From assembly GCA_947179485.1 (NCBI GenBank), contig OX359247.1, forward strand, positions 35,192,801 through 35,256,800: 64,000 nt of DNA. Direction: 5' to 3'. The stretch comes from Allacma fusca (lineage: Eukaryota > Arthropoda > Collembola > Symphypleona > Sminthuridae). The number at the start of each line of letters is the position of its first letter. The first letter of the stretch is position 1. A program made the position numbers and the translations under genes. Below the pieces are notes generated by a model, which saw only the letters and a list, made by a program, of their open reading frames with translations, did not search any database and was not told where the DNA came from. Of this stretch, positions 1-64,000 are shown piece by piece.

Positions 1-624
1 ATTAGGAGGCCGGTGATTGTCATAGTTTGTACGGCCACTTTTACTTGTGTAAGGAAACCCAGGTAAATTTCCGAGAATCTCCGTAAAAGAGCACGTACAC
101 TTTACATCTCCGTATACATTCCCAAATAATGGTGCGAGCCAAGTGAGCCAGGTTGGGCTTTTGAAGGGAATTTCCAGTCATGGAACCATAATTCCGGAAA
201 ATGTGTACGGAATCTCTGATATACATATCAATATAATAATTCTCACATGAAGGATCCAACATAAGTCCCTGTATTAAAAAGGAGCATTCCCGGAAACCTG
301 ATCCAATCTTCAACGTGTTTTTTCCAGCAACATCCAACAACAAAACCAAGGATCTAGATACTTATGCACACATATACATAGATTAACTTCCACCGTGAAA
401 TCTGTCTCCAAATATATTTGATCATCCATGGTTAATCTGTTGATAGACAGGACAACAAACAAAACCCAAGGGAGAGGAGTCTTGCGGATGGATGAGAAGC
501 ACCTGACACGAGATGGATGGAGACAGCTCACCGTAGCCATCGACCATACACATTTTTCCCCTTCACTTATGTAATTACCTAAATCATTATTTACCTATTC
601 TTGCTATGATACTTGCATCCTCAG
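1..624. other. Non-coding stretch, no gene recognised
   Basis: No open frame here shows a domain, a signal peptide or believable splice borders. The short frames present have random-looking composition. The stretch ends at the target duplication of the element that starts at 625. Confidence 0.6.
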
Positions 625-1163
625 TAGGGGTGCGTATCTCGTTGGTTTTAAAATTCTCGTTTGTCTCGTTCTCGTTTCTGAAAAAAATGCGAGAACGAGA
701 TATTTTGAGAACGAGAGTAGCGAGAGTAAGCAACGCACGAGACAAACGAGACAGTGCAAAAACATGGTTTTTGTGTTGAAATATATGCAATTTAATTGTA
801 GCCTGCACAAATTCTGGTGAAAGAACATACAAATTTATTTAATTTCACAAATCGGAACAATCCCAAGGCGCAAACTATTTATTTTTGGGTTTGGACCATA
901 AAATGTGAAAACATGGAAGCCTTTAAAAGAATTAATGAAGACCTACCGCAATAAAAGCTAGCACCAAGAACTGAAAAATGTCTTAATTGACAAAATGGTA
1001 TAACAAAACACCCCATTTTTCAGTTTGATATGGACTTCAACAATATTTAATTGCAAACGATATTCTCGTTAAATAAAGCGAGATGTCTCGTACTGTCTCG
1101 TTGATGAATAAAGAGCGAGATAAACGAGATTCTCGTCTCGTTGTCTCGTTATACTCACCCCTA
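625..1163. mobile_element. Non-autonomous hAT-like element (MITE) with TCTCGT arms
   Basis: The ends form inverted repeats: TAGGGGTGCGTAT on the left and the complement of TAGGGGTGAGTAT on the right. The element is flanked by a perfect 8-bp direct repeat, ATCCTCAG, at 617-624 and 1164-1171. An 8-bp target duplication with a TAGGG-type terminus is the signature of the hAT superfamily. Both arms (about 636-745 and 1063-1150) are crowded with the motif TCTCGT or its complement, which gives the arms an inverted-repeat character. No transposase frame is visible in the 539 bp, so the element would need enzyme supplied in trans. Confidence 0.9.
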
Positions 1164-1171
1164 ATCCTCAG

Positions 1172-2768
1172 CAAACCAAAACTTATTTTATGCGTAAGAC
1201 TCATGATCAAAAAAGTAATAGCACCAAATCCAAATAATTCCAAAATCCTAAATAGCATTTCCTAATTTTTTATGTCTCCAAGGAAAACCCATCTAATAAA
1301 CCCATGTAAATACATGGATATGCCTAACGCTCATCACTATATGAACTGACAGCTCCCTGCTACCGTATCTACACCAAGGTAAAGACACACATATCTATAG
1401 ATATCTACATATTTATATACTTACATGCATACAAGGATATAGTATGCAGTTGAAATCTCAACACCTCTTTCTGCAGTGTCCAAATATGAGTAAGTAAGTA
1501 CAATTTATAAACAGCTTCCTACGTACCTATACATTGCAATAAATAAGGTAATTATATATCCTTTGACAAATTACAGGCACGAATAGTCTTCAAACCTTTT
1601 TTAGGAAATCTCAGTACTGGGAGATGTTTGTAATAAGGATGCATTGTAAATTGTAGCAACATTAGTTAATCCCCTATTTTGAGTAAATATCTACATACAA
1701 TTGATCAAAAGATGTAAAAATATGAACTCCCTGGTACTTCGTATACTATATAATGATAGCTTTTGGAAAAAGGGCAATGTGGACAGAACTGCAATCACTC
1801 AGTTCAACTTTCTGGAGTAAATAAATGTTTTCCGAGAGAACCTGATCAAGTTGCTATATACTTTCATCTGTAAAAGGAATTATTCATCCACTAAAATTTC
1901 CCCCCGTAACCCACGTCACTGAAGGGGTAGTCCTCAGTGAACTATACTTATAGACAGAGCTGCAATTGAGAACCAAACCAAAGACCAAGAAAACCATTGG
2001 GTCTAGTCTCTCCAAGAGACTACCGCACAAAAAAAGTCTGATTATTATTACTACCATTATACTTTCGTGTAAGTACGGTAGGAAAAGGACGCATAAGGAG
2101 ATAATTATGCTTTCTTAGGTTAGCATACGTAACCACGATGTGCTTTAGTGAGCAGCAGTAGTCGTCACATGCCCTTTCTTTCTATTATGCAACGTACCGT
2201 AATCATCCTCTTATTCATCCACAATCAGCTGATTACTCATTGTTCATCGGAAATTCCCCTAGAACTTCCTACACCACCAAGATAAGCCCGGGTAAACAAT
2301 CTGTATCAGTAAAAAGGCTTCTTGGAACTCTTTCTCAGGCTTATATACTCCCAGGAGCTAGATGCACACAATTTATCCCATGCATATGTATACGCATGGA
2401 ATTAAGTACTCCTAGGAGGTAGACGGGCTCACAACCATTTCTCCATACCATTAGAAAAAGTTTCCCGACACAGTATTATAAATTTAAGGACTAACAAGTC
2501 TGAAGTAACTATACCTCTAAACGAAAACTACGACAATTGCTTCCAAATTACACAGACCTAATATTATGCTTGGATTAAAGTAGTGTAACAAGCATTCAAT
2601 AATCAAACTCCTACGATTAATCCTTTTCAAAACCGTGCCAAACAAAACTGTACATAATTAGGTAATTATATAGATATACTTACTAATTTTAGAGACATCC
2701 TTTGTAAAATTCAACATAAAATGATATGATCATGATCGAACCGATAAATACAGAGATTTAAGGCATGC
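1172..2768. other. Non-coding stretch
   Basis: AT-rich sequence with scattered short frames, none with recognisable protein features. If the weak minus-strand terminal exon at 2824 is real, this is downstream of its poly(A) signal. Confidence 0.5.
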
Positions 2769-2774
2769 TTTATT
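2769..2774 (-). terminator. Candidate poly(A) signal AATAAA
   Basis: Read on the minus strand, AATAAA lies about 50 bases beyond the stop codon of the His/Asn-rich frame at 2824-3087. The spacing is right for a 3' untranslated region and is mild support for that frame being a terminal exon. The hexamer is common in AT-rich DNA. Confidence 0.35.
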
Positions 2775-2823
2775 CCCCTGCTTACTAACGGACTGTTTTA
2801 GCAATGTACAATATGAAAAAGAC

Positions 2824-3087
2824 TCAAACCGGATGAAGATGACTGACATGTCCAAGCTGCTCATGATGATTGTGTGACCACCATGTGCTCCCATCATGAT
2901 GAGGAACATGATGATCGGTCTGGCCCTGATGGTAGTGCTGACTATTGTGATTACTACTTGGGTTATTATAGCCGCACAAGAAGTTGTTGTTGTTATTGTT
3001 GTTGTTGTGCGGGGTGCCGGAGCAGTTCAGAGATCTTCGACCCCATTTTAAACTAAAGTAGCCGTTCATGGTAGCCACACCATTCAC
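2824..3087 (-). CDS. Candidate 3'-terminal coding exon, His/Asn-rich tail
   Basis: This minus-strand frame encodes a hydrophilic tail with a run of Asn from a GTT/AAC microsatellite. It is followed by a segment rich in His, Asn, Ser and Gln that ends in HVSHLHPV before a stop. Strongly biased composition of this kind is common at the unstructured C termini of arthropod transcription factors and membrane proteins. Possible splice acceptors are the AG before 3052 or one near 3087, and both keep the frame. A poly(A) signal follows. No partner exon can be joined with certainty. The frame may be the end of a long-intron gene that includes the weak exons at 11.5, 14.6 and 17.7 kb, or a chance frame over a microsatellite. 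Confidence 0.35.
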   Translation of the reverse strand: MNGVATMNGYFSLKWGRRSLNCSGTPHNNNNNNNNFLCGYNNPSSNHNSQHYHQGQTDHHVPHHDGSTWWSHNHHEQLGHVSHLHPV

Positions 3088-3917
3088 TTAAAACGGAACA
3101 GTAGATATTTAATTTCTATAATATTAAAGTAAACCCGTCAATTTACCACTTCTTGGTAAATTTCCCCTAAATAATGATCACTACTGTGTATCACTTTGCT
3201 ATTACTACTATTCATCAGTGAGGAAGGTATTACGTTGGGAAATACGTGCCTTTATACTGGATATAAATGTTAGTAACAATCAATGCTTTACAAATGATTT
3301 ACTGTCGTCATAACGTGTTACTATCTATTTAATATTCTTTAAATTACAATTATTATTAATTACTATTTTTGTCAAATTTAGTTCCCCAGCCACTACTCAA
3401 GTGATAAAATATAATTCTTAATGCCTGAAAGTATTCAGACAGCAGGGGTCACTGGATCTATATAGTTTCCGGAAATTTCCCGGGAAAAAGAGAGTAGAGA
3501 AGATCAACAAAGCGGGAGAGAAGAGATACAGTAGTGGAGGTGGAGATTTCAAGGAGTAAAAACTTGTTGCTTCTTCTCACTCAATTTCATTATTATTACC
3601 CTCAACCAAAGTACGTATGTATGTACACGATGGGAAGGAGCAAGTAATTTCCTCTACTTTCACTTACTCCTTTCCCCTTTTTTTTCACTTGAGAAAGGCA
3701 AGCTGGGAAACATTTTAGGAAAAAAGCTACCCCGGGCTAGATTTATACTAATACCTTCTCCTACTCTTCCTCTCACTTTTTACCTGAGAAGGCCAAATGT
3801 GAGAGGAAAAAGTATTTGACTCGTTGAAAAAAAAGACGATGACGACGACGATGATGGAAAAAAAAAGAGAAATAAATGGAGAAAAAGAACAACTAAATTC
3901 TTCCCCTGTCCTGCTTC

Positions 3918-3919
<2 letters not shown>

Positions 3920-3959
<40 letters not shown>
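3920..3959. repeat. (TC)n microsatellite
   Basis: An uninterrupted CT dinucleotide run of about 40 bases. The frame that crosses it translates to alternating Ser-Leu and is not a gene. Confidence 0.95.
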
Positions 3960-3964
<5 letters not shown>

Positions 3965-4299
3965 CAACTTTACATTGTGTTCATATTACAAGGGTACTTT
4001 GATATTCCACTCCCTTTCTCACACTTACTTTCCAACTGTGATTTGAATAGCCTTTTCCTACCTGAAGCTACATTCGGAAATAGAATTGACATAAAAATAA
4101 ACCATTTCCCACTGTGACGTGTGGCATTTTCTTGAACAAATGTAGACTTGTTGACTCAAGGAACCCAGGCCCTCTCCCCCTCACATACCTACACACAAAC
4201 ATCTTTTATACGGAAGCCAAGGCAGAGCAGGGGCGAATTGAGTTATGATTGACACAGCAGGGAACTTACCGTTCCAAGTGTAATAACTATTAGTATACA

Positions 4300-4319
4300 T
4301 GTGTGTGTGTGTGTGTGTT
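4300..4319. repeat. (TG)n microsatellite
   Basis: A pure TG run of about 20 bases in non-coding DNA. Confidence 0.9.
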
Positions 4320-5239
4320 CAAACAAACTTGGTCCTAGCCCTCGAAATCTCCATGTTTCCCACTTCAAAAAAAAAAGAAATACTACATCAAATTTCTCTG
4401 ATGCCAGGGATGTACGAGTATCTCTGGAGTATGCCCATATAAATTCTATGTGTATGGAGATCTGGCCATACATACATAAATGTATAAAAGCATTACCATA
4501 ACAAATGGATTCAGTGTATGCACTGTACGGATACCCAGGTAGAGGAACAATTCTGCATAGGAATCTCAATAATACTAATTGCTCTTGCAGATAGTATCTA
4601 CAGGGAAGTGAAGGGCTTCGCAAAATTCCTGCCTGCAAGCAGTTAAGAATATTTTCTTGGAGTGTACAAAATTTAATTTAATTAGAATTTACTCAACCGA
4701 TTAACAAGACTGGAAGGCAGTGAGGTCCTTTTTAATGGCATCAATAGTACGCCAGCCAGGGGAAGTCTTGTGAGAAAGAGAAGGGATAGGAGGAGACGAG
4801 GGCAAGGATAATACGAATAAATCAACTGATTAATATGTAAAACTTAGTTGATCAGTAAATACTTCCACTTAATATGTGGTAGGAAGCAACAAGTTTTCTC
4901 ATCAAACATGGGAAAGGCCCTAACGCAAGTTTTCTCTGACAGTACAGTACATGCAGGACCTATGCATCTATTTCTGTATCTACATATAGTAAAGAAAGCC
5001 CCACCACCCCAACAAGATGAATCCAAATCGGTTAAATTAGAGAGAACCAAGGTAAAAACTTACGGCCAACGTGACTATCATCTACGGGATCCAATCTACG
5101 AATCCAATAATAATACCCTATCATCAGAGCAATCCTCATATGAAATCCAAAGTCAAAATTCATAAAGCAAATCAAGTCTCACTTTAATTAACTACTTCAA
5201 AACTTTATTGGAAAGTTTTAGAGAAGAGAGGGAGAGTGA

Positions 5240-5241
5240 GT

Positions 5242-5268
<27 letters not shown>
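5240..5268. repeat. (AG)n microsatellite
   Basis: A pure AG run of about 29 bases, preceded by imperfect GAGAGG and GAGTGAG copies. Confidence 0.9.
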
Positions 5269-5272
<4 letters not shown>

Positions 5273-8200
5273 GTACAGAAATCCACTACTTGTTGGTTTC
5301 CAAATCAAACCCAATACTTTTCATTCCACGGTCCCACTATGTATTCTCTCTGACTCTCTCTTCCCAGTCTCTTTTCCCACTACGTGTGTACAGCTCTATC
5401 AACCGGCTCACACACAAAAATTTAAATGAATCCTACCTCTCTGATCTTACCCGCACCAAACGTTCCAACTCTATTCACTCCTGTCCTATAGCTAATAACT
5501 ACTATAGTTTGCGTATTTACATATTTTCCCAATATTTCTAGCCACTACTTAGTAACCAGAGGGTGTAAAATTACCAAGTTATAAATATTTATCCAAGGGA
5601 TTTTTTATTATCCCATTAATACGTAAATTCTCATAATCTTCCAATAATAAGTGCTTCAAAATAGTTACCTTATTAAGACATTTATTTATCCTGAACATCA
5701 ATAAAGAAATACTTGCCCTTTCTAAACATTTTGCCACAGCATTGAGACGAACATAAAAAATTATGTTCGTTTATTTTTGAACGATAGTTTTAATTTATGA
5801 ACGATTTACTTCTATGAACTGCAAGAAGTGTAGAATGGGAGAAAGGCTATTCCCTCACAGGAATTCTCTTAGTGTTAAGGTTAAGCAATTTTTAAATAGA
5901 TATAGATACGTATAAACCTTCCTCACTTTGAAAACTCTAATAATAGCACAAATTGAAGAGGCAAAATTTACTTGATTGACAGGACACGCTTGTAAAGATG
6001 AGGACTTCGAATGTCCAATGTCAAGATGAGAGAACAACGGGCAATTACTTTCCAGGGGTCACTTAAGAGTTAAGACTAGGGTACTAATTGTGTAATAGCT
6101 CAGCTCTTTAAATCTTCATCCCTCGTAGGGAAACGTGAAGAGTTCCGGAAGTAAGATGTTTTTTTTTAATACTGTGACTCTTCCAGAATAAAGGAGAGGA
6201 AGCTGGGAAAGGAAGAGGAAAATAACGAGAAGCTTAGCCGGTGGAATGGTAAAATGGTACGATGAGTATCACAAGATGAGAAAGGATAGTTGAGTGTGTA
6301 CAGTTGTTGATGATGACTAGGATGATGGCAAGGAGAATTAGGAGTCACATCAAATGTGAGTGTCGGATTGGAATGAATATCTCGGACTGATGATGATGTT
6401 GATGAGGATGAGGAGGTAAAAGGGAAGATCACCTGGAATCATGCAGACAGGAGTACATCAGTTAGTCGTGGTACAAGTAAAGGCAAAGGCTCTATAAGCT
6501 CCGTTCAGGCTGCTCCGTGTTCCGAGCCCCGTAAGGTACATAACGGGAAGGACCTTTATATGGCAGAAAGAGAGGTTGATCCCATCCATCCATCCCAGTA
6601 AATCAAATCATATGAACAGACTGAGCAATATGTTTACTTGCAAATATAAGGGTAGGACTGTACAACCCGGGCCAAAGAGCACACACGAGGTGAGTTACAA
6701 GTTTCCCTTGTTATCAACATCTACACCACTCCCTATAGATACATCCCGGGATGGATTATATTTTAATAGTACATCACATACTCAAGGTGCACCAATATCT
6801 ATGTACATACCTGACTCTATATATCTATAGACTAGAGACACTTTTGGCAAAAGAGAGAAAACTACCGATGCGCAATGAACTTCCCTTGAACAGATTCATT
6901 CGAGAAAAAATGTATACGCATACATACACACTACCTACGTACAAACACACACACACACACAGATATACACTCACACACAAACAAGTTACATTATTCATCC
7001 CCCTGAAAATAAATTCAATCTTTCTCCCTCTTAACACCACCTTACTTTTTTTTTTTATAGATAGTTGCATTTTGATCTCCAGCCCTAGCTTCATTTGGAT
7101 TTTTCCTCATTGCTATCCTATAAGTATCTCAGAATTGACTCACTTTCTTCGAACTATGAATATTTCCGTACCTGTTTTTAAGAATACATACATAAATTAG
7201 AATATCGTATCAATATCAACTCAATATTTCTAATCAAGGTACTTGTGCCGTTAAATAAATTTTCTTCCTAAAATGTACGTCAACCAACAAGTGTGACTCG
7301 TCACAATTTCCTCAATATAACAAATATATAGGACATAAGTATGTATGTATGTAGTTTTCTCAACTTGGTCTTGACGTACTACGCTAGGAATTGAGCTCAA
7401 AAATTGTTTTTATTTCTTCTTTCAAATTGAAACCTTCGCAAATATATTATCTCCGGAACTGCAACTACAGTACGTATGTACATACATATATGTATATCTG
7501 TATCTAGGACGAAATAGAATCTGCGTCGAAATTTCGGATTAGTATTGGCAACTTTTACACTCTGTACTGCTCTGTCTTGTAGGAATTTGGGGAGCAATGG
7601 AAAGACTGAGATCCACAGTGGATAGATGTACATATGTAAGTATACTGAACGAGGATGCTCGCAAATTTCAAAATGCTTTTAAAAGTCAAAGAGAAGCGTT
7701 AATTCGTTTTCAGCTAAAGTGTCTCTTCTGCACTCTTCTCTTCTCCCAGTGCATTTCACTTCTCACTCTCACTCCTGTCCTTCATCTAGCAGCATATACA
7801 TTTTGTTTCAAGAGGTGAGTAAGTATTTGGTAAATAGTCGTCTTTTAAAAGGCTAACCAAATCACGAGACTTTCTTCAAACATAAAGATAAAGACTTATG
7901 AAATGTTCATAGTACGCTCATTACATTTCTTTTAGGCCTCACAACATTGAGTCAGCCGACTTTTAAGAACTGAACACATCCTATCTATGTATAGAGGTGT
8001 AAGGCTTATATATAATTAGGTATGTATGTATAAACTACTAATCAAATTTACCCCATTTTTACATTAGAAAGACTAAATTCAGATTCTGTTCAGCTTATGG
8101 CACTCCAACAGCTAACAGTATATACTATCCATCCCTACACTAACCTCACATTAGCACTAAAATAGCTAAGAGACATGTCCAAATAAGAGTAACTACATCT

Positions 8201-9613
8201 CCATTAGATCTACCAGAAATAGCCAAAATTTAAATGCAGTAATACATTTTTAGTATTTTTTCCCCATATAATCTATACCGGTCAAAATTGAAAAGACACA
8301 GTCATGCAAGTTTATTACAGCCCCCATGTGGACACTGACTGAAGAACCACCCAACTCCGAGTGGTTACACATGTAATTATACATAGGTGTTTTCCCGAAA
8401 CTCTTATTAGATATTCCTCGATTACCCTGTCCCCGAACATATCAGACCGCAACTACCCGTACAAACCCGTATAGTGGGATGCATATAACATAAAAGCCGG
8501 TCAATGCATTTGAAATTCAGCAAATCCTGCCAGGTCAAATCCACATGAAGTTACCAGTGAGTAATATCCAGTCCATTGAATTATAATACATAATTATAAC
8601 TTAACCTCGAAATTATGTTCCGCGTATAGTTAGCTACAGCTAATTGGTTCTTGGCCAGTGATCAAGAAAACCTCAACAAAGACCGTCAATCCAAAAATCC
8701 TTACTGTAGAAGTCACCATATATAAAGTAGGTTCTCATTTTACTTTGGAACGATTCAAATAACTAGGTATGTAAATTCCATCAAAATTATAGATAGTGTA
8801 GCAGCATATTGGTTACTACTACAGGGGTTTGATCTCCGTGACAGCTCTCCTTTAGCCTTTAATTGATTCGATTGCTGATATTCTAGTAATTGGTCCTCTG
8901 TGATGAGTTTAATTCTCTCTCACTCTCTTCCTGAATCATATGTCCATTTGTCGGTCTTCTCTGTGTTTCTCCTGCGACAGAAGAGCTGCTAAGGTATACT
9001 TATATAGTAGTTTTGAAAGGGGTACCCGTGCACAATTACATATATGTACATAATCAAAGCTAGGAGGATTAGATCCTTTCAAGCAATCCGAAACTCAGTC
9101 CGATTTAAAACCCTTAGATGTGGTGAAAAGCAATTACAGCGAAAAGAAGTTCCAGGCCTGACATCGTATACACACTCACACACACACACACACACAAACA
9201 AATGCAGAATCAATTGTGTGTCCTATGATGGACTCACTTTCCCAAATTGAAGTGAGAACTGAGAATTGAATCAGACCCGTAAATTAGCATTAGTAATAGC
9301 TGACATCAAAAAAGGAAAGTATATAGTGAGAAGTACCCAAGGTAGTCGGGATTTTCTTTCTTGTCATTTCCTCTACTCTGGCTCCATACTGTTGTTGGAA
9401 ATTTATCCAGGTAGTGGCATCACTCTCATAGACATTATAAGAACAAACAAATAATCTACAGATATACATACACCGTCAGTCAAAGTAAAATTAATTATGT
9501 ACATAGGCTTTACATGAGCAAGATTTCTTGTGAAAAGCGTTTTAGGTAGTGCCAGTAGCTGTAGTAGGTATCCACACTCACTTGCATTACTAATTACTAC
9601 ATATCGTCGGTGA

Positions 9614-10905
9614 AGAGGCAAAATGATCTAGGTGCATTTTCAATTAGTATCGAAATGATCTACATACATGACTTCGACTAAATGATCCAGATACAGGTCT
9701 CTCTAAAAGAAAAAGGAACTATGTACAGTTTTTTCTAAAGCAAAATGATCTACATACATACGTGTGGGCAGAGACATAAACTCGAATGTGAATTTAATAG
9801 TCTGGTTTAAACCAGCAATTTGAGTTCACACTAAAGCCGTAACCTGGAACTCGCATTTTCAACTTCAAAGTAACCTAAAACTCCCTATTCAAAATTCGAG
9901 CTCGAACTGAAACTCAAGTATAACTTAAGTGTTACTTGAAATTTGTGTAGCGAGCCACTAAAGTGTAACGTGAAACTCGAGTTGGAACTCAACTCAAAAT
10001 TTAAATTCCTGTTCGACCTAAGTTTCTCATGAAATTCAAGTTAGAATTTCAGTATAGCTGACAACTTGAAATTCAAGTTTGAACTCAAGTTTAACTCAAG
10101 CGCAAATTGACAAGAGTTTAACCTCTAATGTAACTCAAGATTCGAGTTTTCACTCGACTGTTACATCAAAATCTAGTTAGTATTTAAGAACTTAAAATTC
10201 AAGTTTAAACTAAAGTGCAACGTGAAATTCGACTTTAAACTCAAGTGCAGCAGGAAATTCCAGGTGAAACTCGAATTTCACATGAAATTCAAGTTAGAAT
10301 TTCCATGTAACTTGAATCTCAATTGGGACTTGAACTTCGAGTTTGAATTCAAGTTTTACTCCAGTGCGAATTGAAATTAGTGTTTGAACTCAAGTTTAAC
10401 TAAAGCACCACGTGAAATCCAAGTTTGAATTAAAATGTAACATAGCCCTCGAGTGCAACTTAAAACTAGAGCTTGAATTCATGTGTAACTTGAAATTAGA
10501 ATTTGTACTCGAATGTAACTCATGCCCAATTTGAACTTAAAAGTGATTGGAATTCGAGTTTGAACTGAATAGAAGCTTAGCTTAAGTGTAACTTGAAACT
10601 TCAGTTTGAACTCTAGTGTACTTTCAACTTCGAGATTGAACTCAAATGGAACTTAAGTGCAGTTTTGAAAAATAACTCAGAGAGAAAGAAATAATTTATG
10701 TCACTGATACCACAATGGTATTTCCCTTACTACACAGTGCATAATGATTTCAAACATTTTTTGTTACACAGAAATATTTGCTACAAATTGTAACTAGTAC
10801 ATTTTGCTTTTAGGATGAATTGCATCCAGATCATTAGCCTTTAGTGAAACTGCATGTAGATCATTTTGACACTACTCGAAAATGCACCTAGATCATTTTG
10901 CCTCT
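9614..10905. mobile_element. Non-autonomous TIR element with long perfect ends and AACTCGAG-type core
   Basis: A 28-bp perfect inverted repeat begins AGAGGCAAAATGATC at the left and ends with its complement at 10,905. Weaker similarity continues outward for about 12 bases. Both arms carry further copies of the AAATGATCTACAT / AGATCATTTTG motif: at 9652, 9680 and 9750 on the left, and at 10,830, 10,855 and 10,890 on the right. The roughly 900-bp core is a dense array of degenerate copies of a partly palindromic motif (AACTTGAAATTCGAGTTTGAACTC-like, with constant AACTCAAG and TTGAA words). No transposase is encoded. I could not identify a clean target duplication, so the superfamily is undecided. 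Confidence 0.8.
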
Positions 10906-11416
10906 CCACCATCAATACTATGGAAATATGCATGTAAATAGACAAGTGCTCAGAGGCCCCTTCATGCATGTATAACTAATTGTATGAGCACTTGCGCGCA
11001 ATTACACACTATATTATGAGGAACTGCGAAACATGAAGATACTTTGCACCACGGATTGAAGTCTCCCAACTGTTTTACCCCATTGCTCCCAAATGCTTAA
11101 CACATTTGTACTCATTTGAAACAAACTTTATGTGAGTAGGTGTGATTGGATTCATCTGCATACATGCATACACCCCTAATTATGTGATTACTTTATATAT
11201 CTACACCACCAAGAGATGACAACGTGGGCAATTACTTTTTTTTATACACAAAAGGAACAACTACAAAGATATTCTACAACAAAGAAATTGGAACTCCAAC
11301 AGCTCAGAAAATCCCTAATGCTTTCAAAACATTAGAAGAGGAAGCTCTTGAGCAGAAGTGAGCGTCTTTGGTGAGGACCAAAAACGAACCTCTGATGCCC
11401 TCCGAGTCATACAAAC
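10906..11416. other. Non-coding stretch
   Basis: No gene, repeat array or inverted repeat is seen between the element ending at 10,905 and the candidate exon at 11,417. Confidence 0.5.
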
Positions 11417-11550
11417 CTGTTGATTGGCAGTGGTGGGAGCGGCGGGTATGAGTGTTGGTGAGGACGTAATGACGGCACTGCTGATGGCCACAGCCAAGGG
11501 CCCAGTCACACCTCGGCCAGATCTGCCTTTCATCCCTATTTCTTGGAAAT
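11417..11550 (-). CDS. Candidate internal exon, unknown protein
   Basis: A 134-base minus-strand block is noticeably more GC-rich than its surroundings. It is bounded by a good acceptor (pyrimidine tract then CGCAG) and by CAG followed by GTTTGT as donor. One frame is fully open and reads FQEIGMKGRSGRGVTGP, then an Ala/Ser/Ile stretch, then a Pro/Thr-rich linker ending in ANQQ. A second frame is also open, so the reading frame is not certain. The Gly/Ser/Pro/Thr character suits a linker in an extracellular or cytoskeletal protein. No domain is recognised. It may belong with the other weak minus-strand exons. Confidence 0.35.
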
Positions 11551-14500
11551 CTGCGGAACAACAAACAATCAAAATTCTATTAAAATTTGTTACAAAACAG
11601 ATCACACAGACGTTACATGATAGCGTCCACACACTCCAAACACTTAAAACAGCGAAAATACACTACACTAGTCAAACTGTATGGGTCAGTATGAATTTCT
11701 CTGGTACGTGGAACAACATGTACAGCCCATAATTATATACGTAATAAGTTACCTTGAAATTGAAATAATTAAACTAATTTCCTATAATTAACGCTATTTT
11801 AATATTGCAACACTGTGCCCTTGACAAATATAAATTCTCCATGAAATTCACCCCCACCCCCTTTCTTCCTCTGTCTTAAATTATTAATTCTACGGTACAC
11901 ATGTAAATAATGTACATACATACATACGGTGGGTATACGATATTCAGTACCAGTACTACCGGTGCATTCATCATACCTAGTACGTACGTAAATGTAATTC
12001 AAAAGAACATGCACCGGGTAGTCAGTCATATATTTACCGAATCTATAAGAAGAGCCAAACTTTCACTGTTGCATCAACAGTGTGGGCGTATTGTTTACTT
12101 AAACAGTAACCATTTTCATCAATTTGATTGTTCCACTTTTTCCTACACATACTTTGTAGACAGGCAGGAGGCAGCCATATATATGAGATCGTATGTATGT
12201 GTAGAAACACTTGTCCTTAATGTTAGGAGACTTTATCTGATAACAAAAACATAAGCTTGGATAGTAGTAACTACATATATACAAATATTACTCTCAATCT
12301 CTATTCTAGTGAGGAAGTTTCCACTAGGGATAAAATCCTCGTGAAAAAGGAAGGTAATAAGGAATAAATACCAGAGTAAAATTTCTCGAGGAAGGAAACA
12401 GTAGGGTTTTGCGACAAGGATAGTATGAAAACAAAATTAATGAAAGTGAAACCTCAGGAAAGCAGTTGGAGGAGTAAAGGTAACAAACGGGTATGAAAAC
12501 AAGATAAAAATAAGGGAATTCCTGGAAGGAAAGACAACTAAACCAAATAAGATTGAAGCACTTGTATTCCATCCGTTCTCCCTCTTGAGTCACCGTTACC
12601 TGGGTATTTTTCTACTCAAGTGTCTCTCCGATTTGAGAAATTCTCCCGGTTTTTCCCCATTCAGTAACTATCAACAACAAGGCACTCCTACGGTTTATAC
12701 ATATGTACATGTATGCATCTCTATACACACTATGGTTATGGTTTTCAAGTGGCACATTGTTTTCCTTGTCCTAATCGGTCGCAGCGTATGCATATGGTCC
12801 CACACATTACACATACTTACATATGTATGTACATGTAGATATACACACAGTACTTAAAACAAACATATGATTATTGAAATGCAACTCCGGCATAGGCTTT
12901 GACTATAGTAACTATTATACCAGCCCACACTCGGGTATTTGTTCCAGCAAAAGGAAAACAAGATTTGTTTCTTTATACAAAAAAAAAAGTCCTAAAAATG
13001 GGATTAGGTTATATCTCCCAAGATTTGTATTGTTTGTCAATCTCTTTCCATATGCGAGCCCACCTTAAAGGGTGGCCCGGAAATTCTTTTTCATCCAAAA
13101 CTTGTTGCATGCATGAGAGCTGAGTACGTAATATGCTTTATGTAATAAAAATATATGTTACTTATCCACCACTTCTCTCTCCTCTCTCTCTCTCTCTCTT
13201 CAAAATGGTTTGCTTTTCATAATTTTATTGGTTTTATCTTCCTCCCTCACAGAGAAGATGGACCATTTCCTTTATTTAAATGCGTGGGCAAGCCACTCAT
13301 CCAGTGTCCACCACAAGACAGATACTTTAAATGACAGGTCCTTATTCAACTGCATGATTCCTTAATATTTGTATTTACTCTTTTTCTCCCTCAAGATTCC
13401 AAAACACATCCGAAACATCTCTACACTCTACATCAAAGATTTTGGCAGGATATGCCCACTCACGATCACAAGTGCAAGCATGTGTACATACATTACATTC
13501 TTGTTAGAATTCTCGAAAAAACGGCTGCTTCACAGAGGAAATTCCAGGTAAATAACAAATCCCTAACTATTTTTTTTCAAATCAAAAAGTTTTCAAAATG
13601 GAAACAAAAATTTACAATTTACGTACGGTTTAGAGATTTCATAATCAATCAGGATCTTGCTAGCTGTTTAATATTAATAAAATTATCTTTTTCTGATTTC
13701 AACTCGAAATAATTACTGAAAAAAGTAGATGGTAATTTAATGTAGGTACTATTGTAAAAGGCATGATTTCGATCCAACAACGTCATCGTCGAAGGTAATA
13801 GTAAAAATTGTATTACTGGATCATAGGCACTACACGCATACATACATACCCTATGCACATACATTTTGTAGGTAAATTGTATAATATATACACGCATCAA
13901 AAATAAATTCTACCCCCTGTGTCTTCCTCATGCTCAATCCAGCTACACGGCACTGGCAAGTCTTTCGGGAAAGAACCACCCCGAAAAACTTCGCTCGAGC
14001 ATTCAGGAGAAACACCCTCTTCCCAAATAATCAATACTCATTCCATTTATTACTTACCCTCACCTTCCCCTACATCCAAGGAATTTTCCTAGTTTTAATC
14101 CTAGAATTTTTCACTACAATTTCCTTTTTAAATGTCACATGTGTTTATCATCAATTACAACACTTCTGAAAACATTCCCAACTATATGATTGTGTAACCA
14201 TCAACTATACCTACACATACAGGAAAACAGTAGATTGTAAGACAATTGCAATGTATGCATGTAGTGAGTCCATCCAGAACAGAGGTACCGGCTACCGTGT
14301 GCTAAAGCAGTCAGTAGCACCTGTCCAATGTACGAATGATTGTAATATGCCATGGTCCGCTAAATCTAATGGCTACAGTATTAGTCCCACTTGTCTGGGA
14401 AAAAATACATAAGCTCTAAGCTTCCCCTCCGCTCCCATCTCTCCTCCCTACCTATCTGTATCTATATATAAGTTCATGTATTTTTTCAAGTGGAAACTTA

Positions 14501-14608
14501 CATACTGGAGGTAAAGGAACAATAGAACACCTGATCAATCGGGAAAACAGGACGGGAAACTGTCCTGGACGAAAGCCCGGGCCCGCAACTTTATTAGATA
14601 TTGCATAC

Positions 14609-14676
14609 ACTCCTGCCCGGTCCCTCTCTACCTTCTTGATATTGAGGAGATAAGAGGAGCCCATTCTTTCTCTCCT
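14609..14676 (-). CDS. Candidate exon encoding the end of an Ig-like domain
   Basis: Between an acceptor (TGTGCACAG) and a donor (GTATGC) lies a 68-base minus-strand block encoding RRERMGSSYLLNIKKVERDR then AGV(Y). The pattern L-x-I-x2-V-x3-D-x-G-x-Y is the F-strand signature of immunoglobulin domains, in the style of lachesin-like adhesion proteins, where Cys follows Tyr. The Cys would have to come from the next exon, because the read-through codons after Tyr are intronic. The short length and the absence of a matching partner exon in the window keep this tentative. Confidence 0.35.
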
Positions 14677-17671
14677 CTGTGCACACGACAGTCAGGGGGG
14701 AAAGGAGATGAGAGAAAAACTGTTATATTTTTACTCGCTTGTATCATACTCTCAGCTCTTCAAATAATCTCACGTACAAACGTGGTAGCGTGCCTTACCT
14801 GCAATGCTATGTACACACAGTATAGGTCTACGTATTCAAAGCCGTGCCTAGTCTCCTACAGGTACAAGAAGTACCACATTATGAATACACGAACAATGAG
14901 CGGAAGAGAGACATACATACATTACAAAAGCAAGCCTGAATGTATACATACATATGTAATAATTACATATGTATGGTCCATCCAAGGGAATCAAAGGTGT
15001 CTTTATTTATTTCCCTGCCCAGTAAAAACCATTGTAATCTTGCAATGCATTTACTTATTCTCAGCCCAATTAAGTATGTCCTGAAGAGTAAAGTTTTTTT
15101 TATGAATCCTTGTAGGGCTACTACTATGTATGGAGGGATCCTGAACCCGAGAGATTTCTGGCGTAATCAACGGCATCACAATTCACAACAGCTAATCGAT
15201 AGAATGCATCGATTCAATTAGATCAGCTGGATGTTATGTGAAAAGAGCGTTCCCTTGTCCGTCTAGAACGCATTTTTACCTAACTGTTCCATGCAATCAT
15301 AACGGGTCAATAAAATGATTGGAAATTTCCTAACCTGACCAAAGCGGAATTTTTATACATGCACTATTCCATTTTATATATATATATATATATATCCCTT
15401 GGATGTGGACGTATTTCCCATTCAACAACATCCGATTCCCGGTATATTTTCCACCTCCAACTAAACACAATTATATATTTCCCATTGTAAGTCCATTACG
15501 AAATTCAAAGCGGTGCTCATATGTCCTCTTATTACTAGCTTCACCATGCAATAAACACAAAGACAAGTTTGTAAAGGATAAATCAATACTTGTCTGACAA
15601 GAAATTCCTCATTAACTACTACTCCCACACTACTCGTAGGAATTTAAATTATTTGAAAAGTTTGATAACAGATAAGTTCCTCGTCAGTTTTCGAAAAAGC
15701 ACCCACAATGAACAAAGTTATAAGTAAATATAACTCAAAAATATAATTACGAGCATGTAAGTATAGACAATCCCCTCAGACTAGACCTCAACACAACAGC
15801 AGACACTGTATAGAAATTGCTTCGAATATAGTAATTTGAGTCGGCCCGGAGATTGCGGTGGTAATGGTTCCCAGAAAATAATAAGAAATAATGGAAATTG
15901 AGAATTTCCTTTCGCACACATTTTGCTGTCTTCTTGTTCTCTGAATGAATCTTCCCCGCATGATGGAACATTAATTTCGAGTAAAATTCATTTAAAACCT
16001 TGCTTATTACTAGATATATGTGTAAAGCTTTGTCATCTCCTCCCTACCCTACACAATTCCCCTAACATACCACGCTAGAGATTATACGCACACATAAAAA
16101 TACATAATTTCCCAGTATGTCAGGTAAAAACCCACATACTGCGACTTAATAAATATTTTTCCCATTCTTTTGACTCACGATGGAAAGATAACCCACGGAA
16201 CCAATCCCTTCTTCAATATTGAAAACTCAAAGTGGGATCCACTAATTCCCAGGAACACACACATGACTGAACATTTCATTTCATACTAAAATAATGAAAA
16301 ATACACACAAGAATGTTAACACAAGGAATTTCGTTCAAGTAAATTAAACCCACAGGAATTCACAAGACCAAAAGAAGTATCCATCAAATTCAAAAACTCA
16401 AGAGAAGGATTGAATGTTGAAAGACGAATACCGAGTACCATTAAAATGGGGAAACATAAATAGCCCAATATCTCCCATACATAGTAGAATCATTTTAAAA
16501 TGAAACTACTAATTCAACAAAAAAAAATGTAAAAATGATAATCACTCTATCATTACTTCCACCCACACCATCAATTACTTTCCCATACTATTACAAACTC
16601 ATAAGTAAATACACATGAACAAATGAAGTACACAAATTCCGCGCACCGACTCTAAACAGCCCCAGCCTCTATTCCTGAAACACCGAAAACAAAATACAGC
16701 TAACTCCACAACTTTAACTTAAAGTACTACTCCCCCTAATTCAATTCAAAATATATGACAATACCACAAACACTCATAACAAATAATAATAACATAAACC
16801 CACAAATCATAACCACTCCAACAAATACACCATCACATCACAAATCATCACAAACACTCCAAAAAATCCAACACTCCCACAACACCTTCGATATCATTAC
16901 CAACAAAAAAAAAGAAGAATTTGAATCCTTACCTGGCAGATACTTATTAGCGGATTTCCATATCACGATTTGTACTCTCTCTATTAACAAGTATAGAGAA
17001 GTGGCTTGGATTCATGTATAAATGTAAACTGTCCCCGTCAAATAGGAAAATATTTTATTACAGTCTGTCGTTACTCAATAATCCTCACATATTATCATAA
17101 TTGCAGAGAAGGAAATTGAAACAAGACACTTGAAATGGTTCACTGTTGCTTTTTTTTTTGTTGTTGTTGTTGTTGTATTTAATATACTAAGTAATAATTA
17201 TTATTAATTAAAATTACGTATTGTCCAACACAGTTATTCCAGTTGAATTCGGATAATTCCCCCCCTTCACTCAACATTACAAATCCTTCATGGTTTCCTT
17301 CCTCTTTCAAATCCTGGAATTGACAGACATAAAAAATGATTAGTCTCCAATATAATAACAAACAACAACAATAAACAAACCCCACAAATAACTTTAATGA
17401 TGATGGATTGGGAGGGAACAGCTGACTGTCTCTCAGTCCAATGACCAAGGATGGGTTGTAACGAAAAAAGTTAATAATAACTAAATTCTATTTACTTTAT
17501 TTATGAAGTGGAGAAAAAGATGAGAAAAAAGTTTTTCTATATATCCCAGTTTTGTAATTTTTTTTTTTTTAAAAAGGAAGGGGAAAAATCTGGAGAAATG
17601 GAATTGAATTCATGATTGTTAAAGGTTGTCCATGGAGATTGTGGGAATGTGAATGAAGTGCGGCCACCTAC
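14677..17671. other. Long stretch without a recognisable gene
   Basis: AT-rich DNA with a TA microsatellite at 15,375 and a GTT run at about 17,158-17,176. A minus-strand block near 17,235-17,310 follows a fair acceptor and is open for about 28 codons, but lacks a convincing donor. I do not call it. Confidence 0.5.
15375..15395. repeat. (TA)n microsatellite
   Basis: A TA dinucleotide run of about 21 bases. Confidence 0.9.
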
Positions 17672-17738
17672 CTTCGACGTTCAAATCCTCTTCAGCCTTT
17701 CTTGGGCGGCTCGTTGCTCCCTTGACTACGGTTGCTCC
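17672..17738 (-). CDS. Candidate short exon with strong donor
   Basis: A GC-rich 67-base minus-strand block lies between GTTGCAG (acceptor) and GAAG followed by GTAGGT (consensus donor). The open frame reads GATVVKGATSRPRKAEEDLN, then VE. It is basic and hydrophilic with no known motif. It could be a short internal exon or the 3' end of a longer first exon, since the same frame stays open upstream for about 20 codons. The evidence is the splice sites and base composition only. Confidence 0.3.
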
Positions 17739-17941
17739 CTGCAACGCCGAGCATTCACTCTCCCGATCGACAATCCGAATCCGAATTTCGGACTTCTCGT
17801 CCCACACTCAGTCTCAAGTCGTCAACAGAGTCATGTACACACAGACACACAGAGTACCTATGTATTTTTTACTTCCTGTGTAAGTATAGAGCAGAAGTAT
17901 ATGTACATACTATAGGACTAATATACAGTATACTTATAGTA

Positions 17942-17967
17942 CAGCTCTCTCTCTCTCTCTCTCTCAA
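17942..17967. repeat. (CT)n microsatellite
   Basis: A CT run of about 25 bases in non-coding DNA. Confidence 0.9.
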
Positions 17968-19788
17968 AGATACACGAGGCAATAATAGGCATGAAATATA
18001 CACACACATGCCGTAACACTCTCAAATCAGAATGAGTCAATTTTTGTCTATACGCATTATTACACACATGTGTCCCTTTCGGAGTTAATATGTTCAGAAT
18101 GGACTTGATTCCAGGAACATTTTATGTCCATGTGACAATAGTACATCCTACGAGGGAATTTCCGTCATATTTCCAAATCCTCCTGGAATAAACTCCAAAA
18201 CTATATCTTCTGAGGGAGAAAGAATAAAAGGCACAACTGAAAAAGTATCTTCTTCCTTTTGAGATAATTCTTTACGTACATGCTTTTTATGGAATATTTG
18301 AATATTCACACATTTCAGAGGCCAAAGTCAGGCGGATATGAAGTACAACACATTGGATGAGAGTGAGAGCTGCTGCCGTGGAAGAAAAAAAAAACTGTAA
18401 ACAGAGTCCTAGAGGGATTTAAGCGGCTGCGCCGGCTTAAACACAGGATATCTTCCTATGTTTGATTTACATTGGGCTTTATTTCAATCCAGGTCCTACT
18501 ATAGTATACTGGGATTTAAGAAACGATGAAATACTGGGGAAATATTTTGGCTGGATAGATGTATAAAGTGAGTGTCCCTGGAAAAAATTATTTTTGTTCT
18601 TGGAATAATATTATTGTTTAGATAATTTATTAACTTTAACTAATTAACTATACTCACTTCCTCAAAATTTATCTCACTTTACCCCAAAAGATTGACTCAT
18701 AATTTCTAAAATGTAGGTTTTGTATTTCTCGGGAATTAATTTTAAAATGATTACTACTGTAAGTATTTGTAAGAGTATGGTATTTTTATGTGTAATATAT
18801 GACACTTGACACACTATACACTTGTATATTTTAATAAATTTTGGGGGTTTTTAAGGGCGAGTTGTTACTGTTGAATTTATTTCAAGGATTTTTTTGGTAT
18901 GAGATACATACACCCTTGAAGGGAATGGGAAAGGGGAGGGATTAGGGGAATTAAAATAAGTCACTTTATTATTGTTTGGATGAAATGGGATTAAAATGAC
19001 TTGATGGGGGATTGTACTTACTTTGTGTGTGTGTGTGTGTGGGAAAGGGATTGGAGAATATATTTGGATGTGTTTTGTGGATGAGGTTATTGAATTTGTA
19101 TAGTTGCGTAATTAACTGTATGTTCATGGTCTGCTCCAGGGAATAATGACTGAATGATCATAAATCAGGAGTATGGAAATGAATGGAAGAGCACAATTTG
19201 GAATGATGGAAATTATAATGACCTGAGAGTGTATTGTATATGACTAGGAACCAAATGAGCAACATCAATATTAGGGAAATGCTTTCTTTCCTTTTTGTTC
19301 GGGCACCAGGTGACCGGAAACAGGTGAGAGCGGAGTCGGGTAAGTTAAACATACGTGCTTCTGGACGTGAGCAATCATTGTGGATTTTATAGAAGCGTAT
19401 ACAATACTTCATGTTTAGGGAATTTACCCCTCCTGCAAACTGTAGATAATAATACAGTGAATTGTTTTTGTAAGAGTGGTCCTGAATGGACCCGAATGTC
19501 ACTCTTGTAGTGCCATTATGAGGGTAACAATTAACTGTGGCAGAGGGGAGTCAAAAGTCCAAATATTTTTGCCACTGTAGAGAAAATGTTTTTATAAAAG
19601 GGGGATCTTATAGTGAGAGGAGACTGTTTAGCAGGAAAAACAGCGTCGGGATGGAGTGGGATGAGCCATTTGTGAGGGTAAAAGTCGGGTTACAGACCGC
19701 GAATAACATGCTCGTGTGTTGTTCTTGTCCGGTTGGAATAACTGGAAAGACATTTCATACTTTGTGTTAATTCCTGAGAGTCATTTAA
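17968..19788. other. Non-coding stretch
   Basis: No gene is recognised. A TG run lies at 19,024-19,042. Near 18,417-18,443 a short hairpin-capable palindrome pairs TTTAAGC with GCTTAAA around a GC-rich centre. It is not tRNA-like. Confidence 0.5.
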
Positions 19789-19794
19789 TTTATT
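19789..19794 (-). terminator. Candidate poly(A) signal of the Kelch gene
   Basis: On the minus strand AATAAA occurs about 170 bases after the stop codon at 19,963. This is a reasonable 3'UTR length. Confidence 0.4.
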
Positions 19795-19962
19795 TAAAAA
19801 TTGGGCGTGTGAATTGATTCAACGAATAATTATTGCGAAATTCGAAACTAAGGAGTAAAATTAGAAATGAGAGGATTGGGTAGATTTACAATAATAATTA
19901 AGAGGAAGTATTGCAGAGGTAAATTTACGACCGAGTGTAGAAAGAAAGTAACTTTAATATCG

Positions 19963-22900
19963 TTACAGGTTCATGAAAGAAACGGAAGTAAATATGCCAC
20001 CCTTCGGGAGCTCGCCATCCATGCACCATTCTTCATTCCGAGGGTCGAGCATCTCCACTACAGGTGACCCGCCTGAGCCTTGAGTGTAGCCTCCGATGGA
20101 ATATATATTGCCGTTGATACATGTTGCAGCTGAAATATTGCAAAAGCGTTGTTTTTATATTTTTTTCGGTAAACCTCATTGTTTGAAGTACAGCGTACAG
20201 CCTGCAAAACATCTAGATGGTTTTGCTCCACTTGGAACTGTGGATTCTAATATGATGGTTATACATACTAAATTTACGTATGCATATGTACAATACAATG
20301 TTCTTCCGTCTTCGTAGTTCCTGGAACTAATAATTTGTATTGCAAATCTCTGAATGCATTAATTGTAAGGAACGATAGTACGATGTACATACCTGCACCC
20401 CGACGGTAAAATCTAGTGACCTTAGAAGGTTTCGATGGGGTCCATTTACCCACGCGTACGTCGAACGTTTCGAAGTTGTTGCGTCTCTCCCAGGAGTGTT
20501 GCGTGCCCCCTTCGAGGGCATACATAATTTTGTCGGAAGTTACCAGCCGAGTTCCTATGCTTTTGGTGCAAAGGGGTGGTGCTGAATTCCATGTGTTCGT
20601 TTCAGGAATGTATTCCTCTACAGAATTCAGGGCTGATGGGAAAGTTGAGGCTTTGAAGCCTCCAGCCTATGCATAGTTTTAATGAATTTAAATCTTATAT
20701 GTTGTTATAATCTTTCAAAAAGTTGTATACCTACTTCTGTAGGAACAATTTTGATATTATATTTGTTCAAACCACATAAATACTGGAATTCAACCAGGTC
20801 AGTCCGAAATGCTCTCGGTGTCCCTGCATCGGGGCTATAGATTTCCAAGTCCCACGGTCACTGTCAAACATCTCCGAGCTTTTTAAGCTACGCAAAGGTG
20901 TATTGGTTTTGGCATGACCCCCAATCTGGAAAGGAGAGATGTGTGATTAATCTGTCGTAGTACATACAACCGAACCATTGTAAAGATAAATAATAATTTG
21001 TTAGAATCTAATATATGTTGTTTTTCTTGCGGAAGTTTGGTTTAATAAAACGGTACTTATAATGATTTACCACAAATATTTTATTTCCCCTAACGACGAC
21101 CCCAAAGTTGCTCCTGGATTGTTGCAAGCAATGATTTGCATAATTTGGTAATAAGTCTTTGTGATACTTTACGGTTCGAATTTTGTCATTGGAAATGTGT
21201 AGGAAGTTCTCAAAAGATATAACTGTGGACAAACACTCGTGGCCATTTGAGCCAAAGAAATCCGCGTTGTCATTCCTTCCTCCAATCAGAAAAATGGTTT
21301 GTCCTTTCAAAGCCATCCCGTAGTTGTATCGGTCCACTGCTGCATTTTCAATTACTACTGCACTTTTTTTCTCCTACAGAAAAATTGGGCATTAATTTAG
21401 ACAATCTGTAATAATTACATACAACCCCTTGCCACAGAATCTGTCAAGTTCTGAGCAAAACTATTCAATTAAACGAATAAATTCAATCATTACTCTGAAA
21501 TCGTAGGCTTCGATGTTATATTTCTTGTTAGGTTTCTCACACAAATAAAGCATCAATGGATGATAAGCTGAAATATCTTCTAGTAGAGAACCAACTTCGA
21601 AGGCAGCTGCATCGTTCGCCAAATTTCGAGATTCTTTTTTTATTATGACTGCACTTAATTTTTTCAGAGTTCCAGAGTCCAGCTCGGGTAATTCTTTCTT
21701 GGCATCCTCAGCTACAGCCAAACGAATCTTCTTCGTCTGTAATCTTTCATTGATAGGCATTGTTTCGTCAAATTGCGATTCCCTTTTATTTGATTCCGAA
21801 GGATTTTTAAAAATCAATTTTTCCACGCGGACTACAGATTTTACTTTAAAGGGAGATAAATTTAGACGTCTAGGGGCTGGAAGATCCGCATTTTCTCCCA
21901 TGATTGGACTAGGAATTTGTAGGGAGTCTGGCGGATTCGAAAGTTTCATCGGGGTTGGTTCAGCGGCATTTGCACAAGGTACCAAGTCTTTTGGTACTAT
22001 GGATGACTTACTCTGGTTTCCTAAACTTGGTATCCATGATTTTGATGACTGTTTACGTTTTTTGGAGTGTTTATTGTTACAACTACGTGAGATTTCCTCG
22101 GACTTAGTGTCCTTTGAGGAAATTGTAAATAATACCCTTGGCACGTCACTCTTTACGTCCATATCTGACCTTGGTGTATGTGGGTGTGTGCTTGGCGGAT
22201 TTGCTTCCTTGGATTTGGTTGCGGGGTCCTGAGGAAGATTTGGAGTGCTGAGCTCAATTTGCTTTGTTAAATTGCTACTGGAAGGAGTTGTTAAACTTTG
22301 ATAGGAACTGTTCAAAGTGATGACACATTCCTTCATTAAGTCCGCAGGAATTTCAGTGATAGGAATGGTCTGCATCAGAGGTAAAAAATGTTTTTGACGA
22401 TCCTTCACGTCTTCCAGTACCCAGTTAAGTAATCCTTTTAGAATTTTTCCCGTTGAAATTGAACCAAGGGGAAGGGATCCTCGAAGACTGACTAGTTTCT
22501 CTAACTTAAAAACTTCTAGGATTATTCAAAAGTACTTTTTACTCTGATATTATTTTACATTTTAATTTTGCAAAAGATACTCAGTTGCGTATGCTTTTGT
22601 ATGTACCTGTTCCAGGGAAAGCTGGCGAAACCCCGCACTTGTAGAATATTTTTCAAAATTATCAAAAATGGAATGTAAAACTGAATTGGCCAATTCAGGG
22701 GGACAGTTGTTGAGCATGACATCGGCGTTAATGTCTTTTATAGCCAATAAGCCACTTTTCAGAAAGTCACGACATTTTTCAAGGGCTTCCGACAATTCAA
22801 GCAGATGACATGCTTTCAATAATTCGAAGACATTTTCGGCAGTAATGATAGGCATCTCTCCAGTGTACATGTACCTGCGCATGTTATTTTCATATTTTCA

Positions 22901-23634
22901 TTCATGTATCTAAAGTGAGCTTCAAATAAATTTTATTATGTATAAAGTGTTTTTTTTTTGTTCCAGTAATATTATGCCAATTATTGGCAACAATTATTAT
23001 TAAATCAATGAATGAAATCTTTAAGCAGACTCACGTCACTAAGTCTTCCAACAATTTCGGAGGAATTGGGACCTGGTACGAGAACCTTCCCTTTTTTACA
23101 AGCTTTTCGAAATAAGGGGAGTTGAGCACAAGAACAATTCTGTGCACTAGGATTCGTGGTTCCGCTTCTTCATTGTTTGTTGGTGTTCCTCGCAGTTTCG
23201 CGTCAGCATAGTATGGTCTGAAAATCATATTTGAAATTCCTTAGATGAAGTAGATATTTAAAATCACATGTTTCACATGTGGCTTTAAATTCAGCCTACG
23301 TATTAATCGTAAGATCTCATTTTATACATGCAACAACCGAATGCATCAACCATTAATACCAGTAAAATTTATGCGTCAATGGATTCAATATTTGCTGAAC
23401 AAAAGCTGCAAAAATCAGTCTTTTGTAACCACATTATAGGTTAAGGTAGGTTAAAATCTATCACACCTTATGTACTCACCTTCGAAAGTCATTCAATCGT
23501 CGAAGGTTAGTTATAAAGTATTTCGAAAAGGATGGCATCCTATCTCCACAAAATTTAACTGTGGGAAAGGGTAATCCGACAGATCTTCCACCGTAACTTT
23601 CACATACAGTAGAATTTACTGAAAGTGTTGCCAT
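19963..23634 (-). CDS. BTB-BACK-Kelch (kelch-like) protein, 8 exons
   Basis: Exons, all with phase-compatible GT-AG borders: 23634-23480, 23217-23035, 22874-22607, 22504-21494, 21373-21071, 20925-20773, 20666-20393 and 20129-19963. Together they give 837 residues. The N-terminal BTB domain reads PYYADAKL ... ILVHRIVLVLNSPYFEKL, then the typical YMYTGEMPIITAENVFELL across the exon 2/3 junction. A BACK region follows (LPLGSISTGKILKGLLNWVL). The C terminus has about five Kelch blades with the usual GG pairs: FLIGGRND, FVIGGHAK, YVAGGFKA, the degenerate YALEGGTQ and YSIGGYTQ, with Trp at the expected blade positions (NTWNSAPP, EEWCMDG). The IGG and AGG motifs form exactly across splice junctions, which confirms the exon model. 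Such proteins usually act as substrate adaptors for Cullin-3 ubiquitin ligases or bind actin. Oddity: about 260 Ser/Pro/Lys-rich residues interrupt the BACK region. The ATG at 23,634 is the only start that gives the exon 1 frame. Confidence 0.93.
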
Positions 23635-25694
23635 TGCTAATAGCATGAACGTTTAGGATCGTCTGTTTAATGCCAGGTTGTAAAACGCTAAGGTTGTAAA
23701 ACGCCAGTAATTTGTAAATGTGCTAAAAATATTTTCGGCCACCGAAAACTAAAATCAAGTCATAATTTGATCTGACTTTAGACTTTATTTTAGTTATTTT
23801 GGACTTGACATGGTCAGGTACGTTAGAGTAAATCTAGTTGATGGAAAATTTTAAGATGTACATAGATTTTCACTGCTTCAATAATTTGTTTCGAGGATAA
23901 TAGTTTGAAAAAATTAAAGTAAAACAAAATAAAGGGAACGGGAATAGTGGCACTCCTTTTCCTTCAAATGAGACAATGTTGCTGCAAGGAATGTAAAAGC
24001 ATCTATCGAGGCCCCAATTACATGCACAATTTTTAATTTAGTTAGACTATTCTAATATGCTACATAAAGTATCTAATAACGAGAGAGATAAACTACCTTG
24101 CAATGCAATCTGATTATTAGCGTTTGTATATACAGATACAAAGCGTAAATTAGGGCAGTAGATATGCAAAAATAAGCGATTGCCTACACTGTATGTACAT
24201 AATTACTCATTTCATAAAATGGCACTGCGAAATTCTCTAGAAATTACAATTAATTGAGCCTCGTGTGGAAAAGTTTTGTAAGGAAGTGACATGACAGTAA
24301 TTTACTTCAAATTAACTTCTGTGATCCTTTGCTCCAACAATAATAAAGCGTGAGTATAAAAATAACTTGGATTTTATACTGTGAGTATTTTAATTTGCTC
24401 TCTGAAAAAAACAGCAGAAAGCGGAGTTATGATTACCGGTAACATGTACATGATAGCTAATTTTACATACTATTTCACATTCTTGATACTATTTTTATAC
24501 AAATAACACCACACGCCTAGCACGTGAACCCCACTGGATTTATTCTTGGTAAATCAAATACAAATGTTCTAACAATTCAAGCCAACCATGCATTAATTTA
24601 ATTAGAATTAGTTCTTTAAATACTTTTGCATTGACTCCTTAGGAACAGATTGTGTAATCAGTCATGACGTTCAGAATCAGGATCTGCTCACGTCAAGATG
24701 TTCAAATAAAGAACTGTCATGATTATTTACGCTTTGTGGGATACCTTGAAAATGAAAAACATTTTTTTCAATGAGATCCCACAGATATGCATTGTTTAAA
24801 CAGGGCTGGTGCGCAGAAAGTATTTGTGCATTTACAAATGTATTCGTGGTGTAGAGCAGATAATAACTTACGGATTTCAAGTTTTTCAACAATAGTACAA
24901 CTAAAAGGGCATACAATTTGTGGAATCCGGCATCACAGGGGTACTTTATTCCATACGAAAAATAAATGCTGAGAGCCGGTGCAGGGCCACGTGAAAACGC
25001 AGTAGTTCAGACAACCATCCATGGATAAAATCCATAGGTTGCTATACGAGGTTTTCATGATGCAAATCTATAACATGTGTTATCGTTAAGAAAATTAATC
25101 ATTGCACCATTCGTGAATGACTGATTTTTCCTTCAAGAAGATTTTGAATGCTTGCATGCTTGACATGAAACCATAGCGACAAAGGCTAGCGATACAAGAA
25201 CCAAATCAGTTTGAACCAACATCATCAAGCAAATGTGTGGGAGGAGGTTTGTAAGATTTTAAATATGTATAAAGAAATTAACCCAAGTCCTACATTAAGA
25301 CTATACGCAAACACAATTTTAAAGTAAAATAGGACAGTAAGTATATTTGAAGACATATTTTCTACAAATATTTAATTTATATCAAAAGTGGACTGAAAAA
25401 CTATCATCGTATCAGAACTAAGACATCACCCATTGGAAATGCTTGCTACTGAAAAATGAAATTAGGAAGACCAAAATGAGTAAAGCTGCAACCCGGTAAC
25501 AACATCACTAAAAGAATGCAGGGTCCTCTGGTATACTTTTCGTGCCTTGCAAAATAGCACTTCCGAATTGAATCTTGCGAATAAAAATGTTTCATTCGAT
25601 GCCTAAAATAAGCCTTACAATAAATTCTAAAATACTCGGCAAAAAATTTAACCAACATACTTTACACCTTCGATTCATGACGTCAAACACACAT
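23635..25694. other. Intergenic, no gene recognised
   Basis: The region holds the presumed promoter of the Kelch gene just above 23,634 and then AT-rich DNA. Short frames near 24,680-24,970 and 25,446-25,658 lack domains and splice partners. Confidence 0.5.
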
Positions 25695-25721
25695 CAGAGC
25701 TTCTGTTGGGGACAAAATTCC

Positions 25722-26060
25722 TGTCCCGTCCCCGTCCCGTCCCGTCCCGATATTTTTTCAAAACCTTTGTCCCCAGTCCCGTCCCGACAATCGGGACACG
25801 GTGACAAAAACAGTGTCCCCGTCCCGTCCCCAAAATTTTTAAAAAACGTTGTCCCCGGTCCCCTCCCGATAGTCGGGACATGGGGACAAAAAAGTTGTCC
25901 CCGTCCCATCCCCAAAAATTTAAAAAAAAAGTTGTCCCCGGTCCCGTCGCGAAAGTCGGGACATGGGGACAAAAACCTTGTCCCCGTCCCGTCCCCAATA
26001 TTTTTAAAAAACATTGTCCCCGATCACGAAAATCGGGGCATGTGAACAAAATTCCTGCCC
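25722..26060. repeat. 83-bp tandem repeat inside the hAT-like element
   Basis: About four copies of a unit that starts GTCCCCGTCCC, runs through an A/T-rich spacer, a GTCCCCGGTCCC block, and a TCGGGACATGGGGACAAA segment. Starts are near 25,731, 25,814, 25,897 and 25,980, spaced by 83 bases. Each unit contains an internal inverted pair (GTCCCG / CGGGAC), so each could form a hairpin. Confidence 0.85.
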
Positions 26061-26129
26061 CGGTTACTAAAAACAGTAGTCGACATTCTCATACCGAAAA
26101 TCGGAACATAAGGAAAAATTCGTACAAGA

Positions 26130-26300
26130 AACATTTGTACCAAAACCATTAAAAAAAACATTTGTACCAAAACCATTAAAAAAAACATTTGTACCAAAAC
26201 CATTAAAAAAAACATTTGTACCAAAACCATTAAAAAAAACATTTGTACCAAAACCATTAAAAAAAACATTTGTACCAAAACCATTAAAAAAAAACATTTA
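26130..26300. repeat. 27-bp satellite, about 6-7 copies
   Basis: Near-perfect tandem copies of a unit made of CATTTGTACCAAAACCATT plus eight A residues. Because 27 is divisible by three, both strands read through as 9-residue peptide repeats. These are not genes. The array lies in the core of the hAT-like element. Confidence 0.95.
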
Positions 26301-27558
26301 TAGAATCGTATTTCCAAGATTTCTCCTTAAGGCAGCTTAAATTACGGTTATATTTCAACAGCAGGAAAGTAGGAGTAGTAGTAACTATAACTGTTCTATT
26401 TCAGTCACCAAAATTATTCTGGCACTCAAGTTTATGTGTATGATTACTTACTTCAATTATGATTGTAAATATATAACTTGTCTTTATTCGCTCTAATTCC
26501 AAAATCTAATAATCCTAATCATAAAACCATGATGAAGTACCAGTCATTTTTTGAGCAATACGCTTCATTTTCTACTGAAATAGAACTAACAGAATAGTTT
26601 AATCACGAGCATTAAAAGCTGAAACGTTATCCTTGTTCTGCTTTGCTTGCTCGTCCCGTCCCGTTATACACACAGCCAAAAAGCATATCCCGTTCTGAAT
26701 ACAATGGGGACAATTGTTTTGTCCCCGTCCCACCCCAAAAATAATGGGGAAAATAATTTTTTATGTCCCCGTCCCGTCCCGAATATTATGGGGAATATTT
26801 TTTTTGTCCCCGTCCCGAATATAGTAGGGACAGTTTTTTTTGTCCCCGTCCCGTCCCGAATATGACATGGGGACAATTATTTTGTCCCCGGGGACGTCCC
26901 GTCCCGGTCCGTCCAGTGTCCCGACGTCCCGTCCCCGTCCCCGGCAGAAGCTCTGACACACATACATACATATACATAGGTATGAGTGTAGAAACTGTTC
27001 TAGACAAAAACTAGAAACCAGCTCACGTTAGAACTACCAAATCAAAATTCAAAAATTCTCTTCCTTGTGATTCTATAAAATATTGAAGCTAACGACTACT
27101 TCAACACACCATAATAATTTTCAAGGACATTAAGTTCAACTGTGTGTTAAAAGTTTCAAAAACAACCAAACTAAACAATTGTAATTAATGCTCCGCATCT
27201 TATACAACCGGAAGAGTAGACACAGCTGTAATTTGGAACAACTTATTAAGAACAAATGATGTGATTCGCAAAAACTAATAAGGCAATTATTTTAACCCTA
27301 ATTCTAGCAAGGCACTAATCTAAACTTAATACTAATAAAGAGACGAAATTCTGGTTACCCAGATGCCAGATTCGATAAATATTCTTGATAACGATTGTTC
27401 AAACTAAAACATAAAACCTTGGCAAACATATATTCATGTTCAAACGAAACGCCAAGATGAATCAACACAACGACAACGCAACACAATATCCTCCATACAC
27501 TGCCAGCTGCGATTCAATAACCTAAACCAATATCGCTCGACCTATTGAATTTTACTGG

Positions 27559-27566
27559 TATATAAA
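27559..27566 (+). promoter_or_regulatory. TATA box of repeat-protein gene 1
   Basis: TATATAAA lies 75 bases upstream of the ATG at 27,634. The two related genes have the same octamer 74 and 73 bases before their ATGs, so the core promoter spacing is conserved in the family. Confidence 0.75.
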
Positions 27567-27633
27567 GTCGATTTCCCATTACCTCAAACATTCAAAGGAT
27601 CCAAACCATCCCAAAAACACTTCCACTGGAAAC

Positions 27634-30600
27634 ATGAGGGTAGCAGTATTCCTAACGATTGTTGCAATCGCCGCGGTAAGTAAATCACTTAACGATTTGA
27701 GAAAAAAATTACTTAACTAATGCCAAGGAATTCAATTACAGACATGTCAGGGAGCTTCACTGAAGGTTGAGCGGCAGGCAACATCTCAAATACAATCCAT
27801 CATTGACCTTTTCCTGGAACTTCAACTAAGCGTACTACAAAAAATTGATGAAGCCTTACACGCCATTATGAACTTTCGCTTATCACAAACAACACAAACA
27901 CCAACGCAGACAACAAAGCAGATAGACTCGGAACCGACAACAACTTCAATTCCACCCGGTGAAGTTGAAGTAACTACATCCACTGACGTAGCCCCATCCT
28001 CTGGTGACGTTGAGGCAACTACAACCGCTGACGTTGAAGCTACTACCTCCGCTGACGTTGAAGCTATTACCTCCGCTGACGTTGAAGCTACTACCTCCGC
28101 TGACGTTGAAGCTATTACCTCCGCTGACGTTGAAACAACTACCTCCGCTGACGTTGAAGCAACTACATCCGCTGACGTTGAAGCAACTACATCCGCTGGT
28201 GTTGAAGCAAATACCTCTGCTGACGTTGAAGCAACTACATCCGCTGACGTTGAAGCAACAACCTCTGCTGACGTTGAAGCAACTACATCCGCTGACGCTG
28301 AAGCAACAACCTCTGCTGACGTTGAAGCAACTACATCCGCTGACGTTGAAGCAACTACCTCTCCTGACGTTGAAGCAACTACATCCGCTGACGTTGAAGC
28401 AACTACCTCTGCTGACGTTGAAGCAACTACCTCTGCTGACGTTGAAGCAACTACCTCTGCTGACGTTGAAGCAACTACCTCTGCTGACGTTGAAGCAACT
28501 ACCTCTGCTGACGTTGAAGCAACTACCTCTGCTGACGTTGAAGCAACTACCTCTGCTGACGTTGAAGCAACTACCTCCGCTGACGTTGAAGCAACTACCT
28601 CCGCTGACGTTGAAGCAACTACCTCCGCTGACGTCGAAGCAACTACCTCCGCTGACGTTGAAGCAACTACATCCGCTGACGTTAAAGAAACTACATCCGC
28701 TGACGTTGAAGCTACTACCTCCGCTGACGCTGAAGCTACTACCTCCGCTGACGCTGAAGCTACTACCTCCGCTGACGTTGAAGCTACTACCTCCGCTGAC
28801 AATAAAGCTACTACCTCCGCTGACGTTGAAGCAACTACAACCGCTGACGTTGAAGCAACTACCTCCGCTGATGTAGCCACATCTTCCGGCGACGTTGAAG
28901 CAACTACCTCCGCTGATGTAGCCACATCTTCCGGTGACGTTGAAGCAACTGCCTCCGCTGACGTTGAAGCAACTACCTCCGCTGATGAAGCCACATCTTC
29001 CGGTGACGTTGAAGCAACTACATCGGCTGACGTTGAAGCTACTACCTCCGCTGACGCTGAAGCTGCTACCTCCGCTGACGCTGAAGCTACTACCTCCGCC
29101 GACGTTGAAGCTACTACCTCCGCTGACAATGAAGCTACTACCTCCGCTGACGCTGAAGCTACTACCTCAGCTGACGTAGAAGCTACTACCTCCGCTGACG
29201 TTGAAGCTACTACCTCCGCTGACAATGAAGCTACTACCTCCGCTGACGTTGAAGCTACTACCTCCGCTGACAATGAAGCAACTACCTCCGCTGACGTTGA
29301 AGCAACTACAACCGCTGACGTTGAAGCTACTACCTCCGCTGACGTTGAAGCAACTACCTCCGCTGACGTTGAAGCAACTACCTCCGCTGACGTTGAAGCA
29401 ACTACTTCCGCTGACGTTGAAGCAACTACCTCCGCTGACGTTGAAGCAAGTACCTCCGTTGACGTCGAAGCAACTACCTCCGCTGAAGTTGAAGCAACTA
29501 CTTCCGCTGACGTTGAAGCAACTACCTCCGCTGACGTTGAAGCTACAACCTCCGCTGACGTCGAAGCAACTACCTCTGCTCACGTTGAAATAACTACATC
29601 CGCTGACGTTGAAGCAACTACATCCGCTGACGTTGAAGCAACTACCTCCGCTGACAATGAAGCTACTACCTCCGCTGATGTAGCCACATCTTCCGCTGAC
29701 GTTGAAGCAACTACCTCCGCTGATGTAGCCACATCTTCCGGTGACGTTGAAGCAACTTCCTCCGCTGATGTAGCCACATCTTCCGGTGACGTTGAAGCAA
29801 CTACCTCCGCTGATGTAGCCACATCTTCCGCTGACGTTGAAGCAACTACCTCCGCTGATGAAGCCACATCTTCCGGTGACGTTGAAGCAACTACATCGGC
29901 TGACGTTGAAGCTACTACCTCCGCTGACGCTGAAGCTGCTACCTCCGCTGACGTTGAAGCTACTACCTCCGCTGACGTTGAAGCTACTACCTCCGCTGAC
30001 AATGAAGCTACTACCTCCGCTGACGCTGAAGCTACTACCTCAGCTGACGTAGAAGCTACTACCTCTGCTGACGTTGAACCTACTACCTCCGCTGACAATG
30101 AAGCTACTACCTCCGCTGACGTTGAAGCTTCTACCTCCGCTGACAATGAAGCTTCTACCTCCGCTGACAATGAAGCAACTACCTCCGCTGACGTTGAAGC
30201 AACTACAACCGCTGACGTTGAAGCTACTACCTCTGCTGACGTTGAAGCAACTACGTCCGCTGACAATGAAGCCTTTACCTCCGCTGATGTAGCCACATCT
30301 TCCGCTGACGTTGAAGCAACTACCTCCGCTGATGTAGCCACATCTTCCGGTGACGTTGAAGCAACTACCTCCGCTGATGTAGCCACATCTTCCGGTGACG
30401 TTGAAGCAACTTCCTCCGCTGATGTAGCCACATCTTCCGCTGACGTTGAAGCAACTACCTCTGCTGACGTTGAAGCAACTACCTCTGCTGACGTTGCAGC
30501 AACTACCTCCGCTGACGTTGAAGCAACTACCTCCGCTGATGTAGCCACATCTTCCGGTGACGTTGAAGCAACTACCTCCGCTGATGTAGCCACATCTTCC

Positions 30601-33000
30601 GGTGACGTTGAAGCAACTACCTCCGCTGATGTAGCCACATCTTCCGGTGACGTTGAAGCAACTACCTCCGCTGATGTAGCCACATCTTCCGGTGACGTTG
30701 AAGCAACTTCCTCCGCTGATGTAGCCACATCTTCCGCTGACGTTGAAGCAACTACCTCTGCTGACGTTGAAGCAACTACCTCTGCTGACGTTGAAGCAAC
30801 TACCTCCGCTGACGTTGAAGCAACTACCTCCGCTGATGTAGCCACATCTTCCGGTGACGTTGAAGCAACTACCTCCGCTGATGTAGCCCCATCTTCCGGT
30901 GACGTTGAAGCAAATACCTCCGCTGATGTAGCCACATCTTCCGCTGACGTTGAAGCAACTACCTCTGCTGACGTTGAAGCAACTACCTCTGCTGACGTTG
31001 AAGCAATTACCTCTGCTGACGTTGAAGCAACTACCTCCGCTGACGTTGAAGCAACTACCTCCGCTGATGTAGCCACATCTTCCGGTGACGTTGAAGCAAC
31101 TACCTCCGCTGATGTAGCCACATCTTCCGGTGACGTTGAAGCAACTACATCCGCTGACGTTGAAGCAACTACCGCCGCTGACGTTGAAGCAACTACCTCC
31201 GCTGACAATGAAGCTACTACCTCCGCTGACGTTGAAGCAACTACATCCGCTGACAATGAAGCAACTACCGCCGCTGACGTTGAAGCAACATCCTCCGCTG
31301 ACGTTGAAGCAACTACCTCCGCTGACGTATTAACTACCTCTAGTGATGTTGAAGCAACTACATCCGCTGACGTTGAAGCAACTACCGCCGCTGACGTTGA
31401 AGCAACTACCTCCGCTGACAATGAAGCTACTACCTCCGCTGACGTTGAAGCAACTACATCCGCTGACAATGAAGCAACTACCGCCGCTGACGTTGAAGCA
31501 ACATCCTCCGCTGACGTTGAAGCAACTACCTCCGCTGACGTATTAACTACCTCTAGTGATGTTGAAGCAAATACCTCCGCTGACGTTGAAGCAACAACCT
31601 CCGCTAATGTAGCAACATCCTCGGGTGACCTTGAAGCAACTACCTCCGCTGATGTAGCCACATCTTCCGCTGACGTTGAAGCAACCACTTCCGCTGATGT
31701 AGCCACATCTTCCGGTGACGTTGAAGCAACTACCTCCTCTGATTTAGCAACATCTTCCGTTGACGTTGATGCAACTACCTCCGCTGACGTTGATGCATCT
31801 ACCTCCGCTGACGTTGATGCAACTACCTCCGCTGATGTTGCAACATCCTCTGGTGACGTTGAAGCAACTACCTCCGCTAACGTAGCCACATCTCCCGGTG
31901 ACATCGAAGCATCTACCTCTGCTGATTTAGCAACATCTTCCGTTGACGTCGAGTCAACTACTTCCTTTGAAACATCTGCCGCGTCTGATTCGACTAGCGA
32001 GGTGTCAGTTGAATCAACCACATCGAGTGGAAACGAGGTATCTACGTCTGAAATTGTTACTGATATTACGAGCACAACTGCTGTAGAAACTTCAACTATT
32101 GTTGAAAGTACTACACCATCAGTAACTACCGAACCTGATACTGAAGGGACAACAGAATCTTCAACAACTACAGTTCGGACAAGTCAAGTTACAAGCTCTA
32201 AACCAAGCAAGTCTACTACGTCTAGACTACCATCATCGACTACACCTAGGGCAACAACGTTAGCAGTAAAGCCTACCACAGCTAAGCCAACCACAGCTAA
32301 GCCTACCACAGCTAAGCCAACCACAGTTAAGCCAACCACAGCTAAGCCAACCACAGCTAAGCCAACCACAGCTAAGCCTACCACAGTTAAGCCAACCACA
32401 GCTAAGCCAACCACAGCTAAGCCAACCACAGCTAAGCCAACCACAGCTAAGCCTACCACAGCTAAGTCTACCACAGCTGAGCCTACGACAACTACTACTT
32501 CAACAACAACTACTACTACAACAACACCGACTACTTCTACCACGACTCCAAAGCCTAGTCCCTTGCAAGCATATCGGAATCAAATTCGTATTGAATTTGC
32601 AAAAATGTTAAATCTTGTTAATCAGTTGTTGAAAGAATTGGCTCGAATTTTGGAGTTTGTGGAAAGAAGCGGAAACAGATATGCCCGCGAACTAGTTCTG
32701 AGAGCAAAAACGCGAGTTGATTCTATGCTGCCTTTAGTAACTCTAGGTGCTGTGCGATCTCCCTTGGAAATGCAGCTAACTGTAAAACAAGTAGAACTTC
32801 AATTTGCAGGTGTAAAAGTTGTACTTGCAAAAGTGAACGAATCAGCTCGTCCCGAGTTGAAGTCTTTAATTGAACCAGCTGCAACCACTTCAGATGCTGG
32901 CATGAAGCAGTGTCAGAATACTTCGGAAATTATCAACAAAGCCAGCAAGTCACCATTCAGCTCTCTGCTCAGCAACTTCTTGGGAAGCATGTTGGGTTAG
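27634..33000 (+). CDS. Secreted Thr/Ser/acidic repeat protein 1 (family unknown)
   Basis: Exon 1 is 27634-27675 ([14 protein letters not shown], a signal-peptide core). A 66-base GT-AG intron follows. Exon 2 is 27742-33000, for a total of 1766 residues. After the signal comes [13 protein letters not shown] and a predicted amphipathic helix ([20 protein letters not shown]). Residues from about 95 to 1410 are a mucin-like array of the 8-residue unit TTSADVEA, with interspersed 15-residue variants of the type [16 protein letters not shown] Thr/Ser-rich spacer follows, then about 14 KPTTA pentads and a Thr/Pro run. The last 145 residues are a charged, probably helical domain ([20 protein letters not shown] through the end GSMLG) shared with the other two genes. 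Dense Thr/Ser suggests O-glycosylation. A secreted mucin, coat, silk-like or adhesive role is inference only. I do not recognise the family. Confidence 0.88.
27985..31930 (+). repeat. 24-base coding tandem array in gene 1
   Basis: About 150 copies of a 24-base unit encoding TTSADVEA, interleaved with longer units carrying ATSSGDVEA. Higher-order blocks recur: the segments near 31,135-31,345 and 31,350-31,560 are almost identical 213-base copies. Synonymous variants (TCC/TCT, ACC/ACA) occur in local runs, which suggests expansion by unequal exchange. The complementary strand also stays open over kilobases, purely as a consequence of the unit. Confidence 0.95.
32268..32490 (+). repeat. 15-base coding repeat (KPTTA)n in gene 1
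   Basis: About 14 copies of a 15-base unit encoding AKPTT, with Val replacing Ala in two. It lies between the main array and the Thr-run hinge before the C-terminal domain. This is a classic extended, probably glycosylated stalk. Confidence 0.95.
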
Positions 33001-33066
33001 ACATCGATTATCATAGCACATAACAGATAAATACCATAATTCTATTGATCATGAATTAATATCCTT

Positions 33067-33072
33067 ATTAAA
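33067..33072 (+). terminator. Candidate poly(A) signal ATTAAA of gene 1
   Basis: The common variant hexamer lies 67 bases past the TAG stop at 33,000. The chemoreceptor on the opposite strand ends about 175 bases further on, so the two genes converge tail to tail. Confidence 0.4.
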
Positions 33073-33167
33073 AACATTGGAAAGTATTACTGATGGAAAA
33101 ATCAAATAACTAGAGAATTAAAGAGTTACAAGCATCGTGATAGAGATGTCCATACAGAATATAATTA

Positions 33168-33173
33168 TTTATT
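33168..33173 (-). terminator. Candidate poly(A) signal of the chemoreceptor gene
   Basis: AATAAA on the minus strand, about 73 bases beyond the stop codon at 33,246. Confidence 0.4.
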
Positions 33174-33245
33174 CAAATAACTTGCTACAACAAATGACGT
33201 GCTGATGAATCATTCATTTCAAACACATTGTGGGAAAAATATATT

Positions 33246-34645
33246 TTAATCTGTTGCAATTAGCAAGCGAATAGTATTAAAAACTATAAATTTTAATATT
33301 TGAGGAAAAAAGATTTTCTGAATTCCCAGCAGTGACATAGCTTTGCATGATTTAAGGTATTTCCTGGTAATGTCATCCTGACAAGTTCTGCTATTCAAAC
33401 TTGGTGCAAATAATAATTTTTGGCCTCTCTCAAATAATTTAGGTTGGTCTCCAATCCGAGAATAGATGCTGTGGGCAAAAATGATTGTAATGAACAAAGA
33501 AATAGGCAAATTGATGTAAGCTCTGGAATCCATGTTGGAGTAATGGCGAATACTACCATATGAATGCACAATAGAAATAATGGGACAATATGCTCTAACA
33601 ACAGTAATGATTGGGGCAAAGAAAGACTGATAGTGTATAGACAAAAGTTGTGCTTGCCGGTAGGTTCGGATCTTGTTGGTGATGGTCGAATTTCTAAAAT
33701 CATGAATAGTTAATAACAGTATATTCTTCTCAATAAGTATTGCTTCCAGGAGAACTCAATGCAATAATTCTGAAGTAACAATTCTTCACAATATAATTAA
33801 AATTTTGTAATTCCTTCATCTGATCGCTTACCTCTTCTTAGTCAGCACCACATCCAATGACACATAATAAACTATTAAAATAATGATGAAAAAGACCACA
33901 ACGAATTGAATCAGTGACACTTGTAAAGTGAAGTAAAAATGAACCCAGAAGATACCGGTAGTCTTCAAATTCGGTGGCAATGCTGAATACCAAAACTGCG
34001 ATTTGTTCGGCTGGACGATGCTAACCAAAACAAGCTGCATAATCCGAAGTAAAAATGCAAGGACGAGAACTTTTACAGTGGCAGAATCTCGTACATTTTT
34101 TTCTACACAAACAATTACCAAACAAAATTAAATATTTTATATTATGGCACCCAAATGCATACGGAGTATTGTAAGTATTACAAAGTCTTACTCCTAGCAG
34201 CTATTTTTAAAGATTCGTTTAAAAACTCCATAATGTCATCCACATTTACAAGAATCGTCAGGCTAAACAAAAGCGCCATTGTTTTGGGACCAATGAGAGA
34301 GAACAGGATGACGATTTCCTCCAACTTAATGCTTCCATCATCCCAGTGGTAGTAGCGCGTTCCAAGGTAACAAAGTCGATAAATAACATAGCAAATGTCA
34401 ATAAATATGAAACATAGAGCAATCAAATACTGAATTCTCCTCCAGGAAGGCAGGTGACATGCTGTAAATGTTGTTGTGGTGCCATTCCACTGAAATGGAA
34501 CTATGTTTAACATGCAAACATATTTTATTGCGAAACAACTAAAAGGCATGAACTTGCGGTTTGATTTTTTCTTCGTGGTGTTTTTCTTCGAATGCTTACA
34601 GATCTTGAGGGTTTTCCGTAAATTAGTTTCTGTCGGATTCTCCAT
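33246..34645 (-). CDS. Seven-transmembrane chemoreceptor-like protein (gustatory-receptor type), 3 exons
   Basis: Exons 34645-34192, 34102-33832 and 33693-33246 join in phase to give 390 residues, the usual length of insect-type gustatory and odorant receptors. Seven hydrophobic segments are visible: YLIALCFIFIDICYVIY, LFSLIGPKTMALLFSL, VLVLAFLLRIMQLVLV, LIQFVVVFFIIILIVYY, FFAPIITVVRAYCPIISI, LPISLFITIIFAHSIY, and a C-terminal LKFIVFNTIRLLIA. A basic N-terminal tail (KKNTTKKKSNRK) would be cytoplasmic in the inverted topology of this superfamily. The classic TYhhhhhQF C-terminal motif is not present, so the assignment rests on length, topology, intron number and the conserved-looking RKYLKSCKAMSLLGIQ segment before the last helix. 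Another multi-pass membrane protein is possible. Both splice junctions complete sensible codons (Lys and Arg). Confidence 0.75.
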
Positions 34646-37380
34646 TTTAGTGAAGATTTTCGTTGTTTATGGTAGTTTCGATCCACAAATAATTTTTTAT
34701 TTTGTCTCCAATGGCTTTCTGTAAAATTAAACTCGGTCTTACTCTCGACTACAAAAATTTTGAAGTGTAGTTTAAGTGTAAATAAGGTACGGGCGCAGTG
34801 TGACCCAAATAATATTCTTATATATATTTTTTTGTGTCTACGAAAAGGTTATGTCGCTATAGTAAAACGCAAACAAATTGGCAGAGGAAAATATATTCTT
34901 TAAAATTCAGAGGGAGCAATATATTTGGTTTTATGTAATTACATAAAACAGCTTTCTGACTTGGAAAAATTTACAAGAAGTTAAAACAAATGCAGTGCAA
35001 TAATTATCTACTTGGGTGTACCATCGAATGACAGTTTTTCTTAACTGCTGATAGAAGTTACAAAATCGGGAAACCATAGGTTGATTTTAATGTGTTTTTC
35101 CACTGAATATTTAAAAATGCAAACCTGGATATTCATCGTTTTGATTGAAAGTACACTGGGAGTATATAACAAACTTCATAAATGACCAGAAGAAATCAAT
35201 AGTGATCATTGCTATTTTTCATTGGTTATGGTAACCGATGAGTTGTTAAACTTTTTGCATAATTACGTGAAAATACACGTTACGTAAACTCTGCTGAACC
35301 TAATTGATTGGAACTGCTAGGGGTCAGTGGTGAAGAAATCCCATAAAGGTTTAATGCATACTTATAATTGTGTACCAGTAATTATTTCTTGATTTGCTGT
35401 AAGTCTTCCATTTTAGGTAAATATGTACATTGTGTATTAGTAACTTGTAAGTGTTTATATGTCCACATTCACAGAAGCACTATTATACGTACTTATATAT
35501 ATGATAATGGCTGGATTATATTTTAGAAGATGGTCTCCTACCCAATAACTTTAAGCAAGTTAGTAGGTTGGCAAGAATTGTAAAAAAAATGGAGTACATA
35601 AGTAAGGCATTTAAGCATGTTTTGGTACTTGGATTTTAGTAAAAATAGGTAAATTTTGAACAAGTTTTAAAGAATTATTTTAATAGGCAAGTAAATTTGT
35701 ATTATGCATTTTTATATTAAACACAAATTTTAAAATTTTCTTCGTGTAAGTAAAGACACGCATCAAAAAAATATTAAGAGTTTGTTTGAGAGAAAGCCGC
35801 AGCATTGGTAAATAATTTGCTCACCTTTGGCTGTACACGTACATACGTAAATATGTGCGTCTACATTTCATAAAGTTACGATTAGGTCAACTAACATTAA
35901 GCCCGCATACGAGTCCCTATTTCACGTGGGAAATTATTGCAACCAAGTAATTATTATTATAGCAACCTTGTCAAAATGCATACATCATACGAAAACAAAA
36001 TCCTCTGGTTCTGAACAACATTCTTATTAAACCCGCCGAAATTAAACTACCACTACCCGAAAATAAGTCCTATGAGTATGCTTGAAACAAGACATGTCCG
36101 TAGGATACATTTAATTTGATGTACTTACTTATGTGCACATATGTACGTGCCCATTATGCATGCACAATGAGCTATTACACCGGCCTTATTTTCAATCAAT
36201 ACGGAGGCAAAATTTATTCCACCTACAGGTTTTCATGTTCATGGAGTAAATTAGATCACTACTTATGGATAAATTGTCCATAAAGTTAATTTAAATTTAA
36301 TTTATACTCATACTGCTGTCGCACTGTGTTTAAACCACTCAATGCAGAACTTACCGGCGTTGCTGTATGCCTTTCAAGTTATTTCTGAATTTCCTATTGT
36401 AAATTCATGTACATAATTTTAAATATTTATGCGTATGTACATTATTATAATATATTTTGTGAGATTATTTAGATATGCTTGATATTAAAGTATCAAGGTC
36501 ATCAACCCACGGCCGAATTCCCTATTTCTCTTATTTTTATATCTTATGAATCTTGGTAATCCGATAATACCAAGCAGAAAATAATCTGCGGAATTTTTGT
36601 TACTTAATATAGCTACGATGGGCTATTCTAATTATTATAGTAATTTTCTGAAAAAGCAATAAATTCAAGTATAATTTATTATTTCCTTATATTCACGCCA
36701 CTAACCACCAACAGTACAGTAAGATTGTATACTACCATTCTTTATCCAACAACGCTCTCTGTTTTCAGGTTATTGTTTGTTTGAAGCATCATTGCACTTT
36801 CATGATAATAATTCACTGTCCTAGTCCTATACATGCTGTGTGCGATAATGTCTTCAGGAGTATTTTAACTTTATGAACAATTAAATAGCAGTAACGAAAT
36901 TATATTCCAATGCCTTCAACAGGCCTTTCCGATTAACCTAGGTCGTTTCTCTTGGTGGGTGAAAAAGCAAATAAAAGAGTCTACACTTAAGGCTTTCACA
37001 CGATGTATTCGGAGTGTCATAGTCAAGTAAACTACAAATAAATATTCACTAAAGAAATTAGAAATAAATTATGCTATCTAACAAGGAGTCGGCTCATTTA
37101 AGATTGAAGATACTCGAATATTTATTAAAATGAAACCACATAATTATTAACAAGAGTAATACAATAAATGTCTAATACGCTGCATTCCTGACCTCAGCAA
37201 TCGCGGAATTGTGATAATTTATTCTCAACCTCATAACCAGTTTTTCGAAAATACGATTTAGTTTTCTTGATTAGCAGTTTGCAAGTATTGTGATCTAAAA
37301 TTGTAATAATAAACTATCATACAGTCAGAGATCTGAACAAATATGAAGTAAAATTTGCATACCTACAAATATTCAGGACA
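34646..37380. other. Intergenic, no gene recognised
   Basis: AT-rich DNA without inverted terminal repeats, arrays or open frames with domains. It includes the presumed promoter region of the chemoreceptor just above 34,645. Confidence 0.55.
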
Positions 37381-37385
37381 CTCTG

Positions 37386-37910
37386 TTAAGTTACTACAGC
37401 CAATACACATGCTGATGGCTGCTGGAAACCATTATTTAATACGAAGTCTCCTTTGCTGTTTAAAAGTATAAAAACCTTGATCCAAAATGGTTCAATTAAC
37501 GGTGTGAAAAAGATACAAGAATAAAAAAGATGAAATTGGGAAACATACCGCATAACGTAGAAAACAACCAGGTTTCTTCGAAAGTCATATGTACTATTTG
37601 TTTCATAAAAGTTTTGTATTCTAAAGCAGAAGTACCCAGAGCACAAAATCAACCGCAATGTGCGGTCATTATTAAAGAATGAAAACAGGTGCAACGCCGG
37701 ATAGAGTCAAATCCTGTTTTTCCAATTCCAAGCTATCTAACCAAAAATAGTCTGCGTCATAATGTTGAGTGGTCTTAAAACATTATTTAAACACCAGATT
37801 GGTTAAACATATAGTGCTAATTGTTTTCATTAAATACTAATCAAATGATTCTCAAAGCAAATTACAAATGACAACAAAACTTATCAAACAAGACAACAAG
37901 AAAACAGACA
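37386..37910. repeat. Diverged copy of the block upstream of repeat-protein genes 2 and 3
   Basis: This block matches 38,690-39,150 and 55,070-55,540 in order. Shared words include GCGCCGGATAGAGT-like, AAAACATTTATTTAGACGCCAGATT-like and ACGTAGAAAACAACCAGG-like segments. It is the most diverged of the three copies and has no repeat-protein gene behind it. Minus-strand frames (for example DFRRNLVVFYVMR) recur in the copies but are broken in each, so coding is doubtful. It may be a remnant of a lost fourth gene or a shared regulatory block. Confidence 0.65.
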
Positions 37911-38280
37911 CACGAATAATTTCGTACGATAACAATGTAGAGTACATTAATTACTGTATTAATTTATATGTGAATCGATTGAGTCTTGTTTTATCGTGAT
38001 ATCTTATGCAAGTTGCTGGAATCAATAACTGAACTGTGTTCTATATATGTATATCTCGTGCATGAGTAATCAAAATTTTATTATTTTAAAATCCCTGCAG
38101 CTAAATGCCATGTACATGACTTCAGGCGCTGTAGTCGAGTATTAGATTTTTTACCGAAAAACAGCTGGAAGCTATGATTGCATTTCAGGTATTAAGAAAC
38201 TAAAATCCATGTTGTAGTAATGGTGTATGCTAAAACGAAACAATTTAATTATTAATTACTAACAAGGTGTAACTGACATG

Positions 38281-38312
38281 AATGTACATACATACATACA
38301 TACATACATATA
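38281..38312. repeat. (CATA)n microsatellite
   Basis: A tetranucleotide run of about 30 bases at the upstream edge of the segmental duplication. Confidence 0.85.
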
Positions 38313-39247
38313 TACATATGTACAATCCTTCCGTAATCTGTAAACCGTGTCATGAATTCTTCTCCCTAAAACCCAAATCTCATATTTTTGTGGAATAAAT
38401 TTAAAAGGTTCTATTTCTAAACTTACTTAGGGTATATTTTACCTTTAATTATTACTGTAGTGAGCAGCCACACTTGATTCTGGCATACTGACATTCTGTG
38501 AAAGTGACAATGAAAGAGGGCGCCAGAAAATAATTTTCTCTATCGCCACTCCCCAGCCCCTCAGAGGGAAAATTGAAAAGTATTTTTCGATCCCCCTTTT
38601 CCTTACCGAATAGTTACAATTTGTCCCCTTCCTATCACACATGGTGACGACTGCTAGTAAGTACTATTTTGTATGAAATCGCTTTTGTTGTTTAAAGGTG
38701 CAACAACCAGTATTAAAAATGGTCCGATTTACAGCGAAAAAGAAACAACAATGAAACTATGGTACACTCCCACATGACGTAGAAAATAACAAGGATTCGT
38801 CGAAATGCATGAGTGAGCATATTATTCATTACTTGGTTGCTTTCGTAAAATATTTTTACTAAAAATACCAAAATATCCGGAGTACAAAGCAAAGTCGCAA
38901 TTAGCGGATACGCCATCACTTCTAAAGTATGGAAACAAGTGCATCGCCGGATAGAGTACCAAATCCTTTTGTTCCAATTCTATCAATCGATAAGTATTCA
39001 ACGTCATAACGGTAAAACATTTATTTAGACGCCAGATTAAACATACAAATGATTTCAATTAACCATTCATTATACCAACCAAAAGGTTAACCCCTCAAAG
39101 CAAATTATAAATGTCAACGTACCAGCACAAAGCAAGACAACCTGTTGTTGACAACCCAATGTTTCCACAGCTGAAAACACCTTCTGAGTTTGAAGATTGA
39201 ACAATATTCGGAATAAGAGCAAAGAGCTACATAATGAATCTATCCAA

Positions 39248-39255
39248 TATATAAA
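39248..39255 (+). promoter_or_regulatory. TATA box of repeat-protein gene 2
   Basis: TATATAAA, 74 bases before the ATG at 39,322, with the same spacing as in the other two family members. Confidence 0.75.
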
Positions 39256-39321
39256 AAGTCTAGGAGAGATTTCAAAACATTACATCTTCAGAAACGATCC
39301 AGCTACTTCAACTTGAGCAAA

Positions 39322-41902
39322 ATGAGAGCAGTTGTACTTCTCACGATTGTCGCCCTCGCAGCGGTAAGAACATACAATTAATCTGCATATAAGTACAGTT
39401 AATTCATATATTACAAAACTTATTATCTCATGTAAAATTTAATAATTACAGACATGTCAAGGTGCTTCACTAAAAGTAGAGCGCCAGGCAGGGTCCCCCA
39501 TCCAATCGCTTATAAACATCTTGCTGAACCTACAAGACAACGTCCTTAGGCAAATCGTTGAAGCCATACAAGCAATCCTAAAATTCCGAGAGTCACAACC
39601 TACATCAACAACTCTACCTTCACCTACCACGGATTCGCAGAGCGCGGATACAGAAGTACCTGAGGAAGCAACTGAATCTGCTACTAACGCAGCAACTGAA
39701 GCCGCTACTGACGCAGCAACTGAAGCCGCTACTGACGCAGCAACTGAAGCCGCTACTGACGCAGCAACTGAAGCCGCTACTGACGCAGCAACTGAAGCCG
39801 CTACTGACGCAGCAACTGAAGCCGCTACTGAGGCAGCAACTGAAGCCGCTACTGACGCAGCAACTGAAGCAGCTACTGAGGCAGCAACTGAAGCCGCTAC
39901 TGACGCAGCAACTGAAGCCGCTACTGACGCAGCAACTGAATCTGCTACTGACGCAGCAACTGAATCTGCAACTGACGCAGCAACTGAATCTGCAACTGAC
40001 GCAGCAACTGAATCTGCAACTGACGCAGCAACTGAATCTGCTACTGACGCAGCAACTGAAGCAGCAACTGACGCAGCAACTGAAGCAGCAACTGACGCAG
40101 CAACTGAAGCCGTTACTGACGCAGCCACTGACGCAGCAACTGAGGCAGCAACTGAAGCCGCTACTGACGCAGCAACTGAAGCCGCTACTGACGCAGCAAC
40201 TGAATCTGCTACTGACGCAGCAACTGAATCTGCTACTGACGCAGCAACTGAATCTGCTACTGACGCAGCAACTGAATCTGCTACTGACGCAGCAACTGAA
40301 TCTGCAACTGACGCAGCAACTGAAGCAGCTACTGAGGCAGCAACTGAAGCCGCTACTGACGCAGCAACTGAAGCCGCTACTGACGCAGCAACTGAAGCCG
40401 CTACTGACGCAGCAACTGAAGCAGCTACTGAGGCAGCAACTGAAGCCGCTACTGACGCAGCAACTGAAGCAGCTACTGAGGCAGCAACTGAAGCCGCTAC
40501 TAACGCAGCAACTGAAGCCGCTACTAACGCAGCAACTGAAGCCGCTACTGACGCAGCAACTGAAGCCGCTACTGACGCAGCAACTGAAGCAGCTACTGAG
40601 GCAGCAACTGAAGCCGCTACTGACGCAGCAACTGAAGCAGCTACTGAGGCAGCAACTGAAGCCGCTACTAACGCAGCAACTGAAGCCGCTACTGACGCAG
40701 CAACTGAAGCAGCTACTGAGGCAGCAACTGAAGCCGCTACTGACGCAGCAACTGAAGCCGCTACTGACGCAGCAACTGAAGCCGCTACTGACGCAGCAAC
40801 TGAATCTGCTACTGACGCAGCAACTGAATCTGCTACTGACGCAGCAACTGAATCTGCTACTGACGCAGCAACTGAATCTGCTACTGACGCAGCAACTGAA
40901 TCTGCAACTGACGCAGCAACTGAATCTGCTACTGACGCAGCAACTGAAGCAGCAACTGACGCAGCAACTGACGCAGCTACTGAAGCAGCAACTGACGCAG
41001 CAACTGAAGCCGTTACTGACGCAGCAACTGAAGCAGCAACTGACGCAGCAACTGACGCAGCTACTGAAGCAGCAACTGACGCAGCAACTGAAGCAGCAAC
41101 TGACGCAGCAACTGAAGCCGTTACTGACGCAGCAACTGAAGCCGTTACTGACGCAGCAACTGAAGCCGTTACTGACGCAGCCACTGACGCAGCAACTGAA
41201 GCCGTTACTGACGCAGCAACTGAAGCCGTTACTGACGCAGCCACTGACGCAGCAACTGAATCTGCTACTGACGCAGCAACTGAATCTGCTACTGATGCAG
41301 CAACAGAATCCGCTACTGACGCAGCCACTGACGCATCTACTGAAGCCGCTACTGAAGCAGCAACTGAAGCCGCTACTGAAGCAGCAACTGAAGCCGCTAC
41401 TGAAGCAGCAACTGAAGCCGCTACTGAATCAACCACTTCTGTGACGACAACAGCTAAACCCAATCCAACTCAAGAATATCAAGATCAAATGCGACTTTGC
41501 TTTGGCAAATTCCGAGACCTCACAAGCCAGTTGCTGCAGCAATTGAATAAGATCTCAGCATTTGTCGAGAAATCAAGAAATACCTACGCTGGATTTATGA
41601 TTTCAGGTGCAATTAAACGAGTCACAGCTCTGCAACCTATGTGCAGCATTTCTAAAGTTAGACCACCTTTGGAAATGCTTGTAACTGTAAAGGAAGCACA
41701 AACCCAGTTTTCCGGTATCGGAGCCATTATTGGAAAAGTTGCAGAAACTGCACGTCCCGAGCTTAAAAGTTTACTCGAACCTGCCCTAACCATGGTTAAA
41801 GCAGGAGTAGCCAATGCTCAAAAAGCAACCGAAACTATTAACACAGCTAGCAAGTCTCCAATCAATTTGTTGGGCTCCATCTTTGGTTCCATCTTTGGTT
41901 AG
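39322..41902 (+). CDS. Secreted Ala/Thr/acidic repeat protein 2 (family unknown)
   Basis: Exon 1 is 39322-39363 (MRAVVLLTIVALAA, signal-peptide core). The intron is 88 bases. Exon 2 is 39452-41902, for a total of 830 residues. The mature N terminus [14 protein letters not shown] and the helix SLINILLNLQDNVLRQIVEA match gene 1. From about residue 87 to 675 the protein is built of tetrads, Ala-Ala-Thr-(Asp/Glu), paired into the 8-residue unit TEAATDAA, with some blocks of TESATDAA. A short SVTTTAKPNPTQ hinge leads to a C-terminal domain of about 145 residues (EYQDQMRLCFGKFRDLTSQL through GSIFGSIFG). It contains two Cys, predicted helices and a hydrophobic tail. Half the array residues are Ala and a quarter Thr, so it could be helical or heavily O-glycosylated. 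Function is unknown. Structural, mucin-like or ice-active roles are speculation. Confidence 0.88.
39670..41430 (+). repeat. 24-base coding tandem array in gene 2
   Basis: About 73 copies of a 24-base unit encoding TEAATDAA or TESATDAA, made of two 12-base half-units. Ser-containing units cluster in three runs (about 39,940-40,050, 40,200-40,320 and 40,800-40,940), showing block duplications inside the array. Confidence 0.95.
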
Positions 41903-42035
41903 ACCCTTCTGTATACCAGTTGGTGTTAAATGATTGTAAATTTTTCCGATTATAACAACTGTCTACGTTATGAAACTACAAAAATACTTCTTCATCAAAA
42001 TATTGGAACCTTTTGCTACATCCAGAGACCTCAGT

Positions 42036-42041
42036 AATAAA
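42036..42041 (+). terminator. Poly(A) signal of gene 2
   Basis: AATAAA, 134 bases after the stop and conserved at the same place in the gene 3 copy (57,979-57,984) despite surrounding divergence. Confidence 0.65.
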
Positions 42042-42371
42042 ATTCCTTACCGCATGCTAACATCGTGGAGTATACAATTACTATATTAATTTATATAATC
42101 GTGTAGTTTTGGTCCTACTTGTTTCATCATGGTTTTGCGACATCTACCAACTCATGGAAAAGACAATCTAACATAACGACGAATCCAACTATAGACTTAG
42201 CAAGCTTCACTTCACATTTTCTGTACATATGTATTTGTATGTGTTTATACGTGACCTCATTTAATTTTTGAAGGTCAACGGACCCGATGTCCTTCAAAAA
42301 CAGCAGAATTCTAACTTTTTATCTATTCTGATCCTACACAAAATTCAAGTTGTCTGGTGCTCTTGGTTAAA

Positions 42372-43311
42372 CATGAGATCGGTTCGGATAAAACACAAAT
42401 CCGAACCGAACCGTGTTGTTGTGATAAAAAAATACTCTTATCCGAAACCGGACCGCCATACATCGGTTTGGATGATTTTTATAACCGAACCGTTTGTCGG
42501 TTATCCGAATAACCGAAACAATACTGCACATTTTACCAGTGTTTATTACCAAATATTTATTAAAATCTTTTCTGAAAATTTTTGTTTTAATAAAAATGTC
42601 GTTTAAACTTAAAACAATTATTACACTAATTTTTATCAAATTCCACCTATAGATATGATATGATATGATATTTAAGTAGATTTATTATTGATTTCAATTG
42701 TTTAATTGGATTCTTGCGTCTTGCAGTATTTGCGGTTTACTTTGAGCCCATCAGCCGAAATTCCAAAATGATCCCAAACCTCGATTTCATCTTTTTTTTG
42801 AAGGCATAGATCCCGGTAGTTTCTGCTGTTATTACGGAGTCAGAGATTTCCACTGATGACATATTGTTTGCAGTAATACGGCACTTATTTAATTTAAGCT
42901 AAGAATTACGTAATGGTGTGAGAAATAATTGCGATACGATGAACAAATGTACGCCTGCCCGTTGTCCTTGCGTTCTGCTTTCTAAATATAGTGCAGATAC
43001 ATAATGAAACAATCGTTTGTCTCGAGAAATTCATGCCACAGCCGTTCTCGATGACGATTTGCTAAAAATTTTAGGAACGAATTGCAAAATCGGTTATTCG
43101 TCGGTTTAACCGAGCGGATACATTTGCTTAATACGAACCGAACGGATAATTTGATATTGAAAACCAACCCGATCCGAAACCGATATTCGGTTAGGGTTTG
43201 AGGTATCCGAAGTGTTCGGTTATTTCAATTCGGTTACGACTTTTCGATCCAAACCGTCCGTTTCGGTTAACCGATAGTCGGATAACCGCGTTAAACCGAA
43301 CTGATCTCATG
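42372..43311. mobile_element. Non-autonomous TIR element with CGGTTCGG arms
   Basis: The ends are CATGAGATCGGTTCGG on the left and the complement of CATGAGATCAGTTCGG on the right. Both arms (about 42,380-42,520 and 43,080-43,305) are filled with CGGTT, CCGAAC and CCGGA words in inverted orientation. The flanking 8-mers (GGTTAAAC and GCTTACCC, if the first C and last G are excluded) match at five positions, which may be a decayed target duplication. Terminus style and arm structure suggest a hAT-like element, but the class is not certain. No transposase is seen in the 940 bp. Confidence 0.75.
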
Positions 43312-44441
43312 CTTACCCTTGGTGCAGCGAGGGGACCAGACATAGGAACTTCCAACTTCGCTTCGCCACTAAAAATCCTCTGTGACTAGCACTAAAATTC
43401 AAAACACCAATGGGCGAAAGGATATTTGCCCGACCCCTGTCAATCGATATTGTAACACATCAATAATGACAAGAACAAATCGGACTTCAAAACGATAACA
43501 ATAGGGAATTTCGTTTCACTTCGCCCCTAAAACCTTGTCTAGAGCCTCTAGTTAAAGTATAGGCAAATATAACAGTGAAACATTTTTGTTCCGCTTTTTA
43601 AGTACGAAGTGAAACGACATTATTGTAAACATTTTGGTGTCTGCTTGTTCGTCCGCACGAAAGTTGCCGAGCCAATATCATAACACAATTCATACTTTTT
43701 ACAGTGACACGTTCCCTAATGAGTCAGAACCTTATTGATTTTTTAAACAATCGGAATATCCTGTTGACCATAAAAAATGAAAATAGGCTACATTTATATA
43801 CACAGTCGTAGTCCGAAGGACAACCGTTTCCGCACAAAACATTTATGGACGTTGTTGCAATATCGAACGATACGAGTTGTGTAAATTTCACTTCCCCCCT
43901 TGATGAATTTACCCTATACTGCGATTTGCTTTAAAAATTGAGGAAGGTTTTGTACTGAAACGACCTTTTGAAATTACGTCCATTAAAAAATACCTGATAC
44001 CACCTAAAATTCAAAAGTTTGTAAAACTGATTTATGCGAGCCAAAATTAATGAATGTAAAGTGGAGAGTATAATAATTATTATTTATGCAAGGTAAAGAA
44101 GACGTCATTACTCAATTTGATTACTTAATTAATTACATGAACAGGTCAGGTGCAAGTCGTTAGTACAAATAAAAAACAAATTCGCAACTACAATACTTAC
44201 CATCATTACTAATACCATTACAGGCATTAACGAGTTGCATGTAATTGTGAAGGCATTTAACATTACTTTAAATTCCTAAACGTATGAGCTCACATTTGGT
44301 GCTATACTATACCATTATGTAAACTCCCGTAACAAACTAAATCTATTGTAAATCTAATTTCGAACACATTATTACTGGCACTAAACAAACCGGATTCCCA
44401 AAGTTACTTCTACATAGTTTGATTTGAAGCTGTCGCGTGAA
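43312..44441. other. Intergenic, no gene recognised
   Basis: AT-rich DNA downstream of both gene 2 (plus) and the MYND gene (minus). No array or inverted ends are recognised. Confidence 0.5.
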
Positions 44442-47400
44442 TTAATCAGATTCCGAGAACTCCGAATCACTGTCTTCACTTTCCGTTGATTCCCAGTCAG
44501 AAACGTCAAAAGTTATATCACATTCATCGCACAAGATAGGATTCTTGAGGAGTTTAATATCCTTCTTTTGACATTCTTCGTCACAGTAAGTCGTCATACA
44601 GTAACCACAGAAGATTTCAGCATCCTCTGCCCAACAAAATTTGCAAATGTTTACTCGTTCACCAAACTCGATTGTGTTGATATCATCTACCCGAATAGCG
44701 TACATTTCTTTGGCAAAGGCCAATCTATAATATGGATTTTTGATGCTAAGCTTTGACCCGATCCACAACTTCGTCTTGGCTTCTGGAAAATCTTCAATCG
44801 TAATGTGGATGCAATCATGGTGTTTGTCTTTTACAACGGAATACCATTTGCCAGCAACATTCCAGGACGTCTCCGCAATCTGTGCATGAAGTACTCTTCC
44901 TTCATGAATCTTGTCCCCGTGAGGATTCATTTCTCGTATTGTAATTTCCTTCAGACCATTTAAATTATATTGTTTGTGTTGTTGTTGTTGCATGGGTAAA
45001 ACGGAAAGCCGGGAGAACCAACCAGGTTGACTGAAAAGCCTATTGCTGGAAAATATCCTATCATAGAATTCTTTGTAACCCTTTCTATGTTGCGTCGTTA
45101 TTTCAAACCGGATTGGGCTAGTTGCTTGACTGTAACGTCTAGTGTCTTCATTCGGATCAGATATTAAATGCTCAGTGTTTCCGATACCCCCCAAAATTTC
45201 ATTAATACGTTTTTCCACTACCTCTTTAACATAGGATACATACGGCAGAAAATACGATATCAAATTTATTTCTGCTTTCAGACCATCCTCATAAATCTTC
45301 TCACCTTCAGCATTATTGTTCTTGTGGAATATTTCCATAAACGCCATAATAAAGTACGCCTCTGGAATCATTCTGTCATCCCGGTGAGCTTTTTGAATGA
45401 AGAGCTTGCAAGTCTCTAAGACATCGTCAACGGATACCTTGATTCCTACGAGATGTTTCATAACCGCCATCTTTCCATAAAGTAGAGTTGGGTCGAAGGG
45501 AAATTTTTCAAGTGCACTCACGAAGGTCTCGAAGGACTCAACATATCTCCCAGTGAATGCAAGTGTAAATCCGAGAGCTTCTATAAAAAATTTCTCTTCC
45601 GGGTAATGTCTAATGCAATCTTCCAAGTAAGGAAATAAGCGAGGGGCATCGTTTCGTGAGGCCAAAAGTTGTACAGAGCATATACGAATTCTGAGATCCA
45701 AATAGTTTGGTGTGACCATGTTGTCTATGGGTATCATGCCGCACAATATTTCAAGCTGTTCTTGCATTGCTTCCGTTAAGTCTGGAACAACTTCGCTCTT
45801 ACGAATACAATCCGCAAAGAATCCGATGGCACAGTAAGGATAATTTATCATCATTGCACAACCTTGTTGGAAAAGGTCCATTGCATTCAGCAGTAGATTG
45901 GCATAAGGAAGTCCTTGTCTTGATCGCTCCAATATCTCCATTCTGTGCTCCCAAATAGTTCCTCGGTAAAAATTATCTTCATCAATCCGCATTCTAGTTG
46001 CAATTTGTGGATATAATACGATTTTAGTCTCATTGGCAGTTTCATGCTTGGCTAGTAGCTCAGTCAAAACTTGGCGTACTGACTTGTTCCCAACATAAAT
46101 ATGATATTGCTCCAAAATCTGAGCAATCTTAATCCTACATTGCTCTACTCTAACAGCTTCCTTGAACTTCTTTTCCTCCAGAATTGAATGCACGTTATCA
46201 TATTTAATTGCCTGTTTATACCAGACCAAAGAAAGATCAACGCTGCCTTCCTGGACGTACATCCAAGCCAAATGGTCCATTGCATACGGTATTTCTGCAA
46301 AAAAAAAACAATGAATACATGACGAGATGGTATTCGTACATAGTAATCAAAGAAAAAAATTAACACTGTCCAGGCCACACTTTAATTAATTATTAGTGGA
46401 TAGTTACGTAATAGGTAGATAAGTATAGTGAGAAGCACTGGGTTAGCAAAAACTCACGAACCGAGTATGTCAATTTGGTTTTTTTCGCGAACGTTAGCCA
46501 ACCGGGTTACATACATGTGTAAAAAACTCAAATTGGCAATCTTTCTCTAGCCAAAGGCTAATCTTTCCTCCGCAATTCCAGTTATGTTATGACTGAGGCT
46601 CTATTAAGTAGTAGATTATGTGTCGCGTCCGCAAAATCGACCTCGTTATATTTCGAAGCTTGAAACTAATTGGCGTACCTATTTTTAAACCATTCGTGAA
46701 CCTTTTTTATCTTGAATGATTATGGTAAATAAAATTTTACCTCTAATAGCAGCCAGTGTGAAATACTGCTTTGCTCGTTCCTCATCTTCACAACAGCCGA
46801 TCCCGTCCAAGTAGAATATACCTAAATTATGTGAAGCTCCACCGTGACCTTTCTCGGAAGCTTGTAAATACAGCTCTAAGGCCTTACAAAAATTCTGTGG
46901 TTTTCCAACTCCATCTTCGTACAAACGACCAAGGCAGAATATTCCATGAGCCACCCCCGCATTGGCCGACTTTTCAATCCAATGAACTCCTTTTTCCACA
47001 TCAGGCTCAACTCCTTTCTCATCAGGAAATAAATAGATGATTCCAAGGTACACGTAGGCCTCAATTACTCCTTGCTCCGCCAAGTCCAGATAAATTTTAA
47101 ATGCAGCCTTATGATCCAAAGGCAGGTCTTCCCCTATCTGATGAAGTCGAGCTTTAACCAGGGAAACGTTTGCTCTTCTAGTGGGATCTCCAGATCGTAA
47201 GCCTTCATTCATTGCATCGATTAGGAATTTTCCTGATGGCCCAAATCCCCGTTGTTTTCTAAATTTCTCCGCTTTTTCGTTCAGACTTGAAGGAAGTCCT
47301 AAGGGATTACTGTAGTCTTTACTCTTCTCATGACTTAGTCCAAGCTTGCAAACATTTTTGAACAGTTTGGCTTCCTTCGCATTAGGATTTCGCTCCAGAG

Positions 47401-48259
47401 CTCTATCAAACCAATTAATTGCTTGTTGGTATTCTTTTTTGAACTGATGCATCTGACCGATGAGATGATACCCCACCCACCAAGTTGGATCACTTGAAAT
47501 CAAGTTTTGGGCATCTTTGTACGCTGAGTCAATATTAAGTGTTATTTCGTCCTCAGGAAGAGTTTTATTTTTCAAAATGAAGATACGAGCTTGAGAACGG
47601 TTTGACAATAGGAAGGACCTTTCTTTACTCCGTAAACCCGCCAATGCCAAGCCCGTAGTATACATGTGAATAGCTTCCTGAAAGGCTTTTCTTTTCACCA
47701 GACGTTTCCCTTTCTTCCGTAGCTTCCTTCCTGTCCTAGAATTCCTTGGGTTGAACTCCGTCTCCGTTAGTACATGACTGTTTAGATGAATGGTCGATTT
47801 TATGTTCTCGATTTCATCCGATGGCATGCCGAACTCAACAAGCGCCTCCGCTGATAACTTCCAATAGCTTTCAAACAGATCGTGGTTTACGTTTAGGTCA
47901 GCAAAATGCTTGACAGCGTTTCGGACTTCTACTAGTTGCTTCAAAAGCTTGCCTCGGTCTGAATTTGCGAATGCGGGAATAGAGCGCAGCAGGGTATTAC
48001 TGAGTGTGAGGTCAAATTGGGTTAGGTCGCCGTTGTCAACCACCTTCTTCTGGTCCTCATTCTTTAAGCTTCGGTAGAATTTGGAACAATCTTCCTTTAG
48101 AAATAGCTTCACTTCCTCTGACTCATTCTGCCACCTCGTTCCTCTTAACTTCCGAAATTGGTCTTTTATTAAGTTCTGAGCGTACTTGTTTCCGCAGTTG
48201 CTTATAAGTTGCTCCAGCCGGATATACCGATGGAACCCTGGTATATTTACTTGGTTCAT
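44442..48259 (-). CDS. TPR/Sel1-repeat protein with C-terminal MYND-like zinc finger, 2 exons
   Basis: Exon 1 is 48259-46741 and exon 2 is 46294-44442, for a total of 1123 residues. The junction completes Arg-Glu and keeps the frame. Exon 1 starts at the first in-frame ATG (48,259, context AAAAATGAAC). The same frame is open a little further upstream but only with a TTG. Residues about 170-300 carry TPR-like helices (SRTGRKLRKKGKRLVKRKAF; WFDRALERNPNAKEAKLF). Residues about 395-500 carry Sel1-type repeats (GVIEAYVYLGIIYL; GVAHGIFCLGRLYEDGVGKP; GHGGASHNLGIFYLDGIG). More TPR-like helices follow in exon 2. Near the C terminus is a zinc finger, CKFC-x8-CGYC-x4-YCDEECQ then C-x2-C, of MYND type but without the usual His. 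A very acidic Ser tail (ESTESEDSDSEFSESD) ends it. No SET domain is present, so it is not an SMYD methyltransferase. A protein-protein scaffold is likely. Confidence 0.88.
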
Positions 48260-50348
48260 TTTTCTGTGGTAAATCAAATGTTATTAGTGTATCATTCTTG
48301 TATGATATTAGTCTAGATTTCTTTTTTAAGAAAAGATTTCTGATCATGATTATTACATCTAGTACCACTCAAGCAGACCGTCCCATGAGCTTTTATCTAA
48401 GTGTATAGCTTGTTGCAAAATCCAAGTTTTAACATCGATTTCAGACGCGAATGGGGAAAATGGGGCTAATAATATTATACTTTAGAAAATTTGCTTGTTT
48501 CTTTTCAGAGATATTCCATGAACCCCAGCAAATTTTTCATTGCTTATAAACATCTAAATCAGCATCAGCTCCTTATCGTGCTTTAAACAGCTTAAAGGCG
48601 CTCGTTCCGGCGCTAATGATATTCTCAATGTATGGGTAAAGAAATATGTTGTAGTTGTAGTTGATAATTAATTATTACTACTTATAGTTATTACAAGTAT
48701 ACAAAAACATTTCAACCAGAATTTGAACACCTCGTATATATAATTTATTGTAATACAAAATGGCTGCCTTCCCAAACCTATAATCCTACAAATCTAATCT
48801 GGGACAAGACTTTGCTGATTTTATCTTCGAACAGAAACCGCAGTAACCCATACTACAGACAGAAGGTTGGTAGTGGACGTGGACTTACCCATGCAATCAA
48901 TCATTTCCACGAATAATTGCTTTTTAAATATGTTGGAAGCTCCGATCTTGTGGTCACTAGAAATGCCCGAGTAGGTTGTCCGGAATACTTTTCTGGCTAA
49001 TAATTACCTACACCAGATTCGGTTGACGATTGAATCAGTTACTAGAATCAAATATTGTAGAACTGCCAGCTTAAAATTATAAGACATATGTAGCCCAAAT
49101 GCAACGCCCTTTTCTGTTGAGAACCCTACTAATCTTCAAGATCACTTTTTGGGGTCTACCCCAAAGTCAAAAGAATTTTAGAATAGCAATTGGTTTCACA
49201 TGAAACGCAAATTGATGTGTACTATTACTGTGTAGTAAGTATTACTTAAGAGAGCAGCAAATAGCCCATGAGACAACTCACCCATGGTCCACGTCAAGTG
49301 TTTCCTCATAAACTGCATGAAAAATGGGTGGCATTCATCCAGATCCAGAGATATCCAAGCTCGGTTTTTACATGAAGCACAAATTAATTTGTTTTAACAC
49401 CACAGTTCATACATAAGACAACACGAACCATGATTTACATATGTACGTAGTTTTTTTAAAAATACAGGGTAAAATAAACTGCATGACAAATATGTGTGGT
49501 ATTTAATCTGAAAACTATCGCTTCGCTGAATGACAGTAACTCGGTCTTAATTTTTGATGGGCATATTCATACTAAAGAAAACGATATGATTCATGAAGTA
49601 CTATGAGTACCTTTTCTATATAATGCTATGAGGCATGAAATATATATATTATATTGTCCCTCATTAAAATTAAGACTTTTCAGACTCTAAAGTAAAATAA
49701 CTAGTAAGTTAGCTATCTATAAACTGCATCAAAAACTCGGATTCTGAAATTAATGGAACTGTTTATTATTGTTTATCATCTACGAAGAAGAAAAACGTAC
49801 TATTTGTATTTTAAATTCAAAGCAAAATGATTCGGTTGTATATATACGCAGTTTCATTAAATACTAAGAGCAAAATGACCTCTATGCTAATTAAAATAAT
49901 TAAATATGCATATGATAAATACATATGTATGCTATTCGTTGTGGAGGAGCTTAATACAGATCATTTTCCCTGGGATGAAAAATGAATCTACATAGTTCAT
50001 TGTGTCACTGCACCTTGTTGATGTCGATTTTGCCTTTCCTCAAGGGTCAAAATACCTTCAAAATAGGAATCTGTTCTCCACCGCTTGTGGCTTTTATACC
50101 TAAATCCGGATCATGGGCGAAAGCCTACAAGACCTTCAAATGAATAAATAATAATAGTATATAATACCCACTCGCAACAAAGAATCTTTTCATTCACAGG
50201 TGGGGCCAGGAAAGAAACTCTAGGAGGAAGGAATTTAATATCCGTAAATGAAACCTGAAATGAATAGCTTCAAATAAAATACAGTATACATTGAATGAAA
50301 GTTAGTAAAAGAAAATAGAACGGAGTCGATATAGGAAATTTTAGCTAA
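48260..50348. other. Intergenic, no gene recognised
   Basis: It includes the MYND gene promoter. A frame at 48,123-48,368 overlaps the gene out of frame and is a shadow. The rest is AT-rich with no domains or arrays. Confidence 0.5.
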
Positions 50349-50729
50349 GGGAGCGTACACAAATTACGTCACCCACAGGGTGGGTGGGTAGTTACAGTAA
50401 TTGGTGACCATTGATGACATAGTAGTGGGGTTCACATCTGCAAAGATGACGCCACCAAAATTTTCCGCCGTTTTTGAACGTTCTTTACATTTTTTGCTTG
50501 TATTACGATGACGCGAACATAAAAGGATAAATTCATTACTGAATTCTAAGCGCAGAACCAAACGTTCCTATCACAGTTTTGATTTTGGCGCGACAGCAAG
50601 TTTGTCTACGTAGTGACATAATCTGTGTACAGGGTGGGTGGATTCAGCAATAAATGACAAATGGTGATGATGGGGTGAGAGGGTCTGAAAAGTCGACCTT
50701 TTTGGGTGACGTAATTTGTGTATGCTCCC
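50349..50729. mobile_element. PIF/Harbinger-like MITE (element A)
   Basis: Inverted ends match at 26 of 27 bases: GGGAGCGTACACAAATTACG then TCACCCA on the left, with A instead of G at the seventh base on the right. The 3-bp flanks are TAA on both sides. A TWA target duplication with GGG ends is typical of PIF/Harbinger. The 381-bp interior repeats GGGTGGGTGG next to both a left and an internal end-like sequence (near 50,610-50,640), so the element may itself be a partial tandem duplicate. It is non-coding. Confidence 0.82.
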
Positions 50730-50861
50730 TAATGAAAACATAAACAGCATTCTACTACTGTATTTTTTATATAATGTTATTTTTATGTGCAAACATGTAA
50801 GTTGAATAAAACTGAACTATGATAAATATGTGTGATGATAAGATTAGTAAAATTATACTTC

Positions 50862-51148
50862 AAGGTCTCATTCTTTTATTACACATATATTATATTTGAG
50901 CAATTTTTGATCCCACTTTGCTCAAAAAATCATCAATTTATTGAAATATTAGACTACAGCCGTTCCAACCCATACCCGTCCGTATTATTTACGTCTGCTT
51001 AAGAATGTAGAAAGCTTTGGGTTGAGCATTACGAAAGATTTAAAAATCGTTATCTTATTAGAACACATCCTCCCTCATACCTGTCTTGAGCAGCATTTCT
51101 GTACATCTCCCTCCCTCCTTTCTGATGACGTAATCAAATAATTATATT
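50862..51148. mobile_element. Decayed relative of element E (62,835-63,309)
   Basis: The left end has TCTCATTCTTTTATTAC, like the end of element E. The right end, read in complement, has TTTGATTACGTCATCAG followed by AAAGGAGGGAGGG, again as in E. The ends have diverged and no target duplication is clear, so this is an older copy. Confidence 0.55.
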
Positions 51149-51809
51149 ACATGGAGTTGAGTAATGACACATTGTTTCCCCCCCCCCACAACATCACAAC
51201 AAGGTAAGTATTCTTAATAACATGCATACTGATTGACATGCATGACATTGTAAAAGTAACGCAAGTCGTGTCTTCTATCTAGTAATTTAGATATTTGTTC
51301 CATTTTTCAACCCATAGGTTGTGTTTCCATAGTTCTAGCTCTATATTGTTCGTCTCGTAGGTTCCTCGTCATCATCTGCCTCCGTTTCTTTTTGGACGTT
51401 TTTAGGTTTTGCATGCCGGTGGTCCCTAGTCAAAGCTCATTGGATTAACCCCTTAGGTCTATCTAAAAGAAAATGTTACACCTTGTAAATGACATAAATA
51501 CAACTATATCTATAGTACCTGAGTAATTCGAATTAATTTAATTTTTGTATGGTACAAAACAATCAAACGAGCTGGAGGTGGAGATCTTCATATTTGTAGT
51601 AGTTTCAAAGTTCGAAAAATGATGCGTACTATACAACATATTATGGTAAATTATTGAATATCTTAGGTATGTGCTAGAATGACGAATCTGCACTAGGTAG
51701 GTATTACTAATACTATATCTACTAATTAAATTTAATACTAATATGCATATTTCTCGTCGTACATTCAAATACATCAAGTTTTCACAAGTGAAGCTACATA
51801 TAAATACTG
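51149..51809. other. Intergenic, no gene recognised
   Basis: It contains a run of C at 51,180-51,187 and otherwise AT-rich DNA. It ends where homology to the gene 2 upstream region begins. Confidence 0.5.
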
Positions 51810-52469
51810 TATGTATGTAAACTGTGACATGAATACTTTCTCCGAAAGGTAAGGTAAATTTCATATTTCTGGGGAGGAAATTCAAAAAGTTCCATTTCTA
51901 AACTTGTTTTAATGTTAGGGTAGATTTAACCTTGAATAAATACTGTAGTGAGCAGTCACACAGATTCTGACAGTATGTGAAAGTGACATTGGAATTTAAA
52001 GAGGAAACCACAAAATATTTTTCTCCATCCCCAGCCCAAAGCAGTGCTTGGCACGTGTAGGGGTATCTCGGGTAAATGGGTAAGGGTATGGGTGCTACCC
52101 GGGTACTGATTTAGTGTACCCTAACAATTTCGGATACTACCGGAGAATACTCTGATCAGCTTAAATTTTCGGGTACGGAGGGGGTAAAGGGTACGGATAC
52201 AAGGATTTGAAAATGGATGTATACATGCCGGGTGCTGGTATATGTATCTGTATGTGCAAAAATTTTGTATGCATGTAAATATGTACTGGGTGCCATAAAA
52301 CGTTTCGACCGTCAACCTATAAAAAGGCGAAATGGTAACAAATATTTGAGTTCCCTATATTTTAGCAGTTTCTTCCAGATTTTTCAAAATTAGTTCCTTC
52401 CTCCTAGATCAAAGCCTCTCGAAACAGCGGTCAAGACAGTAAAGCAGACTTTGGTGTACTTTTTTGCTT

Positions 52470-53471
52470 AGGGAGTATGCACATATTACGCTTCACTTTA
52501 CCTCCATTTTTGGACCCTACCCCCCCTTACCGTCATCCCGACGTCATTATTCCTTCACCCCCTGCTCTGTATTATCAAAACCACAGACAAATTAAAACAG
52601 GTTTAATACGTAGCATTTTTATTAATATTATTAGTAAAAAATGAACATTAAGCGTCAGTTTAGCAATCTAGATTCATAACAAATACGCTCTGAATCCAAT
52701 CAGCCACATTTCCAATAACTTCCATCGGTGAGTCCGATGAATCTTCCACTACATTTGCTGTGGACAACTGTATTCGATAACTTTGTACAGCAGATTCGAT
52801 GTTTTTCGAGATGCTTTCTAACGAACTTCAATGAATAGCAGCTTCTTTGTGAGATTCATATGCAATTTTGCTAACAAAATAGTGATTGCAAGTATGGCAG
52901 GTTTGGATTACAAGGTTGTCTTGAATGCTGGGGCTGTAGTAGATATATGGGATAATTTCCAGTTTTCTGTAAATTGCATTTAAGATGACACGAAGCGACA
53001 AACCGCCTAAGTAGGTAGTTCAACCTTCCGGGTTACAAATACGAACTCCAGAAACATCTGCTTAAAGAACACCAGAGCCAGGAGAAACTTCGATATTAAA
53101 CCTTTGTCCAAATTTCTTCGTCAAGGACGACACTAACTGGGATCATGACAACGAATTATTTGCAAAACACAGTGATGTTGACGGACTGACGGAAGTGATT
53201 TTGTAGTCAATCCTCGGAATGCGCTCATGGCTGTCATCGAGATTCGGTCTAATGTATGGATGTTTATAAAATGTATCAGTGGTCTTTCAACAATAAAATG
53301 GCAATGAAAATATTGAGTCTAACAAAAATCCCGGTTTATTCCTTACAATATTGTGATAATCGGCAAAACATCATTAGTAAGGTTACCTCCACCCCCTTGG
53401 TATTCACAAAATCATCAGCTTCAAGACCCCCTCCCTCCCCCAAAAATGAAATGTAATATGTGAATGCTCCC
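52470..53471. mobile_element. PIF/Harbinger-like element (element B), nested
   Basis: The ends are GGGAGTATGCACATATTACG and the complement of GGGAGCATTCACATATTACA (17 of 20 match). TTA directly flanks both sides, a 3-bp target duplication. It lies wholly inside the hAT-like element, so it inserted later. The interior carries a decayed minus-strand reading frame, described separately. Confidence 0.82.
52660..53150 (-). pseudogene. Decayed coding sequence with a C2-H2-like motif inside element B
   Basis: One minus-strand frame is readable over about 160 codons with only a handful of stops. Segments include LTKKFGQRFNIEVSPGSG, ADVSGVRICNPEG, LGGLSLRVILNAIYRKLEII, then TCHTCNHYFVSKIAYESHKE and, after a stop, SLESISKNIESAVQSYRIQL. 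The CHTC...ESHKE...IH spacing could be a C2H2 or ZAD-like zinc-binding site. This looks like the remains of a cargo or element-encoded protein. I cannot name it. Confidence 0.4.
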
Positions 53472-55069
53472 TTACAGGTGTTGCTTTACAGAATTGTTTT
53501 GAACTAATAATTGTAAGTGAAATTTGGAAAGCTTTTGTACTCATCTGTCTTCCCATTTCCACGGTAAATAACCTAGGTTTGGTAGCTCCCTAAAAGGTCG
53601 TGATATTTTACAAATATTGTAAAGGGTATTTTACTTTTGAAATTTTAATGAAAAATTAAACCTCAAAAATATTCTTTCAACCAAAATAAATAGATGGATG
53701 TTTAGAAATTAATATAGAAAATTGGGAAATGCAATTTGTTTTACCACTGCTTCTTCTATGGGCTCATGCTCATGATGCAGATGTACTACCACTTTTAAAT
53801 ATTTTTACAATCCTTTGCATGTTTTGGCTTTCATTCAAATATCCAAGTATCCTCGGTGGAGGCGGAAACCGGATTCAATGAATTTTTCATTTCAAGCAAA
53901 AAGGTTATGTGATTTGTTGTTTAAAAGTAAATGAGCTTCACAGCAACCTTTACGTTTTATAGTCAACAATTAAGTTTTTTTCCTTTCGGTTTTGGCAACC
54001 ATCAAAAGTTTTTGCTCAAAGCGTAACAATCCTAGTGCATGTGGGGCATAATAAAAGATGTGGTACTATGTAGGAATTCAATTTGCTTTAAAGATTTTCA
54101 CCTAGTCCGTTCTGCTTTTAATTTGTAATAAAAACCTGTGGGAAATTTTTAATGGAACTGCAAGTAGCTAATTTCGTTTATAATCGAAACCGCACCCAGT
54201 TTTTTCTACTAGTCATTAAAAATTTTAAATACCGCTCGAGAATACTCGAAATAAGAAACTAAGGTGTGTTACATAATTATATTTAACGTACAACAGCATT
54301 TTAAAAAATCCGTGCACTGCACTGATTTGGGCAAACTTTGTTTGCATGTGCAGGAAATTGGAACTTATATTTAAAGATTTTTAGTAGGGTAGGCAAATGG
54401 AGTTTGATTGTTATCTGTAAAGGACGTATGTCCATACGTCAATCCGTTGGAAAGATATAGCAAATGCAAGATTTTTTGATAATTGTATCCAGAAAATAAT
54501 TTTCAGAGGTCAAACGGTTGACCCTGGGTCAGGGAAAATATCAAAAGGCACATCTAGAAAGTATGTCCGAATTTTTGGGACAAGTCCCATGTCCGTATGT
54601 CATTCCGTTGTTGAGTTGTGCGACTCACAAGATTTTGTAGATGGACGGACGGACGGAAATCACTCGTCTATAAGAAAGTTTCACTTTCTAAAAACTGAAA
54701 GAAGTACCCCGGTAAGAATACGGGTACGAAACGAAGATACCAGAGTATGGGAACAATATTTGAGTATTTCTCGGGTACCGGGACAGTCCGGGTACAGATA
54801 CATGGCTTCATTCATGGCACAGATTACGCTGCAGGTACGCCTACGAAAAATGTGTACACATGCCCTAAGGTAAGGTATATGGGTGTGGGTATAGATACCA
54901 AATACAGCAATACCCGCACTTCGGGTTCGCGTACAGATTTCGCGTATCCATGCCGAGCTCTGGCCTATACAAGTGAAAACTGGAAAATTCTTTTCGATTC
55001 TCATAATAGCTTATCGAATTAATAAATTCGTTCCCTTCCTCTCACACATGGTGACGAATGCTAGTAAGT

Positions 55070-55540
55070 ACTATTTTGTATAAAGTCGCTTTTGTTGTCT
55101 AAAGGTGCAAAAACCAGTACTAAAATGATCCGATTAACAGTTAAAAAGATATAATTAAATTATGGTACATTACCGCATGACGTGGACAATAACCAGGATT
55201 CTTCGAAACTCATGAGTATGCATTGTTCGTTACTTGTTTGCTTTCATTAAATATTTGCACTCCAAAGAACCAATATCCAGAGCACAAAAAAAACACGCAA
55301 TAAGCGGATTTGCAATCATTTTTAAAGTATGGAAACAGGTGCATCGCTGGATAGAGTATCAAATCCTTTTGTTAAAATTATACCAATCCATAAGTACAGC
55401 TACGTCACAACGGTAAAACATTTATTTAGACGCCAGATTGGTTAAACATACAAAATTTTTTAATTGTTTCAATTATCTATACATTATACCAACCAAAGAG
55501 TGACCCTTCAAGGCAAATGTCAACGTAATTACACAAAGCA
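55070..55540. repeat. Upstream block shared with 37,386-37,910 and 38,690-39,150
   Basis: The third copy of the block that precedes genes 2 and 3. Landmarks are GCATCGCTGGATAGAGTATC and TTTATTTAGACGCCAGATT, in the same order and spacing as in the other copies. Confidence 0.75.
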
Positions 55541-55654
55541 AGACAGTCTTTGTATGAAATGGCAATGTTTCAACAGCTGAAAACACCTTCTGCGTTTCAA
55601 AGTTAGAGCAATATTCAGGATAAGAGCACATAGCTACATATTGAATCTATCTAA

Positions 55655-55662
55655 TATATAAA
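55655..55662 (+). promoter_or_regulatory. TATA box of repeat-protein gene 3
   Basis: TATATAAA, 73 bases before the ATG at 55,728. The hAT-like insertion ends about 690 bases upstream, so the core promoter is intact. Confidence 0.75.
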
Positions 55663-55727
55663 ACGATAGGAGAGATTTCAAAATATTACATCTTCAGAAA
55701 CGATCCAGTTACTTCAACCTGAGCAAA

Positions 55728-57844
55728 ATGAGAGCAGTTGTACTTCTCACGATTGTCGCCCTCGCAGCGGTAAGAACATACAATAAATTTATGCGTTCAA
55801 GTACAGATCAATAAAATATTACGATCAATTTATAATCTCATGTTAAATTTAATAATTACAGACATGTCAAGGTGCTTCACTAAAAGTAGAGCGCCAGGCA
55901 GGGTCCCCCATCCAATCGCTTATAAACATCTTGCTGAACCTACAAGACAACGTCCTTAGGCAAATCGTTGAAGCCATACAAGCAATCCTAAAATTCCGCG
56001 AGTCACAACCTACATCAACAACTCTACCTTCACCTACCACGGATTCGCAAAGCGCGGATACAGAAGTACCTGAGGAAGCAACTGAATCTGCAACTGAAGT
56101 CTCGACTGAATCCGATACTGATGCCACTACTGACGCAGCTACGGAATCTGCTACTGACGCAGCAACAGAATCCGCTACTGACGCAGCAACTGACGCAGCA
56201 ACAGAATCCGCTACTGACGCAGCAACTGACGCAGCAACAGAATCCGCTACTGACATAGCTACAGACGCAGCAACAGAATCCGCCACTGACGCAGCAACAG
56301 AATCCGCTACTGACGCAGCAACAGAATCCGCCACTGACGCAGCAACAGAATCCGCCACTGACGCAGCAACAGAATCCGCTACTGACGCAGCAACAGAATC
56401 CGCCACTGACGCAGCAACAGAATCCGCTACTGACGAAGCAACAGAATCCGCTACTGAAGCAGCAACAGAATCCGCTACTGACGCAGCAACAGAATCCGCT
56501 ACTGACGCAGCAACTGACGCAGCAACAGAATCCGCTACTCACGCAGCAACTGACGCAGCAACAGAATCCGCTACTGACGCAGCAACAGAATCCGCTACTG
56601 ACGCAGCAACTGACGCAGCAACTGACGCAGCAACTGACGCAGCAACAGAATCCGCTACTGACGCAGCAACTGACGCAGCAACAGAATCCGCTACTGACGC
56701 AGCAACAGAATCCGCTACTGACGCAGCAACAGAATCCGCTACTGACGCAGCAACAGAATCCGCTACTGACGCAGCAACAGAATCCGCTACTGACGCAGCA
56801 ACAGAATCCGCTACTGACGCAGCAACTGACGCAGCAACAGAATCCGCTACTGACGCAGCAACAGAATCCGCTACTGACGCAGCAACTGACGCAGCAACAG
56901 AATCCGCTACTGACGCAGCTACAGACGCAGCAACAGAATCCGCTACTGACGCAGCTACAGACGCAGCAACTGAATCCGCCACTGACGCAGCAACAGAATC
57001 CGCTACTGACGCAGCAACAGAATCCGCCACTGACGCAGCAACAGAATCCGCCACTGACGCAGCAACAGAATCCGCTACTGACGCAGCAACAGAATCCGCT
57101 ACTGATGCGGCAACAAAATCCGCTACTGACGCAGCAACAGAATCCGCCACTGACGCAGCAACTGACGCAGCAACAGAATCCGCTACTGACGCAGCAACAG
57201 AATCCGCCACTGACGCAGCAACTGACGCAGCAACTGAAGCCGCTACTGAAGCAGCAACTGAAGCCGCTACTGAAGCAGCAACTGAAGCCGCTACTGAAGC
57301 CGCTACTGAAGCAGCAACTGAAGCCGCTACTGAAGCAGCAACTGAAGCCGCAACTGAAGCCGCTACTGAATCAACCACTTCTGTGACGACAACAACTAAA
57401 CCCAATCCAGCTCAAGAATATCAAGATCAAATGCGACTTTGCTTTGGCAAATTCCGAGACCTCACAAGCCAGTTGCTGCAGCAATTGAATAAGATCTCAG
57501 CATTTGTCGAGAAATCAAGAAATACCTACGCTGGATTTATGATTTCAGGTGCAATTAAACGAGTCACAGCTCTGCAACCTATGTGCAGCATTTCTAAAGT
57601 TAGACCACCTTTGGAAATGCTTGTGACTGTAAAGGAAGCACAAACCCAGTTTTCCGGTATCGGAGCCATTATTGGAAAAGTTGCAGAAACTGCACGTCCC
57701 GAGCTTAAAAGTTTACTCGAACCTGCCCTAACCATGGTTAAAGCAGGAGTAGCCAATGCACAAAAAGCAACCGAAACTATTAACACAGCTAGCAAGTCTC
57801 CAATCAATTTGTTGGGCTCCATCTTTGGTTCCATCTTTGGTTAG
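55728..57844 (+). CDS. Secreted Ala/Thr/acidic repeat protein 3 (family unknown)
   Basis: Exon 1 is 55728-55769, identical in protein to gene 2 (MRAVVLLTIVALAA). The intron is 92 bases, with conserved ends and a diverged middle. Exon 2 is 55862-57844, for a total of 674 residues. The array uses mostly TESATDAA with TDAATESA phase slips. It begins with a less regular segment (EVSTESDTDATTDAATESAT) and ends with about 35 TEAA tetrads. The C-terminal domain differs from that of gene 2 only in the hinge (TTTTKPNPAQ instead of TTTAKPNPTQ). Role unknown, as for gene 2. The very high identity to gene 2 outside the array points to recent duplication or gene conversion. Confidence 0.88.
56072..57368 (+). 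repeat. 24-base coding tandem array in gene 3
   Basis: About 54 copies of the 24-base unit encoding TESATDAA. Half-unit (12-base) insertions shift the register repeatedly without changing the reading frame. The last part, about 57,230-57,365, is pure TEAA tetrads, as at the end of the gene 2 array. Confidence 0.95.
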
Positions 57845-57978
57845 ACCCTTCTGTATACCACTTGGTGTTAAATGATTGTAAATTTTTCCGATTATAACAA
57901 CTGTCTACGTTATGAAACTACAAAAATACTTGCAAATCAAAAATATTGGAACCTTTTGATAAATCCGGAGGCCTCAGT

Positions 57979-57984
57979 AATAAA
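57979..57984 (+). terminator. Poly(A) signal of gene 3
   Basis: AATAAA, 135 bases after the stop at 57,844, at the same position as in gene 2. Confidence 0.65.
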
Positions 57985-58109
57985 ATTCATTTTGGCATGA
58001 TAACGACGGTGTACTTCAATTATTTTATTATCTATGTACCTATATTGGTTTAGTTGTACACTGAATTCCCCATATACATAGTGGTTTCCTCTTAGATGGC
58101 ATTCCCTCC

Positions 58110-59691
58110 AGAGGTGTCAATCCTTCGAAGGATTTCCTTCAAAGAAGGCTTCTTGAACGAATTAAGCGATAGCTTTGGCAATTATGAAGGGAACGGAAGG
58201 AAGGCTGAACGAAGGCCTCTGCTCTTTGCAGAAATAATGGAATGTGAAGGAACCGTGGTCGGATATATTCCCTCGGGAGATATTCCCTCCGGAGACAACC
58301 CCTCTGACATAATCCCTCCGTAGATAATCCCTCCAAATATGGAGATAATCCCTCTGTTTGAAACAACAAGGAATTTTCCATGGCAACGCTATGTAGTCAA
58401 TAAATAAAATCAACGCTGGATTAATAATACATTACATTTAGTTCGATTATAAACTACAGTGAATATCGCAAATAGCAGTAGCTTTTATTTAGGCTCAGGG
58501 GTTAGGTTAATGGTCAGGTTTACATTTTCCGGAGTAATCAAACGGGAAAGGAAATTAAAGCATTTGCAATTTACAGCGATTTATTTGTACATTATATGCT
58601 ATCAAGATCACAAACAATTAATTTTAAGGTAGTCGTATAAAAACATTGAAACATGATTGCTGAGTCAGTCAATCGTAGAACTCTCACTCCTGAAGAAAGT
58701 CGTGAAGTCAATCCTGAATAGCTTCGAGGAATTCCGAATGGTTTGTCTCACTTTGAAACAGAGCAAGTAGGAAAAACAATGTTTTCGAATACAATCGGGA
58801 GCAGGTAGAAGTTTACTACTGACTGACCGAGTCTCATTCATTTTGAACTATAGAGCATTGCAGTTTATTTACTAAAGCAAGTCAATGTAATTAGCGAAAT
58901 AAGAATACACGTAGTTTTTTATTGTTTTTGTTATGATTTGGGTGCAACGAATTAGGAATCACAGTTACTATGGCAACTGCAATATAAGTTGCAGTGACTC
59001 CTGCTGTCGTACAACCAACCCATGCGACGGAGGGATAATCTCCAACTACAGGAGGGAATATATCCGGAGGGATTATCACCGGAGGGATTATGTACGGAGG
59101 GAAAATGTCGGAGGGCTTATCTCCATACTCCGAAGGAACATGTTAATTTTACAGCCTTCAAACGCCGTTGGAACTTACAATCCCATCTACTATATTTTAG
59201 GTAAAATCCTTCCGTAACTAAAGTTCATAAACGTGAGTACACCATTACTCAACTGAAAAACATTATTCTTAATATGGCTTAATGTTATTCTAGAAACATT
59301 TATCTCACAATGGCAGAATGATACCCGGAGCATGTAAGCATTTCATTCCTTTCACTGTACATATGTACATAATAATCTACAATAATTGTAATTAATTACA
59401 AGCTAATTAATAGTAGTTTTTCAGAGGTAAGCAGTTGGAATTTTAAAGTTCTGACTTGTGTTAAAAGATTTGGGATAAATACATGAACATGGAAGGAAGG
59501 TAATGCATGAAGGGCATTTAAATATTTTTTGAAGGCTGAAGGAAGGTATATTGCAAGATTTGAACGAAGCAAGGGCAAACGAAGGGTAAATATTCAGAAG
59601 GCTTCATTTTATGAAACGATGAAGGAGCGGATAATTGGAAACGGTCACCCTTCTGAAGGATGAACGAAGGCGATGTCAAATGGACACCTCT
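58110..59691. mobile_element. TIR element with GAAGG outer arms and GGAGGGATTATC inner arms
   Basis: The ends are AGAGGTGTCAAT and the complement of AGAGGTGTCCAT. The outer arms (58,120-58,225 and 59,490-59,670) are rich in GAAGG and GAACGAAGG words in inverted orientation. A second, inner pair of inverted arrays of CCCTCCGGAGATA-like words lies at 58,259-58,352 and 59,026-59,148, which suggests a second element nested inside the first. No clear target duplication and no transposase are visible. Confidence 0.6.
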
Positions 59692-60150
59692 CCATCGTTG
59701 TCGTTCATCAAATTCTTATCCGACTGTTGGATTATTAAGCCTTCCTTGATGTTTCTCAAGAACTGATTTGGTTCTTTTATGATTGATCTGGCGTTGTTAT
59801 ATTACATTTATAAGTATACTTATTTAGTTACAGTTATTGTCTATAAACATTAATAGTATATAGTTAGACATAAATAACACACAATGGCATCTGGCATCCC
59901 TATATAGTGGCAGGATTTTGTCACTCCCACCACTGTATAGGAAATTCACTGTATTTAATGGAAAAGAAAAAGTTTGATATTCACAGTCACCGGTATTATA
60001 AACAAATTAACAGCGACAGAAAAAACGGGTCTGTTGTTTCGGGCATACTGGTTAAGTTAGTTCATACTGGAAAGGAGTACAGTCACAGTGTTGTCCCAAA
60101 TGTTACACCCTAGTCACATTGGCACTCCTACATTTTCCTAGATACGACAA
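59692..60150. other. Non-coding stretch
   Basis: A short gap between two transposons. No domain or splice structure is seen in its frames. Confidence 0.5.
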
Positions 60151-60642
60151 CAAAGATGGGCCTGTTAATTCACCTAGCCAATTTCCTTCTTATAATTAAA
60201 CTAACATAATGCGCCTCCCTATTTGCCTATAATTATAATCCTCGCCAAGTTATCTCCCCCTTTTAAGGAAACGTTCAACTCAACGCCTTCCTTAAATCCT
60301 ATAAGGGCTAAAGAAACACGAAGTTTCTTCCTATAGCACAGGAAACAGGATGACTACCTACATATATCCCTATAAATGTTCTTATAATATTCCTTTTAGT
60401 ATCATGCAACTATACCCTATTAGGAAGTTCAAAACTACTGCTTCCCTACATAAGTACACCTTTAAAGTCCATACAGAAAACCAAAAACCCCGTATGTGTG
60501 TATGTCGAAATATCCTGTACTTAATAATACTATATTTATTTATTACTACGTTGGTCTGTTGGTTTGTTGATCTGTTGGTCTGTTCCACGCTGTAAATTTG
60601 TTACCTCATTGTCGACCAGATGTCCTAACAATCGTGCTATAA

Positions 60643-62777
60643 GGGATGTGCCACAAATGACGTCATTCAAAAATCTTTCAAATTACGACTGACTGACTGG
60701 ATGATCATTCGTCGTCGCAACGAAGGCTGACTGACTGTATATGACGTCATATGTGTATGCATACATGGGTATGCACGCAGGGAGCTTTATTATTCAAAAC
60801 TGGTCTCGTGTGAGAAAAAAATTATAAATTGGTAACAATTAATAGGCTTTGTTTACCTTCTTTTTATTTTTTTTGTTAATAGCAATCGGTAGTGACCATA
60901 ATAAAAGTAGAAGATTTACAATGACTTCTACTGTGAACAAGCGAGAAACAAAAATCATCAGGTACGTGTACTAATTCATTCGTACAACCCTATAGGTCAA
61001 ATATAATTTGAAGTGGCTCACTCATTCGGTCAATAATTTTATAATGATGTAGCAACTAAATTTTACAGTAGAAGAAAAATTTCACCTGTAAAATATTTTA
61101 CATCAACTTACGCCTGTTTGCACCTTCTCTAAAAAAAATTTCATATAAACAAAATCCCAAAGGGGCGTAGTCAGGTATTGTGGTAGTACATGTAGGACAC
61201 CTGTCGGTGATGCAGGTATTAACATGTGTTTATATGTGACCATTCTGATTTCCTTAGGTAAAAAATCTATTCAACAGACGTTATTTGTTAGATGATCGGT
61301 TCAGGCGTATGATTTGAAAAAATTTAAACAACATTCATGTGTACACAAATGCTTATACATACTCTTCCGACAGATGACGCAGTCGATATGTTTTTGTATA
61401 ACTTTTAGTATCAAAGGCGCGTAAATAAATCCACACACATTTCAAATTAAAATAGTTATAGTACAATTATAATTTACCGTTACTTAAATTATGTTGGAAT
61501 TCTCTGTTTAAAAAAACTGACACCAGGTACTCTGTCCAGTATATTACTTATCGATATAACTCTTTGTGACTTTGTGACTTTGTGAATTAGGGATAGTACG
61601 AATGATTTTGGATGCTGAAGTCGTTATTTAAACTTACGAATTCGTACGGGATTTTATGTAAGAGTAACAAAGAGTCTGAGTTAAAAGGGTGCAGGAAAAT
61701 GACGTCATGATATGGGAGCGTCTACATATTACGTCAGCACAAAATACATGAATTACCCAATCACCCACCCTCAAATCATACATGGTCATTTAGTGATACT
61801 TGGACCCACCCACCCTGCTAAATGACGTCACATACATTTACACGCTATGATTCCCCAATGCCCCAAAACTTAAAAGCAGTGAATTTAGCCGTGAATTCAT
61901 ATATTAAAATCAGACGAGACTGAAGGAAGTAATTAGTGTGTAATTTAACATAACAAGACATTCTAAAATCCGGGCTCAAATTTACTGAACGGATTTGTAT
62001 ACGTTGCTGTTTGGATTTGTCCTGGGTCAGGTGGCCAGGAATTGTTGTTACTATTATTCGTAAAAACTTAAATAACGGACATCTCACTGTTTTTGCCCGT
62101 TGAGTTGTTAATCTTTGTAGATGATCTTTGAAATGCACTGAGGAGAGGATTACAATAATCAATAAGAACTTAAAACTATTCATGCTTTTTTGTAAACATT
62201 AGCTTCTTCCCATAGTTTCCGAAGTGCTTGCCACTGATATCCACCATAGTCCTTTGCCCTTGACATTTTAATGTATTATCGTGATGCTTACACAATGTTT
62301 ACTTACTGACCGGCACTAGCACCGATTATTACATCTGGCATTGGCATTGATTAAGAACTAATAATAGAATGATAGAAATTGCCATTTATTGATGTTCCTT
62401 GAATCACTCAAAAATTAAGTGAACTGTAGAATATATGTGAAAATACATTTTCGAGCAGAGAAAATGTGCGACTTCATACAGAACTTCAATTTGTATACTC
62501 GAGGTGTCATCCCATACAATTTTATTTTTCGTGCGTATTCTCTCCGTGTAATAAAATGAGGCTGATGACAGTAATAATGTCATTCGCTCGTATACAGCAC
62601 CCACCCACCTGCGTCATGCAATGTCATACTTCAACTAAATGATGGACCCACTATCGAGCTGACGTAATATGTAGACGCTTTCTATGCATAGGGGACTGAC
62701 TGAGTACGTCATGTTAAATCATCCACGGACAATATGACTGACTGACTAAATGCATGACGTCATTTGTGGCATATCCC
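60643..62777. mobile_element. PIF/Harbinger-like element (element C) with GACTGACT arms
   Basis: Inverted ends match at 23 of 24 bases, starting GGGATGTGCCACAAATGACG on the left. The flanks are TAA on the left and AAA on the right, so a 3-bp duplication is imperfect. Both arms carry GACTGACTGACT runs (60,686-60,740 and 62,690-62,750). Element D is inserted in the middle. Confidence 0.78.
61714..62682. mobile_element. PIF/Harbinger-like element (element D), nested in C
   Basis: The ends are GGGAGCGTCTACATATTACG and the complement of GAAAGCGTCTACATATTACG, both continuing TCAGC. TAT flanks both sides, a 3-bp duplication. The interior shares CACCCACCC blocks with element A, so A and D are relatives. 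It is non-coding as far as I can read. Confidence 0.8.
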
Positions 62778-62834
62778 AAACATCCTTTACTTCCCCTCAT
62801 TTTTACAACCATTGCTAATTTGTTGTAGTACAAA

Positions 62835-63309
62835 GGGTTCATTCTTTTATTACGTCATCACCAAAGGGGGGAGGGGGGACGAGAAGAAATGACGATGATG
62901 AAGGTAGGAGGGGGGAGGGTTTAGTAGAAATGACGACAGTAACATCATCCGCGGGAAAATCAAATGTTTACTGAACTTATTACTAAAAAACTAAAAGCTA
63001 AAGTTGAAAAAAGCTGAAAGTGATCTGCGTAGACTAGTCTATTCACAGTTCTATTAATTGTATGAGTGAAACGTACTGGATTCGACGTGTTTATACTCCT
63101 TCATATTAATACGAATCAAAACTGTTCCACGTGATAATGTCACCGGCAAAACATGTGCCACGGGTGTATCAGTGGTTACTGATGACGTAATAAAAGGAGG
63201 GGGGAGGGGGATGTAAACAGTCGATGATGAACACGATGATGTTCTGGACAAGGGGGAGGGGGGGTAAAAATATGGCAAAATTTTGATGACGTAATAAAAG
63301 AATGATCCC
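62835..63309. mobile_element. PIF/Harbinger-like MITE (element E)
   Basis: The ends are GGGTTCATTCTTTTATTACG and the complement of GGGATCATTCTTTTATTACG, both continuing TCATCA (25 of 26 match). AAA flanks both sides. G-rich stretches (GGGGGGAGGGGGG and AGGAGGGGGGAGGGG) and GATGATGA words occupy the interior. It is 475 bp and non-coding. Confidence 0.82.
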
Positions 63310-63654
63310 AAAAGGTAGGGATTTCCCAATGCAAACTTATACATTCCGCTTCGAAATTATATGCAATCGTTTTATTGTTCAGTCCATCAGTTGCATGACT
63401 ATACCCCTACTCGGCATGTCAGCATCAGTAGCATACCTGCTCCCTTCATATTAATTTATTTATGAAGCCCCTAGCCTAAATTTCCTAGGTGCCTATATTT
63501 ATTCCCCAAACTTCCTATAATATTTTATTTGCATATAAATCCCATTGAACCTTGCCTATATCCTAGACTAGATTCTTGTTTTTTTGCTTCCTCCCTATAA
63601 TTTTTGCCTATAAAAGGGCCTAGATATAGGCAAGGGGCCCATCTTTGACGACAA

Positions 63655-64000
63655 CAATCAAAATTTATTCCTTTCTTTCGGTGGAAACTTCATGTTGGGA
63701 CAATTTGTACTGGGGGGAGCCAAATCTTACAATCAGTTAATTTCTTGTCTACAAAAAAAGTTGAAATTGTAATTAAAAACGATGAATTCAAATAACCCTC
63801 CCCCCGAAATTTCGACTAGGATTTCGGAATTTCGTTTGAAAGGATTGTGTATATTTTAAAGCCATAAAACGCCTTTTTAATCATATATTATAGTAACCGA
63901 GATGCAACATCCAGGTCAAAATGTATTACGGTTTTTCGAATTTCACAGTCGGCCCCAATACGCGTTTTTCGAAATTTTGAAGAGTAATGAACATGAATCT
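63655..64000. other. Non-coding end of window
   Basis: No gene recognised. It holds inverted-looking TTTCG/CGAAA words (for example near 63,808-63,835 and 63,930-63,980), which could be one arm of a further element continuing beyond the window. Confidence 0.4.

Follow-up and report, generated by a model that had tools for sequence, protein, structure and literature searches.

The question raised by this locus is what three neighbouring genes of the globular springtail Allacma fusca, each built around a long tandem repeat, encode, and whether their resemblance to one another could be due to chance. In the window, a stretch of 64,000 nucleotides of contig OX359247.1, the three genes for secreted acidic repeat proteins have a common layout on the plus strand: gene 1 (27634-33000) encodes a protein of 1766 aa, gene 2 (39322-41902) one of 830 aa and gene 3 (55728-57844) one of 674 aa.

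Architecture of the three genes

The initial annotation had described three genes with one architecture, and the layout of exons, intron, motif, array and C-terminal domain bears this out in all three. Exon 1 is 42 bases long and signal-peptide-like throughout (27634-27675 in gene 1, comprising 14 codons with a TATA box ~75 bases upstream; 39322-39363 in gene 2; 55728-55769 in gene 3, identical to that of gene 2). It is followed by a GT-AG intron of phase 0, which measures 66 bases in gene 1 (27676-27741), 88 in gene 2 (39364-39451) and 92 in gene 3 (55770-55861), the last being 84% identical to its counterpart in gene 2. A single large exon 2 then stays open up to the stop and encodes, in constant order, a 13-residue motif without any difference among the three proteins, an N-terminal helix, the repeat array and a C-terminal (C) domain of 141-142 residues, close to the 145 or so first estimated. 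Motif and helix together occupy 27742-27900, 39452-39610 and 55862-56020, whilst the C domain and stop codon lie at 32572-33000 (142 aa), 41477-41902 (141 aa) and 57419-57844, where the protein sequence is identical to that of gene 2. Each ATG is preceded by a TATA box at a distance of 73-75 bases, and each stop is followed after 66-134 bases by a poly(A)-like signal, which reads ATTAAA in gene 1 and AATAAA in the other two. The tRNA scan and the Rfam scan at the gathering threshold were both empty. The motif had been taken for the mature N terminus; TCQG more likely closes the signal peptide, and the KVER that follows immediately would suit cleavage by a proprotein convertase.

The family resemblance is not due to chance, since comparison between lineages gives E values of 9e-32 to 1e-31 for the C domain and 3e-13 for the N part, and since the motif pattern is found three times in 393 Mb and its reversed control not once. 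As gene 2 and gene 3 are nearly the same at both ends, the independent evidence comes from two lineages rather than three. No fourth family copy was found in the A. fusca genome.

The near-identity of genes 2 and 3 is confined to their coding ends, where only 4 of 183 silent sites differ; outside these, 14 of 88 intron bases and 93 of 535 upstream bases differ. Between the two genes, on the minus strand (44442-48277), lie a weakly TPR-like gene (44442-46280) and one with Sel1 repeats and weak TPR and HEPN matches (46685-48277), and second copies of both follow gene 3 just outside the window (L014:2225-4027 and L014:4225-5850), with dS values between copies of 0.57 and 0.34. Because the coding ends are alike at silent sites although the intron, the upstream region and the co-duplicated neighbours have diverged, the ends have probably been kept alike by gene conversion. 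Against this, conversion would need to skip the 84%-identical intron between two converted exons, and the divergence of the neighbours may alternatively reflect fast evolution or duplication in a separate event.

Repeat arrays and conserved ends

Tandem Repeats Finder (TRF) reports 167.4, 73.7 and 49.2 copies of a 24-base unit in genes 1, 2 and 3, respectively. The gene 1 array (27956-31883, ~167 units) is of the TTSADVEA type and is followed by a mucin-like linker (32269-32540) of ~15 KPTTA units and a Thr-rich run. The arrays of gene 2 (39660-41428, ~74 units) and gene 3 (56127-57369, beginning with an extra overlapping TRF row of 5.8 copies) consist of T[DE][AS]A tetrads. That all arrays share an 8-residue, 24-base unit holds as regards the period, but in genes 2 and 3 the unit resolves into two such tetrads (self-identity at lag 4 is 0.68 in gene 2 and 0.59 in gene 3, and at lag 8 it is 0.87 and 0.79), and gene 1, with a self-identity of 0.61 at its 8-residue period, also carries a 15-residue variant. 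The claim that the array sequences differ while the ends stay conserved stands. When the two array types were compared for a possible common descent, the best rotation of their 24-base consensus units matched at 14 of 24 positions, a value reached by 2.4% of shuffles. Array and linkers together carry net charges of -299, -148 and -112 in genes 1, 2 and 3, are 39, 29 and 35% Ser/Thr and contain 0.6-2% proline.

Single-base differences between adjacent units fall on codon positions 1, 2 and 3 in the numbers 4, 1 and 77 in gene 2 and 4, 4 and 112 in gene 3; read in the two shifted frames, the same differences are mostly replacements. As their units change almost only at third codon positions, the arrays of genes 2 and 3 look translated and constrained at the protein level. 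The bias is weaker in gene 1 (117, 103 and 219), with 219 of 439 differences at third positions and 222 of 439 being replacements. ORFs that cross the arrays in antisense or in a shifted frame were taken as repeat artefacts. A tetrad query for other repeat ORFs, with 150 of 4478 candidates scored and 114 matches listed, gave as the best of the listed matches outside the cluster a separate PTEA-repeat ORF (L042), and the family ends were not seen in the ORFs listed for seven of the matching stretches.

Genes 2 and 3 encode the same C domain (100% identity), which is 46% identical to that of gene 1; the net charge of the domain is +7, +8 and +8 in genes 1, 2 and 3. Between genes 1 and 2, dN/dS is ~0.16 for the signal and N part and ~0.32 for the C domain at a dS near 1.5. 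The helical character that the initial annotation had ascribed to the ends finds agreement in the models from structure prediction: AlphaFold2 predicts four long helices forming a four-helix bundle for the C domain (pLDDT 89.7, pTM 0.81), and the N segment is predicted as a single helix. The hydrophobic moment of this N helix is 0.56 in gene 2, reached by 0 of 2000 shuffles, and 0.49 in gene 1, reached by 2 of 2000. The prediction for the full gene 3 product (pLDDT 59.9, pTM 0.30) is too low in confidence to be read for the shape of the array or for contact between the ends. Each protein has one or two cysteines after residue 16, and since their positions are not common to gene 1 and genes 2 and 3, there is no conserved disulfide network.

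Relation to known proteins

Searches of Pfam, NCBIfam, PHROGs and the PDB sequences gave no credible match for the C domain, so that the hit to a characterised family named beforehand as a refutation did not appear in them, and no relative was found among viral and prokaryote contigs. Foldseek returned 0 matches at E <= 0.001 and 603 at E <= 10, with generic four-helix bundles among the best 50 of the 603. Several weak hits were attributed to chance or to low complexity: Fibrinogen_BP (1.2e-20) and Extensin_1 (1.5e-6), each in one of the three exon-2 products and neither in that of gene 3; DsbD_TM (0.0023, under its cut-off) on the gene 1 signal and N part; TMP_N (0.11-0.17) on the gene 1 C domain; phrog_2026 (0.07) and phrog_4094 (0.23), whose functions are unknown, each on two of the three C domains; and PDB sequences for the C domain (E 1.1-1.8) and for the N part (E from 0.18, mostly design constructs).

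Secreted mucins combine a signal peptide with Ser/Thr-rich, O-glycosylated tandem repeats. The springtail proteins resemble them in their signal peptide, their Ser/Thr-rich repeats and, in gene 1, the KPTTA linker, but differ in arrays that are very poor in proline and in end domains that are not Cys-rich. Gel-forming mucins assemble through Cys-rich domains, for which the exon-2 products gave no Pfam match; the chitin-binding CBM14 domains that mark peritrophins and peritrophic mucins were likewise without a match in Pfam scans of the ends or the exon-2 products.

The closest gene plan is that of Drosophila glue. According to PMC6352337 and PMC10835880, Sgs1, Sgs3, Sgs7, Sgs8 and Eig71Ee have two coding exons, with a short intron interrupting the part that encodes the signal peptide, the repeat-bearing genes have a large Thr-rich repeat exon whose repeats change fast in sequence and number, a conserved C terminus of 50 to 135 residues is found in Sgs1, Sgs3 and Eig71Ee, and some glue genes form local clusters with gene conversion. 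As described there, the two-exon plan, Thr-rich repeats and conserved C terminus are shared by the springtail genes. However, the glue intron is of phase 1 at residue 10 (PMC6352337, PMC10835880), whereas all three springtail introns are of phase 0 after codon 14. The IRxC[L/V]C motif, reported for the C-terminal domain of Sgs glue family 1 (PMC10835880), and the PCxxxxK motif of Drosophila glue have no match in any of the three proteins. The springtail C domain is, compared with the glue proteins as outlined there, Cys-poor and predicted helical, and the arrays are acidic and Ala-rich with little proline. The statement that this design belongs to no named family must therefore be amended in that Sgs and Eig71Ee genes share the two-exon plan, though the springtail genes lack the motif and intron phase that define that family. 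Spidroins (PMC9237525, PMC10578117), in which conserved end domains flank a repeat region and drive assembly, also offer a working model; unlike in spidroins, the springtail N segment is predicted as one helix instead of a five-helix bundle, and the arrays are acidic and Thr-rich. Spidroin domains gave no Pfam match and were not among the best 50 of the 603 Foldseek matches at E <= 10.

Candidate functions

Taken together, the signal-like exon, constrained arrays, conserved ends, acidic middle and basic C domain point to a secreted structural role. The best explanation, to which we give roughly even weight, is that the three paralogues encode mucin- or glue-like structural proteins with acidic spacers and self-associating ends. 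Cleavage after TCQG would release the signal peptide, and a further cut after KVER may take off a short propeptide. Once O-glycosylated, the Thr/Ser-rich arrays would be polyanionic spacers that are extended, bind water and vary in length. The N helix, being amphipathic, and the basic C domain could join molecules through helix contacts, and attraction between basic C domains and acidic arrays might add further cohesion, the product being a gel, glue or fibre from a gland. The array sequence would drift while charge and Thr spacing are retained, with gene conversion keeping genes 2 and 3 alike at their coding ends. The earlier proposal, in which the ends assemble and the array keeps them apart as a spacer, agrees with the distribution of charge and with the amphipathic nature of the N helix; the assembly itself is something we infer. 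Scarce array proline, which is unlike typical mucin PTS domains, speaks against this reading, as do the low-confidence model of the full gene 3 product, the cysteine positions that gene 1 does not share with genes 2 and 3 and, for gene 1, the weaker third-position bias with about half of the changes being replacements.

A lubricating or protective mucin of the gut or body surface, whose ends merely aid folding and secretion without specific assembly, would account for acidic Ser/Thr-rich arrays and for the KPTTA linker. It is nevertheless a distinctly less probable reading, because the identical motif and a C domain that is constrained although silent sites between the lineages are nearly saturated suggest a specific role for the ends, and Pfam scans matched no chitin-binding domain. 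All three proteins terminate in a short hydrophobic tail preceded by a stretch of small residues, as would suit a GPI-anchor signal and hence a membrane-tethered brush forming a cell coat and not a released secretion; the tails are, however, far less hydrophobic (mean Kyte-Doolittle 1.57 in genes 2 and 3, 1.09 in gene 1) than the h-region of the signal peptide (2.92), and Ser and Asn occur in them, which makes tethering rather improbable.

Cold protection has been considered because, according to PMC10235112, the collembolan PPII antifreeze proteins, with glycine-rich GXX repeats, went undetected in eight Symphypleona genomes, for which its authors allow that detection difficulty may be responsible. 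The springtail family could take the role that they have in other springtail orders, in that it is repetitive, secreted and rich in Ala and Thr, the first and Ala-richness being shared with those proteins as described. Yet it has no glycine-rich GXX repeat like theirs, array and linkers holding 25, 0 and 0 glycines in genes 1, 2 and 3; TEAATDAA drawn as an ideal helix shows no face (its moment of 0.04 is equalled or exceeded in 1571 of 2000 shuffles), and the heavy acidic charge and different gene 1 repeat argue against a common ice face, so that an antifreeze function seems very unlikely. Least credible of all is that the arrays are non-functional expanded minisatellites open by chance: a 24-base repeat is expected to leave further frames open, and some in the arrays are, but the third-position bias in the correct frame, the conserved ends and the promoter-like and splice signals speak against it.

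The reading as secreted structural proteins admits a more specific form, which we advance as speculative and on the whole unlikely, namely that these are charge-block proteins in which acidic bottlebrush spacers, with the basic bundle of four helices and the amphipathic helix as caps, coacervate into a glue or thread, specific to springtails and independent of insect glues and silks. Spermatophore stalks, the egg cover and the sticky ventral tube are examples of candidate uses for such a material; the ventral tube has been viewed as a sticky organ (PMC6351550). Among the literature matches listed, as titles and abstract openings, none describes structural proteins of a springtail secretion, and the accessible text on A. 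fusca (PMC9630974) gave no expression data. With its constrained ends, its exchanged arrays and the hint of gene conversion, this compact family of three genes offers concrete candidates for a springtail secretion and, if the structural reading is true, would be an independent case of a gene plan known from Drosophila glue.

Gene models, conserved ends and copy number

The three paralogous genes are all read from the plus strand, each with a signal exon and a large exon carrying the repeat array: 27634-27675 and 27742-33000 in gene 1, 39322-39363 and 39452-41902 in gene 2, and 55728-55769 and 55862-57844 in gene 3. Each intron is phase 0 with GT-AG ends; a TATA box precedes every ATG by 73-75 bases, and a poly(A)-like signal follows every stop codon. 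Of the 53 residue columns that open exon 2, 34 are identical across the three genes, among them every position of a 13-residue motif (13/13). In the C domain, the conserved C-terminal end, genes 2 and 3 share 100% identity, as against 46% with gene 1; their GSIFGSIFG tail arises from a perfect 12-base tandem duplication (41876-41900 and 57818-57842).

In the whole assembly (392,743,791 bases in 91 contigs, C10, which carries the cluster, having 66,084,411 bases), C-domain queries of both lineages gave three matches each and the N-part query (motif plus N helix) three, all inside the cluster, in searches run exon by exon that scored the best candidates only, so that distant family members could escape. 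A degenerate QGASLKVE pattern was found at three places in the genome and its reversed control at none. Among the 40 matches listed for the gene 1 repeat, TTSADVEA, 39 fall on gene 1, counting both strands, and the remaining one, at another locus, is weak. A separate secreted-looking ORF with PTEA repeats lacks the family ends (L042:2050-3288, minus strand).

From an alignment of the three C domains, AlphaFold2 predicted helices at 2-33, 36-56, 64-91 and 94-124 (mean pLDDT 89.7, pTM 0.81); the tail was predicted poorly. The initial annotation knew of no named family with this design, which is not supported as worded, since the Drosophila glue genes share the two-exon plan. Family and PDB sequence searches with the ends gave only weak matches and no credible relative. 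Foldseek against the PDB returned no match to the C domain at E <= 0.001, the best being generic four-helix bundles. The full gene 3 product was predicted poorly (pLDDT 59.9, pTM 0.30), its model placing the N helix at 16-47 and running a long helix, of low confidence, across the array. The N helix is strongly amphipathic, but the array helices, idealised, are not.

Repeat arrays

The proposal that the unit stays at 24 bases despite differing array sequences is borne out by TRF, which reported this period in all three genes. The 8-residue repeat has a lag-8 self-identity of 0.61 in gene 1, 0.87 in gene 2 and 0.79 in gene 3; in genes 2 and 3 each unit is made up of two similar tetrads (lag-4 self-identity 0.68 and 0.59). 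For genes 1, 2 and 3, net charge is -299, -148 and -112 in array plus linkers, +7, +8 and +8 in the C domains, and -1, +1 and +1 in the N parts.

When each codon was compared with the codon 8 further on, a count in which one mutation may appear twice, single-base differences at codon positions 1, 2 and 3 numbered 117, 103 and 219 in gene 1, 4, 1 and 77 in gene 2, and 4, 4 and 112 in gene 3. Replacements make up 222/439, 34/82 and 39/120 of these differences, and those in genes 2 and 3 are read as mostly Asp/Glu swaps. Because nearly all differences in genes 2 and 3 fall at third positions, the arrays look translated and constrained, clearly in these two genes and less clearly in gene 1.

Divergence of genes 2 and 3 and their surroundings

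After each of genes 2 and 3 comes a pair of genes on the opposite strand, one weakly TPR-like, the other with Sel1 repeats and weaker TPR and HEPN (HEPN_DZIP3) matches. This duplicated, apparently intronless pair occupies 44442-48277 and, just past the window end, L014:2225-5850; its copies are 60.8% (TPR-like) and 78.3% (Sel1) identical, with dS of 0.57 and 0.34. Between genes 2 and 3 themselves, identity is 82.6% from 150 to 700 bases upstream, 89.3% in the 150 bases immediately 5' of the ATG, 100% in exon 1, 84.1% in the intron, 99.1% in the N part, 99.2% in linker plus C domain and 91.9% in the first 150 bases past the stop, falling to only 43.8% in the following 150.

Just 4 of 183 silent sites differ in the coding ends, compared with 14/88 intron bases (Fisher p 6e-5), 93/535 upstream bases (p 6e-9) and about 97/350 silent sites in the Sel1 pair (p 2e-15). 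These comparisons are most simply explained by gene conversion between the coding ends. Selection acting on silent sites could also keep the ends alike, but is less likely because such sites between genes 1 and 2 are near saturation (pS 0.65). Against conversion, it would have to have acted on two exons whilst sparing the intron between them, and the neighbouring genes may be fast-evolving or may stem from a different event.

According to the genome report, chromosome 3 measures 66.08 Mb and the mitochondrion 14.94 kb, and a heterozygous inversion at about 5 to 45 Mb of chromosome 3 encloses the window (C10, 35.19-35.26 Mb) (PMC10427803). Just 5' of gene 1 (25736-26890) are minisatellites of the CCCGTCCCG type together with a nearly perfect array of 27-base units, and exons with Kelch repeats lie at 19966-21373 on the minus strand. 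Elsewhere, at L017:2252-8715, an ORF with an integrase core (rve, 1.2e-10) has long ORFs that lack a credible match close by, perhaps a virus-like transposon. Besides COX1 on the mitochondrial contig C91 (14,936 bases), four further copies (L004 and L006 on C12, L005 on C5, L008 on C8) match the whole or nearly whole profile with only TGA stops in the standard code, and appear to be mitochondrial DNA that entered the nuclear genome recently.

Nature of the family

Going by the family searches and a literature search short of a full survey, the family appears undescribed so far. Drosophila glue genes share the gene plan, and some of them are reported to show gene conversion; however, genes 1-3 lack both C-terminal motifs that define the glue family, and the intron phase differs, being 0 here. 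The family would thus work like the glue genes, but it is not one of them. Its products would lose a signal peptide, be cut by a convertase, be O-glycosylated and assemble. Genes 1-3 are best read as encoding one family of secreted structural proteins, mucin-like or glue-like. The springtail ventral tube has been considered a sticky organ (PMC6351550), and a link between it and the family is a guess.
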